From assembly GCF_003086895.1 (NCBI RefSeq), contig NZ_CP026004.1, positions 1,648,731 to 1,712,730 on the forward strand: a stretch of 64,000 nucleotides of DNA, written 5' to 3'. Position 1 is the first letter of the stretch, and every line of letters starts with the position of its first letter. This DNA comes from Stenotrophomonas sp. ESTM1D_MKCIP4_1 (lineage in GTDB: Bacteria > Pseudomonadota > Gammaproteobacteria > Xanthomonadales > Xanthomonadaceae). This document shows positions 1 through 64,000 of the stretch, piece after piece. The notes under the pieces were generated by a model. That model was not told where the DNA came from. It saw only the letters and a list, made by a program, of their open reading frames with translations, and did no database searches. The position numbers and the translations under genes are program-made.

Positions 1-134
1 TGGGCTGGAACGGCTGACGTCCCGTCATGCGCCACTGGCTCTGCAGAGCCGAGCCCATGCTCGGCTGCATTTTGTAGAGTCGAGCCTGCTCGACTGAAAC
101 AAGCAGTCGAGCAAGCTCGACTCTACCGACAGCC
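1..134. repeat. Palindromic repeat cluster downstream of the phospholipase C gene
   Basis: No gene is visible here. Positions 74-126 form an inverted pair of GTAG-type palindromes, starting GTAGAGTCGAG and ending CTCGACTCTAC, so the whole can fold into one long hairpin. A weaker hairpin (GCTCTGCAGAGC, then GAGCCCATGCTC) precedes it. It lies directly after the stop of the minus-strand phospholipase gene and could act as its terminator; that role is inference. Confidence 0.6.
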
Positions 135-2246
135 TCATCCGTGCTCGAAGCGTAGCGGCTGGCCACCCATCGCCGGGTCGCTGGTGCCGGGGCGACCATC
201 TTCGGCGCGGCCGGCCAGGCGCAGTTCGCTGTCACCGGCCACCACGTGCAGGTCATACCAACCGCTGGTGGGCGCCGCGTCCCAGGCCAGCGTGGTCTCC
301 ACCCCAGCGGCCAGGATCAGCGTCTGCTCAGGCATGTGCCCGGCGTAGGCACCGCCTCGCACACGGATCGACTGCGCTGCACCGCTGGCATTGCGCAGCG
401 TCAACCGCAGCTGGCCCTCGATCGGGTCAACCTGCGCGTGCAGCACCGGCGCACCGGCAGCGCCGCGGAAGTGCCGGTGGAAGCCGTTCGGGCCCAGCAG
501 CCAGAGATCGTAGCGGCCCTGGGCATCCAGCGCCCACCGGTCCTGCAGCGGCGCGTCCGGCGCCACGGTATAGCGGCGCGGCAGGTCCGTCAGGCGAAGC
601 CGGTCATAGACGTGCAGTACGCTGGCTGCGCCGTCGCAGGAAAACTGCAGGCGGATGCTGTCTGCGGCAATCGCCGCCACCTGCGCCTGCGGGCGATACG
701 GCAGGGCGCGTGCAGGACGCGTGCCCGCTTCCTGGCGTGCCGCCAGCAGGCCTGCAGGCAGTGCAGGCACGGTGCGCCCGGGCAGGGCCGCGGCGCGCGC
801 AGCGGTGGCACTGACATCGGGCAGATTGCGCACGAACGGACGGGTATCGCGCTGGGCAAAGTCGAAGGCATTGGTCAGGTCGCCACACACGGCGCGGCGC
901 CATGGCGAGATGTCCGGCGCGGGCACGCCGAAGCGGCGCTCGATCAGCCGCAGCACCGAAGTATGGTCATACACCTGCGAATCGACCCAGCCGCCGCGGC
1001 TCCAGGGCGAGATCACATACAGCGGCACGCGCGGGCCCAGGCCATACGGGCGGCCGCGCAGTTCGGCAGCGTCGGACTTCTCGTCGCCCGGCGCCGGGTG
1101 CTGGTGGTACTCGCCGTCGGTGCTCACCGACGACGCACCGGCCCAGCCGCCATCGGGTGTTGCCGACGGCGGCGCGGGCGGCGGCACGTGGTCGAAGAAA
1201 CCGTCGTTCTCATCGAACATCAGCAGCAGCGCGGTGCGGCTCCACACCTCCGGGTCGGCGGTCAGCGCGTCCAGCACGCGCGCGGTGTAGGCCGCGCCCT
1301 GGGCCGGACTGGAAGGCCCAGGGTGCTCGCTGCCGGCGGCATCGGCGATGATGAAGCTGACCTGCGGCAGGCGGCCGTCGATGGCGTCCTGGCGCAGCTG
1401 GGCCAACCCGCGCGTGCTGACGCCACGTTTGCGCAGCGCGGCATCGTGTCCCGGTGCGCCGCTGTAGGCCTGGCGGAACGTCTCGAAGCCGGCCAACGGG
1501 TTGTCGGTGAAGTTGTCGGCCATGTCCTGGTATATCTGCCAGGAGACACCTGCCTGCTGCAGCCGCTCCACATAGCTGGTCCACCGGTAGGACTGCGGAT
1601 GACCGCCGTGCTCGGGGAAGTTGTCATGCGAGTTGGCGATCACCGGACCGCCGGCGCGGGCGAAGGCGTCGTTGTGGCCGGTCCACAGGAATACCCGGTT
1701 CGGGTTGGTACCGGCCTGCATGGCGCAGTGGTAGGCATCGCAGATCGTGAATGCTTCGGCCAGGGCGAACTGGAAAGGCAGGTCGGCGCGCTGGAAGTAG
1801 CCCATCGCGTGGTTCTGCTTGGCCATCGGCCAGTGCCCCATGCGGCCGTGGTCCCAGGCGCGCTGTGCATCGGGCCAGGTGTGCGGGGTGCCTTCCACGC
1901 GCATGTAACCGAAGTGTGCGGCCGTATCCAGCGCGAAGGGCGCGATCGCGCGTTGCCCGCTGGCATCGGGCTGCAGCCAGAGGCTGCGCGGGCCATCCGC
2001 GCCGGCCAGCGGTGCAGCGGGGGCAACGAAGCGGTCGCCGAACCCACGCACGCCCGGCAGGGTGCCGAAGTAGTGGTCGAACGATCGGTTTTCCTGCATG
2101 AACACCACGATGTGCTGCAGGTCCTGCAGGCTGCGCGTCTGCGCGGCCGGGGCGATGGCCGCTGCCCGGGCGATGCTGGGCAGCAGCGGTGCCAGGCCGG
2201 CGGCGACGCCGGCCTGCAGCAACCGGCGTCGGCCGATATCAGTCAC
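135..2246 (-). CDS. Phosphocholine-specific phospholipase C (Tat-exported)
   Basis: Predicted to hydrolyse phosphatidylcholine-type phospholipids outside the cytoplasm. The 703-residue protein starts with a twin-arginine signal (RRRLLQAG, then a hydrophobic Ala/Leu stretch ending ARAAA). It continues with the family signature HIVVFMQENRSFDHYFGTL near residues 45-63, and has two C-terminal beta-rich repeats typical of these enzymes. The GTG at 2246 was chosen because it directly precedes TDIGRRR and has GAGGT upstream. The frame is open further upstream, but that part overlaps the TonB receptor stop region. Only 7 bp separate it from the receptor gene, so the two are one operon. Substrate preference (phosphatidylcholine or sphingomyelin) cannot be read from the sequence. 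Confidence 0.88.
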   Translation of the reverse strand: MTDIGRRRLLQAGVAAGLAPLLPSIARAAAIAPAAQTRSLQDLQHIVVFMQENRSFDHYFGTLPGVRGFGDRFVAPAAPLAGADGPRSLWLQPDASGQRAIAPFALDTAAHFGYMRVEGTPHTWPDAQRAWDHGRMGHWPMAKQNHAMGYFQRADLPFQFALAEAFTICDAYHCAMQAGTNPNRVFLWTGHNDAFARAGGPVIANSHDNFPEHGGHPQSYRWTSYVERLQQAGVSWQIYQDMADNFTDNPLAGFETFRQAYSGAPGHDAALRKRGVSTRGLAQLRQDAIDGRLPQVSFIIADAAGSEHPGPSSPAQGAAYTARVLDALTADPEVWSRTALLLMFDENDGFFDHVPPPAPPSATPDGGWAGASSVSTDGEYHQHPAPGDEKSDAAELRGRPYGLGPRVPLYVISPWSRGGWVDSQVYDHTSVLRLIERRFGVPAPDISPWRRAVCGDLTNAFDFAQRDTRPFVRNLPDVSATAARAAALPGRTVPALPAGLLAARQEAGTRPARALPYRPQAQVAAIAADSIRLQFSCDGAASVLHVYDRLRLTDLPRRYTVAPDAPLQDRWALDAQGRYDLWLLGPNGFHRHFRGAAGAPVLHAQVDPIEGQLRLTLRNASGAAQSIRVRGGAYAGHMPEQTLILAAGVETTLAWDAAPTSGWYDLHVVAGDSELRLAGRAEDGRPGTSDPAMGGQPLRFEHG

Positions 2247-2253
2247 GAGTACC

Positions 2254-4632
2254 TCACAGATCCACGCGGAAGGAGATGCCGACGGTGCGCGGCGCGCCGA
2301 TGAAGGCCGCGTTGGCACCGTCAACCCCAGCAAGATAGCGCTTGTCGGTGATGTTGCTCACCACGAGGTTGGCGCCCATGCCCTTCAGGCGCGGCGACAG
2401 GCCCTGCAGGTCGAAGCCGATGTTGGCGTTGAAGACCGTGGCCGAGGGCAGCTTGTTGACGTTGGCCGCGTCCAGGTAGCGGGTGCCCAGGTAGCGGCCG
2501 GACAGGCCGAAGTTCCAGTTCTCGCCCTGCCAATCGGCCGACAGCACCAGGATCTGCTCGGGCTGGCCGATCACTTTGGCCCCATCGACGATGCCCAGCT
2601 GGGTATCACGCGTGGCATCGCCGCTGCCCAGGTACTTGGAGCGGTTGTAGGTATAGGCCGCGTTGATCCGCCAGCCGTTGTCCCAGCCATAGCCGAAGGC
2701 CGCTTCCAGGCCGTTGCTTTCCACGCCACCGAAGTTCTCGTAGACGCCGTCGGTCTCGTCCAGGTAGTCGATGCCGCTGACCAGGCCGGCCGGCAGGTAG
2801 ACGATCCGGTTGTCGAATTTGATGTTGTACAGGGTGACCGAGGCGGTCAGCGGCCAGCGGCTGATGCGCATGCCCACTTCGATGTTGTCAGCCGTCTCCG
2901 GTTCGACGTTGCGGAAGCGCTGCGGGTCGGTTTCGCCGAGCACGCCGGAGGGAATCGCGGCGAAGTTCTGCGAGAAGCCGGCGAACAGCTCCATGCCCTC
3001 CACGCCCGGAGCCCAGGTGAAGCCCGTGGACAGCAGCGGGTCGGATTTGGAATCGGAGGTGACGTGCTCGCTGGCACCGATCACGCGGTTGCGCGACTGG
3101 TCGACGAAGAACTGCTTGACGCCCACGCGCGTACTGAACGGGCCGAAGCGGGCCACGTCCTCGACGTAGTACATCTGCTCGTCCACCGTGTAGTTGTCCT
3201 CGAACTGCACCCAGTACGGCTGGTGGTCGAAGCCGATGTCCTGGCCGACGTTGAGCAGGCGGTGCCAGTCGCGGCGCGCCGAGCGGTCCAGCTTCTCCAC
3301 CCACAGGCCGCCGCGGACGGTGTTGTCGACGCCGCCAAAGGTCTGCCGCCATTCGACATCGGCGGTCACGCCCATGCGGTCGTTGTCGTAGTGGGTGTGG
3401 CGATAGGACTGCGCGCCCAGCACGTTGCCGGCGTAGCAGTTGGGATCGTATTCGGCGCTGAAGCCCACGCGCGGGGTGCAACCCGCAATGGGCTGGGCGC
3501 TGCTGCCATCGGGGTTCACGAAGTAGATCTGGCCGAGGTTGCTGCCGCCGTACGCCGTGCTGCCGCCCATGTATTCGGACTGCGGTTGGCCGGCCCCGTC
3601 CTGGGTCACGTCGGCCAGATAGGGCGGCAGCCAGTCGCCTCGGCCCTGCATGCGATGGCCATAGGCAGCCAGCGAGGTTCTGAAGCCGTTGCCGCCGTCG
3701 AAGGCCGCGCGCAGGTAGCCGAAGGTGTTCTCACGCAGCGCGCGCGAACCGGAACGGTAGTTCTGGTCCAGGTAGGGGATGCCGGTGAGGGTGCCGACCA
3801 GGTTGTCGCGGTCGGGGTTGCTGGCAAAGCCCTGCGGCGAAACGCTGGTGTATTCCGGCTCGTCGGCATCGTTGTAGGAGAGATAGCCGGTCAGCGTCCA
3901 GCGGTCCAGTTCGGTGACGAATTTGCCGGCGATATGATCGTTGCTGGTCTTGCCGCTGCCATCGATCCAGTCGCTCACGCGGGCCGAGGATGCGCTGACC
4001 CAGGCGCGGGTGTGGCCGCCGAGCAGGCCGGTGTCGTAGCGCACGTAGTACTTGCGCGCATCGTTGTCACCGGCACCTGTGACGAAGCGCAGGCGGCTGT
4101 CATGCAGCGGATCACTGGTGAGGAAGTTCAGCGTGCCGCCGAGCGCCTCGTTGGAGCGCGAGGAAATGTCGGCCGTGCCCTGGCTGACTTCCACTGTTTC
4201 CAGGTCGAGCGTGTCGATGTAGCGGTTGGCCAGCGAGCCGCCGCCGTAGCCCGAGCCGCCGTTGGGCAGGCCATCGATGGTGGTGCCGATCTGCTGCGTA
4301 TCGCGGTTGGTGACAAAGCCGCGCATGCTGATCTGCGTGCCCCACACCGAAGAACCGGTTGCATCGGCTTCGCTGACCACGACGCCCGGCACTTCGTTGA
4401 GTGCGCCGTTGACGCTGCTCAGCACCGTCTGCCGGTTCAGCGCTTCGGTGCGTACCGAGGTCTTGGCATAACTGGTGGCCTGGCCGATCACCTGCACCTG
4501 GTCCAGTGTGCGTGCGTCGGCACTGCGCGATTCGGCGGTCTCGCCCTGCGGTGCTTCAGCCAAGGCGTCCAGCGCGGGGGCGATCAGCAGGGCAAGCAGC
4601 GAAACACTGGGAAAACGCGCAATCGTTCGCAT
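2254..4632 (-). CDS. TonB-dependent outer-membrane receptor
   Basis: A 792-residue outer-membrane transporter. It has an N-terminal signal peptide (MRTIARFPSVSLLALLI...DALA), a TonB-box-like DQVQVIG near residue 45, a plug domain with ISMRGF and SSRSNEALGG, and a long beta-barrel ending in the aromatic-rich strand VGISFRVDL. ATG 4632 was chosen because the signal peptide begins there; the upstream extension looks non-coding. The gene is first in a two-gene operon with a secreted phospholipase C. The receptor may therefore take up a product released by that enzyme, or iron or phosphate compounds under the same control. The ligand is unknown. Confidence 0.85.
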   Translation of the reverse strand: MRTIARFPSVSLLALLIAPALDALAEAPQGETAESRSADARTLDQVQVIGQATSYAKTSVRTEALNRQTVLSSVNGALNEVPGVVVSEADATGSSVWGTQISMRGFVTNRDTQQIGTTIDGLPNGGSGYGGGSLANRYIDTLDLETVEVSQGTADISSRSNEALGGTLNFLTSDPLHDSRLRFVTGAGDNDARKYYVRYDTGLLGGHTRAWVSASSARVSDWIDGSGKTSNDHIAGKFVTELDRWTLTGYLSYNDADEPEYTSVSPQGFASNPDRDNLVGTLTGIPYLDQNYRSGSRALRENTFGYLRAAFDGGNGFRTSLAAYGHRMQGRGDWLPPYLADVTQDGAGQPQSEYMGGSTAYGGSNLGQIYFVNPDGSSAQPIAGCTPRVGFSAEYDPNCYAGNVLGAQSYRHTHYDNDRMGVTADVEWRQTFGGVDNTVRGGLWVEKLDRSARRDWHRLLNVGQDIGFDHQPYWVQFEDNYTVDEQMYYVEDVARFGPFSTRVGVKQFFVDQSRNRVIGASEHVTSDSKSDPLLSTGFTWAPGVEGMELFAGFSQNFAAIPSGVLGETDPQRFRNVEPETADNIEVGMRISRWPLTASVTLYNIKFDNRIVYLPAGLVSGIDYLDETDGVYENFGGVESNGLEAAFGYGWDNGWRINAAYTYNRSKYLGSGDATRDTQLGIVDGAKVIGQPEQILVLSADWQGENWNFGLSGRYLGTRYLDAANVNKLPSATVFNANIGFDLQGLSPRLKGMGANLVVSNITDKRYLAGVDGANAAFIGAPRTVGISFRVDL

Positions 4633-4783
4633 CGAAACCGGACCTTGAGTGGGGAAAGCCCGGGAGTTTCTGCAGGCGCAATGACATGGGAATGACGTGA
4701 ATGCGCACGAACGATGGCAGTGTGTGGCCGTCACGGCCATGCGCTATGCTCGGGGCCCTTCTCAATGGATATGAGGTGTGGCG

Positions 4784-6301
4784 ATGTACGCATGGACGAG
4801 GATCTGTCTGGGGGCTGTGGTGCTGCTGGCAGTGGCAGGCTGCGAACGCACGCCTGTGCCGGCCGCCGAGACGGCCGCCGCGCCCGCGGATGCAGCTGCA
4901 ACGGAAGCTGGCACTGCCAGTGCAGCGGCGGCAAAGGACGCGGCCGCGGGCCTGACCGACCGGGATGGCAAGCCGGTGCCGGTGCTGTCTTTCGATACCA
5001 CTCAGCTGTCGATCAGCAGCGTGGCGCTGGGGGAACTGCCGTTCTTCAGCCTGCCACACGGCTATGCGCCGCAGAACACAGCCAGCAAGCGTGCATGGGC
5101 GCGCTTTCCGTTCCGTATCGGCGATGGCGTGCATTGGGCGGAAGGCCCGAGCTGGTCGGCGCGCATCGTTGCCGACAGCGCAGCGGACAAGACCTTCTCG
5201 GCGCTGGAAGTGCAGCGCAACTTCGATGGCGTGCTGGCTGCCGCCGGTGGGCACAAGGTGTTCGAGGGCAAACTGCTGCGTGACATCTACTACGGCCCGC
5301 AGCTGGAAGACGAGATCGGCGGCGGTTTCATCGATGCGGTGAACCTGGACCAGGACGCGGCCACCACGGTGTACGTGGTGCGTCAGGCCGATCGCACGGT
5401 GTGGGTGCAGCTCGCCGTGGACAGCAACGGCGCCGGTCTGGTGGTACTCGATGACGTGCCGTTCAAGCCTACCGCGCAGTGGTCGGACAGCTTCCCGCAC
5501 CTGGGCCTGCCGGCCGGCTATGGCGAGCGCAATGCACCGCAGAAACGTGATTTCGACACCTTCCCGTTCTGGAACGGTAAGCGCTTCGAGCAGGTGGAAG
5601 GACGCACCTGGGCCCAGGACTTCGACAAGGGCGAGCATGCGTATTCATTGCATGAGGTGCGGCGCAACCTTGAAGCGATGATGGCCCAGGCCGGTGGCCG
5701 CAAGGTGTTTGATGGCCACATTCCGCGCGAAGCTGCCGATGGCGTGCCGCAGCAGGTGAAGTCGGCCTACAGCCAGGCTGCGGGCTTCAGCTGGCAGGAT
5801 TACGAAACCCAGGTCTACCGTGTTGACCTTGCCGATGGTCGCCAGCTCTGGGTGCACGCGCGGCTGGAGTACCTGAGCGCAGGCTGGGTCGTGGTCGAGC
5901 GCAAAGGCTTCACCCAGACCGCAGCGCTGCTGCCGGCCGACGCACTCAGGAATCAGCTGAACAGTGCCGGCCGGGTCGCCATCCAGGTCAACTTCGCCAG
6001 CGACAAGGCGGACATCCTGCCGACATCCGAGCCTCAGCTGGCGCAGGTGCTGGAACTGCTGCGCAGCGATGCTGCACTGAAGCTTGCCATCGAAGGACAT
6101 ACCGACAACAGCGGCGCGGCGGCACACAACCGCAGCCTGTCTGAAGCCCGTGCTGCATCGGTGGTGGCAGCCCTGACCAGCAAAGGCATCGCTCCGGAGC
6201 GCCTGCAGGCGGCGGGCTTTGGTGCCGACAAGCCCGTGGCTGACAACGGCAGCGAAGACGGCAGGGCGCGCAATCGCCGCGTCGAGCTGGTCAAGCGCTG
6301 A
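4784..6301 (+). CDS. OmpA-family lipoprotein with a duplicated N-terminal domain
   Basis: A 505-residue envelope lipoprotein. The signal ends in the lipobox LAVAGC, followed by an Ala/Pro/Thr-rich linker. Two related blocks of about 150 residues follow, sharing LPxGY...N, a FPF..G...EG..W stretch, EV.RN and AGG.KVF.G. The C-terminal 110 residues are a classic OmpA peptidoglycan-binding domain (VNFASDKADILP, EGHTDNSGAAAHN, LSEARAASV, NRRVELV). ATG 4784 was preferred over GTG 4778 because GAGGT at 4773-4777 gives a normal spacer only to the ATG. It is divergent from the TonB receptor operon. The duplicated domain is not one I can name; the protein probably anchors to peptidoglycan. Confidence 0.85.
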   Translation: MYAWTRICLGAVVLLAVAGCERTPVPAAETAAAPADAAATEAGTASAAAAKDAAAGLTDRDGKPVPVLSFDTTQLSISSVALGELPFFSLPHGYAPQNTASKRAWARFPFRIGDGVHWAEGPSWSARIVADSAADKTFSALEVQRNFDGVLAAAGGHKVFEGKLLRDIYYGPQLEDEIGGGFIDAVNLDQDAATTVYVVRQADRTVWVQLAVDSNGAGLVVLDDVPFKPTAQWSDSFPHLGLPAGYGERNAPQKRDFDTFPFWNGKRFEQVEGRTWAQDFDKGEHAYSLHEVRRNLEAMMAQAGGRKVFDGHIPREAADGVPQQVKSAYSQAAGFSWQDYETQVYRVDLADGRQLWVHARLEYLSAGWVVVERKGFTQTAALLPADALRNQLNSAGRVAIQVNFASDKADILPTSEPQLAQVLELLRSDAALKLAIEGHTDNSGAAAHNRSLSEARAASVVAALTSKGIAPERLQAAGFGADKPVADNGSEDGRARNRRVELVKR

Positions 6302-6447
6302 GCGGATGCGTCCACCCTTCGCATGATGGCGCGCGGACAAAACTGAATCGATCCCCGACTGTCATCAACCGGTCATCCAACTGCGATAGATGAAGCCCGG
6401 CTGCGCCCGCTAACCTGCCACGCTGTCGCACTTTTCCCTGATTGCCC

Positions 6448-7593
6448 ATGAAGCGCCCGCTGCTGCTGTTGCTGGCGTGCGCCGGCCTGTGGCTGGCTGC
6501 ATGCTCTTCCTCGATCACCGCCTCGTCCACGTCGCTCAGCGACCGGCTGGTCGCGCCCGGTGGCGTATCCACCCTGCTGGACCAGCCGCGCATCGCCGCG
6601 GCCATCGCCGAGCTGCCCAATCGCCATGGCATTGCGCCGGGGCGCGATGGCGTGCCGATCTTCTGGCGGGTGTTCGATCCGGGCGACTATGGCGCCCGCT
6701 ATCGTTACCTGCCGCAGCGCCACGAGAACGGCCAACCCCTGGACACCGGGCTGAGCCTGTCGGTGCCGCAGCCGTTCCGTGCGCAGGCGCCGCGCGGCAC
6801 GGTGGTGCTGCTGCACGGCTGGATGATGAATGGCGATTCGATGCTGCCCTGGTCGCTGCAACTGGCCGAGTCGGGCTACCGCGTGGTCACCCTGGACCTG
6901 CGCAACCATGGCCAGTCCGGGCGTGGGCCGTCCGGCTACGGCACCTACGAATCGGACGATGTGGTGGATGTGATCGGCGAGTTGCGTGCGCGCGGCGAGG
7001 TGGTCGGGCCCTTGTACCTGTTCGGGGTGTCCTACGGCGCCGCCACCGCCGTGTTCACGGCCGACAAGCTGGGCGACCAGGTGGCCGGCGTGGTGGCGAT
7101 GGAATCGTTTGCCAATGCGGGCGTCGCCATCCGCACGATGATTCCGCACCTGATGGCGCTGCAGCCGGAAGGGCTGAAGGCGCAGGCCGTGGCATCGTAT
7201 GCGCGCTGGCGTTACGGCGGCCAGGACATCAACCAGGTGATCGCCGCTGCCAGCCGCCGCATTGATGTCGATCTGGACCGGGTGGACGTGGCCCGCGCAC
7301 TGGCCGATACCCGTGCCTGCGTGCTGCTGCTGCACGGGCAGGGCGACCAGCACATTCCGGTCAGCCAGGGCCGCCAGCTCGCGCTGGCCAATCCGCGCGC
7401 GCACTACATCGAGATGCGCGGAGAAGACCACATCACCCTGCCGCTGCGATTGGACCTGCTGGCCGGCGTAGTGGATGACTGGATGGCCCAGGACGCGCAC
7501 CACCCGCGCGCGACCTGCCCGGCGCCACAACTGCCGGCACAGGCAGAGTGGCGGGTGCATGACACTGCCGCTCCTGTGGCCACGCGCGGCTGA
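6448..7593 (+). CDS. Alpha/beta hydrolase lipoprotein
   Basis: A 381-residue serine hydrolase of unknown substrate. A lipoprotein signal ends in LAAC. The hydrolase core shows VVLLHGWMMNG (oxyanion strand), a DLRNHGQS turn, the nucleophile elbow GVSYGAA and, near the end, LLLHGQGDQHIP and GEDHITLP, which carry the acid and histidine of the triad. ATG 6448 starts the lipoprotein signal. It lies between the OmpA lipoprotein and a convergent MFS gene, and nothing in the context defines its substrate. Confidence 0.8.
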   Translation: MKRPLLLLLACAGLWLAACSSSITASSTSLSDRLVAPGGVSTLLDQPRIAAAIAELPNRHGIAPGRDGVPIFWRVFDPGDYGARYRYLPQRHENGQPLDTGLSLSVPQPFRAQAPRGTVVLLHGWMMNGDSMLPWSLQLAESGYRVVTLDLRNHGQSGRGPSGYGTYESDDVVDVIGELRARGEVVGPLYLFGVSYGAATAVFTADKLGDQVAGVVAMESFANAGVAIRTMIPHLMALQPEGLKAQAVASYARWRYGGQDINQVIAAASRRIDVDLDRVDVARALADTRACVLLLHGQGDQHIPVSQGRQLALANPRAHYIEMRGEDHITLPLRLDLLAGVVDDWMAQDAHHPRATCPAPQLPAQAEWRVHDTAAPVATRG

Positions 7594-7602
7594 TCTTTCT
7601 CC

Positions 7603-8742
7603 TTACGGCAAACGGCGTGCCAGAGCGCGGGCCGAGGCCGCCACGCCCAGCAGCAGTGCCGCCACGCAGAGGAAGGCGAATCCCAGCGTGGTGAGGTGGG
7701 CCAGTCCGCCGATCGCCGCCGGGCCGGCGAGGATGCCGGCGTAACCCAGCGTGGTGACGGCGGTGATGGCGATGCTTTCAGGCATCGCGCGCTGCTGGCC
7801 GGCCATCGAGAACAGCGCCGGCACGATGTTGGCGCAGCCCAGGCCGACCATCACATAGCCAGCCAGCGCCACCGCGAAGGAGGGCACCAGGGTGGCCAGG
7901 GCGAACCCGGTGGCGGCGGTGACCCCGCCGATGATGATCGTGCGCGTGCGGCCCAGACGCTCGACGAGGCCATCGCCGAACAGGCGCATCGCGGTCATCG
8001 CCAGGGTGAACACCGCAAAGCCAGCGCCGGCCTGGTCGCGCGGGACCTGCCGCACCTCGGCAAGGAACACGGCGCTCCAATCGAGCATCGAGCCTTCGGC
8101 CAGGAACACGATGAAGGCCAGCACGCTGATGAACAGCACCACGCCGTGGGGCATGGCCAGCATCGGGCCGTCATGGGCGATGCGCTGCGGGCGCCAGTGC
8201 GGTGCCGACAACAGCGCCACCACGAGCATGGCTGCCACCGACAGCAGCGCGGCCATCCACAGTGGTGTGCCCAGCAACAGCAGGCCGGTCATGCAGCCGG
8301 CACCGATGAAGCCGCCGATGCTGTAGAACGCATGGAAGCCCGACATCATCGCGCGGCCGGCATCACGTTCAACCGCCACCGCCTGCATGTTCATCGTGCA
8401 GTCCATCGCGCCGACACCCGCACCGAACAGGAACAGCGCCGTGCCCAGCGCCAGCGGGGAGGGCGCCAGCGCCAGCAGCGGCAACGCCAGCAGGATGAGA
8501 CCGGTGGTGATGATCATCAGGCGCCGGCAGCCCAGGCGTCCGCTCAGTGCGCCGGCCAGCGGCATCGCCAGCAGCGAGCCCAGGCCGAGGCACAGCAGTA
8601 CCGCGCCCAGGCTGGCATCGGACAACTGCGCCTTGGCTTTGGCGTACGGCACCATCGGTGCCCAGGCCGCCGTGGCAAAGCCCGGTATGAAGAAGGCAGC
8701 GCGGGTGGCGTGCTGCTGGGCACGCGGGGAAGAGGGCGTCAT
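7603..8742 (-). CDS. MFS transporter, YbjJ-like
   Basis: A 379-residue major facilitator with about 12 hydrophobic segments. It carries the loop 2-3 signature GALSGRLGCRRLM, a central hydrophilic loop near APHWRPQR, and a second half beginning LAFIVFLAEGSMLDWSAVFL. ATG 8742 gives the usual short cytoplasmic start; an in-frame extension upstream is Arg/Pro/Ser-rich and unlikely to be translated. A LacI-type operator-like sequence lies at 8773-8786, about 30 bp before the start, and suggests control by a sugar-responsive repressor. Substrate unknown. Confidence 0.8.
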   Translation of the reverse strand: MTPSSPRAQQHATRAAFFIPGFATAAWAPMVPYAKAKAQLSDASLGAVLLCLGLGSLLAMPLAGALSGRLGCRRLMIITTGLILLALPLLALAPSPLALGTALFLFGAGVGAMDCTMNMQAVAVERDAGRAMMSGFHAFYSIGGFIGAGCMTGLLLLGTPLWMAALLSVAAMLVVALLSAPHWRPQRIAHDGPMLAMPHGVVLFISVLAFIVFLAEGSMLDWSAVFLAEVRQVPRDQAGAGFAVFTLAMTAMRLFGDGLVERLGRTRTIIIGGVTAATGFALATLVPSFAVALAGYVMVGLGCANIVPALFSMAGQQRAMPESIAITAVTTLGYAGILAGPAAIGGLAHLTTLGFAFLCVAALLLGVAASARALARRLP

Positions 8743-8772
8743 GCGCAGGGTGGGATCGGGAGAATCCCGCAA

Positions 8773-8786
8773 TGAAAACGTTTCCA
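8773..8786. promoter_or_regulatory. Candidate LacI-family operator upstream of the MFS gene
   Basis: The site reads TGAAAACGTTTCCA. It is centred on CG, as LacI/GalR-family operators are, with 12 of 14 positions symmetric. Nearly the same sequence, TGAAAACGTTTACA, occurs at 41472-41485 upstream of the MalK-type ATPase and zwf. No LacI-family regulator gene is in the window. Confidence 0.5.
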
Positions 8787-8857
8787 GGCTCCTTGAGCAA
8801 GTGCCGGAAGCGTCATCGCACGGCGAATACGAATGCAGTCGCGCGGGCCAGGCACGC

Positions 8858-8893
8858 AAAGGCCCGCGACACCCATGGGCGCCGCGGGCCTTG
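8858..8893 (-). terminator. Terminator-like hairpin after the pirin gene
   Basis: An inverted repeat of AAGGCCCGCG with CGCGGGCCTT encloses a loop that is itself partly self-complementary. It lies about 20 bp past the stop of the minus-strand pirin gene. The T tract is short. Confidence 0.5.
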
Positions 8894-8914
8894 CTGCATC
8901 GTCGTGCTCAGTGC

Positions 8915-9616
8915 TTACAGCGGCAGATCGAACACCAGCACTTCGGCGTCGTTGCCGTTTTCCAGCGTCAGCTGTGCTTCGTCGCTGATCTGCAGTGCGT
9001 CACCGGCATCCAGGGTGATGCCGTTCACCTGCAGCTGGCCACGGGCGACCTGCACATAGGCGCCACGGCCATTGCCCAGTGCGTGGTGCAGCTTCTGGCT
9101 GCCATCAAGGATGGTGGCGTAGATGCGGGCATCCTGCTGGATGCGCAGCGAACCGTCGGCACCATCGGGCGAGGCGATCAGGCGCAGCTGGCCGCGCTTG
9201 GTTTCCGGCGCGAAATGGGTCTCGCGGTAGGACGGTTCGATGTTCTCGCTGTCCGGGAAGACCCAGATCTGCAGGAAGTGCACCGGATCGGTGGCCGAGT
9301 GGTTGAACTCGCTGTGGCTGACGCCGCTGCCGGCGCTCATCACCTGCACGTCGCCGTAGCGCAGCACCGAGCCGGTGCCCATCGAGTCCTTGTGCTCCAG
9401 CGCACCGCCCAGCACGTAGGAAATGATTTCCATGTTGCTGTGGCTGTGGGTGCCGAAGCCCTGGCCGCCGATGACCTTGTCTTCGTTGATGACGCGCAGC
9501 GGGCCGAAGCTGACGTAGCGCGGGTCGTAGTAGCCGGCGAAGGAGAAGGTGTGGCGGGAGGACAGCCAGCCATGCTCGGCCAGGCCACGGGTAGCGCTCT
9601 TGCGGATCTGCAGCAT
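8915..9616 (-). CDS. Pirin family protein (YhhW-like bicupin)
   Basis: A 233-residue pirin. The N-terminal cupin has the metal-binding pattern GFGTHSHSNMEIISYVLGG, followed by GVSHSEFNH, which supplies the His and Glu ligands. A shorter C-terminal cupin ends EVLVFDLPL. Some family members cleave quercetin; the physiological role is generally unknown. ATG 9616 has a strong AAGGAGAAATC upstream. It is divergent from a LysR-type gene, a common arrangement in which the regulator controls the pirin. Confidence 0.9.
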   Translation of the reverse strand: MLQIRKSATRGLAEHGWLSSRHTFSFAGYYDPRYVSFGPLRVINEDKVIGGQGFGTHSHSNMEIISYVLGGALEHKDSMGTGSVLRYGDVQVMSAGSGVSHSEFNHSATDPVHFLQIWVFPDSENIEPSYRETHFAPETKRGQLRLIASPDGADGSLRIQQDARIYATILDGSQKLHHALGNGRGAYVQVARGQLQVNGITLDAGDALQISDEAQLTLENGNDAEVLVFDLPL

Positions 9617-9693
9617 GATGATTTCTCCTTGTTCGATGGTTTCGATGGGGCGGGGTGGGCCGGTGGCCGCTGTGTTTCCCCGTTGGAGAGAAG

Positions 9694-9756
9694 TATCCGC
9701 TTGCACCGTGGGTTTGAAAAACGGATAGTTTTGACAGCCATCATCGAAAATTTCGA
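9694..9756. promoter_or_regulatory. Candidate LysR-type control region between pirin and lysR
   Basis: The divergent intergenic region holds TATCCG at 9694-9699 facing CGGATA at 9722-9727. A perfect 6-1-6 palindrome, TCGAAAATTTCGA, at 9744-9756 abuts the lysR start codon. A TTGACA hexamer at 9731-9736 has no good -10 box on the plus strand. Autoregulation by the LysR protein is an inference. Confidence 0.4.
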
Positions 9757-10671
9757 ATGCTCAAGCTCAGCCTGGATGCCCTGCAGATCCTGGACGCCAT
9801 CGACCGCCGCGGCTCCTTTGCCGGCGCGGGCAAGGCCCTGCACAAGGTGCCCTCGACCATCTCCTACACCGTGGCCAAGCTGGAGGAGGACCTGGGCGTC
9901 CAGCTGTTCGACCGGGTCGGCCCCCGTGCGGAGCTGACCGAGGCCGGTCGGGCGCTGCTGGACGAGGGCCGCCACCTGCTGCGGGCTGCCCGTGAACTGG
10001 AGCTGCGGGTGCGGCGGGTGGCCTCCGGTTGGGAGGCGGAGCTGACTCTGGCGGTGGATTCGGTGTTTCCGACCTGGCTGCTGGGCCCGGACATTGCTGC
10101 GTTTCGCGGTATCGAGGCGCCGACGCGGCTGCGTCTGTTCGGCGAGGCGTTGTCGGGTACCTGGGAGGCCCTGCTGGACCGCCGCGCCGACCTGCTGGTG
10201 GGCGCGGCCGGCGAGGGACCCAGTGGCGGTGGCTACGTGGTGGAGCCGCTGGGAAGCGTGGCGTTTGTGTTCGCGGTGGCTCCCCATCATCCGTTGGCGC
10301 AGGCGCCGGGTGTGCTGGGGCGCGAGCAGCTGGCCGAGCATTGCGCCATTGCCGTGTCCGATTCCGCGCGGCGGTTGCTGCCACGCACGGTCGGCCTGCT
10401 GATGGGGCAGGAGATCCTGACGGTGCCGGACATGGCCAGCAAGTTGAACCTGCAGTGCCAGGGCGTGGGTTTCGGTTTTCTGCCCGAGCCGTGCGCGCGC
10501 GCAGCGGTGGCCCGTGGCCAGCTGGTGATCCGCGAAGTGGAGGAGCACAAACCGGAGGAAACGTTCTGGCTGGCCTGGCGCACGGGTGAGGATGGCGCGG
10601 CATTGCGCTGGTGGCGCGAGCGGTTGCGCAGGCCGGAGCTGCTGGCGCAGTGGTGGCAGGCAATGGGGTAG
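9757..10671 (+). CDS. LysR-family transcriptional regulator
   Basis: A 304-residue regulator. The N-terminal winged helix-turn-helix is clear (LQILDAIDRRGSFAGAGKAL, then STISYTVAKLEEDLGVQLFDR). A periplasmic-binding-like effector domain follows from about residue 90. It is divergent from a pirin gene and probably regulates it. The TAG stop at 10669-10671 is formed by the GTAG terminus of a SMAG-type palindrome (10668-10690). Confidence 0.9.
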   Translation: MLKLSLDALQILDAIDRRGSFAGAGKALHKVPSTISYTVAKLEEDLGVQLFDRVGPRAELTEAGRALLDEGRHLLRAARELELRVRRVASGWEAELTLAVDSVFPTWLLGPDIAAFRGIEAPTRLRLFGEALSGTWEALLDRRADLLVGAAGEGPSGGGYVVEPLGSVAFVFAVAPHHPLAQAPGVLGREQLAEHCAIAVSDSARRLLPRTVGLLMGQEILTVPDMASKLNLQCQGVGFGFLPEPCARAAVARGQLVIREVEEHKPEETFWLAWRTGEDGAALRWWRERLRRPELLAQWWQAMG

Positions 10672-10789
10672 ATCCACGCCATGCGTGGAGGGGGGGGGGT
10701 CTGCAGGGCTGCGCCCTGCACCTGCCGAATCAACGTCGACGGCAACGTCAACGTCAACGTCAACGGCAGAAGCTGGTTATCCGTGGGAT

Positions 10790-10891
10790 GGCGGGGTGGG
10801 TCCGGTTGCGGGGGACGCTGCAAGTACGTCCATGTAAGCTCGGTCGCGCCATCCATGGCGCTCACGCCCCCGCAACCGGACCCACCCCGCC
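10790..10891. repeat. Composite hairpin element, copy A
   Basis: Perfect 25-bp inverted arms (10790-10814 and 10867-10891) enclose a 52-nt core. The core starts ACGC and ends CTCACG, and holds GCTCGGTCGC followed by the small hairpin GCGCCATCCATGGCGC. Copies B to E (35030-35133, 23851-23956, 24032-24191, 35997-36100) have the same kind of core but different arms. I do not know a name for this family. Confidence 0.8.
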
Positions 10892-11100
10892 TTCGACAGT
10901 TTTCCGCGATCTGTCGGAACGGCACGGGGTCGGATCCCGTTGCTGTGCAACGGGCTCTGACCCCGGACTTGTTTCGATACCTGACAGATGTGTCGACCAG
11001 GGTCGACACCTGCCAAATGCCGCGCGCTCCAAACGTTGTTGCCGGCCAGCGGCCGGCACTACCGCAGGTGCAGGGCGCAGCCCTGCCGAAGGCACAAAAA

Positions 11101-11126
11101 AAACAGCAGGCCGAGGCCTGCTGTTT
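11101..11126 (-). terminator. Terminator of the tRNA-Arg cluster
   Basis: A stem AAACAGCAGG with CCTGCTGTTT is followed, on the minus strand, by a run of T. It lies 9 bp past the 3' end of the last tRNA-Arg gene. Confidence 0.75.
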
Positions 11127-11134
11127 CGGTGTAA

Positions 11135-11211
11135 TGGTGCGCCCGGAGAGATTCGAACTCCCGACCGCCTGGTTCGTAGCCAGGTACTCTATCCAACTGA
11201 GCTACGGGCGC
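11135..11211 (-). tRNA. tRNA-Arg(ACG), third copy in transcription order
   Basis: A 77-nt gene including an encoded CCA. The 7-bp acceptor stem is GCGCCCG with CGGGCGC, the anticodon loop CTACGAA gives ACG, and the T arm is GGGAGTTCGAATCTCTC-like. It is identical to the two other copies at 11244 and 11391. Confidence 0.97.
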
Positions 11212-11243
11212 CAATTACATAAACTTGTTGTATTGATCGTGTG

Positions 11244-11320
11244 TGGTGCGCCCGGAGAGATTCGAACTCCCGACCGCCTGGTTCGTAGCCAGGTACTCTA
11301 TCCAACTGAGCTACGGGCGC
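11244..11320 (-). tRNA. tRNA-Arg(ACG), second copy
   Basis: Identical in all 77 nt to the flanking copies, with an encoded CCA and anticodon ACG. Spacers of 32 bp and 70 bp separate it from its neighbours. The spacers lack strong promoters, so the three genes are probably co-transcribed. Confidence 0.97.
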
Positions 11321-11390
11321 GCGGTACACAATCAATTTGTTACTTCATTTTACTGCATCTTCCAGCGGCGGATGCTGGAAGCCTGTCGAG

Positions 11391-11467
11391 TGGTGCGCCC
11401 GGAGAGATTCGAACTCCCGACCGCCTGGTTCGTAGCCAGGTACTCTATCCAACTGAGCTACGGGCGC
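11391..11467 (-). tRNA. tRNA-Arg(ACG), first copy
   Basis: First of three identical tRNA-Arg genes. Its first 10 nt overlap the 3' end of the upstream hydrolase frame, whose TAG stop (11458-11460) is formed by tRNA positions 8-10 (the TAG of CCCGTAGC). The promoter at 11485-11513 lies inside that coding frame. Confidence 0.97.
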
Positions 11468-12384
11468 CCTGCGACAGGAGCGGAATTATGCGGATGTCGG
11501 CGGCTGTCGTCAACGCTTTTGTGAAAATTTTCATTCAACTGAATGAAAAAGCTCTCCGCCACAATGTCTGGCGCCTTCATCCACGCGAAGTGATCGGCAC
11601 GCGTCCCCAGTTCCTGCGCGGACAGCACGCGCACGCGTGAGGCCACATTCGGCAGCTTGGCCAGCAGCGCGTGCATGGAGCCGGGCGGCGCGAACCAATC
11701 ATCGGCCATCAGCACCGCCTGCGCGCTGCCATGGATGCGTGCCAGCTGCGCATCAAGATCCTCGTGCATGCCCACGGCGGCGTAGTGGTTGTTCAGGCCC
11801 ACACGTGCCCAGTCCGCGATCAGGCCACGCGCTTCGGTGCCGCCAAAGCCAAGGCGGCGGCCGTGCAGTACACCCTGGCGGCGCGCGATCCATGGCAGGA
11901 AGCGGTAGAACAGCGGAAGCAGCCAGCCGCGCGGGGCCGGGAACACGCGCCAGAACGGCGTGCCACTGGCCGCCAGCCACAGGCGCTGGAAACGGTCCGG
12001 GTTGCGCCCCGCATGCAGGCAGGCGAGCTGCCCGCCCAGGCTGTGTCCACCGATGATCCAGGGCAGGGCGCTGGCCGCTTCGTCTTCGCGGCCCAGCACG
12101 GCCTGGCTGGTCGGCAGATCCTGCTCGAGGATCTCGCGATACCCCCAGTCGGTGGTACGCGACGGGCGCAGGGAACTGCTGCCGTTGCCGCGCCACTCGT
12201 GCAGGTAGACGGCGACGCCACGTGCGGCCAGTGCCTGCGCCAGCGGCAGGTAGTGGCGCGCGGCCACACCCAGCGCCGGCAGCCACAGCAGGCGCGCCAC
12301 GGGGTCGGCAGGCACGCAGGCGATGATTTCGTAACGGTGGCCATCGCCGCTGTCCACGGCGAAGGTGCGCGGCGTATCGGTCAT
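11458..12384 (-). CDS. Alpha/beta hydrolase, serine aminopeptidase-like
   Basis: A 308-residue hydrolase of unknown substrate. It shows the core strand LLWLPALGVAARHYLPLAQ, the nucleophile elbow GGHSLGGQLA and a downstream acid/His region ending TRADHFAWMKAPD. Its ATG overlaps the thiD stop as ATGA, so translation is coupled. The C-terminal residues (about the last 20, FHKSVDDSRRHPHNSAP...) are encoded by the promoter and 5' end of tRNA-Arg, and the stop codon lies inside the tRNA. The functional protein probably ends close to the conserved WMKAPDIV, so the tail may be a read-into-tRNA extension. Confidence 0.82.
   Translation of the reverse strand: MTDTPRTFAVDSGDGHRYEIIACVPADPVARLLWLPALGVAARHYLPLAQALAARGVAVYLHEWRGNGSSSLRPSRTTDWGYREILEQDLPTSQAVLGREDEAASALPWIIGGHSLGGQLACLHAGRNPDRFQRLWLAASGTPFWRVFPAPRGWLLPLFYRFLPWIARRQGVLHGRRLGFGGTEARGLIADWARVGLNNHYAAVGMHEDLDAQLARIHGSAQAVLMADDWFAPPGSMHALLAKLPNVASRVRVLSAQELGTRADHFAWMKAPDIVAESFFIQLNENFHKSVDDSRRHPHNSAPVAGRP
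11485..11513 (-). promoter_or_regulatory. Promoter of the tRNA-Arg cluster
   Basis: On the minus strand: a -35 box TTGACG (11508-11513), a 17-nt spacer and a -10 box CATAAT (11485-11490), about 17 bp before the first tRNA. The match to sigma-70 is strong for such a GC-rich genome. It sits within the 3' coding part of the hydrolase gene. Confidence 0.7.
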
Positions 12385-13190
12385 GCGTGTGGCGCCGCGC
12401 CGAAGTGGTCCAGCACCAGCACCTCGCTGCGTCCGGGCGCATAGCCCTGCTGCAGGCCGCGCGCCACGTAGTCGATGCCGGCTTCGCAGGCGTTGGCCAG
12501 GCTCAACCCGTTGCACAGCTGTGCGGCGATGGCCGAGGCCAGCGTGCAGCCGGTGCCATGTGCATCCAGCGGCAGCCGTGCGTGGATGAACTCCTCGCTG
12601 CTGACGCCATCGAAATAGCGGTCGATCACCCGGTTGCCTTCATGCAGGTGGCCACCCTTCAGCAGCACCGCGCCGGCGCCCATGTCCAGCAGGGCTGCAG
12701 CGGCCTGTTCGGCCTGGTCGGCGTTGGTGATGCTGCCGCCGACCAGCAGCTCGGCTTCCGGGGTATTGGGAGTGATCAGCGTTGCCAGCGGCAGCAGGCG
12801 TTCGCGCATCGCCTGCAGCGCGCTGTCTTCCAGCAGGCGTGCGCCGCTGGTGGCGACCATCACCGGGTCCAGCACCACGTGTGCGGGGCGGCGCTGTGCA
12901 AGCACATCGGCGACGGTGTGGATGACCTCGGCATTGGCCAGCATGCCGAGCTTGACGGCGTGGATGTCGAAATCATCGAAGCAGGCGTCCAGCTGCGCGC
13001 GCAGGAAGGCGACCGGTGGCACGTGCACGGCGATGACGCCGCGGGTGTTCTGCGCCGTCAATGCTGCGATGGCGGACAGGCCATGTACGCGGTGCGCGGC
13101 GAAGGCCTTCAGATCGGCCTGGATGCCGGCGCCACCGCCGGAATCGGAGCCGGCGATGGTGAGGGCGGAAGCGGGAGTGGTCGGGCTCAT
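12381..13190 (-). CDS. thiD: Hydroxymethylpyrimidine/phosphomethylpyrimidine kinase
   Basis: Thiamine salvage and synthesis: phosphorylates HMP and HMP-P. The 269-residue ribokinase-fold protein shows [20 protein letters not shown] at the start, [34 protein letters not shown] and the anion-hole/catalytic motif [16 protein letters not shown] 13190 is the usual start. No other thiamine gene is in the window. The stop overlaps the start of a hydrolase gene by ATGA. Confidence 0.95.
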
Positions 13191-13222
13191 GCAGCGATTG
13201 TGCCGTGGTCCCGCAGGGGAAG

Positions 13223-13302
13223 GTAGATCCACGCCATGCGTGGATGCGCTGGATCCGGCAGCCGGGGTCAGAGCCTTCTACGCGGGAGAGGGATCTGACC
13301 CC
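13223..13302. repeat. SMAG-type palindrome and GGGGTC palindrome upstream of thiD
   Basis: A GTAGATCCACGCC...GGATGC palindrome at 13223-13245 is followed by a GGGGTC...GACCCC palindrome at 13264-13302. Both fall in the short gap between thiD and the DUF1275 gene. Confidence 0.65.
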
Positions 13303-13311
13303 CGCCCATCC

Positions 13312-13980
13312 TCAGTGCCGCCAGCGCGCCCACTGCTGGTACAGCACGTAGACGATGCCGGTCAGGCCGGTGAGCAGGGCAGGCGCCAGCAGGGCGTCGT
13401 AGCGGAAACGCATGAACAACCACGCGCCGAGGATGCCGCCGCCGAGGAAGCCGCTGATGATCAGGCCGCTGAGGGTGAGCCGGCGCACCTGCAGGGGCAG
13501 GCCGCGCAGCAGATGGCCCAGGCCGATGCCGAGGTCGGTGAACATGCCGCTCAGATGCGTGGTACGCACCACCGCGCCGCTGAACGTGGTGGCCATCGCG
13601 TTCTGCAGGCCGCAGGCCATGGCGGCGGCGAGGGCTCCCCAGATCTGCTGCTGCTCGAACAGTGGAATGGCCACCAGCAGCAGCGTGGATTCGATGGCCA
13701 GCGCCACGCCGTAGCGGCGGCCCAGCTGCAGGGTGTTGTCCTGGATCAGCAGGCCGCTGAGCATCGCGCCCAGCGAGAAGGCGATCAGCAGGCCCCAGAG
13801 GTGGCCCACGGCGCGCCAGTCACCCTCGGCGATGGCCATGCCCAGCTGGCTGGTGCTGCCGGTCATGTGGCTGACCGCCTGATGCTCGAAGCCCAGGAAA
13901 CCCACCACGTTGACCATGCCGGCCACGCTGGACAAGGCGACGGCGCCGATCCAGACCCAGGTGGGCAGGCGGATTCCCAT
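13312..13980 (-). CDS. DUF1275 (YoaK-like) inner-membrane protein
   Basis: A 222-residue protein with about six membrane segments. Family hallmarks are an early [11 protein letters not shown], then [11 protein letters not shown] and a repeat-like [20 protein letters not shown]. Function is unknown for the family. It lies 10 bp downstream of a small lipoprotein gene and PhoH on the same strand, so it may be the last gene of that operon. Confidence 0.85.
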
Positions 13981-13989
13981 GCCGCCGCC

Positions 13990-14499
13990 TCAGGGCGACG
14001 GCACTTTGCCGCCGTTGAACTGCAGGTCGCTGAAGCTACCGCTGGCCGGATCGAACACCGCGCCCCAGAACTGCCGGCCACCATCGCACACGCGGATCGC
14101 TTCGCGCGCCGGATTGGTTGTGGCGCCGTCAGGCAGGTGGAACGCGTTGATGTAGATCAACTGCTGGCCACCGCTTTCGATGCCCACGTACTGGCGATCG
14201 AAATCCAACACGTGCGGAACCTGGGCTTCCAGCGAGGACAGCCTGGCTTCCATCTGGTCCACCTGCTGCCGGCTCGGCGCCCAGTAACCCGTCACCCGCC
14301 CGGCCTCGCGGCCGGGGCTTGTGCGCGAGCAGGTGTCCAGCACCTGCGCGGCGATGACGGGGCGGGTGACCACCCACGATTGGCCGGTACGCTCGGCGGT
14401 CGGCACGCTGGCCGGGCCGCGCGTGGTGGTGCAGGCGGCCAGTGCGGCTGCGAGGGCGATCGCAGCCGTGGGCAGCAGCAGGCGGGTGAAACGGTTCAC
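13990..14499 (-). CDS. Small lipoprotein, function unknown
   Basis: A 169-residue protein with a lipoprotein signal ([23 protein letters not shown]). The rest is soluble and I do not recognise a domain. Two Cys beyond the lipobox (in LDTCSR and RVCDGG) could form a disulfide. The start is GTG 14499, which overlaps the phoH stop as GTGA and has GGAGGTGTT upstream, so it is translationally coupled to PhoH. Confidence 0.75.
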
Positions 14500-15896
14500 A
14501 ACACCTCCGAAGCATAATCGGCCAGGCGCGAACGCTCGCCACGGCGCAGGGTGATATGCGCACTATGCGGCCAGTTCTTGAAGCGGTCCACCGCGTAGGT
14601 CAGGCCCGAGGTGGTTTCGGTCAGGTACGGGGTATCAATCTGTTCGACGTTGCCCAGGCAGACGATCTTGGTGCCGGGGCCGGCACGGGTGATCAGCGTC
14701 TTCATCTGCTTCGGGGTGAGGTTCTGCGCCTCGTCCAGGATCAGATAACGCGACAGGAAGGTGCGCCCGCGCATGAAGTTCATCGAACGGATCTTGATGC
14801 GGCTGGCCAGCAGATCGTTGGTGGCCTGCCGGCCCCAGGTGCCGCCTTCCTGGTTGTGGGTGAGCACTTCCAGGTTGTCGGTCAGCGCGCCCATCCACGG
14901 GGTCATCTTTTCTTCTTCGGTGCCGGGCAGGAAGCCGATGTCCTCGCCCACGCTCACCGTGGCGCGGGTCATGATGATTTCGCGATAGCGCTGCTGGTCC
15001 ATCGTCTGCGCCAGGCCGGCAGCCAGGGCCAGCAGGGTCTTGCCGGTGCCGGCGGTGCCGAGCAGGGTGACGAAGTCGATCTCCGGGTCCATCAGTGCGT
15101 TGAGCGCGAAGTTCTGTTCGCGGTTGCGTGCGCTGATGCCCCACACGGCATGGCTGCCGTGGCGGAAATCATCAACCAGCGACAGCACCACCTTGCCATC
15201 GCCCACCACGCGGCTGACGCGCAGTTCGACTTCATCTTCGCCCGGCAGGTAGACGTACTGGTTCGGGTACCACTCCTCGCCGTCCTGGGCGAGGATTTCG
15301 TAGTGGGTGCGGCCCTTGTCGCTCCAGCTGCGCAGGTCCTCGCCGTGGCGCTTCCAGAAGTCTTCCGGCAGTTCGGTGGCGCCGGTGTACAGCAGGCTGA
15401 AATCATCCAGCGCGCGGTCGTTCTCGTAGTCCTCGGACACGATGCCTGCGATGGCGGCCTTGATCCGCAGGTTGATGTCCTTGGAAACGAACACCACCGG
15501 CAGGTCCGGGGTTTCTTCCTTCAGGGCAAGGATGGCGCCGAGGATGGCGTTGTCCGGGATGACCTTGCCGAAGCTCTTGCCTGCATCGAAATGGCTGGTC
15601 TGGAAGCGCAGCTTGCCGGCGCTCTGCTTGCCCCGCAATTGCAGGCCGTTGGGACGCTGCAGCGGAATGCCGTCGGCCAGGTTGTCCAGGCCCGATTCCT
15701 GCACCAGCTCGTTGAGGAAGCGGCTGACCTGGCGCGCGTTGCGGCTCGCTTCGGACGTTCCCTTCTTGCCGTTGTCCAGCTCCTCGATCACCTGCATGGG
15801 CAGGTAGACGTCATGTTCCTCGAATTTGAACAGCGCGGTGGGATCGTGCATCAGCACGTTGGTATCCAGCACGTAGATGCGCTTGCCTCGGGTCAT
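14496..15896 (-). CDS. PhoH family ATPase with N-terminal PIN domain (PhoH2-type)
   Basis: A 466-residue fusion. An N-terminal PIN nuclease domain ([37 protein letters not shown]) is followed by a PhoH RNA helicase/ATPase domain with Walker A GTAGTGKT and Walker [14 protein letters not shown]-PhoH proteins act on RNA in studied cases; the cellular target here is unknown. Two in-frame ATGs exist (15902, 15896). The second was chosen because AGGA is too close to the first. Confidence 0.92.
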
Positions 15897-15977
15897 CGTC
15901 ATTTCCTGGTTACGGACAGGGAAAAACCACCACGGCCTGCAGGGCAGGGTGATGGCGGACACAGTGGGCGTTGGGAC

Positions 15978-16457
15978 TCACTTGGATTGGGCGGCCTTCA
16001 GTTCGGCAAGCACGGCGTCGGCATGGCCGGCGACCTTGACCTTGCGCCAGGACTGGATGAGTTGGCTGTCGGGAGAAATGAGGAAGGTGCTGCGTTCGAT
16101 GCCACGTACCTGCTTGCCGTACATGTTCTTCATCTTGATGACGTCGAAGGCGGTGCACAGCGCTTCGTCGGCATCGCTGACCAGCGGAAAGTTGAAACCC
16201 TGCTTGGCGCAGAAGTTGTCGTGGGACTTGACCGAGTCGCGGGAGACGCCGAGCACGACCGCGCCGGCCTTCCTGAATTCCGGCAGCAGGGCGTTGAAGT
16301 CGATGCCTTCGGTGGTGCAGCCGGGCGTGCTGTCCTTGGGGTAGAAGTACAGCACCAGCCACTGGCCGGCGTAGTCGCCGAGGGTGGACTGGTTGCCGCC
16401 GGACAGCGCCAGCGGCAGGGAAAGGGTGGTGCTGTCCAGGGTATCGCCGTTGTTCAT
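15978..16457 (-). CDS. bcp: Thioredoxin-dependent peroxiredoxin (BCP/PrxQ type)
   Basis: Reduces hydroperoxides. The 159-residue protein has the peroxidatic motif FYPKDSTPGCTTEG (Cys in PGCT). The resolving Cys five residues later, typical of many PrxQ proteins, is not seen: the sequence reads CTTEGID. It may be a 1-Cys type or use another Cys (FCAKQG or ALCTAF). ATG 16457 is preceded by AAGGACC. It sits next to gcvR, as in E. coli. Confidence 0.9.
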   Translation of the reverse strand: MNNGDTLDSTTLSLPLALSGGNQSTLGDYAGQWLVLYFYPKDSTPGCTTEGIDFNALLPEFRKAGAVVLGVSRDSVKSHDNFCAKQGFNFPLVSDADEALCTAFDVIKMKNMYGKQVRGIERSTFLISPDSQLIQSWRKVKVAGHADAVLAELKAAQSK

Positions 16458-16549
16458 GAGGTCCTTCTGTCGAGCCTGGGTTGTTTCTACGACAATTGCA
16501 TGAAACGCCACGCGCCTGTGAGAGGCGCGCGAAAAATCCGCACTTCCGA

Positions 16550-17110
16550 TCAGAATTTCATCGGGTCCATGATCGCGTCCAGGTTCAGATGGTCGCAGAA
16601 CTCAAGGAAATCATCGCGCAGTGCAGCGATGTGCATGTTGGCCGGCACGCCGATGGTGACCTGCGCGCTGAACATTTCAGCACCGGTCTGCATGGCGCGG
16701 TAACGCGTGCTCTGCAGGTTCTCGATGGTGATGCCCTGGCGGTCGAAGAAATCGGCCAGCTGGAACAGGATGCCCGGCTTGTCGGCGGCGATCACTTCCA
16801 CGATGTACGGCAGCAGGTTGGACTGCGCCAGCTTGGCTTCCGTGCGGTACCAGACCAGCTTCAGGCCTTCCTCTCGCTCAAGCCGGGTCAGCATGGCTTC
16901 CAGCTTGGCGACCGAATCCCAGGAGCCGGTGGCCAGGGCGGTGACCGAGACATCGCGGCCCACCGTGGCCAGGCGCGCGTCCACCAGATTGCAGCCGCTG
17001 TCGGCGATGCGGCGGGTGACGGACAGCAGGGGGGACTCCGGATGCGTCGTGTAGGCGTTGATCAGGAGGTGGTTTTCGCTCGGCGCGGGGCGCGGGGTGG
17101 TGTCGGTCAA
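16550..17110 (-). CDS. gcvR: Glycine cleavage system regulator GcvR-like (double ACT)
   Basis: A 186-residue protein with two ACT domains: residues about 12-90 ([34 protein letters not shown]) and about 100-180 ([32 protein letters not shown]). In E. coli GcvR antagonises the activator GcvA. The start is taken as TTG 17110 because conserved sequence begins right after it and no ATG fits. It is divergent from dapA, the same order as in enteric bacteria. Confidence 0.82.
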
Positions 17111-17273
17111 GGCGATTCCGGGTAATGCAGGGGTGAGTCTGAATGCCCGCCGGGGGCGGGAATCCACCGGTGTCCAGCATACTTGCCCGTGCTTTCGCGC
17201 CGCAAGTAACATTCAGGGTGCCCCCGGCCTGTCGTGGCGGGCGTTTCCCTCCCCAGCCAAGAGCAGCACGTCC

Positions 17274-18167
17274 TTGTCCCTTTCCGGCCTCATCACCGCG
17301 CTGGCGACCCCGTTCCGGGCCGACGGCTCCCTCGACCCCGATGGTTGGCAGCGCCTGCTGCACCTGCAGCTGGAAGGCGGCGTGCAGGGCGTCGTCGTTG
17401 CCGGCTCGACCGGCGAAGCAGCCACCCTCTCCGATGCCGAATACGACCAGCTGCTGGCCAGCGCGGTCGAGCACATCGCCGGCCGCGTGCCGGTCCTGGC
17501 CGGCACCGGCCTGTCCGGCACCGCCAAAACGATCGAACAGACCCGCCGCGCCGCCGCGCTCGGCGCCACCCACGCGCTGGTGGTCACCCCGCCGTACGTG
17601 CGTCCCACCCAGGCCGGCCTGATCGCGCATTACCGTGCCGTGGCCGACCAGGGCGGCCTGCCCGTGGTGCTGTACAACGTGCCCGGCCGTACCGGCTGCG
17701 ACATGCAGCCGGAGACCGTGGCCGAGCTTGCCCGCCATCCCAACATCGTGGCCATCAAGGAAGCGGTGGGTGACACCGGCCGCGTCCACGCCCTGCTGGC
17801 ACTGGCCGGCCCGGATTTCGCCGTGCTCAGCGGCGACGACGGTACCGCCGCCCGCTCGATCCAGGCGGGCATGGCCGGGCTGATCTCGGTCGGTTCCAAC
17901 GTCCTTCCCGGTGCCTACCGCCGCATGTGTGCGCTGGCCGCAGCCCACGAACATGACGCCACCGAATCCTGGGATGCGCGCTTGCAGCCGTTCCACGATT
18001 TCTGCGGAGTCGAGCCTAACCCGATCCCGGTCAAGGCGCTGCTGCGCCGTATCGGCATCGGCCATGACCTGCGCCTGCCGCTGCTGCCGCTGTCGGCGGC
18101 ACACCAGCCCGCAGCCGACCATCTTGCCGGCGACATCGCCGCCCTTGAAGCCCTTTCCAGCCACTGA
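17274..18167 (+). CDS. dapA: 4-hydroxy-tetrahydrodipicolinate synthase
   Basis: First committed step of lysine and diaminopimelate synthesis: condenses pyruvate with aspartate semialdehyde. The 297-residue TIM barrel has [13 protein letters not shown], the [10 protein letters not shown] motif with its catalytic Tyr, and the Schiff-base Lys in [11 protein letters not shown]. The start is a TTG at 17274 ([13 protein letters not shown] follows); no ATG or GTG fits the family N-terminus. It is followed 32 bp later by a bamC-like lipoprotein gene. Confidence 0.93.
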
Positions 18168-18199
18168 CCTGTTGTCGTGGCCTGATCCAGGAGATCCAC

Positions 18200-18727
18200 A
18201 TGCGTCATTCCGTTTCCACTGTCCGCGTGCTGTCCTACGCGCTGCTCGCCGTCGCCGTTGCGGCCGGCACCACCGGCTGCTTCAAGCGTGGCGCCAAGGG
18301 TGATTACGCCCTGGCCCCCGAAATGCGTCCTCTGGAAGTGCCGCCGGATCTGAACGTTCCCACCGGTGCCGGTGGCAACCAGGTGCCGGTGCTGAGCTCG
18401 GCCGCCAAGCCGGCGGCTCCGGCTGCTGCCGCAACCACGGCCGCTCCGGCCCCCAACAACAGCGGCTTCACCATTCCGGGCAGCAAGGAAGAGGCCTTCG
18501 GCAAGGTCGGTACCGCGCTGGAAGGCGTGGAAGGCGTGACCATCGCCAGCCGCGCGCAGCTGCTGGGTTCCTACGATGTGGCCTATGAAGGCAGCAACTT
18601 CCTGGTCCGCGTGGTTGCCGTCGATGCCGGTGCCTACATTTCCGCGGTGGATCCGCGTGGCCTGCCGGCCACCGCCGAAGCCCCGGTGAAGCTGATTGCC
18701 GCACTGAAGGCCAAGCTGGCGCAGTAA
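18200..18727 (+). CDS. bamC: BamC/NlpB-like lipoprotein
   Basis: A 175-residue lipoprotein (signal ending GTTGC). After the lipid anchor it has the BamC-like segment YALAPEMRPLEVPPDLNVP, then an Ala/Pro-rich linker and one alpha/beta domain of about 85 residues. E. coli BamC is about twice as long with two such domains. Identification rests on this motif plus position directly after dapA, as in enterics. RBS CAGGAG precedes the ATG. It probably belongs to the outer-membrane beta-barrel assembly machine, less certainly than the neighbours' roles. Confidence 0.65.
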   Translation: MRHSVSTVRVLSYALLAVAVAAGTTGCFKRGAKGDYALAPEMRPLEVPPDLNVPTGAGGNQVPVLSSAAKPAAPAAAATTAAPAPNNSGFTIPGSKEEAFGKVGTALEGVEGVTIASRAQLLGSYDVAYEGSNFLVRVVAVDAGAYISAVDPRGLPATAEAPVKLIAALKAKLAQ

Positions 18728-18778
18728 GCACGGCGCTGGCACCGGGTAAACGCCAAGCAAGGTTGGCATCGACCCACG

Positions 18779-18805
18779 AAAAAGGGCGCCCCGGGCGCCC
18801 TTTTT
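18779..18805 (+). terminator. Terminator after bamC-like gene
   Basis: The stem AAAAAGGGCGCCC with GGGCGCCC is followed by TTTTTT, a textbook intrinsic terminator on the plus strand. Confidence 0.85.
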
Positions 18806-18882
18806 TGTTGCTGCGCTTTGCTCTGGTAGACGCCAACCTTGGTTGGCGCCGGCGTGCCAACCAAGGTTGGCATCGACCCACG

Positions 18883-18909
18883 AAAAAGGGCGCCCTGGGC
18901 GCCCTTCTT
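18883..18909 (-). terminator. Terminator after fdxA
   Basis: The same stem as the terminator at 18779 (AAGGGCGCCC with GGGCGCCCTT). On the minus strand it runs into TTTTTCG and lies about 20 bp past the fdxA stop. Confidence 0.75.
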
Positions 18910-18928
18910 CGTTGCAACCGCCGGTCGA

Positions 18929-19252
18929 TCAGCGCTCCAGCAGCGGCAGCTTGTCCGGCTTGCCGTCCCACTCGCCGGCGTCGGCGGGCGGATCCTTGCG
19001 CACGGTCAGCACCGGCCACGCCTTGGCGAGCTCGGCATTGAGGCCGACGAACACTTCCTGGCCGGCCGGCACGTCGTCCTCCGGGAAAATCGCGTTGACC
19101 GGGCACTCCGGCTCACAGAGGGTGCAGTCGATGCACTCGTCCGGGTCGATCACCAGGAAGTTCGGGCCTTCGTGGAAGCAATCCACGGGGCACACTTCCA
19201 CGCAATCGGTGTGTTTGCACTTGATGCAGTTTTCGGTGACGACAAAGGGCAT
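18929..19252 (-). CDS. fdxA: 7Fe ferredoxin (3Fe-4S/4Fe-4S), FdxA
   Basis: A 107-residue electron carrier. The first cluster motif is [17 protein letters not shown], where the extra residues favour a 3Fe-4S cluster. The second is [12 protein letters not shown]. The C-terminal 40 residues form the extension typical of FdxA. It is a single-gene unit, convergent with bamC and divergent from xylB. Confidence 0.93.
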
Positions 19253-19414
19253 AAGGGGGAGGCAGATCCGTCTTCAAGCGGACAATTCTAGAACAGGTTG
19301 AACGCGCGCGCTGCCGTCGGGCGCACCTGCGCCATGCGACGCCGCGTTCCGGCACCGCCGGCAAGGGCGCGCGGCCGCCGCGCAGACGGACTTTGCGGCA
19401 GTGCACATTGCCAA

Positions 19415-19458
19415 GCCGGGGAGGCCCCCGGCAGACTCGATGTCCATCGGTGGACATC
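19415..19458. promoter_or_regulatory. Paired palindromes upstream of xylB (candidate operator)
   Basis: Two inverted repeats lie 40-80 bp before the xylB start. GCCGGGG...CCCCGGC occupies 19415-19432. A perfect 8-4-8 palindrome, GATGTCCATCGGTGGACATC, occupies 19439-19458. The second is well placed for an operator of the xylose genes. It does not look like a CG-centred LacI site. Confidence 0.4.
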
Positions 19459-19497
19459 TGGCGGTGAAGCGGTGCGGATCGCAGGAACGGGCAGGGC

Positions 19498-20991
19498 ATG
19501 AGCGTCTATCTGGGGATCGATGCCGGCACGCAGAGCGTGAAGGTGATCGCTTACGACGCGGCGGAACGCGCGGTGCTGGCGCAGCAGGCGCGGCCGCTGG
19601 AACTGATGGCGACGGCCAACGGGGGGCGCGAGCAGAACGCTGCGGACTGGGTGAAGGCGCTGGTGGAGGCGGTGCAGGCGCTGCCCGGCCCGGTGCGGGC
19701 GCGGGTGCGCGGGCTGGCGGTCTCCGGCCAACAGCATGGGTTCGTGCCGCTGGGGCGCGACAACCGTGCGCTGGGCCCGGTCAAACTGTGGTGCGACACC
19801 AGCACCGACGCCGACTGTCTGGCCATCTCCACTGCCGTGGGTGGGCCCGAGGCCTGCATCGCTGCGGCCGGCAACGATCTGCGGGTGGGCTATACCGCCT
19901 CCAAACTGCGCTGGACCCGGCAGCACCGGCCCGAGGTCGATGCGGCTCTGGATGGCATCGCGTTGCCGCATGACTATCTGAATCTGTGGTTGACCGGGCA
20001 GCGCTTCATGGAAGCCGGCGATGCCTCCGGTACGGGATGGCTGGATGTGCGCCGACGCGACTGGTCGCCGGTGATGCTGGCGGCCACCGATGAGCGGCGC
20101 GACCTGCGCGCGCTGCTGCCACCCCTGGTCGGCCCGGAGCAGGGCTGCACCCTGCTGCCGGCGATCGCGGCGCTGCTGGGGCTGCCAGCCGGAACGCGTG
20201 TGGCCGTGGGTGGCGGCGACAACATGATGGCGGCGATCGGCACCGGTGCGGTGCGCGAAGGGCGGCTGAGCATGAGCCTGGGAACGTCGGGCACGCTGTT
20301 CGCCTGGAGCGCCACACCCCGCGTGGACGCGCAGGGGCGCTGGGCTGCGTTCTGTGCCTCCGACGGCGGCTGGCTGCCGCTGATCTGCACCATGAACTGC
20401 ACCGTGGCCACCGGCCAGATTGCCGCGTTGCTGGGGCAGTCGCCTGCGCAGTGCGAGGCCCTGCTGGCGCAGAGTGCGCCCGGTGCCGATGGGCTGGTGA
20501 TGCTGCCGTTCTTCAACGGCGAACGCAGCCCCGACCTGCCGCTGGCGCGAGGTGCACTGCAGGGGCTGGACCTGCACAACCTGACGCCCGCCAACCTCTA
20601 CCGCGCCGCGATGGAAGGCGCCAGCTACAGCCTGCGGCTGGGCCATGACGCGCTGGTGGAAGGCGGCCTGCGCGGTGAGCGCCTGGTGCTGACCGGCGGC
20701 GGTGCCAACAGTCCCGCGTGGCGCCAGTTGATCGCCGACCTGTTCCAGCTTCCCGTGGCCGTGCCGGTGCAGGCCGAGGGTGCCGCGTTCGGTGCGGCGT
20801 TGCAGGCGCTGTGGTTGTGCGAAGGGGAGGGCCGCGCGCTGGCCGACCTGGTCGATGACCACCTGCAGTTCGATGCCGCCCTGGCTGCCCGGCCCGATCC
20901 CACCCGCGCCGCTGCCTACGAGGCCGGCTACCAGCGTTTCGTCCACCACCTGCAGGCGTTGACGCCGCTGTTCCAGCAGCGCCTGCCCTGA
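19498..20991 (+). CDS. xylB: Xylulokinase
   Basis: Phosphorylates D-xylulose to xylulose-5-phosphate. The 497-residue FGGY-family sugar kinase shows the first phosphate-binding motif [12 protein letters not shown], the substrate motif [23 protein letters not shown], the second phosphate motif [10 protein letters not shown] and the adenosine motif [11 protein letters not shown]. It is first gene of the xylB-xylA-transporter operon; xylA follows 22 bp later. Confidence 0.95.
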
Positions 20992-21013
20992 TCCCGAAAA
21001 GGAAGCATCGTCC

Positions 21014-22354
<1,341 letters not shown>

Positions 22355-22386
22355 GCGGCCGGCCCACCTCTTTCGCGGAAGACCCA

Positions 22387-23811
22387 ATGTCCACAGCGAT
22401 TCCTGCAAGCGCCGGCAGCCGCGGCGAAAACACTGCCTTCATCGTCCTGATCAGCTGCGTGGCCACCCTCGGTGGTTTCCTGTTCGGCTTCGACAGTGGC
22501 GTGATCAACGGTACGGTCGACGGCCTGCGCCAGGCGTTCAATTCCAGCGAGGCGGCGCTGGGCTTCGAGGTGGCGTCGATGCTGCTGGGCTGCGCCATCG
22601 GTGCCTTCGTGGCCGGGCGCCTGGGTGACCTGCTGGGCCGGCGCAGCGTGCTGATCATCTCGGCGGTGCTGTTCCTGCTGTCGGCGCTGGGTGCGGGCGC
22701 GGCGCATGCCTCGTGGCTGTTCGTGGCCGCACGCATGGTCGGTGGCTTCGCGGTAGGGGCGGCCAGCGTGATGTCGCCGGCCTACATCGCCGAAGTGGCC
22801 TCGGCGCGCTATCGCGGCAAGCTGGCCACGGTGCAGCAGATGGCGATCATCAGTGGCCTGTTCGCAGCGTTCCTCAGCAACTTCCTGCTGGCCCGTGCGG
22901 CCGGTGCCTCCACCGAGGTGCTGTGGCTGGGGCAGGAGGCATGGCGCTGGATGTTCTGGATGCAGGCCATTCCGTCGCTGCTGTTCCTGGTGCTGCTGCT
23001 GGCCATTCCGGAAAGCCCGCGTTTCCTGGTGGCCAAGGGCCGCCACGCACAGGCCGAGGCGGTGCTGGTGAAGCTGTACGGCACGGCCGAGGCGCGGGCC
23101 AAGCGCAGCGAGATCGAGGGCAGCCTGGCCCAGGACCAGCATCGCCCGACCTTCGCCGACCTGAAGGACAAAGCCAGTGGCAAGCTGCGCGGCATCGTCT
23201 GGGTGGGTATCGGCCTGGCGGTGCTGCAGCAGCTGGTGGGCATCAACGTGGTGTTCTACTACGGCGCGGTGCTGTGGCAGGCGGTGGGCTTCTCGGAAAA
23301 CGACGCGCTGCTGATCAACGTGCTGTCCGGTGCGCTGAGCATCGGTGCCTGCCTGGTGACGGTGCTGCTGATCGACCGCATCGGTCGCAAGCCGCTGCTG
23401 TGGGTGGGTTCGGTCGGCATGGCGGTTGCGCTGGCGCTGATGGTGGTGGCCTTTGCCAGTGGCAGCCTGGTCGATGGGAAGCTGCAGTTGTCCGATGGCA
23501 TGGGCCGGCTGGCGCTGGTGGCGGCCAACGTCTACGTCGTGTTCTTCAACATGTCGTGGGGCCCGGTGATGTGGGTGATGCTGGGCGAGATGTTCCCGAA
23601 CCAGATCCGCGGCTCGGCGCTGGCGGTGGCCGGTGCGGCGCAGTGGACATCCAACTTCGCCATCACCGTCACCTTCCCGATGCTGCTGGCCGGCATCGGC
23701 CTGGCCGGTGCGTACGGCATCTACACCGTCGCCGCGTTCCTCTCCATCTTCTTCGTCATCCGCTACGTGCGCGAAACCAAGGGCAAGGAACTGGAGCAGA
23801 TGGAAGGCTGA
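22387..23811 (+). CDS. Sugar porter MFS transporter, probable xylose:proton symporter
   Basis: A 474-residue, 12-segment sugar porter. Signatures are GFLFGFDSGVINGT, GRLGDLLGRR, PESPRFLVAKGR at the end of the first half, DRIGRKPLLWVG, PVMWVMLGEMFPNQIRG and the terminal ETKGKELEQME. Position as last gene after xylBA makes D-xylose the likely substrate. A glucose or galactose porter cannot be excluded by sequence alone. Confidence 0.9.
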   Translation: MSTAIPASAGSRGENTAFIVLISCVATLGGFLFGFDSGVINGTVDGLRQAFNSSEAALGFEVASMLLGCAIGAFVAGRLGDLLGRRSVLIISAVLFLLSALGAGAAHASWLFVAARMVGGFAVGAASVMSPAYIAEVASARYRGKLATVQQMAIISGLFAAFLSNFLLARAAGASTEVLWLGQEAWRWMFWMQAIPSLLFLVLLLAIPESPRFLVAKGRHAQAEAVLVKLYGTAEARAKRSEIEGSLAQDQHRPTFADLKDKASGKLRGIVWVGIGLAVLQQLVGINVVFYYGAVLWQAVGFSENDALLINVLSGALSIGACLVTVLLIDRIGRKPLLWVGSVGMAVALALMVVAFASGSLVDGKLQLSDGMGRLALVAANVYVVFFNMSWGPVMWVMLGEMFPNQIRGSALAVAGAAQWTSNFAITVTFPMLLAGIGLAGAYGIYTVAAFLSIFFVIRYVRETKGKELEQMEG

Positions 23812-23850
23812 CGGCCGGCCTGCGTTTTAGCGCCTTCCTGTTCCGTGGGG

Positions 23851-23956
23851 GGAGGGGGCAGGCCGCCCTCTCCAGGACACGCAAAATCCCCTCCATGGTG
23901 CTCGATGGCGCCATCCATGGCGCCAACGGTCCTGGAGAGGGCGGCCTGCCCCCTCC
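23851..23956. repeat. Composite hairpin element, copy C
   Basis: Perfect 28-bp inverted arms (23851-23878 and 23929-23956) flank a 50-nt core that begins ACGC and ends CCAACG. The core holds GCTCGATGGCGCCATCCATG. The arms share no sequence with those of copies A, B or E, apart from the GGAC/GTCC next to the core in this copy and the closely similar pair GGGAC/GTCCC in E. It lies 40 bp after the xylose transporter stop and could terminate that operon. Confidence 0.8.
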
Positions 23957-24031
23957 TGACAGTTTCATGGTGCGTGCGGCAGCTGCGAAGCAGCAACCGA
24001 CGTCTGCCGCGGCGGGCATGAAACCGTCCAG

Positions 24032-24191
24032 AGCCGGCGGGGCCCTCCCAGCGCTGAGCCTTCGGTCCACAGGTGGTGCCCCTACAACATTCTGGCCCCT
24101 GCAGGCCAGGACCGTTGGCGCCATGGATGGCGCCATCGAGCCCCCAGGGATGGGTTTACGGCGTGTCCTGGCCCGAAGGGCCCCGCCGGCT
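24032..24191. repeat. Composite hairpin element, copy D (interrupted arm)
   Basis: Opposite orientation to copy C. Inner arms of 9 bp (24104-24112 and 24165-24173) flank a 52-nt core. Outer arms of 15 bp (24032-24046 and 24177-24191, AGCCGGCGGGGCCCT) pair perfectly, but 57 nt (24047-24103) interrupt the left side only. It looks like an element with an insertion in one arm. Confidence 0.7.
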
Positions 24192-24255
24192 CACGCCGAT
24201 AGCAAAGAGGCGCCACAACGACCAACCACCCGAAGCCACACACCCCGGAAAACAG

Positions 24256-24282
24256 AAAAGCCCGCACGAAGGCGGGCTTTTT
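24256..24282 (-). terminator. Terminator of tRNA-Glu
   Basis: The stem AAAAGCCCGC with GCGGGCTTTT is followed by further T on the minus strand, 20 bp past the tRNA 3' end. Confidence 0.85.
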
Positions 24283-24301
24283 CGGTTCCTGCTGCGGCGA
24301 C

Positions 24302-24376
24302 TGGTGCTCCCTAGGGGACTCGAACCCCTGTTTTAGCCTTGAGAGGGCCACGTCCTAACCACTAGACGAAGGGAGC
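24302..24376 (-). tRNA. tRNA-Glu(CTC)
   Basis: A 75-nt gene with encoded CCA. The acceptor stem is GCTCCCT with AGGGAGC, the anticodon stem TGGCC with GGCTA (one G-T pair), the loop CTCTCAA gives anticodon CTC, and the T arm is CAGGGGTTCGAGTCCCCTA-like. This is the CTC isoacceptor rather than the usual TTC species linked to rRNA operons. Confidence 0.95.
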
Positions 24377-24404
24377 GGTGTGTCGCTGCCGAGGCAGGAG
24401 CGCT

Positions 24405-24433
24405 AGTATATGCACCTCGATGCCATTGGGCAA
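24405..24433 (-). promoter_or_regulatory. Promoter of tRNA-Glu, overlapping the pcnB start
   Basis: On the minus strand: -35 TTGCCC (24428-24433), a 17-nt spacer and -10 TATACT (24405-24410), about 28 bp before the tRNA. The pcnB start codon (24420) on the other strand lies inside the spacer, so RNA polymerase bound here may interfere with pcnB transcription. Confidence 0.6.
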
Positions 24434-25805
24434 TCCCGAAACTTCAACCGGAAGCGCCAACATCATTTCCCCTGCTCCATCACCGTTCAGCCTGCGCGTC
24501 ATCCCGCGCGACCAGCACACGATCTCCCGCAAGGACATCAGCCCGAATGCTCTGCGCGTGCTGTACCGCCTGCGCGATGCCGGCTTCGGCGCCTACCTTG
24601 TGGGCGGCGCGGTGCGCGACCTGCTGGTCAATGGCCAACCCAAGGATTTCGACGTGGCCACCGATGCCACGCCCGAACAGGTCAAGCAGCTGTTCCGCAA
24701 CTGCCGCCTGATCGGCCGCCGTTTCCGCCTCGCCCACGTGGTCTTCGGCCGCGAGATCATCGAAGTCGCCACCTTCCGCGCCAACAGCGATGACGGCAGC
24801 GGCGACCGCGAAATGGAAAACGGCATGCTCGTGCGCGACAACGTGTACGGCACCATCGAAGACGATGCCGTCCGCCGCGACTTCACCTGCAACGCCCTGT
24901 ACTACGCCATCGAGGATTTCTCGGTGCGCGATTACACCGGCGGCTTCGAGGACGTGCAGGCACGCCTGATGAAGCTCATCGGCGACCCGGTGCAGCGCTA
25001 CCAGGAAGACCCGGTGCGCATGCTGCGCGCCGTGCGCCTGGCCGCCAAGCTGGGTTTCCAGATCGAAGAAGGCACTGCCGCACCGATCCCGCACCTGGCC
25101 GGTCTGCTCAACGAGGCCGCCCCGGCGCGCCTGTTCGAGGAAGTGCTCAAGCTGTTCCTGTCCGGGCATGGCGTGGCCAGCTTCGAGGGCCTGGAGCGTT
25201 ACGGCCTGCTCGACGTGCTGTTCCCCGAAAGTGCCAAGGCCCTGAAGTCCAACCGCACCGGCGCGCTGCGCCGCATGCTGGTGGAAGGCCTGGCCAATAC
25301 CGATGCGCGCGTGGCCCGGGATGAACCGGTTTCGCCCGCGTTCCTGTTCGCACTGCTGCTGTGGCCGGCGTACTGCCGCGCCCAGGCCAGCCTGCTCAAG
25401 CAGGGCGTGGCGCCGGAAGAAGCGCAGCGTCGTGCCGCCGACCGGGTGACCGTGCAGCAGCTGAGCACCATCGCCCTGCCGCGTCGCTTCTCGCTGCCGA
25501 TGCAGGAAATCTGGCTGCTGCAGTCGCGCTTCAGCTCGCGCCAGCGCAAGCGCGTGCTCCGTACCCTGACGCACCCGCGCTTCCGCGCTGCGTTCGACTT
25601 CCTGTCCCTGCGCCAGGTCGCCTCGGCCGAACACGAAGCCGATGTGGCGTTCTGGCGCGAGGCACAGGCGCAGTCCGGGCATGAGCTGGACTCCTCGCTG
25701 GATGCCGCGCATGCCGACGGTGGAGACGAAGAGGGCGGGGCACCGCGCAAGCGTCGCCGTCGTCGTCGTCGCACTGGTGGGGGCGCCGGCGGCGCCGCCG
25801 AGTAA
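24420..25805 (+). CDS. pcnB: Poly(A) polymerase I
   Basis: Adds 3' poly(A) tails to RNA, promoting decay. The 461-residue class II nucleotidyltransferase has TISRKDISPNALRVLYRL, the nucleotide-binding LVGGAVRDLL, the catalytic DFDVATD, then RNCRLIGRRFRLAHV and RRDFTCNALYY. The C-terminal tail is very basic (KRRRRRRRTGG) and likely binds RNA. ATG 24420 was chosen. A GTG at 24378 is in frame but overlaps the tRNA-Glu 5' flank. folK follows 3 bp after the stop. Confidence 0.93.
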   Translation: MPLGNPETSTGSANIISPAPSPFSLRVIPRDQHTISRKDISPNALRVLYRLRDAGFGAYLVGGAVRDLLVNGQPKDFDVATDATPEQVKQLFRNCRLIGRRFRLAHVVFGREIIEVATFRANSDDGSGDREMENGMLVRDNVYGTIEDDAVRRDFTCNALYYAIEDFSVRDYTGGFEDVQARLMKLIGDPVQRYQEDPVRMLRAVRLAAKLGFQIEEGTAAPIPHLAGLLNEAAPARLFEEVLKLFLSGHGVASFEGLERYGLLDVLFPESAKALKSNRTGALRRMLVEGLANTDARVARDEPVSPAFLFALLLWPAYCRAQASLLKQGVAPEEAQRRAADRVTVQQLSTIALPRRFSLPMQEIWLLQSRFSSRQRKRVLRTLTHPRFRAAFDFLSLRQVASAEHEADVAFWREAQAQSGHELDSSLDAAHADGGDEEGGAPRKRRRRRRRTGGGAGGAAE

Positions 25806-25808
25806 GCC

Positions 25809-26294
25809 ATGACCCTTGCCTGGATCGGCCTGGGGGCCAACCTGGGTGACGCGGCCAGTACCGTCCGCGCGGCCATCGCCGCGCTGGATGGTCTGCCGGG
25901 CACGCAGCTGCGCCAGGCGTCACGCCTGTACGCCACGCCGGCCTGGGGCAACGAAGACCAGCCGCCGTTCGTCAACGCGGTGGCCGCGGTCGAAACCACT
26001 CTGGCGGCCCGCGATCTGCTGCAGGCGATGCTGGCGCTGGAGCAGCAGTTCGGCCGCGTGCGTGACCCCGCCGTGCACTGGGGCCCGCGCGCACTCGACC
26101 TGGATCTGCTGCTGTATGGAACACAGGTGCTGGATGAGCCCGACCTGCAGGTGCCGCACCCGTATCTGCACGAACGTGCCTTCGTGCTGGTGCCGTTGGC
26201 CGAAATCGCACCGGATCTGGTCATTCCCGGCCATGGTCGCGTGCAGGATGCAGTGGTGCGGGTCGATGCCTGCGGGATCGCGCCGATAGGGTGA
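25809..26294 (+). CDS. folK: 2-amino-4-hydroxy-6-hydroxymethyldihydropteridine pyrophosphokinase
   Basis: Transfers pyrophosphate from ATP to the pterin in folate synthesis. The 161-residue protein begins IGLGANLGD, has the substrate loop [18 protein letters not shown] and the family signature [13 protein letters not shown], then [16 protein letters not shown]. It is tightly packed after pcnB, an arrangement also found in enterics, and panB follows 34 bp later. Confidence 0.95.
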
Positions 26295-26328
26295 TAATGG
26301 CCGGGTTATCTCCCCCGGTTATCAGCAC

Positions 26329-27144
26329 ATGAGCACCCACGCAGACAGCAAGCCCTGGACCGTTCCCGCCCTGGCCGAGGCCAAGCGCAATGGCCAGAAG
26401 CTGGTCATGTTGACCGCCTACGACGCTGGCTTCGCCCGCACTTTTGACGCCAACGGCGTAGACCTGATCCTGATCGGCGACTCGCTGGGCATGGTGGTGC
26501 AGGGCCACGATTCCACGCTCCCGGTGACCGTGGCCGACATGGTCTACCACACCCGTGCGGTGTCCCGCGTGCTGCAGCGCGCGCTGCTGGTGGCCGACCT
26601 GCCGTTCGGTGCCGACGCGACCCCCGAGCGCGCGCTGGACGCCTCGCTGCAGCTGCTGCAGGCCGGTGCCGAGATGGTCAAGATCGAAGGCGCTGGCTTC
26701 AAGGTCGACATCGTGCGCTACCTGGTCGAGCGCGAGATTCCGGTGTGCTCGCACCTGGGCCTGACCCCGCAGTCGGTGCTGCGCCTGGGTGGCTTCAAGA
26801 TCCAGGGCCGTGGCGATGCCGCGCGCCAGCTGGTGGAAGACGCCAAGGCGGTGGCCGCTGCCGGTGCCGCGCTCATCGTGCTCGAATGCATGCCCACCCC
26901 GGTGGCTGCCGAAGTGACCGCGGCCGTGGACGTGCCGACCATCGGCATCGGTGCCGGCCCGCACTGCGATGGCCAGGTGCTGGTGCTGCACGACTTCATC
27001 GGCCTGGACAGCGGTCATCGCCGCCCGAAGTTCGTCAAGGACTTCCTGGCCGAAGGTGGTTCGGTGGCCGGTGCCACCCGCGCCTACGCCGATGCCGTGC
27101 GTGACGGCAGCTTCCCTGACGAACAGCACGCCTACGCCCAATGA
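26329..27144 (+). CDS. panB: 3-methyl-2-oxobutanoate hydroxymethyltransferase
   Basis: First step of pantothenate synthesis: adds hydroxymethyl from methylene-THF to ketoisovalerate. The 271-residue barrel protein has [33 protein letters not shown] (metal and substrate site), GAEMVKIEG and [14 protein letters not shown]. Its TGA overlaps the panC ATG (ATGA), so translation is coupled. Confidence 0.96.
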
Positions 27145-27980
27145 TCCAGACCTTCAACGAGCTCGGCGCGCTGCGCGGGCAGATCGCGCAGTGGAAGCAG
27201 GAAGGCCTGCGCGTGGCACTGGTGCCGACCATGGGCAACCTGCATGGCGGCCATCACTCGCTGGTGAGCCTGGCGCGGCAGTACGCCGACAAAGTGGTGG
27301 CCAGCATCTTCGTCAACCCGACCCAGTTCGGGCCGAATGAGGACTTCAGCCGTTACCCGCGCACGCCCGAGGCCGATGTGGCCGGGCTGGGGCAGGTCGG
27401 CTGTGATGCGGTGTGGCTGCCCAGCGTCGAGGCGATGTATCCGCTGGGCGTGGACAAGACCACGCAGATGCACGCGCCGGGCGTCAGCGAAGTGCTGGAG
27501 GGCGCCAGCCGCCCGGGGCACTTCGATGGGGTCTGTACGGTGGTCGCCCGCCTGTTCCTGCAGGTGCAGCCGGACGTGGCCGTGTTCGGCCGCAAGGACT
27601 ACCAGCAGCTGGCGGTGATCAAGCAGATGGTGGCCGAGCTGTCGTTCCCGATCCAGATCGTCGGTGCCGAGATCGTGCGTGACGACGACGGCCTGGCCAA
27701 GAGCTCGCGCAACCAGTACCTCGATGCCACCCAGCGTCCGTTGGCCACGACCATCCATCGCACGCTGCTGGGCATGCGCGAAGGTTACGTGGCCGGGCAG
27801 GCGCGTGCGCAGATCGAGGCTGACGCCACGGCCGCACTGCAGGCCGCCGGCTTCCAGGTCGACTATGCGGTGCTGCGCACGCCGGAACTGGCCGAGCCGA
27901 CCTTCGACGGCGGCGGCCGGGTGGCGCTGATCGCCGCCCGCCTGGGCAGCACCCGGTTGATCGACAACCTGGAATTCTGA
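27141..27980 (+). CDS. panC: Pantoate--beta-alanine ligase
   Basis: Joins pantoate and beta-alanine with ATP. The 279-residue protein shows [14 protein letters not shown] (HIGH-like motif), [29 protein letters not shown] and the KMSKS-like [11 protein letters not shown]. It overlaps panB by 4 bp. panD, which supplies beta-alanine, follows after a palindromic repeat rather than directly. Confidence 0.96.
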
Positions 27981-27989
27981 TGTCTGCGC

Positions 27990-28030
27990 GGGGTCAGGTC
28001 CCTTTTCCTGCGGAAAAGGGATCTGACCCC
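27990..28030. repeat. GGGGTC...GACCCC palindrome between panC and panD
   Basis: The sequence starts GGGGTCAGGTCCCTTTT and ends AAAAGGGATCTGACCCC, so it folds into a long hairpin. The same family occurs at 10926, 13264, 35216, 62808, 62953 and 62990. It may end panBC transcription before panD. Confidence 0.7.
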
Positions 28031-28093
28031 GGCTCCCCCTTCCAGCCCGTTACCTGAACGGGTTGCCGGCCGTGATGCCCCGCGCTGCGTGGG

Positions 28094-28102
28094 TGCTAGA
28101 AT
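28094..28102 (+). promoter_or_regulatory. Candidate extended -10 promoter of panD
   Basis: The sequence TGCTAGAAT matches an extended -10 (TGnTATAAT) and lies 30 bp before the panD start. There is no clear -35 box. It would explain panD transcription beyond the hairpin at 27990. Confidence 0.4.
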
Positions 28103-28131
28103 CCCCGCTTTCCTTTGCGTTGTGCCGTGCC

Positions 28132-28512
28132 ATGCACCTGTCCCTGCTGAAGACCAAGATCCACCGCGCCACCGTCACCCATTCCGAGCTGAACTACGAA
28201 GGCTCGATCGCCATCGACGACAACCTGCTGGCTGCCACGGGCATCCGCGAGTTCGAGCAGGTGCACATCTGGGACGTGACCAACGGTGCACGCTTCTCGA
28301 CCTACGCCATCCGTGCCGAAGCCGGCAGCGGCGTGGTGTCGCTCAACGGCGGCGCTGCACGCCACGTACAGGTCGGTGACATCATCATCATTGCTGCGTT
28401 CGCCAGCATGACCGAACAGGAAGCCGACAGCTTCAAGCCGAAGCTGGTGTACGTGGACGGCAACAACCAGATCACCCACACCAACGACACGATCCCGACC
28501 CAGGCCGCATGA
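28132..28512 (+). CDS. panD: Aspartate 1-decarboxylase proenzyme
   Basis: Makes beta-alanine from aspartate for pantothenate. The 126-residue proenzyme cleaves itself between Gly24 and Ser25 (NYEGSIAID), turning Ser25 into the pyruvoyl cofactor. Other hallmarks are [15 protein letters not shown], Tyr in TYAI, and [12 protein letters not shown] 28132 gives the standard length. The stop overlaps the pgi ATG (ATGA). Confidence 0.96.
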
Positions 28513-30023
28513 CAACGAACAACGGATTCGACTCGCTGCATTCCCACGCCCAGCGCCTGAAGGGCGCGAGCATCCCCAGCCTCCTCGCCGCCGAACCCGG
28601 CCGTGTGCAGGACCTGGCGCTGCGGGTCGGTCCGTTGTACGTCAACTTCGCGCGGCAGAAATATGATGCTGCGGCGTTGCAGGCATTGCTGGCGCTGGCC
28701 GCCGACCGTGATGTCGGCGGTGCCATCACCCGTCTGTTCCGTGGCGAGCAGGTCAACCTGACCGAGGGCCGCGCCGCGCTGCATACCGCGCTGCGTGGCG
28801 ACGTGGTTGATGCGCCGGTGGCGGCCGATGCCTATGCCACCGCGCGCGGAATCCGCGAGCGCATGGGCGTGCTGGTGCGCGCGCTGGAAGACAGCGGCGT
28901 GACCGACGTGGTCAGCGTGGGCATCGGCGGTTCCGATCTGGGCCCGCGCCTGGTGGCCGATGCACTGCGACCGGTCAGCGGCGCACGCCTGCGCGTGCAT
29001 TTCGTGTCGAACGTGGACGGCGCCGCCATGCAGCGCACGCTGGCCACGCTGGATCCGGCGAAGACCGCTGGCATCCTCATTTCCAAGACCTTCGGTACCC
29101 AGGAAACCCTGCTCAACGGGCAGATCCTGCATGACTGGCTGGGCGGCAGCGACCGCCTGTACGCGGTCAGCGCCAACCCCGAGCGTGCGGCCAAGGCCTT
29201 CGCCATCGCCGCCGATCGCGTGCTGCCGATGTGGGACTGGGTGGGCGGCCGTTACTCGCTGTGGTCTGCGGTGGGTTTCCCCATTGCGCTGGCCATCGGT
29301 TTCGAGCGTTTCGAGCAGCTGCTGGAGGGCGCCGCGCAGATGGACGCGCACGCGCTGGACGCGCCGCTGGAGCGCAACCTGCCGGTGCTGCACGGCCTGA
29401 CCGACATCTGGAACCGCAACGTGCTGGGCCATGCCACGCACGCGGTGATGACCTATGACCAGCGCCTGGCGCTGCTGCCGGCCTACCTGCAGCAGCTGGT
29501 GATGGAAAGCCTGGGCAAGCGCGTACAGCGCGACGGCCAGCCGGTCACCACCGACACCGTGCCGGTGTGGTGGGGCGGGGCGGGCACCGACGTGCAGCAC
29601 AGCTTCTTCCAGGCGCTGCACCAGGGCACCAGCATCATCCCGGCCGATTTCATCGGCTGCGTGCACAGCGATGATCCGTACACGGTCAACCACCAGGCCC
29701 TGCTGGCCAACCTGCTGGCACAGACCGAGGCGCTGGCCAACGGCCAGGCCAGCGACGATCCGCATCGCGATTACCCGGGCGGCCGCCCGAGCACGCTCAT
29801 CCTGCTCGATGCGCTGACCCCGCAGGCGCTGGGCGCGCTGATCGCCATGTACGAGCACGCCGTGTACGTACAGTCGGTCATCTGGAACATCAACGCCTTC
29901 GACCAGTTCGGCGTCGAACTGGGCAAGCAGCTGGCCAGTGGCCTGTTGCCGGCCCTGCAGGGTGAGGATGTGGCGATTGCCGATCCCATGACCCGCGAGA
30001 TCCTGGCCCAGCTGAAGCGCTGA
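28509..30023 (+). CDS. pgi: Glucose-6-phosphate isomerase
   Basis: Interconverts glucose-6-phosphate and fructose-6-phosphate. The 504-residue protein has [41 protein letters not shown] (PGI signature), [20 protein letters not shown] and the C-terminal signature [18 protein letters not shown]. It overlaps panD by 4 bp, an unusual coupling of pantothenate and sugar genes. Its last 61 bp lie within a 115-bp unit that is duplicated downstream. Confidence 0.96.
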
Positions 30024-30192
30024 GACCCTGGTAGTGCCGGCCGCTGGCCGGCATCCCCGCGATGCGTCCGGCGTTCATGAGGATGTGGCGATTGCCGATC
30101 CGATGACCCGCGGGATCCTGGCCCAACTGAAGCGCTGAGACCCTGGTAGTGCCGGCCGCTGGCCGGCATCCACACGATGCGTCCGTCGTTCA
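29963..30192. repeat. 115-bp tandem duplication including the pgi 3' end
   Basis: Copy 1 is 29963-30077 and copy 2 is 30078-30192. I count 6 differences in 115 bp. Each copy contains the last 61 bp of pgi (through its TGA), then GACCCTG, then a SMAG palindrome starting GTAGTGCCGGCCGC. The sequence TGAG stands at 29963, 30078 and 30193, consistent with slippage or unequal crossover at short homology. Confidence 0.9.
30078..30138 (+). pseudogene. Duplicated pgi 3' fragment
   Basis: A second copy of the final 61 bp of pgi, ending in its own TGA at 30136-30138. It encodes only the C-terminal tail (EDVAIADPM...LKR-like, with one residue changed) and has no start signal. A non-functional remnant of the tandem duplication. 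Confidence 0.75.
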
Positions 30193-30197
30193 TGAGA

Positions 30198-30221
30198 TTG
30201 CCGGCCAGCGGCCGGCACTAC
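30198..30221. repeat. SMAG-type palindrome, inverted copy
   Basis: The sequence TGCCGGCCAGCGGCCGGCAC ends in CTAC. With the GTAG copies at 30031 and 30146 it lies between the convergent pgi and response-regulator genes. Confidence 0.75.
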
Positions 30222-30225
30222 CGCT

Positions 30226-30789
30226 TCAGCGGCTCGGGTCGCGTTCCGGGCTCGGCCGCTTGGCCAGCTTGCGCTGCAGCGAACGGCGATGCATGCCCAG
30301 CAACCGTGCGGCCGCCGAGACGTTGCCGCCGGTCTCGTGCATTGCCTGCTGGATGTGTTCCCACTGCAGGCGGCTGATCGGCGTCATCGCGTCGGGTACT
30401 TCCAGTTCGCCGTCGTCAGCCGGGCCGTCGTCCTCCTCGCCCAGCGCGCGCAGAATCATCGGCACCGTGGAGGGCTTGGGCAGGTAGTCATCGGCACCCA
30501 GCTTGATGGCCTCGACTGCGGTCGCGATGCTGGCATACCCGGTGACCAGCAGGATCCGCATGTCCGCGCGCAGGGCGCGCAGCGGCTGGATCAGCGCCAG
30601 GCCGGAATCGCTGCCCAGCTTCAGGTCGATCAACGCAAATGCCGGCGGATGCTGGCGGGCCAGTGCCAGTGCACTGGCGGCATCCTGCGCGGTCTGCGTT
30701 TCCAGTCCCTTGCGGGCCAGGCTGCGCTGCAGGGTGCGCAGATACAGTTCGTCGTCGTCGACCAGCAGGCCGAGGGTTGAGGCGCTCAT
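30226..30789 (-). CDS. RegA/ActR/PrrA-type response regulator
   Basis: A 187-residue regulator: receiver domain (LLVDDDELYLRTL acidic pocket, phospho-acceptor Asp55 in LIDLKLGSDSG, VTGYASIATAVEAIKLGADDYLPKP), then a short Fis-type helix-turn-helix (ISRLQWEHIQQAMHETGGNVSAAARLLGMHRRSLQRKL). This layout is that of RegA/PrrA/ActR, global redox regulators in proteobacteria. Its ATG overlaps the kinase stop as ATGA. Targets are probably respiration and carbon genes; that is inference. Confidence 0.9.
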   Translation of the reverse strand: MSASTLGLLVDDDELYLRTLQRSLARKGLETQTAQDAASALALARQHPPAFALIDLKLGSDSGLALIQPLRALRADMRILLVTGYASIATAVEAIKLGADDYLPKPSTVPMILRALGEEDDGPADDGELEVPDAMTPISRLQWEHIQQAMHETGGNVSAAARLLGMHRRSLQRKLAKRPSPERDPSR

Positions 30790-32012
30790 GGGGTTTCCTC
30801 GCGTGTAGCCAGTGGCAGGCGGAAGCCGACGCGGCTGCCGACCCCCTGGGCCGGGCGCATCCACATTTCGCCCTGCAGGCGTTCGATGGTGGCATGGGAC
30901 AGGGCCAGGCCCACGCCCATGCCCTCACTCTTGCTGCTGCCGAACAGCTTGCCCGGCAGCACGGCGGCACGCGCGTTGAACCCGTGTCCGTAGTCGCGCA
31001 CTTCGCCGATGAGATCCTCGCCTTCGATGCGCAGGTCCAGGTCCACGCGCGGGCGGCCGGCCTGTTCCCCGGCGTCTGCCGCATTGTTCAGCAGCACCAT
31101 CAGCAGGTGGCCCACGCCCGGGTCGAGCGGCAGGCGCAGCGGCGCGTCGTCGTTGCGGTGCAGGTCAATGGTCGGGCGCACCAGGCGCCACTGTTCAAGC
31201 ACCTGCTGGGCGCTGGCATGGCTGCGGCCGGGGCCATCGGTGGCAGCCGGTGCGGCCAGTGCCAGCACGCGCTCGCGGCACTGCACCAGCAGTTCGCGCA
31301 GGGTTTCCATGTCCTCGCGCACCTCCGGTTCTTCGCTGCGCTCGGCTACGTCGTCGGCCAGCAGGGTCATGGTCGCCAGCGGGGTGTTCAGTTCGTGCGC
31401 CACCGACGCCGCGTGCGTGGCCAGGGCGACGATGCCTTCGTTGCGGGCGAAGCGTTCGCGCAGCGCCGAGAGCTCCAGTTCGCGCACGCGCAGGGCCATG
31501 GCCAAACGGGTGGAGAAGGTCAGCACCACCGCCGCCGACAGCAGGAAGTTGGCGACCACGCCCCAGCGGTTGAGATCCAGCGCGCGGAAATAGCCGGTGG
31601 GCAGCGGCTGGCCGAACAGCCCGCTGGCGGCGTAGCCGAGCAGGCAGGCGGTGGCCACGGCCAGGGCCCAGCGCAGGGGCAGGGCGAACGCGGCCAGGGC
31701 GATCAGGATCAGGAACAGCGAGCCGAACGGGTTGGCGATGCCGCCGCTCCAGCCAACCATCCAGGTCAGGATGATCACGTCCACCAGGATGTGGCCGAAC
31801 GCGGTCAGCGGCGCGGTGTCGTCCGGTTCGGGGCGCAGCTGCGTGTACAGGTTGAAGACGGCCAGCACGGCCACGCCCGCCCACAGGGGCAGCTGCGGCA
31901 GCGGCAGGCCCAGCACCCAGGTGGCCACCAGGATGGTCGCGGCCTGGCCGGCCACGGCCAGCCAGCGCAGGCTGCACAGGGTACGTAGGAAGGGGGCGTC
32001 GGGACCGGTCAT
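30786..32012 (-). CDS. RegB/PrrB/ActS-type redox sensor histidine kinase
   Basis: A 408-residue membrane kinase. Six hydrophobic segments fill residues about 15-170. The loop motif GGIANPF (90-96) matches the quinone-sensing heptapeptide of RegB. The phospho-His is His206 in ASVAHELNTPLAT, and Cys245 in VQCRERVL is placed like the redox-active Cys of RegB. The ATPase domain has NNAADAGEQAG, DYGHGF and GMGVGLALSHATIERLQG. ATG 32012 starts the first membrane segment region. It is coupled to the response regulator. Confidence 0.9.
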   Translation of the reverse strand: MTGPDAPFLRTLCSLRWLAVAGQAATILVATWVLGLPLPQLPLWAGVAVLAVFNLYTQLRPEPDDTAPLTAFGHILVDVIILTWMVGWSGGIANPFGSLFLILIALAAFALPLRWALAVATACLLGYAASGLFGQPLPTGYFRALDLNRWGVVANFLLSAAVVLTFSTRLAMALRVRELELSALRERFARNEGIVALATHAASVAHELNTPLATMTLLADDVAERSEEPEVREDMETLRELLVQCRERVLALAAPAATDGPGRSHASAQQVLEQWRLVRPTIDLHRNDDAPLRLPLDPGVGHLLMVLLNNAADAGEQAGRPRVDLDLRIEGEDLIGEVRDYGHGFNARAAVLPGKLFGSSKSEGMGVGLALSHATIERLQGEMWMRPAQGVGSRVGFRLPLATREETP

Positions 32013-32114
32013 GCCCGCCCATCGTATGCGTTCACCGGGCAACCTGCCTGCGACAATCGGCCGCAGATGTGCCGCCGCCTGAATGGGAATCGCCCGGAAT
32101 GCAGGGCCGGGCGG

Positions 32115-32120
32115 TAGAAT
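32115..32120 (+). promoter_or_regulatory. Candidate -10 box directly before ispG
   Basis: The sequence TAGAAT ends 6 bp before the ispG ATG. If used, transcription would begin at or very near the start codon, giving a leaderless mRNA. No clear -35 is seen. Confidence 0.35.
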
Positions 32121-32126
32121 GCGCCC

Positions 32127-33392
32127 ATGCACGACGCCGTCACCCGCCCGACCCAACCCTCCGATGCCACTGCCTGGTCCCGTCGCCAGACCCATGCCGT
32201 CCAGATCGGCGGGGTCACCGTAGGCGGCGGCAAGCCGGTGGTGGTGCAGTCGATGACCAACACCGACACCGCCGACCTGGCCTCCAGCGTGAAGCAGGTG
32301 GCCGAGTTGTGGCGGGCCGGTTCGGAAATGGTGCGCCTGACCGTCAATACCGTGGAAGCGGCTGCGGCCATTCCGCGCATCGTCGACAAGCTGGCGATGA
32401 TGGGCATCGAGGTGCCGCTGATCGGTGACTTCCACTACAACGGCCACCAGCTGCTGACCGCCGAACCGGCCTGTGCCGAGGCGTTGGCCAAGTACCGCAT
32501 CAACCCGGGCAACGTCGGTTTCGGCAAGAAGAAGGACCTGCAGTTCGCCCAGCTGATCGAATTCGCCATCCGCTACAACAAGCCGGTGCGCATCGGTGCC
32601 AACTGGGGTTCGCTGGACCAGGCCCTGGCGGCGAAGCTGATGGACGAGAACAACCACCGCGAACAGCCCTGGGACGCCGGCCGCGTGCTGCGCGAGGCGC
32701 TGATCCGTTCGGCGCTGGATTCGGCCGAGCAGGCGGTGGAGATCGGCCTGCCGCGTGATCGCATCATTCTTTCGGCCAAGGTCAGCGGCGTGCAGGAACT
32801 CATCGCGGTGTACCGCGATCTGGCCCAGCGTTCGGATTTCGCCCTGCACCTGGGCCTGACCGAAGCCGGCATCGGCAGCAAGGGCATCGTCGCGTCGGCG
32901 GCGGCGCTGAGCGTGCTGCTGCAGGAAGGCATCGGCGACACCATCCGCATTTCGCTGACCCCCGAGCCGGGGCAGTCGCGTACGCAGGAAGTGATCGTCG
33001 CGCAGGAACTGCTGCAGACCACCGGCCAGCGCGCCTTCACGCCGCTGGTCACGGCCTGCCCGGGCTGCGGGCGCACCACCTCCGAGTTCTTCCAGGAACT
33101 GGCCAAGGTCGTGCAGAACCACGTGCGCGAAAAGATGCCGGTGTGGAAGGTGCAGCACCCCGGCGCGGAGAACATGACCCTGGCCGTGATGGGCTGCATC
33201 GTCAACGGACCGGGCGAGTCGCGCCACGCCAACATCGGTATTTCCCTGCCGGGTACCGGCGAAACGCCGGCCGCGCCGGTGTTCGTCGATGGCGAGAAGA
33301 AGGTGACCCTGCGTGGTGACAACATCGCCCAGGAATTCGTTGCCCTGATCGACGAATATGTCGAACAGAAGTATGTCCGGATTGCCGGATAA
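32127..33392 (+). CDS. ispG: 4-hydroxy-3-methylbut-2-enyl-diphosphate synthase (flavodoxin)
   Basis: Penultimate step of the MEP isoprenoid pathway; a 4Fe-4S enzyme. The 421-residue protein has an N-terminal barrel ([45 protein letters not shown]) and a C-terminal cluster domain with [13 protein letters not shown] and [11 protein letters not shown] that supplies the three Cys ligands. The extended barrel length is that of the gammaproteobacterial form. The PAP2 gene overlaps its 3' end. Confidence 0.96.
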
Positions 33393-34122
33393 GCCGGCGA
33401 TCCTGGCCGCGCCGGAACCGGCGTCCGGCTTCCGACACTGGATGGCGCGCAACGCGTGGCGCCTGGTGCTGCTGTTTGCCGGCGTGCTGCTGCCGCTGGC
33501 CTGCTTCGTCGCACTGGCCGATGAAGTGCATGAGTTCGAGTCGTTCCATTTCGATGCCCCGCTGCTGTGGCAGATGCACGGGCTGCATTCGCCGTGGCTG
33601 GACCGATTTTTCGTGCTGCTGTCGAAACTGGGCTACGAATGGTTCCTGATCCCGGCCGACGTACTCATCGTCGCCCTGCTGCTGTGGCACAGGCGTTGGC
33701 GCGAGGCGACCTTCGTGGCGGTGTGCTTCGTCGGCTCTGCGCTGCTGAACATGGGCAGCAAGCAGTTTTTCCAGCGTGACCGCCCCAGCCTGTGGGAATC
33801 GATCGCGCCGGAATCCACGTTCAGCTTCCCCAGCGGGCATGCGATGGGCAGCATGACCCTGGCGGCGACCCTGGTGCTGCTGGCCTGGAACACCCGCTGG
33901 CGCTGGCCGGTGCTGGTGCTGGCGCCGCTGTTCAGCCTGCTGGTCAGCGTCTCGCGGGTCTATCTGGGGGTGCATTACCCCTCCGATATCCTCGCCGGAT
34001 GGTGTGCGGCGCTGGTTTGGGTGGTAGGGTGCTATCTGGTCATGTTCCGTCGCCGGCAACCCTGGCGACACCGCGGTTCGCCGCAAGCAGCGGCCAGCGA
34101 AGCGATCGCAACAGGGGAGTGA
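33358..34122 (+). CDS. PAP2-family membrane phosphatase
   Basis: A 254-residue membrane phosphatase with about six segments. The three PAP2 motifs are present: [20 protein letters not shown], and [16 protein letters not shown]. Substrates in the family include undecaprenyl pyrophosphate and phosphatidylglycerol phosphate; overlap with ispG hints at isoprenoid pyrophosphate but does not prove it. The start may be ATG 33358 or ATG 33373; both overlap ispG. Confidence 0.88.
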
Positions 34123-34322
34123 CGTGGATGCCCCTTCACGGGTGTCCATGAAAGAGCAGGTTGTTTCGTTGTAGCGGGTTCTGTGGGACAGGGGGCAACA
34201 TCGATGTGCGAAGAATGTGATGCGCAAGGCAGAACGCCGTTTTTGCGCAGTCATCGTGCTTGCGGTGCTGGGGTGCCCTGCCTAGCGTGGCCCGCAATGG
34301 CCGCATTCGATGAGGTACGTGA

Positions 34323-34970
34323 ATGACGATTCGAGTCTACCTGGTGGACGACCACGCGCTGGTCCGCACCGGTATGAAGATGATCCTGTCGGGTGAATCC
34401 GACATCGAGGTCGTGGGGGAAGCCGAGACCGGCGAGGATGGGCTGCGCGAGATCCGCCAGCTGCTGCCGGACGTCGTGCTGTGCGATCTGCACCTGCCGG
34501 GTGTCAGTGGCATGGAGGTGACCGAACGCATCGTGCGTGGCCACCGTGCCACCCGCGTGGTGATCGTTTCCGTGCTGGAGGATGGACCGCTGCCCAAGCG
34601 TCTGCTGGAAGCGGGTGCCGCCGGTTACATCGGCAAGGGCTGCGATGCGCAGGAACTGCTGCGTGCGGTGCGTGACGTGGCGGCCGGCCGCCGTTACCTG
34701 GGCACCAGCATCGCGCAGAACCTGGCGCTGTCCACGGTGGAAGGCAATGCCTCGCCGTTCGACACGCTGTCGCCGCGTGAACTGGAAGTGGCACTGCTGC
34801 TGACCCAGGGGCTGCGCCAGGAAGACATCGCACGGCGCCTGAGCCTGAGTGCGAAGACGGTGAACACGCACAAGGCGCGGTTGTTCGAGAAGATGGGGAT
34901 CAGCGACAACATTGCGTTGGCGCGCATGGCCAGCCAATACGGGCTGGTGGATCCGGCACGGCCGCTGTAA
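34323..34970 (+). CDS. uvrY: UvrY/GacA/SirA-type response regulator (NarL family)
   Basis: A 215-residue regulator. The receiver domain has VYLVDDHALVRTGMKMIL and phospho-Asp55 in VLCDLHLPGVSG, with Lys in AAGYIGKG. The C-terminal LuxR-type helix-turn-helix is LSPRELEVALLLTQGLRQEDIARRLSLSAKTVNTHK-like. In relatives this regulator, with the BarA/GacS kinase, drives CsrB-type small RNAs. No kinase or uvrC neighbour is in the window. A 200-bp upstream gap separates it from the PAP2 gene. Confidence 0.9.
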   Translation: MTIRVYLVDDHALVRTGMKMILSGESDIEVVGEAETGEDGLREIRQLLPDVVLCDLHLPGVSGMEVTERIVRGHRATRVVIVSVLEDGPLPKRLLEAGAAGYIGKGCDAQELLRAVRDVAAGRRYLGTSIAQNLALSTVEGNASPFDTLSPRELEVALLLTQGLRQEDIARRLSLSAKTVNTHKARLFEKMGISDNIALARMASQYGLVDPARPL

Positions 34971-35029
34971 CAGGGTTCGGCCAACGGCGAAGCCCCTCGC
35001 GGTGGTGGTGCGGTTGGATTTCTGGGGTT

Positions 35030-35133
35030 GGCCGGGCGGATGGGCTGTACAGGGGACGCTGCAAGTACGTCCCTGTAAGCTCGGTCGCCGCATCCATGCG
35101 GCTCACGCCCCTGCACAGCCCATCCGCCCGGCC
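35030..35133. repeat. Composite hairpin element, copy B
   Basis: Inverted arms of 26 nt (35030-35055 and 35108-35133) pair with one mismatch, which is a G-U in RNA. The 52-nt core is nearly that of copy A. Where they differ, in the small hairpin (GCCGCATCCATGCGGC here, GCGCCATCCATGGCGC in A), both sides change together and pairing is kept. It lies between convergent uvrY and eda. Confidence 0.8.
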
Positions 35134-35215
35134 ATGGACAGTTTCCGTGCGCCGCCACCGCGGAATGAAGAAGGAAGAGCAGGAGCGGGGCGCGCGCTTT
35201 GCGCGCTCGTTGCCC

Positions 35216-35256
35216 GGGGTCGGATCCCTTTCCCATCGGGAAAGGGCTCTGACCCC
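35216..35256. repeat. GGGGTC...GACCCC palindrome next to eda
   Basis: The sequence starts GGGGTCGGATCCCTTTCCC and ends GGGAAAGGGCTCTGACCCC. It lies 10 bp past the eda stop on the minus strand and could serve as its terminator. Confidence 0.65.
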
Positions 35257-35265
35257 CGCTAAGCG

Positions 35266-35925
35266 TCAGTGGCCGCGGACGCGCTTGATGATCTTGGCGG
35301 CGTCGGCAGCGCTGGCGCGCACCTTGTCCCACTCGCCGTCGGCGATCCAGTTGCCCGGCACCATCCACGAGCCACCGATGCAGACCACGTTCTTCTGCTC
35401 CAGGTACTCGGCAGCGGTGTTTTCAGTGATGCCACCGGTCGGGCACAGCTTGAGGTCGGCGACCGGGCCAGCCAGGCCCTTGATCATCGCCAGGCCCCCC
35501 ACGGCCGTAGCCGGGAACAGCTTGCACACCCGGAAACCGCGCGCGTAGAGCGACAGCAGCTCGGTCGGCGTGGCCGCACCCGGCACCACCGGCAGCGGCG
35601 CGGCCGCCAGTGCATCGGCCAGCACCGGTGGCGTACCCGGCGTCACCAGGAAATCCGCACCTGCATCGATGGACTGCTGCATCTGCTCCACGGTCAGCAC
35701 CGTACCTGCACCCACCACCACATCGGGCAGCTCGCGCTTGAGCATCGCCAGCGCTTCCATCGCCACCGGCGTACGCAGCGTCAACTCGATGGCCGGCAGG
35801 CCACCTTCCAGCAGCGCCGCACTCACCGCGCGCGCCTGGTCCAGCGTATGAATCGTCACCACCGGCAGAATGCCCGCCGCATGCAGCAGTTCCGCCGCCT
35901 TCACCTGATGTTGCTCGATACCCAT
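35266..35925 (-). CDS. eda: KDPG/KHG aldolase
   Basis: Last step of the Entner-Doudoroff pathway: splits KDPG to pyruvate and glyceraldehyde-3-phosphate. The 219-residue barrel has the catalytic Glu in AIELTLRTP, VGAGTVLT, VTPGTPP and the Schiff-base Lys135 in RVCKLFPAT. It is last gene of the zwf-glk-pgl-edd-eda set, separated from edd by 205 bp that hold composite hairpin E. Confidence 0.95.
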   Translation of the reverse strand: MGIEQHQVKAAELLHAAGILPVVTIHTLDQARAVSAALLEGGLPAIELTLRTPVAMEALAMLKRELPDVVVGAGTVLTVEQMQQSIDAGADFLVTPGTPPVLADALAAAPLPVVPGAATPTELLSLYARGFRVCKLFPATAVGGLAMIKGLAGPVADLKLCPTGGITENTAAEYLEQKNVVCIGGSWMVPGNWIADGEWDKVRASAADAAKIIKRVRGH

Positions 35926-35996
35926 GCTTTTGCCCTTGCCTTTGCTCTTCTTGATTCAGTGGCCGCAGCGCAAATGACGCGCCGGGAATTGTCCAA

Positions 35997-36100
35997 GGGC
36001 AGTAGAGCGCCCTGGTCGGGACCGTGAGCGGCATGGATGCCGCGACCGAGCCCCCATGGATGGGTTTACGGCGTGTCCCGGCCAGGGCGCTCTACTGCCC
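35997..36100. repeat. Composite hairpin element, copy E (between edd and eda)
   Basis: Inverted arms of 26 nt (35997-36022 and 36075-36100) pair with one G-U type mismatch around a 52-nt core. The core is in the opposite orientation to copies A to C. It is the only copy between two genes of the same operon and might lower eda expression relative to edd, or protect edd mRNA 3' ends. Confidence 0.8.
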
Positions 36101-36130
36101 AAGCCGGGAAGCCTGCCGCGGCTTTTCGCT

Positions 36131-38047
36131 TCAGGCGTCCTTCGCCTCATGCGGCGCCGCCGCAGCCGCAGCATCGTGCCCCAGCTCGTATTCGGAATCG
36201 TAATCCCACGGCCCACCATCGGCCGCCGCCGGCCCGCAGGAAATCGAAATCGCCCCCTGGTCCGCCGGACCCACCACACGGCGATTGATCGCGAACAGAT
36301 TGCGGCCCAGGTCATGTGCCGCCGGCGCCGTGTTCGGCGCCAGCGCACGAGCCGCCCACTCGGCCGCATCCACCAGCACCTCCAGCGTGCCGGCTTCACC
36401 GTCCAGGCGGATCATGTCGCCCTCGCGCACCTTCGCCAGCGGTCCCCCGCGCGCCGCTTCCGGCGTCACATGGATCGCCGCCGGAATCTTGCCCGAAGCC
36501 CCGGACAAACGACCGTCCGTCACCAGCGCCACGCGCCGGCCCTGGTTCTGCAGCAGGCCCAGCAGCGGCGCCAGCGAGTGCAGCTCCGGCATGCCGTTCG
36601 CACGCGGGCCCTGGTAACGCACCACCGCCACGAAATGCTCGGGCAGCAGCCCCCCGGCATGCAGCTTGTTCAGCACCTGCGGCGCATCGACCACCACGGC
36701 CGGGGCCTCGATGGTGCGGTACTGCGGCTTTACCGCCGACAGCTTGATCAGCGACTTGCCCAGATTGCCGCGCAGCAGGCGCAGGCCACCCTGGCTTTCA
36801 AACGGAGTGTCGACGCCACGCACCACCTCTTCATCGGCGCTGCGTTCCAGGCCCGGCAGATAGACCAGCGCGCCATCGCGCAGCTGCGGCTCGCGGGCAT
36901 AGTCGGCCATGCCGCCACGGGCCACGCTGACGATGTCGCCGTGCATCAGCCCGGCCTTGATCAGCTCCCCGAACACGAACGCCGGGCCACCGGCCGCAGC
37001 GAAACGGTTCACGTCGGCCTCGCCGTTCGGATAGACGCGGGCCAGCAGCGGAATCAGCTGCGACAGTTCGTCGAAATCGTCCCAGGTCAGCACGATGCCG
37101 GCGGCACGGGCCACGGCAATCCAGTGGATGGTGTGGTTGGTCGAACCGCCGGTGGCCATCAGCGCGATGACCGCGTTGATGATCGCGCGCTCGTCGATGA
37201 TGCGGCCCAGCGGACGGAAATCGTCGCCCAGCGCGGTGATGTCCAGCGCACGCTCGGTGGCTTCGCGGGTGAGCGCATCGCGCAGCGGCGTGCCCGGGTT
37301 GACGAACGACGCACCCGGCAGCTGCACGCCCATCGCTTCCAGCAGCACCTGGTTGGAATTGGCCGTGCCGTAGAAGGTGCAGGTGCCGACGCCGTGGTAC
37401 GAGGCGGATTCGGCTTCCAGCAGCTCCTCGCGGGTGGCGTCGCCGGCAGCGTAGCGCTCGCGCACTTCGGCCTTCTGCTTGTTCGGAATGCCCGGCGTCA
37501 TCGGGCCGGCCGGCACGAACACTGCCGGCAGGTGGCCGAAGGCGAGCGCGCCGATCAGCAGGCCCGGCACGATCTTGTCGCACACGCCAAGATGGATGGT
37601 GGTGTCGAACATGTCATGGCTGAGGCCGACGGCGGTGGCCTGCGCGATGACATCGCGCGAGAACAGCGACAGTTCCATGCCGCCGCGGCCCTGGGTCACG
37701 CCATCGCACATCGCCGGTACCGCACCGGCCACCTGGGCGGTGGCGCCCAGTTCGCGGGCGATTTCACGGATCTGTTCGGGATAGGTCTCGAACGGCTGGT
37801 GTGCCGACAGCATGTCGTTGTAGGCGGTGATGATGCCCAGGTTGGGCGTCACGCCGCCGCGCAGCCGGCTCTTGTCGGTGCTGCCACAGGCGGCGAAGCC
37901 GTGGGCGAGATTGCCGCAGCTCAGGCGGCTGCGGAACGGGCCATCGCGCAGGGCGGCGTCGATCGCCGCCAGGTAGGCGGCGCGCGAGGCGGCGCTGCGG
38001 CGGATGACGCGATCGGTGATGGCTTGCAGTTGCGGATGGAGGCTCAT
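36131..38047 (-). CDS. edd: Phosphogluconate dehydratase
   Basis: Dehydrates 6-phosphogluconate to KDPG. The 638-residue IlvD/Edd-family protein carries the cluster-associated stretches GSTDKSRLRGG (variant of the first Cys region), CDGVTQGRGGMELS and HLGVCDKIVPGLLIGALAFGHLP, plus GTCTFYGTANSNQ and MATGGSTNHTIH. It belongs to the operon zwf-glk-pgl-edd. The 57-bp gap to pgl is short. Confidence 0.95.
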   Translation of the reverse strand: MSLHPQLQAITDRVIRRSAASRAAYLAAIDAALRDGPFRSRLSCGNLAHGFAACGSTDKSRLRGGVTPNLGIITAYNDMLSAHQPFETYPEQIREIARELGATAQVAGAVPAMCDGVTQGRGGMELSLFSRDVIAQATAVGLSHDMFDTTIHLGVCDKIVPGLLIGALAFGHLPAVFVPAGPMTPGIPNKQKAEVRERYAAGDATREELLEAESASYHGVGTCTFYGTANSNQVLLEAMGVQLPGASFVNPGTPLRDALTREATERALDITALGDDFRPLGRIIDERAIINAVIALMATGGSTNHTIHWIAVARAAGIVLTWDDFDELSQLIPLLARVYPNGEADVNRFAAAGGPAFVFGELIKAGLMHGDIVSVARGGMADYAREPQLRDGALVYLPGLERSADEEVVRGVDTPFESQGGLRLLRGNLGKSLIKLSAVKPQYRTIEAPAVVVDAPQVLNKLHAGGLLPEHFVAVVRYQGPRANGMPELHSLAPLLGLLQNQGRRVALVTDGRLSGASGKIPAAIHVTPEAARGGPLAKVREGDMIRLDGEAGTLEVLVDAAEWAARALAPNTAPAAHDLGRNLFAINRRVVGPADQGAISISCGPAAADGGPWDYDSEYELGHDAAAAAAPHEAKDA

Positions 38048-38104
38048 TGGCTACCAGCGTTCAAGGTGGCGAGAGGCAAGCGGCGGCAGGCGCCGCCGCC
38101 GACG

Positions 38105-38827
38105 TCAATCAGCCCAGTGCACGCGCAGGCGCGCGCCGTCCAGGTTGATTGCATTGAGGATCGGGTACTGCTGCGCATCGTTGCTGTCCAGCGCTTGGCG
38201 CAGCACCTGCAGTTTCTGCTTGCCACGCAGCAGCAGCAGGCGCTGGCGGCACTGGCCCAGCCCGCGCGGGGTCAGGGTGATGCGCAGCGGCCACTGGTTG
38301 GCGCCGGGGCAGCCGGTGGCATCCAGCGCCGCGTAGGGCAGGGTGCTTTCCAGTGCGCGGGCCAGATCCTTCGAGCCCGGGAACAGCGAGGCGGTATGGC
38401 CATCGTTGCCCATGCCCAGGGCCACCACGCTCGGCGCCTGGCTGTGCTGGGCCTGCAGGTTGGCGGTGTACACGCATTCGGGCAGCGGCTTGCCAACGCG
38501 CACCAGGGGATCGAAGTGCGCGCCTTCGGCACGCTTGAGCAGGTGCTCGCGCACCAGCCAGGCGTTGCTGTCGCGATCCTGCGGCGACAGCCAGCGCTCA
38601 TCGGCCAGGCTCACTTCCACCCGGTCCCAATGCACGTCCAGTTCGGCCAGGGCCTGATAGACCGGTGCCGGCGTGGTACCACCGGACAGCAGGATGCGGG
38701 CACGGCCCACTTCGTTGATGTCGTGGTTGATGGCCTGGGCCATTTCGGCGGCCACCGCTTCGATCCAGCCATCGGCATCGCTGTGGCTGATGAAGTCGAC
38801 GCGGTCGTCGTGGAAGGTCGGGCTCAT
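38105..38827 (-). CDS. pgl: 6-phosphogluconolactonase
   Basis: Hydrolyses 6-phosphogluconolactone. The 240-residue DevB-type protein shows ILLSGGTTPAPVYQAL, VSLADERWLSPQDRDSN and VALGMGNDGHTASLFPG, which form the phosphate and catalytic sites. ATG 38827 overlaps the glk stop (ATGA). Its place between glk and edd matches the order of reactions closely. Confidence 0.94.
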   Translation of the reverse strand: MSPTFHDDRVDFISHSDADGWIEAVAAEMAQAINHDINEVGRARILLSGGTTPAPVYQALAELDVHWDRVEVSLADERWLSPQDRDSNAWLVREHLLKRAEGAHFDPLVRVGKPLPECVYTANLQAQHSQAPSVVALGMGNDGHTASLFPGSKDLARALESTLPYAALDATGCPGANQWPLRITLTPRGLGQCRQRLLLLRGKQKLQVLRQALDSNDAQQYPILNAINLDGARLRVHWAD

Positions 38828-39831
38828 GCGGCAGCTCCTTGGGCATTGCGTTCGGCGTCGGCGGCATAGGCAGCGGCGCCCAGCAGCCCGGGGCAGGGGT
38901 GCATGATCGCCAGTGACGGCACCCGCGACATGATCGAAGAGAACCGGCCCTTGTGCTCGAAGCGCTGGCGGAAGCCGGAATGCTGCAGCGAATCGAGCAT
39001 CTTCGGCACCAGGCCACCGGTCAGGAACACGCCATCCCAGGCGCCCTGCACCAGCACCAGATCGCCGGCGATGGCGCCGAACACGGCGCAGAACACATCC
39101 ACCGTGCGCATCGCCTGCGGATCGCCGAGGGCGGCGCGGGCGGTGACGTCGGCCGGCTGCAGCTGGCCCGGATCGAAACCGGCCATCTCGCACACAGCGC
39201 GATGGATGTTGACCAGGCCGGGGCCGCAGATGAGGCGTTCATTGGACACCCGGCCGAACTGCTCGGACAGGATCTCCAGGATGCGGATTTCCTCCGGCGT
39301 GCCCGGCGGGAAGCTGACGTGGCCGCCTTCGGTTTCCAGCGGATAGCTGCGGCCGTGGCGCACGATCAGGCCGCCCACACCCAGGCCGGTGCCGGGACCG
39401 ATCACGCCGTAATTGCGTGATTCGCCCGGCGCCGCAGGGGTCCAGTGCGCGCCGCCGATCTGGATCACGTCCTGCGGCTGCAGCAGCGCCACGGCCATCG
39501 CCTGCGCGGCGAAGTCGTTGATGAGGTGCAACTGGTCGAAACCGAGCATTGCCGCGGTGCGGCTGCGCGAGATCACCCAGGGATGATTGGTGATGCGTGC
39601 TTCGTCACCATCGACGCGGCCGGCCACCGCGAACACGCCGCTGCGCGCGGTGGCGCCGGCCTGTTCCAGGTAGTGGCGTGCGGCATCACCCAGCGAGGGG
39701 AACTCGGCCACCGCGTATTCGCGGATGCTGTCCTTCTGCAGGGGCGCGTCCAGCGAGGTATCGGCCAGGGCAAAACGGGCGTTGGTGCCGCCGATGTCGG
39801 CGACCAGCACAGGCTGGTTGCCGACACTCAT
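38824..39831 (-). CDS. glk: Glucokinase
   Basis: Phosphorylates glucose. The 335-residue bacterial glucokinase (Pfam Glk type) has VLVADIGGTNARFALAD, LHLINDFAAQAMAV, GVIGPGTGLGVGGL and EGGHVSFPPGTPEE. It overlaps both zwf (upstream) and pgl (downstream) by 4 bp. Glucose must therefore enter unphosphorylated, by a permease not encoded here. Confidence 0.95.
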   Translation of the reverse strand: MSVGNQPVLVADIGGTNARFALADTSLDAPLQKDSIREYAVAEFPSLGDAARHYLEQAGATARSGVFAVAGRVDGDEARITNHPWVISRSRTAAMLGFDQLHLINDFAAQAMAVALLQPQDVIQIGGAHWTPAAPGESRNYGVIGPGTGLGVGGLIVRHGRSYPLETEGGHVSFPPGTPEEIRILEILSEQFGRVSNERLICGPGLVNIHRAVCEMAGFDPGQLQPADVTARAALGDPQAMRTVDVFCAVFGAIAGDLVLVQGAWDGVFLTGGLVPKMLDSLQHSGFRQRFEHKGRFSSIMSRVPSLAIMHPCPGLLGAAAYAADAERNAQGAAA

Positions 39832-41264
39832 GCGGAGGCTCCGCTGTCCGGGGCATCCACACCCTGCGGCAGGAAGCCGGTGGCGTTGTCCGGGCCCCAC
39901 TGGCCGGCCGGGTAGGGTTCCAGCGGCAGCTTGGCGGCCTTCCAAGCGTCGGCCACGCTGTCGATCCAGGCCCAGGCCGCGCGCACTTCGTCATCGCGCA
40001 CGAACAGCGTGTGGTTGCCGTTGAAGGCATCCAGGAACAGGCGTTCGTAGGCGATGCGGCGGTGCAGGCCGGTCGGCACCGACAGTTCCAGTTCCAGCGG
40101 GTGCAGTTCCAGCGCGCCCCATTCGGGGCCGGCCAGGCTGCTCATCAGGCCCAGTTCGATGTTTTCCTGTGGCTGCAGCTGGAACACCAGGCGGTTCGGT
40201 GCGGCCTGCGCACGCTGCGGGCGCTCGAACAGCCAGTGGGTGACCGGCTTCAGCGTGACCACCACGCGGGTGGTGCGCTCGGGCAGGCGCTTGCCGGTGA
40301 CCAGGTGGAACGGCACGCCGCTCCAGCGCCAGTTGTCGATATGCGCGGTGACACCGGCGAAGGTTTCCACGTCGCTGCCTTCCGGCGGCTGGTAGGCCTG
40401 GGCCGGCTGGCCGTTGATGCTGCCGGCGGTGTAGCGGCCGCGGATGCTGTCGCGCGCGGCGTGCTTTGCATCCAACGGGCGCAGGGCGCGCAGCACCTTG
40501 ACCTTTTCGTCGCGGATGCGGTCGGCTTCCAGCGAGGCCGGCGGTTCCATCGCCACCATGCACAGCAGCTGCAGGATGTGGCTCTGCACCATGTCACGCA
40601 GCGCGCCGGAGCGGGCGTAGTAGGCGTCGCGGCCGTCCACGCCTTCGCTCTCGGCCACCAGGATGTGCACCGATTCGATGTAGTTGCGGTTCCACACGGC
40701 TTCCAGCAGCGTGTTGCCGAAGCGCAGGGCGATCAGGTTCTGCACCGCCGCCTTGCCCAGGTAGTGGTCCAGGCGGAACACGCGGTCTTCGTCGATCCAC
40801 TGGCCGATGGTGGAAATGATCTCCTCGGCGCTCTCGCTGTCGCTGCCGATCGGCTTTTCCAGCATCAGGCGTGCCGGTGCGGCCAGGGCGCCGCCCTTGG
40901 CCAGGCCTTCGCAGGTGGAGATGTACAGGCCCGGCGGGATGGCCAGGTAGCTCACGCAGCGGCGGTCGACCAGGTCGGAGACTGCAGCGGCGACCGAATC
41001 GACGTCGCGCAGGTCCACCGAACGGTAATCGACGCGGCGCAGCAGGGAGGCGATGTCCTCCTGGCTGGCCATCGGCATGGCCTGCTGCAGGCGCGGCCGC
41101 AGAATGTCGTGGAAGGCTTCGGTGTCATGGCCGGACAGGGCCAGCGCACGGATGCGGAAATCCTCCGGCAGCAGGCCGTCGCCAAGCAGGCGCAGCAGCG
41201 AAGGGAACAGGTAGCGCTGGGCCAGGTCACCTGTGGCGCCAAACAGGAAGAGGGTGTCGTGCAT
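39828..41264 (-). CDS. zwf: Glucose-6-phosphate dehydrogenase
   Basis: Oxidises glucose-6-phosphate to the lactone with NAD(P)+. The 478-residue protein begins with the nucleotide-binding FLFGATGDLAQRYL, where AQRY replaces the commoner TRRK, and has the signature RLDHYLGKAAVQN with catalytic His and Lys. ATG 41264 was chosen because the nucleotide fold starts two residues later; an in-frame ATG at 41309 adds an unconserved tail. First gene of the operon. Confidence 0.94.
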   Translation of the reverse strand: MHDTLFLFGATGDLAQRYLFPSLLRLLGDGLLPEDFRIRALALSGHDTEAFHDILRPRLQQAMPMASQEDIASLLRRVDYRSVDLRDVDSVAAAVSDLVDRRCVSYLAIPPGLYISTCEGLAKGGALAAPARLMLEKPIGSDSESAEEIISTIGQWIDEDRVFRLDHYLGKAAVQNLIALRFGNTLLEAVWNRNYIESVHILVAESEGVDGRDAYYARSGALRDMVQSHILQLLCMVAMEPPASLEADRIRDEKVKVLRALRPLDAKHAARDSIRGRYTAGSINGQPAQAYQPPEGSDVETFAGVTAHIDNWRWSGVPFHLVTGKRLPERTTRVVVTLKPVTHWLFERPQRAQAAPNRLVFQLQPQENIELGLMSSLAGPEWGALELHPLELELSVPTGLHRRIAYERLFLDAFNGNHTLFVRDDEVRAAWAWIDSVADAWKAAKLPLEPYPAGQWGPDNATGFLPQGVDAPDSGASA

Positions 41265-41617
41265 CGCTCGAGTTTCAGATCCGGGTGACATCGTTGTCAA
41301 TCGCTTCATGGCTGGGTTCAGGGGACATCCGCGCTACTGTCTGTCCGGGGCTCGCTGGGGGCGGATTTCCGGCGGGCCGGACGACCGTTCCATTCGTAAC
41401 CACAACGACGATGACCTTTCGTCTGATCGTCGAAGCAGATCGGCGCGCACCGACCTTCGGATAGTGCCACGTGAAAACGTTTACATGGCAGAATGGGCAA
41501 CTGTATTCGATTGCAGTGGTCGTCGTCATGCGGCAACCGCGCAATCATCACTGCCATCGGGAGGGCCGAGGCAGTCCCCAATGACAGCCCGGCGTCGGGC
41601 GGACTGGATAGATTGAT
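41265..41617. other. Divergent control region between zwf and the MalK-type ATPase
   Basis: A 353-bp region without a credible gene. Its notable content is the LacI-type site at 41472-41485 and a promoter overlapping it. The zwf-proximal half shows no clear sigma-70 box. Confidence 0.6.
41472..41507 (+). promoter_or_regulatory. LacI-type operator overlapping a candidate promoter
   Basis: The operator TGAAAACGTTTACA (41472-41485) overlaps a -35-like TTTACA (41480-41485). A 16-nt spacer leads to TGTATT (41502-41507). A repressor bound here would block the ATPase promoter. The same half-sites occur before the MFS gene at 8773. Confidence 0.5.
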
Positions 41618-42700
41618 ATGGCAAAAGTGCAGTTGCAGGGTGTGCGCAAGGTCTACGACAACGGCCAGGTCGCGGTGAAGGACGCCACCTTCGAGGTCGC
41701 CGATGGCGAGCTCATGGTGCTGGTCGGCCCGTCCGGCTGTGGCAAGTCGACCCTGCTGCGGATGGTGGCCGGCCTGGAGGAAATCAGCGGCGGCACGCTG
41801 ACCATCGGTGACCGCGTGGTCAACGACGTGGCGCCGAAGGATCGCGACATCGCCATGGTGTTCCAGAGCTATGCGCTCTACCCGCACATGACCGTGGCCG
41901 AGAACCTGGCCTTCGGCCTGAAGCTGCGCGGCCATGACAAGGCAACCATCGACAAGCGCATCGCTGAAGCGGCGCAGACGCTGGGCCTGACCGAAATGAT
42001 GGACAAGCTGCCCAAGGCGATGTCCGGCGGCCAGCGCCAGCGCGTGGCACTGGGGCGTGCGCTGGTGCGCGAGCCGGCGGTGTTCCTGCTGGACGAACCG
42101 CTGTCCAACCTGGATGCCAAGCTGCGCCACAGCGTGCGTACCGAGATCGCGCAGCTGCACCGCAAGCTGGGCACCACCATGATCTACGTGACGCACGACC
42201 AGGTGGAAGCGATGACCCTGGGCCAGCGCATCGTGGTGCTGAAGGACGGCATCATCCAGCAGATCGACACGCCGATGGCGCTGTACGACCGCCCGGCCAA
42301 CCTGTTCGTCGCCGGCTTCCTTGGCAGCCCGGCGATGAACGTGCTGCGCGGCACGTTGCAGGGCGATGCAAGTGGCGTATCGGTGGTTGCCGGTGAATGG
42401 CGCGCGCCGCTGGGCCAGGCCACGATTGATCCGGCATGGCTGCAGAAGCCGATTGCCGTGGGCGTGCGCCCGGAACACCTGCAGCCGGCGGGCGCGGACG
42501 ATGCGCATGGGTTCACGGCGCGCATTGAAGGCATCGAGCCGGTGGGCAACGAGATTTTCGTCAACCTGAGCAGCGGCACGCATGCGCTGACGATGCGCGT
42601 GGCCCCGCAGTCGCTGCCGGGCGTGGGCGAAGACATCCGCGTGGCGATCCACCCGCAGGGCCTGCATTTCTTCGATGCGGAAACCGGCGAACGCCTGTAA
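41618..42700 (+). CDS. Carbohydrate ABC transporter ATP-binding protein (MalK/UgpC/MsmK type)
   Basis: A 360-residue ATPase: Walker A GPSGCGKST, Q-loop FQSYALYPHMTV, signature MSGGQRQRVALGRAL, Walker B VFLLDEPLSNLD, switch His in YVTHDQVEAM, and a C-terminal OB-type TOBE domain (VGVRPEHLQ). This type energises sugar or glycerol-phosphate importers. No permease or binding protein is next to it, so it probably serves transporters encoded elsewhere, as MsmK/MsiK do. It is divergent from zwf. Confidence 0.9.
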   Translation: MAKVQLQGVRKVYDNGQVAVKDATFEVADGELMVLVGPSGCGKSTLLRMVAGLEEISGGTLTIGDRVVNDVAPKDRDIAMVFQSYALYPHMTVAENLAFGLKLRGHDKATIDKRIAEAAQTLGLTEMMDKLPKAMSGGQRQRVALGRALVREPAVFLLDEPLSNLDAKLRHSVRTEIAQLHRKLGTTMIYVTHDQVEAMTLGQRIVVLKDGIIQQIDTPMALYDRPANLFVAGFLGSPAMNVLRGTLQGDASGVSVVAGEWRAPLGQATIDPAWLQKPIAVGVRPEHLQPAGADDAHGFTARIEGIEPVGNEIFVNLSSGTHALTMRVAPQSLPGVGEDIRVAIHPQGLHFFDAETGERL

Positions 42701-42721
42701 ATCCACGCCATGCCTTGGCCG

Positions 42722-42854
42722 GTAGATCCACGCCATGCGCGGATGCGGTAGTGCCGGCCAGTGGCCGGCATTCCATTGACGCGTAATTGCCGGCCAGCGG
42801 CCGGCACTACCACGCATCATTGACGCGTGATTGCCGGCCAGCGGCCGGCACTAC
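42722..42854. repeat. Cluster of four SMAG-type palindromes
   Basis: GTAGATCCACGCC-type at 42722-42745, GTAGTGCCGGCC-type at 42748-42770, and two inverted copies ending GGCCGGCACTAC at 42788-42810 and 42832-42854. They fill the gap between the convergent ATPase and ygfZ genes. Confidence 0.8.
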
Positions 42855-42865
42855 CTCATCGACCT

Positions 42866-43741
42866 TCAGCGCGCCAGGCCATCCAGCAGCGGCACCCGCT
42901 GCGCAACCGCGCTGCCCACCTGCAGTTCGGCGTCGCTGGTTTCCAGCGGCAGCACGGCCAGGGCCAGCTCGCCGGCCACGCTGGCTACGCTGCCCAACGC
43001 CGCGCCGTCCTGCTCCACGCCATCGCCGGCCTGTGCCGGGGCGGCGGTATGCAGAAGCTGCACCGCGCGCTTGGCCTTGCCGAGGAAATGCGTGCGGGCC
43101 ACGATTTCCTGGCCGGGGTAACACCCCTTCTTCACGCTGTAACCGTTCAGCCGGTCCAGGCCGAGCTGCTGCGGCGTCCACGCTTCGCGCTGGCTTTCTT
43201 CCAGGCGCGGCAGGCCATAGCGCAGATCAGCCTGGCGCCAGGCCAGGGCGAACGCGGCTTCGTCGGCGTCGCTGCCGGCCGCGAACCCGGCGGCCGGGCC
43301 GATGCGCAGCGTGCGCGGCAGGGCATCGCTGCCCAGGTCCAGTTCCCAGCCCGCCTCGCCACACTGCGCGATGGCGGCGGCCGTGGCCGCTTCCGGTGCA
43401 GTGAAGGCGCCGGCAACGGCAAGATCCGCATGCACCTGCAGTTTCACCTTGCGGCGGAACACGAAGCGCTGCAGTTGCGACGCAATCGCATCTGCGTCGC
43501 CGTCGGCCAGCACCAGCATCACGTGGTCATCGGCCAGCTTCAGCAGCTGGAACGCCGCCAGCGTGCGGCCCTTGGCGCTCAGCCAGGCGCTCCATTGCCA
43601 GTGAAGCAGGGGCAGGGCGGTCACGTCGCTGCTGAACTGTGCATGGGCGAAAGTGGCCGCATCCACGCCCTGCAGGCTCAGCAACTGGTGGCCGGGCAGG
43701 CGCGGATATGCGACGAAAGCAGGGGGAAGGTTGTCAGGCAC
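42866..43741 (-). CDS. ygfZ: Folate-binding protein YgfZ
   Basis: A GcvT-like protein that helps maintain certain Fe-S enzymes. The 291-residue protein carries the YgfZ signature KKGCYPGQEIVARTHFLGK in its C-terminal half, with FSSDVTALPLL near the start. The start is probably GTG 43741 (PDNLPPAFVAYPRL follows); this is not certain. It is divergent from the succinate dehydrogenase cluster with only about 40 bp between starts, so the promoters must overlap. Confidence 0.88.
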   Translation of the reverse strand: MPDNLPPAFVAYPRLPGHQLLSLQGVDAATFAHAQFSSDVTALPLLHWQWSAWLSAKGRTLAAFQLLKLADDHVMLVLADGDADAIASQLQRFVFRRKVKLQVHADLAVAGAFTAPEAATAAAIAQCGEAGWELDLGSDALPRTLRIGPAAGFAAGSDADEAAFALAWRQADLRYGLPRLEESQREAWTPQQLGLDRLNGYSVKKGCYPGQEIVARTHFLGKAKRAVQLLHTAAPAQAGDGVEQDGAALGSVASVAGELALAVLPLETSDAELQVGSAVAQRVPLLDGLAR

Positions 43742-43780
43742 GTGAACGAGGTCTAAAATTTGTGCGTTGCGAGACCGAAC

Positions 43781-43954
43781 ATGATAGGCCAAACAACCCC
43801 CACTCCCGACGACGAAACTGAAGCCCCGCTGGTCCCCGCGGCACCTGTGCCCGTGGAACAACCAGAGGCGGAAGAGGAATTCGGCGGCCGCGGCGGACTT
43901 GATCCGGTGCGGTATGGCGATTGGGAGAAAAACGGACGCTGCATCGATTTCTGA
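43781..43954 (+). CDS. DUF1674 / SDHAF4-like succinate dehydrogenase assembly factor
   Basis: A 57-residue protein. The C-terminal motif GRGGLDPVRYGDWEKNGRC is that of DUF1674, the family of mitochondrial SDHAF4, which binds flavinated SdhA before complex assembly. The N-terminal part is acidic and Pro-rich. It lies 57 bp before sdhC on the same strand, so it very likely serves the SDH encoded there. Confidence 0.85.
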   Translation: MIGQTTPTPDDETEAPLVPAAPVPVEQPEAEEEFGGRGGLDPVRYGDWEKNGRCIDF

Positions 43955-44011
43955 TCAGCATTGAGCCAACGCGGCAGCGTGCCGCCCAGCCGAGACAACG
44001 AGCCCAGCGAA

Positions 44012-44404
44012 ATGGCGACCAGACAACGCCCCCTATCCCCGCACCTTCAGGTGTATCGCTGGCAGATTCAGATGGCCACCTCGATCCTGCATCGAGCCAC
44101 TGGCGTCTTTCTGTCCGTGGGTGCCCTCATCATCGCCGCCGGCCTGCTGGCCCTGATGATGGGACCCGATTCGTGGAACTGCTTCACCGGTCATGCCGGG
44201 GCCTGGTATGGCCGCGTGTTCCTGTTTGCGTGGACATGGTCGTTCGCCTATCACCTGTGCAATGGCATCCGCCACATCGTGCAGGACTTCGCTGTTGGCT
44301 TCAGCATCCCGGCCTTCGTCCGCAGCAGCTGGATCTCGGTCTTCGGCAGCCTGGTGATCACCGCGCTGGTCTGGGCCTATGTGCTGTTCGGAGGTGCCGC
44401 ATGA
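44012..44404 (+). CDS. sdhC: Succinate dehydrogenase cytochrome b556 subunit
   Basis: Membrane anchor of complex II, 130 residues with three membrane segments. It has RPLSPHLQVY, the quinone-site SILHRATGVFLSVG, and the heme-ligand region HLCNGIRHIVQD. ATG 44012 was chosen; a TTG at 43961 is in frame but adds unconserved sequence. Its TGA overlaps the sdhD ATG. Confidence 0.95.
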   Translation: MATRQRPLSPHLQVYRWQIQMATSILHRATGVFLSVGALIIAAGLLALMMGPDSWNCFTGHAGAWYGRVFLFAWTWSFAYHLCNGIRHIVQDFAVGFSIPAFVRSSWISVFGSLVITALVWAYVLFGGAA

Positions 44405-44787
44405 GCAAGTTCCGTACCCCCCTGAAGAACGTGCGCGGCCTGGGTTCTGCCAAGACCGGCACCGAACACTTCGTGCACCAGCGCCTGACCGCCGCCGCCC
44501 TGGTGGTGCTGGGCCTGTGGTTCCTGGTGTTCGTGGTGCGCATGGCCGGCGCTGATTACGCCACGGCCGTGGCCACCATCGCCAAGCCGTGGAACGCCGT
44601 GCCGCTCATCGGCCTGCTGATCACCATGTTCTGGCACGCACAGCTCGGCATGCAGGTCGTGCTGGAAGATTACATCCACGAATCGCTGCTGGCCCTGGTG
44701 CTGCAGACCGCGGTGAAGTTCGTCGCCGTGCTCGGCATGATCGTCAGTGTGTTTGCGGTGGGCCGCATCGCCCTCGGCGTTGCCTGA
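44401..44787 (+). CDS. sdhD: Succinate dehydrogenase membrane anchor subunit
   Basis: Second anchor of complex II, 128 residues with three membrane segments. The heme and quinone region HAQLGMQVVLEDYIH aligns with the E. coli HAWIGM...DYV stretch. Start ATGA overlap with sdhC. The open frame extends far upstream but those codons are sdhC read out of frame. Confidence 0.94.
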   Translation: MSKFRTPLKNVRGLGSAKTGTEHFVHQRLTAAALVVLGLWFLVFVVRMAGADYATAVATIAKPWNAVPLIGLLITMFWHAQLGMQVVLEDYIHESLLALVLQTAVKFVAVLGMIVSVFAVGRIALGVA

Positions 44788-44818
44788 GCCCAGGCACCAA
44801 GACAGGAATCCAGACTAG

Positions 44819-46609
44819 ATGTCCGCTTACAAGATCACCGAACACAAGTACGACATGGTCGTGGTGGGCGCCGGCGGCGCCGGCCTGCGCGCCACGTTCG
44901 GCCTTGCCGCCAAGGGTCTGCAGACCGTGTGCCTGACCAAGGTCTTCCCGACCCGTTCGCACACCGTCGCTGCCCAGGGCGGTATTTCCGCCGCGCTCGC
45001 CAACATGGGCGAAGACGATTGGCGCTACCACTTCTACGACACCATCAAGGGCTCGGATTGGCTGGGCGACCAGGACGCCATCGAGTACATGTGCCGTGAG
45101 GCCATTCCGGCCATCATCGAGCTCGAGCACTACGGCGTGCCCTTCAGCCGCACCGCGGAAGGCAAGATCTACCAGCGTCCGTTCGGCGGCATGACCACCA
45201 AATACGGCGAAGGCCCGGCGGCGCAGCGTACCTGCGCGGCGGCCGACCGTACCGGCCACGCCATGCTGCACACCCTGTATCAGCAGTCGCTCAAGCACGA
45301 CGCGCGCTTCATGATCGAGTACTTCGCACTCGATCTGATCTTCGATGACGAAGGCGTGTGCCGTGGCGTGCTGGCCCTGGACATGTCCGATGGCACGCTG
45401 CACCTGTTCCGCGCCCAGGGCGTGGTGCTGGCCACCGGCGGCTACGGCCGTGCGTACTTCAGCGCCACCTCGGCGCACACCTGCACCGGCGACGGTGGCG
45501 GCCTGGCCATGCGCGCCGGCATCGCCATGCAGGATATGGAGTTCGTGCAGTTCCACCCGACCGGCATCTACGGCGCCGGCTGCCTGATCACCGAGGGTGT
45601 CCGCGGTGAAGGCGGCATCCTGCGCAACAGCAGCGGCGAGCGCTTCATGGAGCGCTACGCACCGCATTACAAGGATCTGGCCTCGCGCGACGTGGTGGCC
45701 CGTTCGATGACCATCGAGATCCGTGAAGGCCGCGGCGTCGGCGAGCACAAGGATCACATCCTGCTCGACCTGACCCACCTGGGCCCGGGCGTGATCGACG
45801 AGAAGCTGCCGGGTATCGCCGAGAGCGCCCGCATCTTCGCCGGCGTCGACGTGCACAAGCAGCCGATCCCGGTCATCCCGACCGTGCACTACAACATGGG
45901 CGGTATTCCGACCAACTTCCACGGCGAAGTCGTGCGCAAGGATGGCGACAACCCCGATGCCGTGGTGCCCGGCCTGTACGCCATCGGCGAAGCGGCCTGC
46001 GTGTCGGTGCACGGCGCCAACCGCCTGGGCTCCAACTCGCTGCTCGATCTGGTGGTGTTCGGTCGTGCCGTGGCCAACCGCTGCGCCGAAACCATCAAGC
46101 CGGGCGCTGCGCACAAGCCGCTGCCGGCCGATGCCTGCGACAAGGCACTGGGCCTGCTGGACAAGCTGCGCCACGCCAATGGCGATACGCCGACCTCGGT
46201 CATCCGTGACAACATGCAGCGCACGATGCAGGCCGATGCCGCCGTCTTCCGTACCAGCCAGACGCTGAAGGAAGGCTGCGAGAAGATGGCCAAGGTGTTC
46301 GATTCGTTCCAGGACGTGAAAGTCAGCGACCGTTCGCTGGTCTGGAACTCGGACCTGATCGAGACCTACGAGCTGAACAACCTGCTGCTGAACGCAGTGG
46401 CGACGATCAACTCGGCGGAACAGCGCAAGGAAAGCCGTGGTGCGCACGCGCACGAGGACTTCCCGGACCGCGACGACGTCAACTGGCACAAGCACACGCT
46501 GGTCACCGTCGACGAGAAGGGCAAGTGCAGCTTCGACTACCGTCCGGTGCACATGTACACGCTGACCGACGAGGTCGACGTGGTGCCGCCGAAGCCGCGC
46601 GTGTACTGA
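44819..46609 (+). CDS. sdhA: Succinate dehydrogenase flavoprotein subunit
   Basis: Oxidises succinate to fumarate using covalent FAD. The 596-residue protein has the dinucleotide fold [12 protein letters not shown], the FAD-linking His in [10 protein letters not shown], the active-site [15 protein letters not shown] and [18 protein letters not shown]. The C-terminal [14 protein letters not shown] matches the family. It is third in sdhCDAB; SdhE, which attaches the FAD, is encoded downstream. Confidence 0.97.
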
Positions 46610-46678
46610 TCGCGACCCCCGCCTACCATGCAATCCGCGCCCCAGTGGCGCGGGCCGCCTGAGCCAACGAGAGCAGCC

Positions 46679-47464
46679 ATGGCCGAGTTTTCACTCCCCA
46701 AGAATTCCAAGGTCACGAAGGGCCAGCACTTCCCCGCCAAGAGCGGTGGCAAGAACCTGCGCACCTTCAAGATCTACCGCTGGAGTCCGGACGACGACAG
46801 CAACCCGCGCACCGATACCTATGAAATTGATCTGGACGCCTGCGGCCCGATGGTCCTGGACGCGCTGATCAAGATCAAGAACGAGATCGACCCGACCCTG
46901 ACCTTCCGTCGCTCCTGCCGCGAAGGTATCTGCGGTTCGTGCGCGATGAACATCGACGGCACCAACACCCTGGCCTGCACCCGCGCCATCGCGGACTGCG
47001 GCAAGAAGGAAGTGCCGATCTACCCGCTGCCGCACATGAGCGTGGTCAAGGATCTGGTTCCGGACCTGACCCACTTCTACGCGCAGTACGCGTCCATCAA
47101 GCCGTGGATCCGTACCCAGACCCCGGCGCCGCCGGACCGTGAGCGCCTGCAGTCGCCGGAAGACCGCAAGAAGCTGGACGGCCTGTACGAGTGCATCCTG
47201 TGCGCCTGCTGCTCGACCAGCTGCCCGAGCTACTGGTGGAACGGTGAGCGTTACCTGGGCCCGGCGATCCTGCTGCAGGCCTACCGCTGGATCATCGACT
47301 CGCGCGATGAAGACACCGGTGCGCGCCTGGACGATCTGGAAGATCCGTTCAAGCTGTACCGCTGCCACACCATCATGAACTGCGCCCGGACCTGCCCGAA
47401 GGGCCTGAACCCGGCGCTGGCGATCGCCGAGATCAAGAAGCTGATGATGGAACGCCGCGCCTGA
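46679..47464 (+). CDS. sdhB: Succinate dehydrogenase iron-sulfur subunit
   Basis: Carries electrons from FAD to quinone through three clusters. The 261-residue protein shows the 2Fe-2S ligands [15 protein letters not shown], the 4Fe-4S stretch [17 protein letters not shown] and the 3Fe-4S stretch [20 protein letters not shown] 46679 is chosen, as [12 protein letters not shown] is the normal start. Confidence 0.97.
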
Positions 47465-47484
47465 TACAGGCCTGGCGGTACCCG

Positions 47485-47539
47485 GTAGAGACACGCCATG
47501 CGTGGCTGTGCCCCCAGTAGAGCCACGCCATGCGTGGCT
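47485..47539. repeat. Two SMAG-type palindromes between sdhB and sdhE
   Basis: GTAGAGACACGCCATGCGTGG at 47485-47508 and GTAGAGCCACGCCATGCGTG at 47517-47539, in direct orientation. They separate sdhAB from sdhE and could act as mRNA processing or stability elements. Confidence 0.75.
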
Positions 47540-47561
47540 TTGCTGTATCTGGAGAAACACG

Positions 47562-47810
47562 ATGGACGAAGACACCCTGCTGAAGAAGCTGCGCTGGCGC
47601 TGCCGCCGCGGCATGCGCGAGCTGGACCAGCTGTTCGGCCGCTACCTGGACCGCGAATGGAGCACTGCGCCGACCGAAGAGCGCGAAGTTTTCCTGTTCC
47701 TGCTCGAATGCGAGGACGATAAGTTGTGGCGCTGGTTCATGGGCTACGAGGCCTGCCCGCATGCCCACGCCATCCCCCTCATGCAGAAGATCCTCGCCCT
47801 CAAGGCTTGA
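47562..47810 (+). CDS. sdhE: FAD assembly factor SdhE
   Basis: Promotes covalent attachment of FAD to SdhA. The 82-residue protein has the conserved [15 protein letters not shown] near residues 15-29 and the C-terminal [28 protein letters not shown] precedes ATG 47562. Located directly after sdhCDAB. Confidence 0.93.
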
Positions 47811-48210
47811 GTGGCGGCCCTCGCGGCTGCAGGCGGGCGCCCAGGCGCTGGTGCTGCTGGCCGCCCCCTGGCTGCTGCACGCCTCGGCCTTGCCGCAGGG
47901 CGGGTTCTGGCCCGTACTGGCAGCGGTCTGGCTGCTGGGCCTGATCCAGCTGGCATCGGGCCTGCGAAAGCGCGTGCAGCGGCTCGACCTGCCCGCGTTG
48001 CCGGCACCGCTGCAGCTGGATGGCAGCGATATCGACGCTCCCCGGCTGGCGGTGCGTGGCCCGTGGCTGCTGCTGCAGTGGCGCAGGGAAGGGCGGCGCG
48101 GGCGGCTGTTGTTCTGGCCGGATGTGCTGAACCACCGGCAGCGACGTGAACTGCGACTGGCCGTATCCGCACGCGCCGTTCCACGTCGACCCCGTACGAT
48201 GGCACCATAG
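47761..48210 (+). CDS. YgfX-like membrane protein
   Basis: Up to 149 residues with two adjacent hydrophobic segments ([14 protein letters not shown] and [17 protein letters not shown]) followed by a beta-rich domain with [18 protein letters not shown]. This layout and position after sdhE match E. coli YgfX (CptA). The first ATG, 47761, overlaps sdhE by 50 bp. A shorter start inside the first segment is possible. In E. coli it affects cell division and forms a pair with SdhE; that role has not been shown here. Confidence 0.65.
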
Positions 48211-48233
48211 ACTGAATCGACTGGCGTGCCTGC

Positions 48234-49475
48234 ATGTTCAAACCCATCCCCGTGGCCATCGGCCTGCGCTACCTGCGCGCCAAGCGCCGCAACGGCTTCA
48301 TCTCCTTCATTTCAATGGCATCGATCCTGGGCATCGCGCTCGGCGTCACGGTGCTGATCACCACCCTGGCGGTGATGAGCGGTTTCCAGAAGGAAATCCG
48401 CAGCCGCCTGCTGCAGATGACCGCCCACACCACCATCAGCCGCGATGGCGAACCGATGCCGGACTGGATGCGCGTGGTCGACGTGGCCAACAAGGACCCG
48501 CGCGTTGCCGGTGCCGCGCCATACATCGAGATCCAGTCGATGATCAGCGGCCCGCGCGTGCAGGGCGCGATCATCCAGGGCATCGATCCGGCGCTGGAGC
48601 CGAAGGTGTCGGTGATCGACAGGAAGATCGTCAAAGGCAGCTATGACAGCCTCAAGCCTGGCAGCTTCAACCTGCTGCTGGGCAAGGAGCTGGCGCTCTG
48701 GCTGGGCGTGGACGTGGGCGACCAGGTGCTGGTGACCTTTGCCGAAGTGCAGGGCACACCGGCTGGCGCGGTGCCACGGATGAAACGCTTCACCGTCAGT
48801 GGCCTGTTCGAGGCCGGCTACAACGAGGTCGACCGCGGCGTCGGTTTCGCCAACATGAAGGACCTCGAGCGCGTGCTGCGCTCGGACGGTGCCACCGGCG
48901 TGCGCCTGAAACTGCACGACATGGATCGATCGCTGGAAGTGGGCGTGGACCTGGCGCAGAACCTGGGCGGCGCGTACCGGGTGAGCGACTGGACCCAGCA
49001 GAACGCCAATCTCTACCACTCGCTGCGCATGGAAAAGGTAGTGATGGGCATCCTGCTGTCGCTGATCATCGCGATGGGTGCCTTCAATCTGGTCTCCTCG
49101 CAGGTGATGCTGGTGACCGACAAGCAGGCCGACATCGCCATCCTGCGCACGCTGGGCCTGACCCCGGGCGGGGTGATGCAGGTGTTCATGGTGCAGGGCT
49201 CGCTCATCGGCATCTTCGGCACACTGGCCGGCCTGATCGGCGGCATCACGCTCACCTTGAACCTGGAACGCATCCTTGGCGCCATCGAGTCGCTGTTCAA
49301 CGTCAAGCTGCTGCCGGAAGACGTGTATTACATCACCGGCCTGCCGACCGACATGCAGACCAGCGATATCGTCGTCATCACGTTGGTTGCCTTGTTGATG
49401 AGCTTCCTGGCCACCCTGTATCCCGCCTGGCGGGCAGCACGCACCCAGCCGGCGGAGGCCCTGCGTTATGAATAA
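48234..49475 (+). CDS. lolC: Lipoprotein-releasing ABC transporter permease LolC/LolE
   Basis: A 413-residue inner-membrane permease. One N-terminal segment ([25 protein letters not shown]), a large periplasmic domain, then three C-terminal segments ([56 protein letters not shown]). With LolD it extracts lipoproteins for the outer membrane. Only one permease gene is present, so the complex may be a LolC/E homodimer or a second gene lies elsewhere. Confidence 0.93.
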
Positions 49476-50181
49476 GGTCTTCAATCGCGGCGATGAAGTG
49501 ATCCGTGCCGAGGCGCTGGGCAAGACCTACGCCGAAGGGCGCATGCAGACCCCGGTATTCGATGGCCTGGACCTGAAGGTCGATGCCGGCGAGACGGTGG
49601 CGATCATCGGCGCTTCCGGTGCCGGCAAGAGCACCCTGCTGCACCTGCTGGGTGGCCTGGACATACCCACCGCGGGCGAGGTGTACGTCACCGGGCAGCG
49701 CATGTCGGCCCTGTCGGACACCGAGCGCGGCCTGCTGCGCAACCAGGCGCTGGGCTTCGTCTACCAGTTCCACCACCTGCTGCCGGAATTCACCGCGCTG
49801 GAAAACGTGATGATGCCGGTGATGCTGTCCGGTACCGGCGTAGCGGAAGCCAGCCAGCGTGCGACCGCGCTGCTGGAAGCGGTTGGCCTGGGCCATCGCC
49901 TGGACCACAAGCCGGGCGAGTTGTCTGGCGGCGAACGCCAGCGTGCCGCCGTGGCGCGTGCGCTGGTGAACCACCCGGCCTGCGTGCTCGGCGACGAGCC
50001 GACAGGCAATCTGGATGACCGCACGGCGGCCACCGTGTTCGAGCTGATGCTGGAACTCAACCGCGCGCGTCATACCAGCCTGGTGCTGGTCACCCACGAC
50101 CGCAGCCTGGCCCGCCGCCTGGACCGCGTGCTGGAACTGCGCGAAGGGCGCCTGCACGCACTGGCCCACGCCGACGTCTGA
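49468..50181 (+). CDS. lolD: Lipoprotein-releasing system ATP-binding protein LolD
   Basis: A 237-residue ATPase: Walker [11 protein letters not shown]-loop [16 protein letters not shown], signature [15 protein letters not shown], Walker [13 protein letters not shown] and H-loop VTHDRSLA. It overlaps lolC by 8 bp. The stop is followed after 12 bp by the 150-bp repeat array. Confidence 0.95.
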
Positions 50182-50193
50182 GGTGCCGGTCCT

Positions 50194-50715
50194 GCTCTGG
50201 TAGATGCCGACCTTGGTCGGCTGCTTTTGCTGGGCGCGCGTCAACCAAGGTTGACGCCTACCGGGTGCCAGGCTGGCCTCGCTGCTGCTCTCGCGGGGCG
50301 CGCGTCAACCAAGGTTGACGACTACCAGGCGTTGGGCTGCCGCGCTCTGGTAGATGCCGACCTTGGTCGGCTGCTTTTGCTGGGCGCGCGTCAACCAAGG
50401 TTGACGCCTACCGGGTGCCAGGCTGGCCTCGCTGCTGCTCTCGCGGGGCGCGCGTCAACCAAGGTTGACGACTACCAGGCGTTGGGCTGCCGCGCTCTGG
50501 TAGATGCCGACCTTGGTCGGCTGCTTTTGCTGGGCGCGCGTCAACCAAGGTTGACGCCTACCGGGTGCCAGGCTGGCCTCGCTGCTGCTCTCGCGGGGCG
50601 CGCGTCAACCAAGGTTGACGACTACCAGGCGTTGGGCTGCCGCCCTCTGGTAGATGCCGACCTTGGTCGGCTGCTTTTGCTGGGCGCGCGTCAACCAAGG
50701 TTGACGCCTACCGGG
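50194..50715. repeat. 150-bp tandem repeat array (about 3.5 units)
   Basis: Units start near 50201, 50351, 50501 and 50651 with exact 150-bp spacing and almost no sequence change. Each contains three palindromes: GCCGACCTTGGTCGGC preceded by GTAGAT, then GCGTCAACCAAGGTTGACGC ending CCTAC, and GCGTCAACCAAGGTTGACGA ending CTAC. A long frame stays open only because 150 is a multiple of three. It fills most of the 635-bp gap between lolD and the next gene. Confidence 0.92.
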
Positions 50716-50816
50716 CGCCGGGCGCGCCGACCGGCGGCTGAATGGGGCCGCCGGGCGTCGCGCGTGTGTCATCCGGTCGGGCGCATGATGGCAATACGTC
50801 CCCGCTGGAAACCGCC

Positions 50817-51263
50817 ATGAAGACCCCGTTGCTGATCGCCGGCCTGTGCCTGGCCCTGGCTGGTTGCGCCACCACCGGATTGAGCAGTGCCGACCGGCTG
50901 GAGCTGTACCGCACGCACGCGGGTCCGCCGCAGAAGGACATGCAGTTCTTCGGCGCGCTCAACGGCTGGACTGAACTGGGTGACAGCGCGCTGGCGGTGT
51001 GGACCAAGCCCAGCGAAGCCTATCTGCTGGAACTGACCGGGCCGTGCCCGGATCTTTCCTATGCCCCCGCCATCGGCCTGACCAGCCATATGGGCCGCGT
51101 CACGGCGCCGTTCGACAAGGTGCTGGTGCGCGATCCCACCGGTGGCCCCCGCCTGCCATGCTTCATCAAGACCATCCGCAAGCTGGACGTCAAAGCCCTG
51201 CGCGCGGACGAAAAGGACATGCGCCAGGCGCAGCTGCAGGAGCGCGAAGCGCCCGCCAACTGA
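50817..51263 (+). CDS. DUF6491-like lipoprotein
   Basis: A 148-residue lipoprotein (signal MKTPLLIAGLCLALAGC). The body begins SADRLELYRTHAGPP and has NGWTELGDSALAVWTKPSEAYLLEL and CPDLSYAPAIGLTS. This matches a small family of unknown function common in Xanthomonadaceae, by recollection. Two body Cys (GPCPD and LPCFIK) could pair. ATG 50817 is the start of the signal. Confidence 0.8.
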   Translation: MKTPLLIAGLCLALAGCATTGLSSADRLELYRTHAGPPQKDMQFFGALNGWTELGDSALAVWTKPSEAYLLELTGPCPDLSYAPAIGLTSHMGRVTAPFDKVLVRDPTGGPRLPCFIKTIRKLDVKALRADEKDMRQAQLQEREAPAN

Positions 51264-51266
51264 CCG

Positions 51267-51330
51267 GGTAGTGCCGGCCGCTGGCCGGCATCGCAGGTAT
51301 TCCTGGTTGCCGGCCAGCGGCCGGCACTAC
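51267..51330. repeat. Inverted pair of SMAG-type palindromes
   Basis: GTAGTGCCGGCCGCTGGCC at 51267-51289 faces GGCCAGCGGCCGGCACTAC at 51308-51330. The pair can fold into one long hairpin and lies between the convergent lipoprotein and yggX genes, a good place for a bidirectional terminator. Confidence 0.8.
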
Positions 51331-51336
51331 CGTGGT

Positions 51337-51606
51337 TCAGGCCTCGGGGGTGAAGCCAGCCGGCTTTTCCGCATCCTTCTCGAACAGGAACTTCACCAGT
51401 TCCGCTTCCAGCATCGCGCGGTGTTCCGGCTTGCGCGGCGACAGGCGGTTCTCGTTGATCAGCATGGTCTGGTGAGCCAGCCAGGCCGCCCAGGCCGGCT
51501 TGCCGATGTGGTTGAACACGCGCTGGCCCAGGTCACCGGGGTAGGGCACGAAGTCCAGGCCCTCGGCATCGCGTTGTTCGTACTGGCAGAAGACGGTTCG
51601 GGGCAT
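51337..51606 (-). CDS. yggX: Oxidative damage protection / Fe(II) trafficking protein
   Basis: An 89-residue protein ([19 protein letters not shown], then [23 protein letters not shown] and MLINENRLS), the YggX family that protects Fe-S clusters. Located after mutY, as in E. coli. ATG 51606 is the family start. A GTG at 51615 overlaps the mutY stop as GTGA and may be the real, coupled start. Confidence 0.93.
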
Positions 51607-51611
51607 GGCAC

Positions 51612-52736
51612 TCACTCGTGGTTGCGGGTTTTCGTGGTTCTGCGTTTCGGCGCTTTCATCGGCGTGCCGTCCAGCAGCTTGCGGATCGGCGCGGGCAGGC
51701 CCAGCGCCGGAAGTTCATCGGCAGCGACCCAGCGCAGCGCGGGTTCTTCCACGCGCAGGCCGCGCACCTGCCGGGACAATACCTGCAGATGCAGCCGGTA
51801 GTGGCTGAAGGTGTGCTGCAGTACCGGCAGTTCCTCGGCGTCTTCCAGCGAACCGTCGACATGGGCATCGAACCAGTCCTGCAGGTCGCTGCCGGCCTCG
51901 GCCTGTGGCAGGGTCCACAACTGCGCCCAGATGCCGGTATCCGGCCGCTTCTGCAGCAGCACGCGCTGCTGGGCGTCGCGCAGCAGCAGGGCCACCGCTT
52001 CGCGTTCGGGAAGGACCTTGCCCGGCTTCGGCGTCGGCAACTCGGCGGTGCGGCCCTCGCGGCGCGCCACGCAGTCCTGCTGCAGCGGGCAGATCACACA
52101 GGCCGGCTTGGCGCGGCTGCACACCGTTGCCCCCAGGTCCATCTGCGCCTGGGTGTAATCGGCCATGCGCCCGGCCGGCACCTGCGCGACATGCGCCTCG
52201 GCCAGCGACCACAGCTGCTTTTCGATGGCTGGCAGGCCGGGGAATCCCTCGATGCCGTGGTAGCGGCTGAGCACGCGCTTGACGTTGCCATCGAGGATCG
52301 CGAACGGGTCGTTCCAGGCCTGGCTGAGGATCGCCCCCGCAGTGCTGCGGCCGATGCCGGGCAGGGCGTGCAGGGCATCGAAATCGCGCGGCAGGTCGCC
52401 GTCGTGCAGTTCCACGCAGCGCTTGGCCGCGGCGTGCAGGTTGCGTGCGCGGGCGTAGTAGCCCAGCCCTGCCCACTGCGCCATCACCGCATCATTTCCG
52501 GCGGCGGCGAGGTCGGGCAGGGTCGGGAAGTGCTGCAGGAAGCGCTGGAAGTACGGGATGACCGTGGTCACCTGGGTCTGCTGCAGCATGATTTCCGACA
52601 GCCAGACCCGGTAGGGGCTGCGCGGATGCTGCCAGGGCAGGTCGTGGCGTCCGTGGTCGTCGAACCAGTGCAGCAGGCGGGCGACGAAGCCGTCTGCGGG
52701 GTCGGTTGCGGCGCTGGCGTGCGGCTGGCGGGGCAT
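51612..52736 (-). CDS. mutY: A/G-specific adenine glycosylase
   Basis: Removes adenine opposite 8-oxoguanine. The 374-residue protein has the catalytic Glu in [10 protein letters not shown], helix-hairpin-helix [14 protein letters not shown], catalytic Asp in [12 protein letters not shown], the 4Fe-4S loop C-x6-C-x2-C-x5-C ([17 protein letters not shown]), and a C-terminal NUDIX-like domain that reads 8-oxoG. ATG 52736 is the usual start. Confidence 0.95.
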
Positions 52737-52756
52737 GGGTGTTCCGGGATAGTGCA

Positions 52757-52779
52757 GTAGAGCCACGCCATGCGTGGCT
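52757..52779. repeat. SMAG-type palindrome between ftsY and mutY
   Basis: GTAGAGCCACGCCATGCGTG plus GCT, lying directly upstream of mutY and 10 bp past the ftsY stop. Confidence 0.75.
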
Positions 52780-52789
52780 GCACCGCGTA

Positions 52790-54094
52790 TCAACCGCCCA
52801 GCGCCTCAGGCAGCAGGGCGTCGACAAAGGCTTCCGGGTCGAACACGCGCAGGTCTTCCGGGCGCTCGCCGATGCCGGCAAAACGGATCGGAATGCCGAA
52901 TTCTCGGGCCAGGGCGAAGACCACGCCGCCCTTGGCGGTGCCGTCCAGCTTGGTCACCACCAGGCCGGTCACCTTCACCGCGGCATTGAACTGACGCAGC
53001 TGCGAAAGCGCGTTCTGGCCGGTGGTGCCGTCAATCACCATCAGCACTTCGTGCGGCGCGGTTTCATCGATCTTCCCGAGCACGCGGCGGATCTTGCCCA
53101 GCTCGTTCATCAGGCCCGACTGGGTGTGCAGCCGGCCGGCGGTGTCGGCAATCAGCACCGACGTGCCACGTGCCTTGCCGGCCTGCAGCGCGTCGTAGGC
53201 CACCGAAGCGGCATCGGCGTTCTGCCCCTGCGCGACCACGGCCACGCCGTTGCGCTCGCCCCAAGCCTGCAGCTGGGCCACGGCGGCGGCGCGGAAGGTA
53301 TCGCCGGCCGCCAGCATCAGGCTGTGGCCTTCGTCCTTGAAGCGCTTGGCCAGCTTGCCGATGGTGGTGGTCTTGCCGACGCCGTTGACGCCGACGGTGA
53401 GCACCACGAAGGGCTTGGCATTGCGGTCGATCACCAGCGGCTGTGCCACCGGCTGCAGGATCGCGATCAGCTCGCTGCGCAGTGCGGACAGCAGGGCGTT
53501 GGCATCGGCGAACTCGCGCGACTTCATGCGCTTGCGCAGGCCTTCCACCAGATCGGTGGTGGCACCCACGCCGACGTCGGCGGTGATCAGCGCGGTTTCC
53601 AGTTCGTCCAGCAGGTCGTCATCGAGCTTGGGATTGCGCGAGAACAGGCCGCCGAAGCTGCGGGCGATGACGCTGTTGCGCAGGCGCTCGCGCCAGCCGG
53701 GCTTGCCGGCCGGGGCCGGGGCGGCATCCACCAGCACCGGCAGGTCGGCTGCAGGCGCGGCCGCGGTTTCGGCCGGGGTAACCGGCGCCAACGGTGCGAG
53801 GACGGCGGCAGCGGCCAGGGCCTCGGCTTCAAAGTCCTCCGGGGCGATCACCCGTTCCGGGGCCGGGGCAGGCGGAGCAGCGGCGACCGGCGGCTCGGGC
53901 GCTACGACAGGCGCAGGCGCGGGCGTGGCCGCCTCGACGCTGGCCGGCGTGGCGACCTGCGCGGCCGGGGCTTCTTCGACCGGGGCAGCGGACGGGAACG
54001 CCGCCGCCAGCTCGTCAGCCGAGTAGTGCTGGGTCTTGGGCGCCTCCGTCGTGGCGGCGTCCTGGGGCTTCTTGCGGCGGAAAAAACTGAGCAT
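52790..54094 (-). CDS. ftsY: Signal recognition particle receptor FtsY
   Basis: Docks SRP-ribosome complexes at the membrane. The 434-residue protein has a short basic start (MLSFFRRKK), an Ala/Pro/Glu-rich acidic A domain to about residue 130, then the N domain and the SRP GTPase domain with GVNGVGKTTTIGKLAKR, DTFRAAAVAQL, DTAGRLHTQ and VVTKLDGTAKGG. ATG 54094 is chosen over a TTG at 54100. Confidence 0.95.
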   Translation of the reverse strand: MLSFFRRKKPQDAATTEAPKTQHYSADELAAAFPSAAPVEEAPAAQVATPASVEAATPAPAPVVAPEPPVAAAPPAPAPERVIAPEDFEAEALAAAAVLAPLAPVTPAETAAAPAADLPVLVDAAPAPAGKPGWRERLRNSVIARSFGGLFSRNPKLDDDLLDELETALITADVGVGATTDLVEGLRKRMKSREFADANALLSALRSELIAILQPVAQPLVIDRNAKPFVVLTVGVNGVGKTTTIGKLAKRFKDEGHSLMLAAGDTFRAAAVAQLQAWGERNGVAVVAQGQNADAASVAYDALQAGKARGTSVLIADTAGRLHTQSGLMNELGKIRRVLGKIDETAPHEVLMVIDGTTGQNALSQLRQFNAAVKVTGLVVTKLDGTAKGGVVFALAREFGIPIRFAGIGERPEDLRVFDPEAFVDALLPEALGG

Positions 54095-54224
54095 TGGCAA
54101 AAGGCGCTGAAATCAGAGGGATATGCTACCACTCGCGCCTGTCGGCCCGATGTGGATTCAAGATTGCGCAGGTCCGGCCGTTAACCGGTCCGAGGGGCTG
54201 CGCCGGGCGGTCCGGAGACTGCCA

Positions 54225-54521
54225 ATGAACGTGATGGATACTGCGCTGTCCGGAATGCGTGCAGCCCAGCAGGGCGTGCAGGTGGCCGCACACAATGTGG
54301 CCAACCTCGCCACTCCGGACGCGCAGCGCCTGCAGCTGCAGCGCAGCCCGGTGGAGCAGGGCGGGGTGGAAACCACCGTCAGTGCCACCGATCCGGACCC
54401 GACGGCGCCGCTGGGCGACCTGCTGGCGGCGAAGGCCGAAGTGGTGGCGTTCGCTGCCAACGCCTCGGTGATCCGCCGCCAGGACCAGATGCTGGGCTCG
54501 CTGCTGGACCGGAACGCCTGA
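54225..54521 (+). CDS. Orphan flagellar basal-body rod-like protein
   Basis: A 98-residue protein. The N-terminus (DTALSGMRAAQQGVQVAAHNVANLATP) is the rod/hook N-terminal motif of FlgB, FlgC and FlgG-type proteins. The C-terminal DLLAAKAEVVAFAANASVIRRQDQMLGSLLD resembles the matching C-terminal helix (E..xx.. AF.ANA..I...D.MLG). The whole middle domain of the normal proteins is missing. No flagellar genes are nearby. RBS CCGGAG precedes the ATG. It could be a free-standing rod-type coiled coil or a decayed duplicate. Confidence 0.7.
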   Translation: MNVMDTALSGMRAAQQGVQVAAHNVANLATPDAQRLQLQRSPVEQGGVETTVSATDPDPTAPLGDLLAAKAEVVAFAANASVIRRQDQMLGSLLDRNA

Positions 54522-55214
54522 GGCGACCGCCGCCTTGGATCTGCCAACCGCGGTTGCCACGCTTACCGCCTTGGACGTACCAACCGCGGTTGCCGCGATT
54601 GCCGCCTTGGACGTACAAACCGCGGTTGCCGGGATTGCCGCCTTGGTAGGTGTCAACCTTGGTTGACACGCTCTTCAAAGCGCCAACCAAGGTTGGCCTC
54701 TACCAGAGCAGGAGCGCCAACAGTGGCAGCCGCTGCACGTGTTCATGCCGTCCACGTACGGACGAGCCGATCAGTGCAATGCGATCGCCTTGTCGCGATT
54801 GAACCGTGTCATCGCCGGGCAGGTGACGCGCCCGTAAGTTATCGAGGCCGAAGTTCAGCGGCGGCAAAAAGACCGCAAAACAAGGGCTTTCAAGGCGTTG
54901 GGCGTATGCAATAATTCGCGGCGCTTCGTGAATGTCGCAGTCGCCCTTGGTGCTCTGCGCGAGCATATGCACAAGATGGATCGCCACCGAAAACGGGTGG
55001 CCGGGTCGGCAAAGCCCTGGTGTCACTGTTCGTACCACTCGCCAACCGGCGTCGTTTTGTGCGGCGCCGGTTGGCGATCCGTCCGCGTTCCATGGCGCGG
55101 CGGTGCGTGGGGGCGCTTGCGCCCGCCGGATCAGTGACCCCGGTCTTTGCCGCCACGTACCGTCCGCCACCTCTTCCGGTGGCGCTGCCGTCTTTCCTGT
55201 ACGGAGCACATGCC
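54522..55214. other. Gene-free region with a 36-bp repeat array
   Basis: A 693-bp stretch. The first 110 bp are the 36-bp array, then two SMAG-type palindromes (54646-54669 and 54680-54703). From 54710 to 55214 I find no convincing gene: open frames overlap in several phases without a good start or conserved sequence. An AT-richer patch near 54905-54920 could be part of a promoter. Confidence 0.6.
54531..54645. repeat. 36-bp tandem repeat (three units plus partial)
   Basis: Units starting CGCCTTGGA occur at 54531, 54567, 54603 and (partial) 54639, exactly 36 bp apart. Each has the palindrome CAACCGCGGTTG or a one-base variant. Units differ at several positions, so the array is older or less homogenised than the 150-bp array. 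Confidence 0.85.
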
Positions 55215-55571
55215 ATGAACGCAAAGCACGTTCCCTTCCCGGGCCGCAACCACGACGAACCGGCCAACGCCGACGACGCGTTCCGCGATCCCAACCGCTT
55301 CATTACCACCCTGCGGCGCATCGGTGCCGGCTACGGCAGCGATGGGCAGCCGTGGCCCGAGTCCAACCTGCCGATCGGCCGCCGCATCCAGATTGCCGAT
55401 GGCGATTGCGCCTTGGCCGGGCTTCGCGTCCTGCATGAGTTGCTGTTGGCAGCCGAACGCTGCCGTCGCAACGGCGGGCCGGAACATGACGTGGGCGAGC
55501 GGGTGATGGAAGGGCTGATGCTGGCCTGCCTGGCGCTGGGTACGCACGCGGCAGAGCGGGTGCACCCGTAG
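55215..55571 (+). CDS. Hypothetical protein
   Basis: A 118-residue soluble protein (MNAKHVPFPGRNHDEPANADDAFRD...). It has no signal, membrane segment or motif I recognise. A central helix-rich part reads ALAGLRVLHELLLAAERCRR. ATG 55215 has GGAG about 10 bp upstream. The frame stays open 195 bp further upstream but that sequence is Arg/Pro-rich and unlikely to be coding. It is isolated between repeats and convergent htpG. Confidence 0.6.
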   Translation: MNAKHVPFPGRNHDEPANADDAFRDPNRFITTLRRIGAGYGSDGQPWPESNLPIGRRIQIADGDCALAGLRVLHELLLAAERCRRNGGPEHDVGERVMEGLMLACLALGTHAAERVHP

Positions 55572-55598
55572 CAGCAATCGGGTTGCGTGGATGGCTTC

Positions 55599-55673
55599 AT
55601 CCACGCATGGCGTGGATCTACCGGCCGGAGGCTATCGCCTGCGGCCGGTAGCGCCGGGCCATGCCCGGCGCTC
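55599..55673. repeat. Two SMAG-type palindromes downstream of htpG
   Basis: An inverted ATCCACGCATGGCGTGGATC-type copy ending CTAC at 55599-55621, and a GTAGCGCCGGGCCATGCCC-type copy at 55648-55673. They lie between the convergent unknown gene and htpG. Confidence 0.75.
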
Positions 55674-55682
55674 CGCTGTCGG

Positions 55683-57572
55683 TCAGGCCGACAGTTCCAG
55701 CAGCAGCTTGTTCAGGCGCGCCACGTAGGCGCCCGGGTCCTTCAGGCTGTCACCGGCGGCCAGCGCGGCCTGGTCGAACAGCACACGGCCCAGGTCATCG
55801 AAGCGCGCGCCATCGGCTTCGGCATCGAGCTTGGCAATCAGCGGGTGGCCGGGGTTGATCTCCAGCACCGGCTTGCTGTCCGGCACCTTCTGCCCGCTGG
55901 CTTCCAGGATCTGGCGCATCTGCAGACCCAGGTCCTGTTCGCCGATGGCCAGCACGGCCGGCGAATCGGTCAAGCGGTGCGACACGCGCACTTCGGCCAC
56001 GTCATCGCCCAGCACCGTCTTCAGGCGCTCGACCAGGCCCTGCTTGTCCTTCGCTGCCGCTTCCTGTTCCTGCTTGTCGGCCTCGCTTTCCAGCGCGCCC
56101 AGGTCGAGGTCGCCGCGAGCGATATCGACAAAGCCCTTGCCGTCGAAATCGGTCAGGTAGCCCATCAGCCATTCGTCGATGCGATCGGTCAGCAGCAGCA
56201 CTTCCACGCCCTTCTTGCGGAACACTTCCAGGTGCGGGCTGTTGCGCACCTGGCTGTAGCTCTCGCCGGTCAGGTAATAGATATTGTCCTGGCCTTCGGC
56301 CATGCGGCCGATGTATTCGGCCAGCGACACGGTCTGTGCATCGGCTTCGCCACGGGTGGAGGCGAAGCGCAGCAGGCCAGCCACCTTTTCGCGGTTGTTG
56401 TAGTCCTCGGCCGGGCCTTCCTTCAACACCTGGCCGAATTCCTTCCAGAACGTGGCGTACTGCTCGGGCTTGTCGGCGGCCAGCTTTTCCAGCATGTCCA
56501 GCGAGCGCTTGGTCAGCGCGGCCTTCATCGAATCGATGACCGGGCCGGACTGCAGGATTTCGCGCGAAACGTTCAGCGAAAGATCGTTGGAATCGACCAC
56601 GCCCTTGATGAAGCGCAGGTACAGCGGCAGGAACTGCTCGGCCTGGTCCATCACGAACACGCGCTGCACGTACAGCTTCAGGCCCTTGGGCGCATCGCGG
56701 TGGTACAGGTCGAACGGCGCGCGGCCAGGCACATAGAGCAGCGAGGTGTATTCCAGCTTGCCTTCGACCTTGTTGTGGCTCCAGGCCAGCGGGTCGCTGT
56801 GGTCATGCGCCACGTGTTTGTAGAACTCGGTGTATTCGGCGTCGCTGATCTCGGTGCGCGGGCGGGTCCACAGCGCGCTGGCACGGTTGACGGTTTCCCA
56901 TTCCAGCGCGGTGCCTTCTTCGCCTTCCTTCGGCATCTGGATCGGCAGGCCGATGTGGTCCGAGTACTTCTTGAGGATGCTGCGCAGGCGCCAGCCATCG
57001 GCGAAATCGTGCTCGCCGTCCTTCAGGTGCAGCACGATGCGGGTGCCGCGCTCGGCCTTGTCGATGGTGGCCACGTCGAAATCGCCTTCGCCACGCGAGG
57101 TCCAGCGCACGCCTTCGCCTGCAGCCAGGCCGGCGCGGCGCGAGGTCACTTCCACTTCGTCGGCGACGATGAAGGCGCTGTAGAAGCCGACGCCGAACTG
57201 GCCGATCAGCTGCGAATCCTTCTTCTGGTCGCCGGACAGCTGGCGCAGGAAATCGCCGGTGCCGGACTTGGCGATCGTGCCAAGGTGGGCGATGGCTTCG
57301 GCGCGGCTCATGCCGATGCCGTTGTCTTCGATGGTGATGGTGTGGGCGGCGGCGTCGAAGCTGACGCGCACGCGCAGTTCGCTGTCACCTTCCAGCAGGG
57401 CCGGCTGGGTCAGGGCCTCGAAGCGCAGCTTGTCGGCGGCGTCGGCGGCATTGGAGACCAGCTCGCGGAGGAAGATTTCCTTGTTGGAGTACAGCGAGTG
57501 GATCATCAGCTGCAACAGCTGCTTGACCTCGGTCTGGAAGCCAAGGGTTTCGGTCTGGGTGGTCTCGGTCAT
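55683..57572 (-). CDS. htpG: Molecular chaperone HtpG (Hsp90)
   Basis: A 629-residue cytosolic ATP-dependent chaperone. The GHKL ATPase domain shows [40 protein letters not shown] and [11 protein letters not shown]. The middle domain has [12 protein letters not shown] and [11 protein letters not shown] 57572 is the normal start ([19 protein letters not shown]). Confidence 0.96.
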
Positions 57573-57905
57573 CAGGTAGGGCTCCATGTGCAATGCCGCG
57601 CCAGCGCGTGCGGCCTGGCCAAGGGGTATGGCTGATTGTCCCGAAATCAAGGGGTTGGTCGGGCAGGGGGGCTCGCGCTGCACCTGCGGTAGTGCCGGCC
57701 GCTGGCCGGCAGGCTCAACTGCAACAGCGGGTGTTCCGAAGCATGCCCGGAGTAGATCCACGCCATGCGTGGATGGATGCCATTCGATAGCTGACGGAGT
57801 TCATCCACGCATGGCGTGGATCTACGCCGGGGTTCCGGGCGCCGCCCGGGCGACTACAATCCCGCCCATGCTGAATTTTCCGAATACCCTCCGCCGGGGG
57901 CGCCG
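57573..57905. other. Gene-free region between htpG and rsmD with three SMAG palindromes
   Basis: SMAG-type copies lie at 57689-57711, 57752-57774 and 57803-57825; the last two form an inverted pair. On the minus strand, CTTGAT (57646-57651) and CATACCCC (57623-57630), 15 nt apart, faintly resemble a heat-shock sigma-32 promoter for htpG. That is a weak match. Confidence 0.5.
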
Positions 57906-59020
<1,115 letters not shown>

Positions 59021-59098
59021 ATCCTGCCCCTGCGGCAGGGCCAGTAGTACCACGCACCCCCATTACGTAAACCACACGCACCATTCGGGAGGAAACCC

Positions 59099-59590
59099 AT
59101 GAACACCACCATGCGCGCGATGCTGATCGCTTCGTTTGCCCTGGCCTTCACCGCCTGCAAGAAGGAAGAGGCCGCTCCGGTCGAGGAAGCCAAGCAGGCC
59201 CTGGTCGCCCCGGCCAAGGAAGACGATGCAGGCTGGAAGAAGTACCTGCAGGAAGTGGCGATCCAGAACATGGGCAACATCACCAACAGCCCGTTCCTGT
59301 ATTACCTCTCGCCGGAATCGGACCCGGACTTCCAGGCCAAGTACGAGCGCCAGACCGAAAGCGCGACCCAGGCCGTGGCCCGTGGCGTGCAGCCGGGCAA
59401 CATGCTGGCCTTCGGTTCGTCGGCCTCGGGCAAGATGGCTGACATGATCCAGGCGGTGTTCAAGGATGTCTCGCCGGATTCGATGAAGGGCGTGCGCGTC
59501 GTCTTCATCGGCCAGTCCGCTGACAACGCCCGCGTGCAGGCTGCCGTGCAGCCGACCGGCGCCGAATACATTTTCGTCGAAGCCAAGTAA
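59099..59590 (+). CDS. Hypothetical lipoprotein
   Basis: A 163-residue protein with a lipoprotein signal ending FTACKKEE. The mature part is soluble, beginning with an acidic linker, then GWKKYLQEVAIQNMGNITNSPFLYYL and VQPGNMLAFGSSASGKMADMIQAVF. I know no function; the family appears to be restricted to Xanthomonadaceae by recollection. AGGAGG upstream of the ATG is a perfect ribosome binding site. Confidence 0.75.
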   Translation: MNTTMRAMLIASFALAFTACKKEEAAPVEEAKQALVAPAKEDDAGWKKYLQEVAIQNMGNITNSPFLYYLSPESDPDFQAKYERQTESATQAVARGVQPGNMLAFGSSASGKMADMIQAVFKDVSPDSMKGVRVVFIGQSADNARVQAAVQPTGAEYIFVEAK

Positions 59591-59660
59591 GACCGAGCCA
59601 TGGCGGCCATGCTGCGGCATGGCCCGGGCACTGCCACCCCGGTGGCGCTGCCGATGACCT

Positions 59661-59690
59661 GACCGTCCCGCGCGCCCGCGCGGGACGGTC
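59661..59690. terminator. Strong hairpin between the lipoprotein gene and yfhL
   Basis: Perfect 14-bp arms GACCGTCCCGCGCG and CGCGCGGGACGGTC with a 2-nt centre. The T tract is weak (CTTGTCCC). It is 70 bp after the lipoprotein stop. Confidence 0.6.
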
Positions 59691-59722
59691 CTTGTCCCAA
59701 GGCGCGGGCGAGGAGTATCGCC

Positions 59723-60004
59723 ATGTCGCTGAAAATCAACGAGCTCTGCGTCAACTGCGACGTCTGTGAGCCGGCCTGCCCGAACCAGGCCATTTCGATG
59801 GGTGAAACCATCTACGTGATCGACCCTGCGCGCTGCACCGAATGCGTGGGTCATTTCGACGAACCACAGTGCGTGGTCGTCTGCCCGGTCGAATGCATCG
59901 ACCCGGACCCGGAGATCGTGGAAACGGAAATCCAGCTGCTGGCCAAGTTGCGCCAACTGCAGCACGATCACCCCGAACTCTACGCGGAGCCCCCATCCGA
60001 ATGA
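59723..60004 (+). CDS. yfhL: YfhL-type 2[4Fe-4S] ferredoxin
   Basis: A 93-residue ferredoxin: first cluster CVNCDVCEPACP, second CTECVGHFDEPQCVVVCPVEC with the enlarged loop seen in YfhL/Alvin-type ferredoxins, then an acidic C-terminal helix. The start ATG has GAGGAG 8 bp upstream. Its TGA overlaps the ggt ATG (ATGA). Confidence 0.93.
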   Translation: MSLKINELCVNCDVCEPACPNQAISMGETIYVIDPARCTECVGHFDEPQCVVVCPVECIDPDPEIVETEIQLLAKLRQLQHDHPELYAEPPSE

Positions 60005-61731
60005 AGACGCTGCTCGTCCGCCCCCTGCTGCTGCTCAGCCTGGTGCTGAGCCCGCTGGCCTGGGCCGAAACCACCGCCCGTGCCGAGCGCCCCGATGGCG
60101 CGGCCATCGCCAGCGGTCATGCGCTGGCCACCCAGGCCGGCATCGACATCCTGGCCCAGGGCGGCAACGCCTTCGATGCGGCCGTCGCGGTGTCGTCCAC
60201 CCTGGCCGTGGTTGAGCCGATCAGTTCCGGCCTGGGCGGCGGCGGCTTCTTCCTTCTGCACGATGCCACCACCGGCAAGGACATCATGCTGGATGCGCGC
60301 GAGACCGCTCCGGCGGCAGCGACCCCGCAGGCGTTCCTGGACAAGCAGGGCAACCTGGACCGCGACCGTTCGGTGAACGGCCCGTGGTCGGCAGGCATTC
60401 CGGGCCTGCCTGCCGCACTGGTGGAACTGTCGTCCAAGCACGGCAAGCTGCCGCTGTCGGCCTCGCTGCAGCCGGCCATCCGCATCGCCCGCGAAGGCTT
60501 CCCGGTCTACGACCGCATGGCCAAGGGCTACGCCTCGCGCCGCGAGGTGATGGAACGCTTCCCCGGCACGCGCGAGGTCTACCTGCGCAATGGCAAGCCG
60601 ATCGCCACCGGCGATCTGTTCAAGCAGCCGGAGCTGGCGCAGACCCTGGAACGCCTGGCCGCTGGCGGCCGTGATGGCTTCTACAAGGGCCAGACCGGCA
60701 AGCTGCTGCTGGAAGGCGTGAAGCAGGCTGGTGGCAAGTGGACGGCGGACGAACTGGCCGGCTACCAGGTCAAGCTGCGCGAACCGATCGTGTTCGACTA
60801 CAACGGCTGGAAGATCACCACCGCGCCGCCGCCGTCGTCCGGTGGCATCGCCCTGGCCAGCATGCTGCAGATCCTGGAAGGCTGGGACATCAAGCAGATG
60901 GATGCCGCGCACCGCACCCACCTGGTGGTGGAAGCCATGCGCCGCGCCTACCGTGATCGCACCTTCTTCCTCGGCGATCCGGACTTCGTGCAGATCCCGC
61001 AGAAGGTGCTGACCAGCAAGGATTACGCACAGGGCCTGCGGGCGACGATCCACCCGGAAAAGGCGACCCCCAGCGATCTGCTGTCGGGCAACCCGACCCC
61101 GCTGGAAGATGACGAGACCACCCATTTCTCGATCATCGACCGCGACGGCAACCGCGTCGGCGCCACCCAGACCGTCAACCTGCTGTACGGCTCGGGGCTG
61201 ATTCCCAAGGGCACCGGCGTGCTGCTGAACAACGAGATGGACGACTTCGCGCTGAAGCCGGGCACGCCCAACGCCTTCGGCGTGATGGGGTATGCGGCCA
61301 ACGCACCGAAGCCGGGCAAGCGCATGCTCAGTTCGATGACGCCTACCTTCATGGAAAACGCCGACAAGGTGGTGGTGCTGGGTACGCCGGGTGGCAGCCG
61401 CATCATCACCATGGTGCTGCTGGGCATCCTCGGCTACGACGCCGGCCTGGACGCACAGCAGGTGGCCGCGTTGCCGCGCTACCACCACCAGTGGCTGCCG
61501 GACCTGATCGAGGCCGAGAGCGATGCCTTTGATGCGGACACGGTGAAGCAGCTGCAGGCGATGGGCCATAAGATCGACCTGCCGGGCGACACCGCCGCTG
61601 GCGGCCGCGGTTCCAGCCACGTGTGGGGCAACCTGCAGACGGTGGAATGGGACCGCAAGGCCAACAAGCTTTACGGCGGCAGCGACCCGCGCAACCCGGT
61701 GGGCGCCGCCCAGGTAGTACCGGCCCGTTGA
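60001..61731 (+). CDS. ggt: Gamma-glutamyltransferase
   Basis: A periplasmic enzyme that cleaves or transfers gamma-glutamyl groups of glutathione. The 576-residue precursor has a signal peptide (LLLLSLVLSPLAWA) and is predicted to self-cleave before Thr373 in DDETTHFSIID to give the two subunits. Other family motifs are GGNAFDAAVA, SSGLGGGGFFLL, LNNEMDDF and VLGTPGGSRII. Overlap with yfhL suggests co-expression, though the functional link is unclear. Confidence 0.95.
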   Translation: MKTLLVRPLLLLSLVLSPLAWAETTARAERPDGAAIASGHALATQAGIDILAQGGNAFDAAVAVSSTLAVVEPISSGLGGGGFFLLHDATTGKDIMLDARETAPAAATPQAFLDKQGNLDRDRSVNGPWSAGIPGLPAALVELSSKHGKLPLSASLQPAIRIAREGFPVYDRMAKGYASRREVMERFPGTREVYLRNGKPIATGDLFKQPELAQTLERLAAGGRDGFYKGQTGKLLLEGVKQAGGKWTADELAGYQVKLREPIVFDYNGWKITTAPPPSSGGIALASMLQILEGWDIKQMDAAHRTHLVVEAMRRAYRDRTFFLGDPDFVQIPQKVLTSKDYAQGLRATIHPEKATPSDLLSGNPTPLEDDETTHFSIIDRDGNRVGATQTVNLLYGSGLIPKGTGVLLNNEMDDFALKPGTPNAFGVMGYAANAPKPGKRMLSSMTPTFMENADKVVVLGTPGGSRIITMVLLGILGYDAGLDAQQVAALPRYHHQWLPDLIEAESDAFDADTVKQLQAMGHKIDLPGDTAAGGRGSSHVWGNLQTVEWDRKANKLYGGSDPRNPVGAAQVVPAR

Positions 61732-61733
61732 GG

Positions 61734-61756
61734 GTAGTGCCGGCCGCTGGCCGGCA
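61734..61756. repeat. SMAG-type palindrome after ggt
   Basis: GTAGTGCCGGCCGCTGGCC plus GGCA, starting 3 bp after the ggt stop. Confidence 0.75.
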
Positions 61757-61779
61757 ACCTGGCGAATCACCGATACCCC

Positions 61780-61805
61780 AGAACCCCGCCACCCGGCGGG
61801 GTTCT
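61780..61805 (+). terminator. Terminator of ggt
   Basis: The stem AGAACCCCGCC with GGCGGGGTTCT and a 4-nt loop is followed by TCGTTGT. It lies 50 bp downstream of ggt. Confidence 0.75.
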
Positions 61806-61868
61806 TCGTTGTCTGCCCAACGATTCCGGCTAGCGATTATTTAACGGGGCCCCCTCGATAATTGCCGC

Positions 61869-62756
61869 ATGAAACTATGGTCGATCCGTGGGAACTCGCA
61901 GCGCCTGGATGGCGGCGCGATGTTCGGCAATGCGCCGCGCGCAGTATGGGAAAAGTGGGCCGCTCCGGATGAGCTCAACCGCATCCAGCTGGCCTGTCGT
62001 GCGCTGCTGGCCAGTCCGCTGGATGGCAAGACCGTGCTGTTCGAGACCGGCATCGGCGCCTTCTTCGATCCGCGCATGCGTGATCGCTATGGCGTGCAGG
62101 AAAGCCAGCACGTCCTGATCGATTCACTGCGCGAAGCGGGGTTCGAGCACGAAGACATCGATGCGGTGGTGCTCAGCCACCTGCATTTCGATCATGCGGG
62201 GGGCCTGCTGGCAGCCTGGAGCGAGGGGCGCGGGCCGGAACTGCTGTTCCCCAACGCCACCTTCGTGGTCGGTGCGCAGCACTGGCAGCGTGCACTGCAG
62301 CCGCATCCGCGTGATAGGGCCAGCTTCATTCCCGAACTGCCGGGCCTGCTGCAGGCCAGCGGCCGCCTGGAAGTGGTTGAGGGCGAATACTCGCAGGTGC
62401 TGGGCAAGCGCGTGCGCTTCAGTTACAGCGATGGCCATACGCCCGGCCTGATGCTTGCCGAGATCGTCGGCCATGCCGCGCCCGACGGGGATGCGCGGGG
62501 TGGGGTGGTGTTCTGCGCCGATCTGATCCCAGGCCGATCCTGGGTGCATGTGCCGATCACCATGGGCTACGACCGCAACGCCGAGCTGCTGATCGACGAG
62601 AAGCGCCGCTTCCTGGAGGACAAGCTTGCGCGCAACGTGCATCTGTTCTTCACCCATGACCCGCAGGTGGCCCTGGCGCAGTTGGGGCGGGATGAGAAAG
62701 GACGTTTCGTGACCCTGCACGAGCAGGGCGAACTGAAGGCACGCGCGCTGGGGTGA
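61869..62756 (+). CDS. MBL-fold metallo-hydrolase
   Basis: A 295-residue metallo-beta-lactamase-fold protein with the metal motif [11 protein letters not shown], a second His in SDGHTPG, the bridging Asp in FCADLIPG and a final FFTHDP. The lactonase, glyoxalase and quinolone-type branches all share these motifs, so the substrate is not determined. A single gene between terminators. Confidence 0.88.
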
Positions 62757-62773
62757 CAGGTGTGCGGCAGGCG

Positions 62774-63029
62774 GTAGTGCCGGCCGCTGGCCGGCAACAG
62801 CAACAGCGGGGTCGGATCCCGTTGCTGGGCAACGGGCTCTGACCCCCGGTTCGTGAGCGGTGTTACGAGGCTTTCAGGCAGCTCCAGGGCGAGCGGTGCG
62901 GTTTGCGCGGAGCATTCGCCTGCTGGCCGGAAGACGACGGGAAGATGGATCTGGGGTCAGAGCCCTTCCTGCGGAAGGGATCCGACCCCGGGGTCAGATC
63001 CCTTTGCGACGGCAATGGGCTCTGACCCC
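62774..63029. repeat. Repeat cluster between the MBL gene and upp
   Basis: A 283-bp gap without a gene. It holds one SMAG-type palindrome (62774-62796) and three GGGGTC...GACCCC palindromes (62808-62846, 62953-62989, 62990-63029). The last two are head to tail with no gap, and the last ends 10 bp from the upp stop. Confidence 0.8.
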
Positions 63030-63039
63030 AGCCGCAGGA

Positions 63040-63672
63040 TCACACCACGCGGGTACCGAAAATGCGGTCGCCGGCATCGCCCAGGCCCGGCAGGATGTAG
63101 CCCTTGTCGTTGAGCTGGGCATCGATGGCCGCGGTGTAGATATCCACGTCCGGGTGCGCGGCCTTGACTGCTTCGATGCCTTCCGGCGCTGCCACCAGGA
63201 AGATGCCCTTGATGCGGCGCGCACCGGCACGCTTGAGCATGTCGATGGTTGCGATGAGGGTGCCGCCGGTGGCCAGCATGGGGTCCAGGATCAGCGCATC
63301 GCGCTCTTCCAGGCGGCCGGTCAGGCGCTCGAAGTAGGGCACCGGCTGCAGGGTTTCTTCATCGCGCTGCAGGCCGACCACGCTGACGCGGGCGGCCGGA
63401 ATCAGCGACAGCACGCCGCTCAGCATGCCCAGGCCTGCCCGCAGGATCGGCACCACGGTGATCTTGGCACCGGCAATGCGCTGCACCGTTACCGGTCCGG
63501 CCCAGCCGGGGAGGGTGTGCGGCTCGGTTTCCAGGTCGGCAGTGGCCTCGTAGGCCAGCAGCGTGCCCAGTTCGTTGGCCAGTTCGCGGAAATCCTTGGT
63601 GCTGAGCGCGGCGTTGCGCATCAGGCCGATCTTGTGCTGCACCAGCGGGTGGCGCACTTCGACGATCTTCAT
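63040..63672 (-). CDS. upp: Uracil phosphoribosyltransferase
   Basis: Salvages uracil to UMP with PRPP. The 210-residue protein has [26 protein letters not shown], the PRPP-binding [12 protein letters not shown] and the uracil-binding C-terminal [19 protein letters not shown] 63672 gives the standard length. Confidence 0.96.
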
Positions 63673-63826
63673 TGTCGGGAAGGGGAATGGAGAGAGGCCC
63701 CCATTTTGCCGGATCGGCGCGGCGAAGCCCACGCCATGGGCCGGGAAAGTGCTGAACAGTGTCACCGCCGTGCAACGTTGCGGACATACCGTGCAGACCC
63801 ATTCTTCACAGGTATGGGGCTCCACC

Positions 63827-64000
63827 GTGCACATCAAGACTCCGCTGGCCATGGCCATCACCGTGACCCTGGCGCTGGGGGCCGCAGCACCGCTGCACGC
63901 CGCCGGGCAGCAGGCCTTGGCCGCCACCGGCGCGGTTGCCGCCGATGCGGTCGACCTGGACCGAATCGAAGTGCGCGCCCAGCTTGAATCGCAGATCCGC
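63827..64000 (+). CDS. N-terminal part of a secreted protein, possibly a TonB-dependent receptor (cut by window end)
   Basis: A GTG at 63827 (with GGGG 8 bp upstream) opens a frame of 58 codons to the window edge. It encodes a signal peptide ([24 protein letters not shown]) and then [17 protein letters not shown]. The D-x-I-x-V pattern after an Ala-rich linker looks like the TonB box of outer-membrane receptors. The rest is outside the window, so the identity is tentative. Confidence 0.5.

Follow-up and report, generated by a model that had tools for sequence, protein, structure and literature searches.

Five composite hairpins in the window, by which we mean the whole 64,000-nucleotide stretch of Stenotrophomonas DNA analysed here, belong to a dispersed structured-RNA family. 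The family reaches beyond one species, and a supposed species-specific DNA repeat would become a widespread RNA family with an assigned strand and CsrA/RsmA as a candidate partner. All five copies (A to E) were found where the sequence-only reading had placed them, and the conserved core inside self-complementary arms was borne out in these copies. Copy A (10790–10891; predicted RNA on the minus strand; R1 core match at ~10808–10875) shows the minus-strand loops CATGGATG (10850–10857) and CATGGACG (10827–10834), and lies between a predicted plus-strand gene ending at 10671 and the minus-strand tRNA genes at 11138–11467. Copy C (23851–23956, predicted RNA on minus) starts 40 bp past the stop of a predicted plus-strand gene (22387–23811), has CATGGATG as loop 1 (23912–23919) and a degenerate CATGGAGG as loop 2 (23890–23897), and forms the left half of an outward pair with copy D. 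Copy D (24032–24191, predicted RNA on plus; loops CATGGATG at 24122–24129 and CAGGGATG at 24145–24152) is followed by an intrinsic-terminator-like hairpin at 24256–24282 and then by a minus-strand tRNA-Glu (24305–24376). This copy is damaged, with 15 outer pairs and then a break in the 5′ arm, and an uninterrupted hairpin was seen by eye at the corresponding place in the relative L283. Copy B (35030–35133, predicted RNA on minus; loops CATGGATG at 35091–35098 and CAGGGACG at 35068–35075) is flanked by predicted convergent genes at 34323–34970 (plus) and 35266–35925 (minus). Copy E (35997–36100, predicted RNA on plus) carries CATGGATG in both loops (36032–36039 and 36055–36062), and occupies the gap separating the predicted minus-strand genes 35266–35925 and 36131–38047. 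The arms had been described as 25–28 bp long and perfect or with one G-U; on the strand with GGA in its loops (GGA strand), copies A (25 bp) and C (28 bp) had fully Watson-Crick stems, and those of B and E (26 bp each) contained a single G·U. When A, B, C and E were folded on both strands, each was better than its 200 shuffles, with z from −6.0 to −10.0.

Covariation supports the proposed architecture, in which a long stem carries two small hairpins as its cap. In alignment A2, two-sided changes were found in 17 of 20 pairs, and the covariation score of 0.577 (0.154 in shuffles) was reached by none of 500 shuffles. Alignment A4, made of matches fitted to the same model (74 rows, 64 distinct), gave 16 of 20 co-varying pairs and a score of 0.663 against 0.166, with the count of pairs having two-sided changes equalled in 39 of 500 shuffles. 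The count of further pair types did not rise above shuffles, as 93 of 500 reached it for A2 and 379 of 500 for A4. Both cap hairpins are not seen together when the GGA strand of A or B is given its minimum-energy fold, and the long stem with its two caps is accepted on the covariation, not on the minimum-energy fold. Hairpin 2 reads UAC-ANGGAY-GUA in about 40 of the 64 distinct rows and is CC(C)-closed in about 21.

When the core was searched through the source genome as a covariance model, at least 105 matches passed E ≤ 0.01, and 97 of these had E values under 1e-11; the total is a lower bound because the scoring covered 150 of 4011 candidates. The family is not restricted to one species: of 276 genomes sampled from the same class, 47 carried it. 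Five genomes of the genus were compared, and G165 had no copies while the other four had at least 80 each. The pattern CTCGRTSGCN{2,8}CATCCATG occurred 49 times in the source genome, where its reverse had 0 occurrences. Across the class, a strict pattern was positive in 3 of 274 genomes, a low figure because one loop form was fixed in it, and this search was superseded by the covariance model. The arm sequences of the window copies are unrelated, as first described, but this did not hold for 194 distinct copies pooled from many genomes, which fell into arm clusters of 30, 21, 21, 12, 6, 6, 3 and 3 copies, smaller ones and 70 singletons. Arm types also recur among the copies of the source genome. 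A tandem 341-bp array was also observed. A single short query gave no match in E. coli.

The strand under selection is, as judged from wobble pairs, the GGA-loop strand. The sequence-only reading had described the opposite strand with its ATCC loop, and this has to be reversed in favour of loops of the form CANGGAYG. Among one-sided arm transitions in the 8 arm clusters with at least three copies each, 36 kept a G·U on the GGA strand and 2 gave A·C (23 C>T and 13 A>G among the former, one G>A and one T>C among the latter), and with one representative for each of 89 clusters the counts were 121 against 22 in favour of the GGA strand, all these being tallies of copies and not of events on a tree. 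The sign of the bias was the same beside genes of either orientation (22:2 and 14:2 in the source genome, 120:14 and 54:8 in others) and where no gene was called nearby in other genomes (44:8). Mutational asymmetry was ruled out as its cause because C>T and A>G were both in excess and the bias was independent of the neighbouring gene. The internal mismatches of hairpin 2 (2 G·U, 4 A·C) were too few to favour either strand, and the loop position Y (C or U facing A) would be a G-U or A-U pair if read on the strand with TCC in its loops (TCC strand). Between genes of the same direction, the predicted RNA strand was antisense about as frequently as sense (17:12 in the source genome, 23:27 in others), which would be odd for an mRNA element.

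Within intergenic spacers the copies lie at the margins, and most have another copy within 1 kb. Close neighbours are arranged as outward pairs in 39 of 41 cases. This near-universal arrangement was absent from the sequence-only reading. Where genes were called on both sides, it was the 3′ side of the predicted RNA that pointed to the closer of the two in 46 of 47 copies of the source genome and 85 of 98 other copies. Both regularities would be expected if the long stem alone made a spacer-border element, in which the 25–28 bp duplex is cut by an RNase III type enzyme or halts the polymerase and genes are shielded in this way from transcription that is antisense or reads through, CsrA being irrelevant; we consider this rather doubtful. 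The B locus also speaks for it: the element is found in 8 of 18 genomes, and in 4 of the 10 element-free ones (L223, L224, L225, L228) the gap is by eye a terminator-like hairpin of 50–55 bp. At the C/D locus, however, the terminator-like hairpin is retained beside the element. Within 500 nt of 54 copies, terminator-like sites on the GGA strand numbered 18 on the 5′ side and 2 on the 3′ side, both of the latter at least 100 nt from the core centre, which would suit insulation by the stem, but this asymmetry is confounded because a gene is soon met on the 3′ side. A U-tract directly after the stem was not the pattern among the 54 copies scanned, and since few terminator-like sites follow the hairpin it is not regarded as an intrinsic terminator. 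Inspection by eye of the 5′ flanks of 55 copies revealed no conserved promoter. A stem acting alone does not account for the constraint on the two ANGGA loops, which ranks with the strongest seen on unpaired bases.

On the GGA strand both loops read C-A-N-G-G-A-Y-G, where the variable position N takes several bases and Y is, with few exceptions, C or U. ANGGA was present in loop 1 of 72 and loop 2 of 73 of the 74 A4 rows, and in 50 of 62 A3 rows for each loop, six of the A3 rows being low-scoring opposite-strand shadows. The reported SELEX consensus of CsrA is RUACARGGAUGU with ACA and GGA fully conserved, its ligands having mostly six-base loops with AC/GU closing (PMC7652899). The loops fit this consensus and are predicted CsrA/RsmA sites in most copies. 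The GGA starts of the two loops lie 22–23 nt apart in the five window copies, within the 10–63 nt that a CsrA dimer is reported to bridge (>18 best), so a single dimer could span both; the SELEX winners mostly had four or fewer pairs in the stem (PMC7652899), whereas hairpin 1 here can have more. The csrA gene was found in all 31 element-bearing genomes tested, but 12 of the 14 genomes that lacked a model match had it too, so the patchy spread of the family is not explained by csrA. A second csrA was rejected as a partner gene, as csrA was single in most genomes with or without the family. Extra ANGGA motifs in the two flanks occurred in 12 and 20 of 60 copies of the source genome (shuffled 6.3 and 5.1), and in other genomes in 5 and 8 of 109 (8.9 and 8.9) without excess; being enriched in the source genome only, they are not taken as a family feature. 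RsmU, another RsmA ligand, was reported as still bound once its GGAs were changed (PMC7694677), so the presence of the motif alone is weak proof.

The best reading, in our judgement evenly balanced between right and wrong, is a dispersed RNA module that would bind a CsrA/RsmA dimer. The sequence evidence covers the family, its structure, the strand asymmetry, the loop constraint and the position. The working RNA would be made from the GGA-loop strand, that is, minus for A, B and C and plus for D and E. Its stem of ~25–28 bp, free in sequence as long as pairing holds, would lift a conserved three-way junction and two short hairpins, each showing A-N-G-G-A in a six-base loop, and one CsrA/RsmA dimer could grip both loops. 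Because copies lie at spacer borders with the 3′ side toward the nearest gene, an RNA exiting the spacer, either antisense into a gene end or reading through toward a promoter, would carry the module; spacer transcripts may then be captured or controlled, with some titration of RsmA.

CsrB, RsmX, RsmY and RsmZ are encoded by one or a few sRNA genes. These sponges likewise display GGA in several hairpin loops and can hold CsrA dimers with them, whereas the present family would offer about 100 dispersed copies with two predicted sites each; none of the four was found in the 64-kb window at gathering scores. A stronger version, in which ~100 two-site hairpins form a distributed sponge that replaces or supplements CsrB-type sRNAs and ties free RsmA to antisense and read-through transcription, seems to us unlikely, although if true it would show what counteracts RsmA in Xanthomonadaceae. 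In Xanthomonas, homologues of CsrB/RsmX/Y/Z (PMC7694677) and CsrB and CsrC (PMC7286519) were reported as not found. The copies are candidate ligands of RsmA in a group from whose relatives the classical sponges are reportedly missing (general background on CsrA and sRNAs in PMC9788540 and PMC5864184). RsmU of Xanthomonas campestris is an RsmA-binding RNA from a related genus that starts 25 bp past a stop codon; it is set apart by its description as Xanthomonas-only and processed in sense from the comEA mRNA (PMC7694677). TwoAYGGAY (Rfam RF01731), for which CsrA binding was proposed (PMC4333381), likewise has a long outer stem and two hairpins with AYGGAY-type loops on the same strand, but its core sequence differs; its best genome match, at 34.4 bits, fell short of the cut-off of 43, and 18 loci gave none.

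Against an RNA module stands a selfish REP/MITE-like palindrome whose ssDNA hairpins are seen by a transposase, the strand bias then arising from single-stranded DNA; we think this quite improbable. The ~100 copies with all-or-none spread, the inverted paired units and the tandem array would agree with mobility, and REP/GTAG (SMAG) palindromes and BIMEs are likewise high-copy, extragenic and arranged in inverted pairs in the same genome. GTAG-type palindromes were seen by eye in the same spacers as family copies. REPs are reported to carry a terminal GTAG/GTGG with a palindrome of 20–40 bp (PMC3733652, PMC3686654). On the TCC strand, GT[AG]G lay within 12 nt of the stem in 28 of 60 copies of the source genome (shuffled mean 10), but elsewhere in 18 of 110 (shuffled mean 19), with no excess; it touched the stem in 9 of 60 and 3 of 110, and on the GGA strand in none of either, so that the family does not show the terminal motif directly at the palindrome as REPs do. 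The units are also ~100 nt long and their stems, unlike those of REPs, appear to be under RNA-type pairing selection on one strand. At the E locus the element is present in 17 of 22 genus genomes (source included) with both anchors found, and its arms have changed across species by two-sided changes yet still pair, which mobility alone does not need; stems almost wholly changed yet paired at one locus offer a natural case in which selection on high-copy repeats at the RNA level can be tested cleanly. One 116-base Xanthomonas query found no match among 50,697 phage and 72,556 plasmid records, a weak test because copies share the core alone. A DUF4357 protein (GIY-YIG-like by eye), flanked by two copies (L196) in a low-copy genome and the lone partner candidate, was rejected because homologues occurred in 3 of the 34 genomes that had a model match and also in 4 of the 26 that had none.

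That no named family has this architecture needs qualification, since the core resembles Ysr224 (Rfam RF02770, a Yersinia sRNA) and the family is thus partly in the database already; the part that stands is that the open-access article texts searched nowhere describe a dispersed CsrA-type RNA of this kind, nor Ysr224 as a paired repeat or CsrA ligand. The Ysr224 core aligned over positions 1–107 with copy L032, sharing ACGCCGUAAA, GGCUCGA and GCGCCAUCC-UGGCGC, and both core sequence and model hairpins agreed; the full-length match scored 36.8 bits (E 2.3e-7), under the gathering score of 70, and neither the window nor 18 loci gave a gathering-level match. The other strand of Ysr224 shows CAGGGATG and CATGGATG, although its whole-strand minimum-energy fold lacks the two cap hairpins. 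Ysr224 is reported among the most abundant bacterial sRNAs when all instances are counted (PMC9029176), an abundance that a multi-copy family would explain and to which the present family likely gives its meaning. That the functional RNA is the TCC-loop strand, a 3′ UTR hairpin of the neighbouring gene as modelled for Ysr224, is very improbable: the Ysr224 model lies on that strand, opposite to the GGA-loop RNA, Ysr224 is listed as temperature-responsive (PMC9029176) and 32 copies of the source genome lie ~24–167 nt downstream of a gene read in the same sense, in one case a tRNA gene, but 36 of the 38 one-sided arm transitions become A·C there, breaking the pairing, and 19 source-genome copies adjoin a predicted start rather than a stop. 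Many microRNA families appearing in permissive Rfam scans were considered likely chance matches to a long stem, and the resemblance of one copy to C4 antisense RNA, at 35.8 bits below the cut-off of 45, was taken as one of shape.

The element of the window is a real, widespread structured-RNA repeat, and it lies on the strand opposite to the one from which the sequence-only reading had described it. The five hairpins of that reading, copies A (10790–10891), B (35030–35133), C (23851–23956), D (24032–24191) and E (35997–36100), were all found as described, with a conserved core inside self-complementary arms that would form a long stem capped by two small hairpins. On the strand where the cap loops read CANGGAYG (the GGA strand), the stems have 25 Watson-Crick pairs in copy A, 28 in copy C and 26 pairs with one G·U in each of copies B and E, and the stem of copy D is broken off after 15 pairs. 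Each of the 8 folds computed, one per strand for A, B, C and E, outscored its 200 shuffles. The exact core pattern was matched 49 times in this genome (4.48 Mb, one contig) as compared with 0 for the reversed control, and a covariance model gave at least 105 matches, 97 of them with E < 1e-11.

The pair covariation that had been suggested as a check was observed as two-sided changes in 17 of 20 pairs among 45 cores, with a covariation score of 0.577 against 0.154 in shuffled and at most 0.108 in slid alignments. The corresponding values for 74 further matches (64 distinct) were 0.663, 0.166 and at most 0.114, in an alignment that leans toward the model structure because it was fitted to the same covariance model. 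The further pair types were not above the shuffles, being reached by 93 of 500 for the 45 cores and 379 of 500 for the 74 matches, and the 16 two-sided pairs of the latter were matched or exceeded by 39 of 500. RNAalifold produced largely the same structure whichever strand was used. In the 45-core alignment, the first Y and the R (columns 54 and 57) of the bulge YUYRC after hairpin 2 apparently co-change by eye as U..A or C..G, as though paired across two bases.

Searching with the core as a covariance model, as had also been suggested, found genomes carrying the family well beyond its own genus. A pattern scan of named genomes, among at least 118 stretches, placed the core in Xanthomonas, Stenotrophomonas, Lysobacter, Marinobacter, Haliea, Halopseudomonas, Rheinheimera, Idiomarina, Saccharospirillum and others, and the model matched all 16 genomes picked for the presence of the pattern (3 to at least 150 matches per genome, scoring being capped at 150 candidates). 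Larger searches of drawn samples, run with stricter filters by which weak matches were lost, gave positive genomes at three ranks: 47 of 276 in the class, 15 of 61 in the order and 10 of 150 in the phylum, the last 10 all belonging to the same class or closer. The distribution is patchy, as four of the five genus genomes in the order sample had at least 80 matches and one (G165) had 0. One short query each against E. coli genomes, phages and plasmids gave no match, in contrast to two records titled Klebsiella pneumoniae MAG (L066 and L103) that contain the element; these titles may be wrong.

The strand of the RNA was read from mismatches in the arms. On the strand of the earlier pattern, the 52 own copies had 36 A·C and 4 G·T unpolarised mismatches, and 134 copies from elsewhere had 246 and 40. 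Polarised one-sided transitions in clusters of similar arms, counted as copies and not as events, were 36 G·U versus 2 A·C on the GGA strand, along with 80 double Watson-Crick changes and 17 transversions; arm transitions thus keep pairing on the opposite strand, and the strand assumed earlier was not upheld. A single representative per cluster gave 121 G·U versus 22 A·C, and the sign of the bias was unchanged next to genes of either orientation. Core positions showed the same lean, at 17:8 in the seven inner long-stem pairs and 13:7 in hairpin 1, and hairpin 2 (2:4) decided no strand. From the G·U excess on the GGA strand, the RNA is assigned to the minus strand for A, B and C and to the plus strand for D and E.

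Gene calls came from a simple ORF caller that had been trained on the window and is less reliable outside the genus; by these calls, none of the examined copies fell within a gene. For copies with a called gene on each side, the nearer gene was the one on the 3' side of the RNA in 46 of 47 own and 85 of 98 other cases; this held for most copies in all four gene arrangements, the majority being just 3 of 5 between divergent genes outside this genome. A neighbour occurred within 1 kb for 81 of the 105 matches, and the 41 such pairs comprised 39 outward and 2 tandem; the 20 pairs among 115 matches listed for Xanthomonas hortorum were 14 outward, 4 tandem and 2 inward. Other palindromes were abundant by eye in spacer interiors, and the palindrome GGGGTCGGATCCC...GGGCTCTGACCCC (window 35215–35260) and GTAG-type palindromes occupy spacers between paired copies. 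Between element and gene end, on the RNA 3' side, runs of a GTCAAC-like hexamer occur at window 10730–10770 and at several own copies.

Fixed loci, defined by flanking anchors, were compared between genomes of the genus. Of 26 such genomes, 22 (own included) had both anchors of the E locus, 17 of which had a copy at the same place, in about eight arm types by eye with paired stems, and 5 had a gap of 24–53 bp without a copy. The B locus carried a copy in 8 of 18 genomes and a short terminator-like hairpin instead in four of the other ten. Copies or remnants occurred in 11 of the 18 genomes with both C/D anchors and none in 7; by eye, two copies were fused (L285, L290), the centre of palindromes was deleted (L287, L289), or other sequences, apparently repeats, were inserted within hairpin loops (L282, L288). 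The stems thus appear to evolve through compensatory substitutions that pass by way of wobble pairs, and the loss of copies apparently occurs by palindrome deletion. Locus L202 (3287–4276; genome 2436786–2437775) has about three tandem 341-bp units with 96% matches, each with one element match on the plus strand.

Because the search patterns had fixed some loop letters, the loops were examined in model-found matches. Of 74 matches from other genomes (64 distinct), which include orthologous and some repeated loci, 72 have ANGGA in the first loop and 73 in the second; some bias in loop 1 is possible as the model was trained on CATGGATG there. In these matches C, A, G, G, A and the closing G were near-invariant, the third letter was T, G, A or C and the seventh mostly C or T. 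Among 62 matches at own loci missed by the first pattern, six being opposite-strand shadows of other copies, ANGGA occurred in 50 for each loop. The excerpted text of PMC7652899 gives the CsrA SELEX consensus as RUACARGGAUGU in six-base loops with AC/GU closure and the bridging of two sites as 10–63 nt apart; the GGA starts of the element are 22–23 nt apart. On such sequence features, CsrA/RsmA would be the best candidate ligand of the element RNA. The csrA gene was found in all 31 element-bearing genomes, in 12 of the 14 comparison genomes (of 19) without a model match in the order sample, and in 5 of 5 remaining ones from the genus, which were classed by the E locus and not by model search (four without a copy, one unreadable there). 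Being present with and without the element, csrA is compatible with its spread but does not explain it. G165 has a second csrA-like gene, and two genomes of the order (G434, G441) have neither a csrA nor an element match.

Two Rfam families resemble the element. The Yersinia sRNA Ysr224 (RF02770) has a similar core, although the element scores below its cut-off and it is modelled on the strand opposite to the GGA strand; an excerpt of PMC9029176 places it among the most abundant sRNAs across bacteria when all instances are counted. TwoAYGGAY (RF01731), for which CsrA binding is proposed in the excerpted part of PMC4333381, has the same plan, but the element again falls below the cut-off. No description of the dispersed family was found in the literature searched. 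Of 60 own copies, 28 have the REP-like tag GT[AG]G no more than 12 nt from the stem, against 10 in shuffled sequence, with no excess in other genera (18 of 110 against 19). A C4 antisense RNA (RF01695) was matched at window 55088–55174 on the plus strand with 51.4 bits against a gathering score of 45; C4 antisense RNA is known from phages, and therefore a prophage may lie there.
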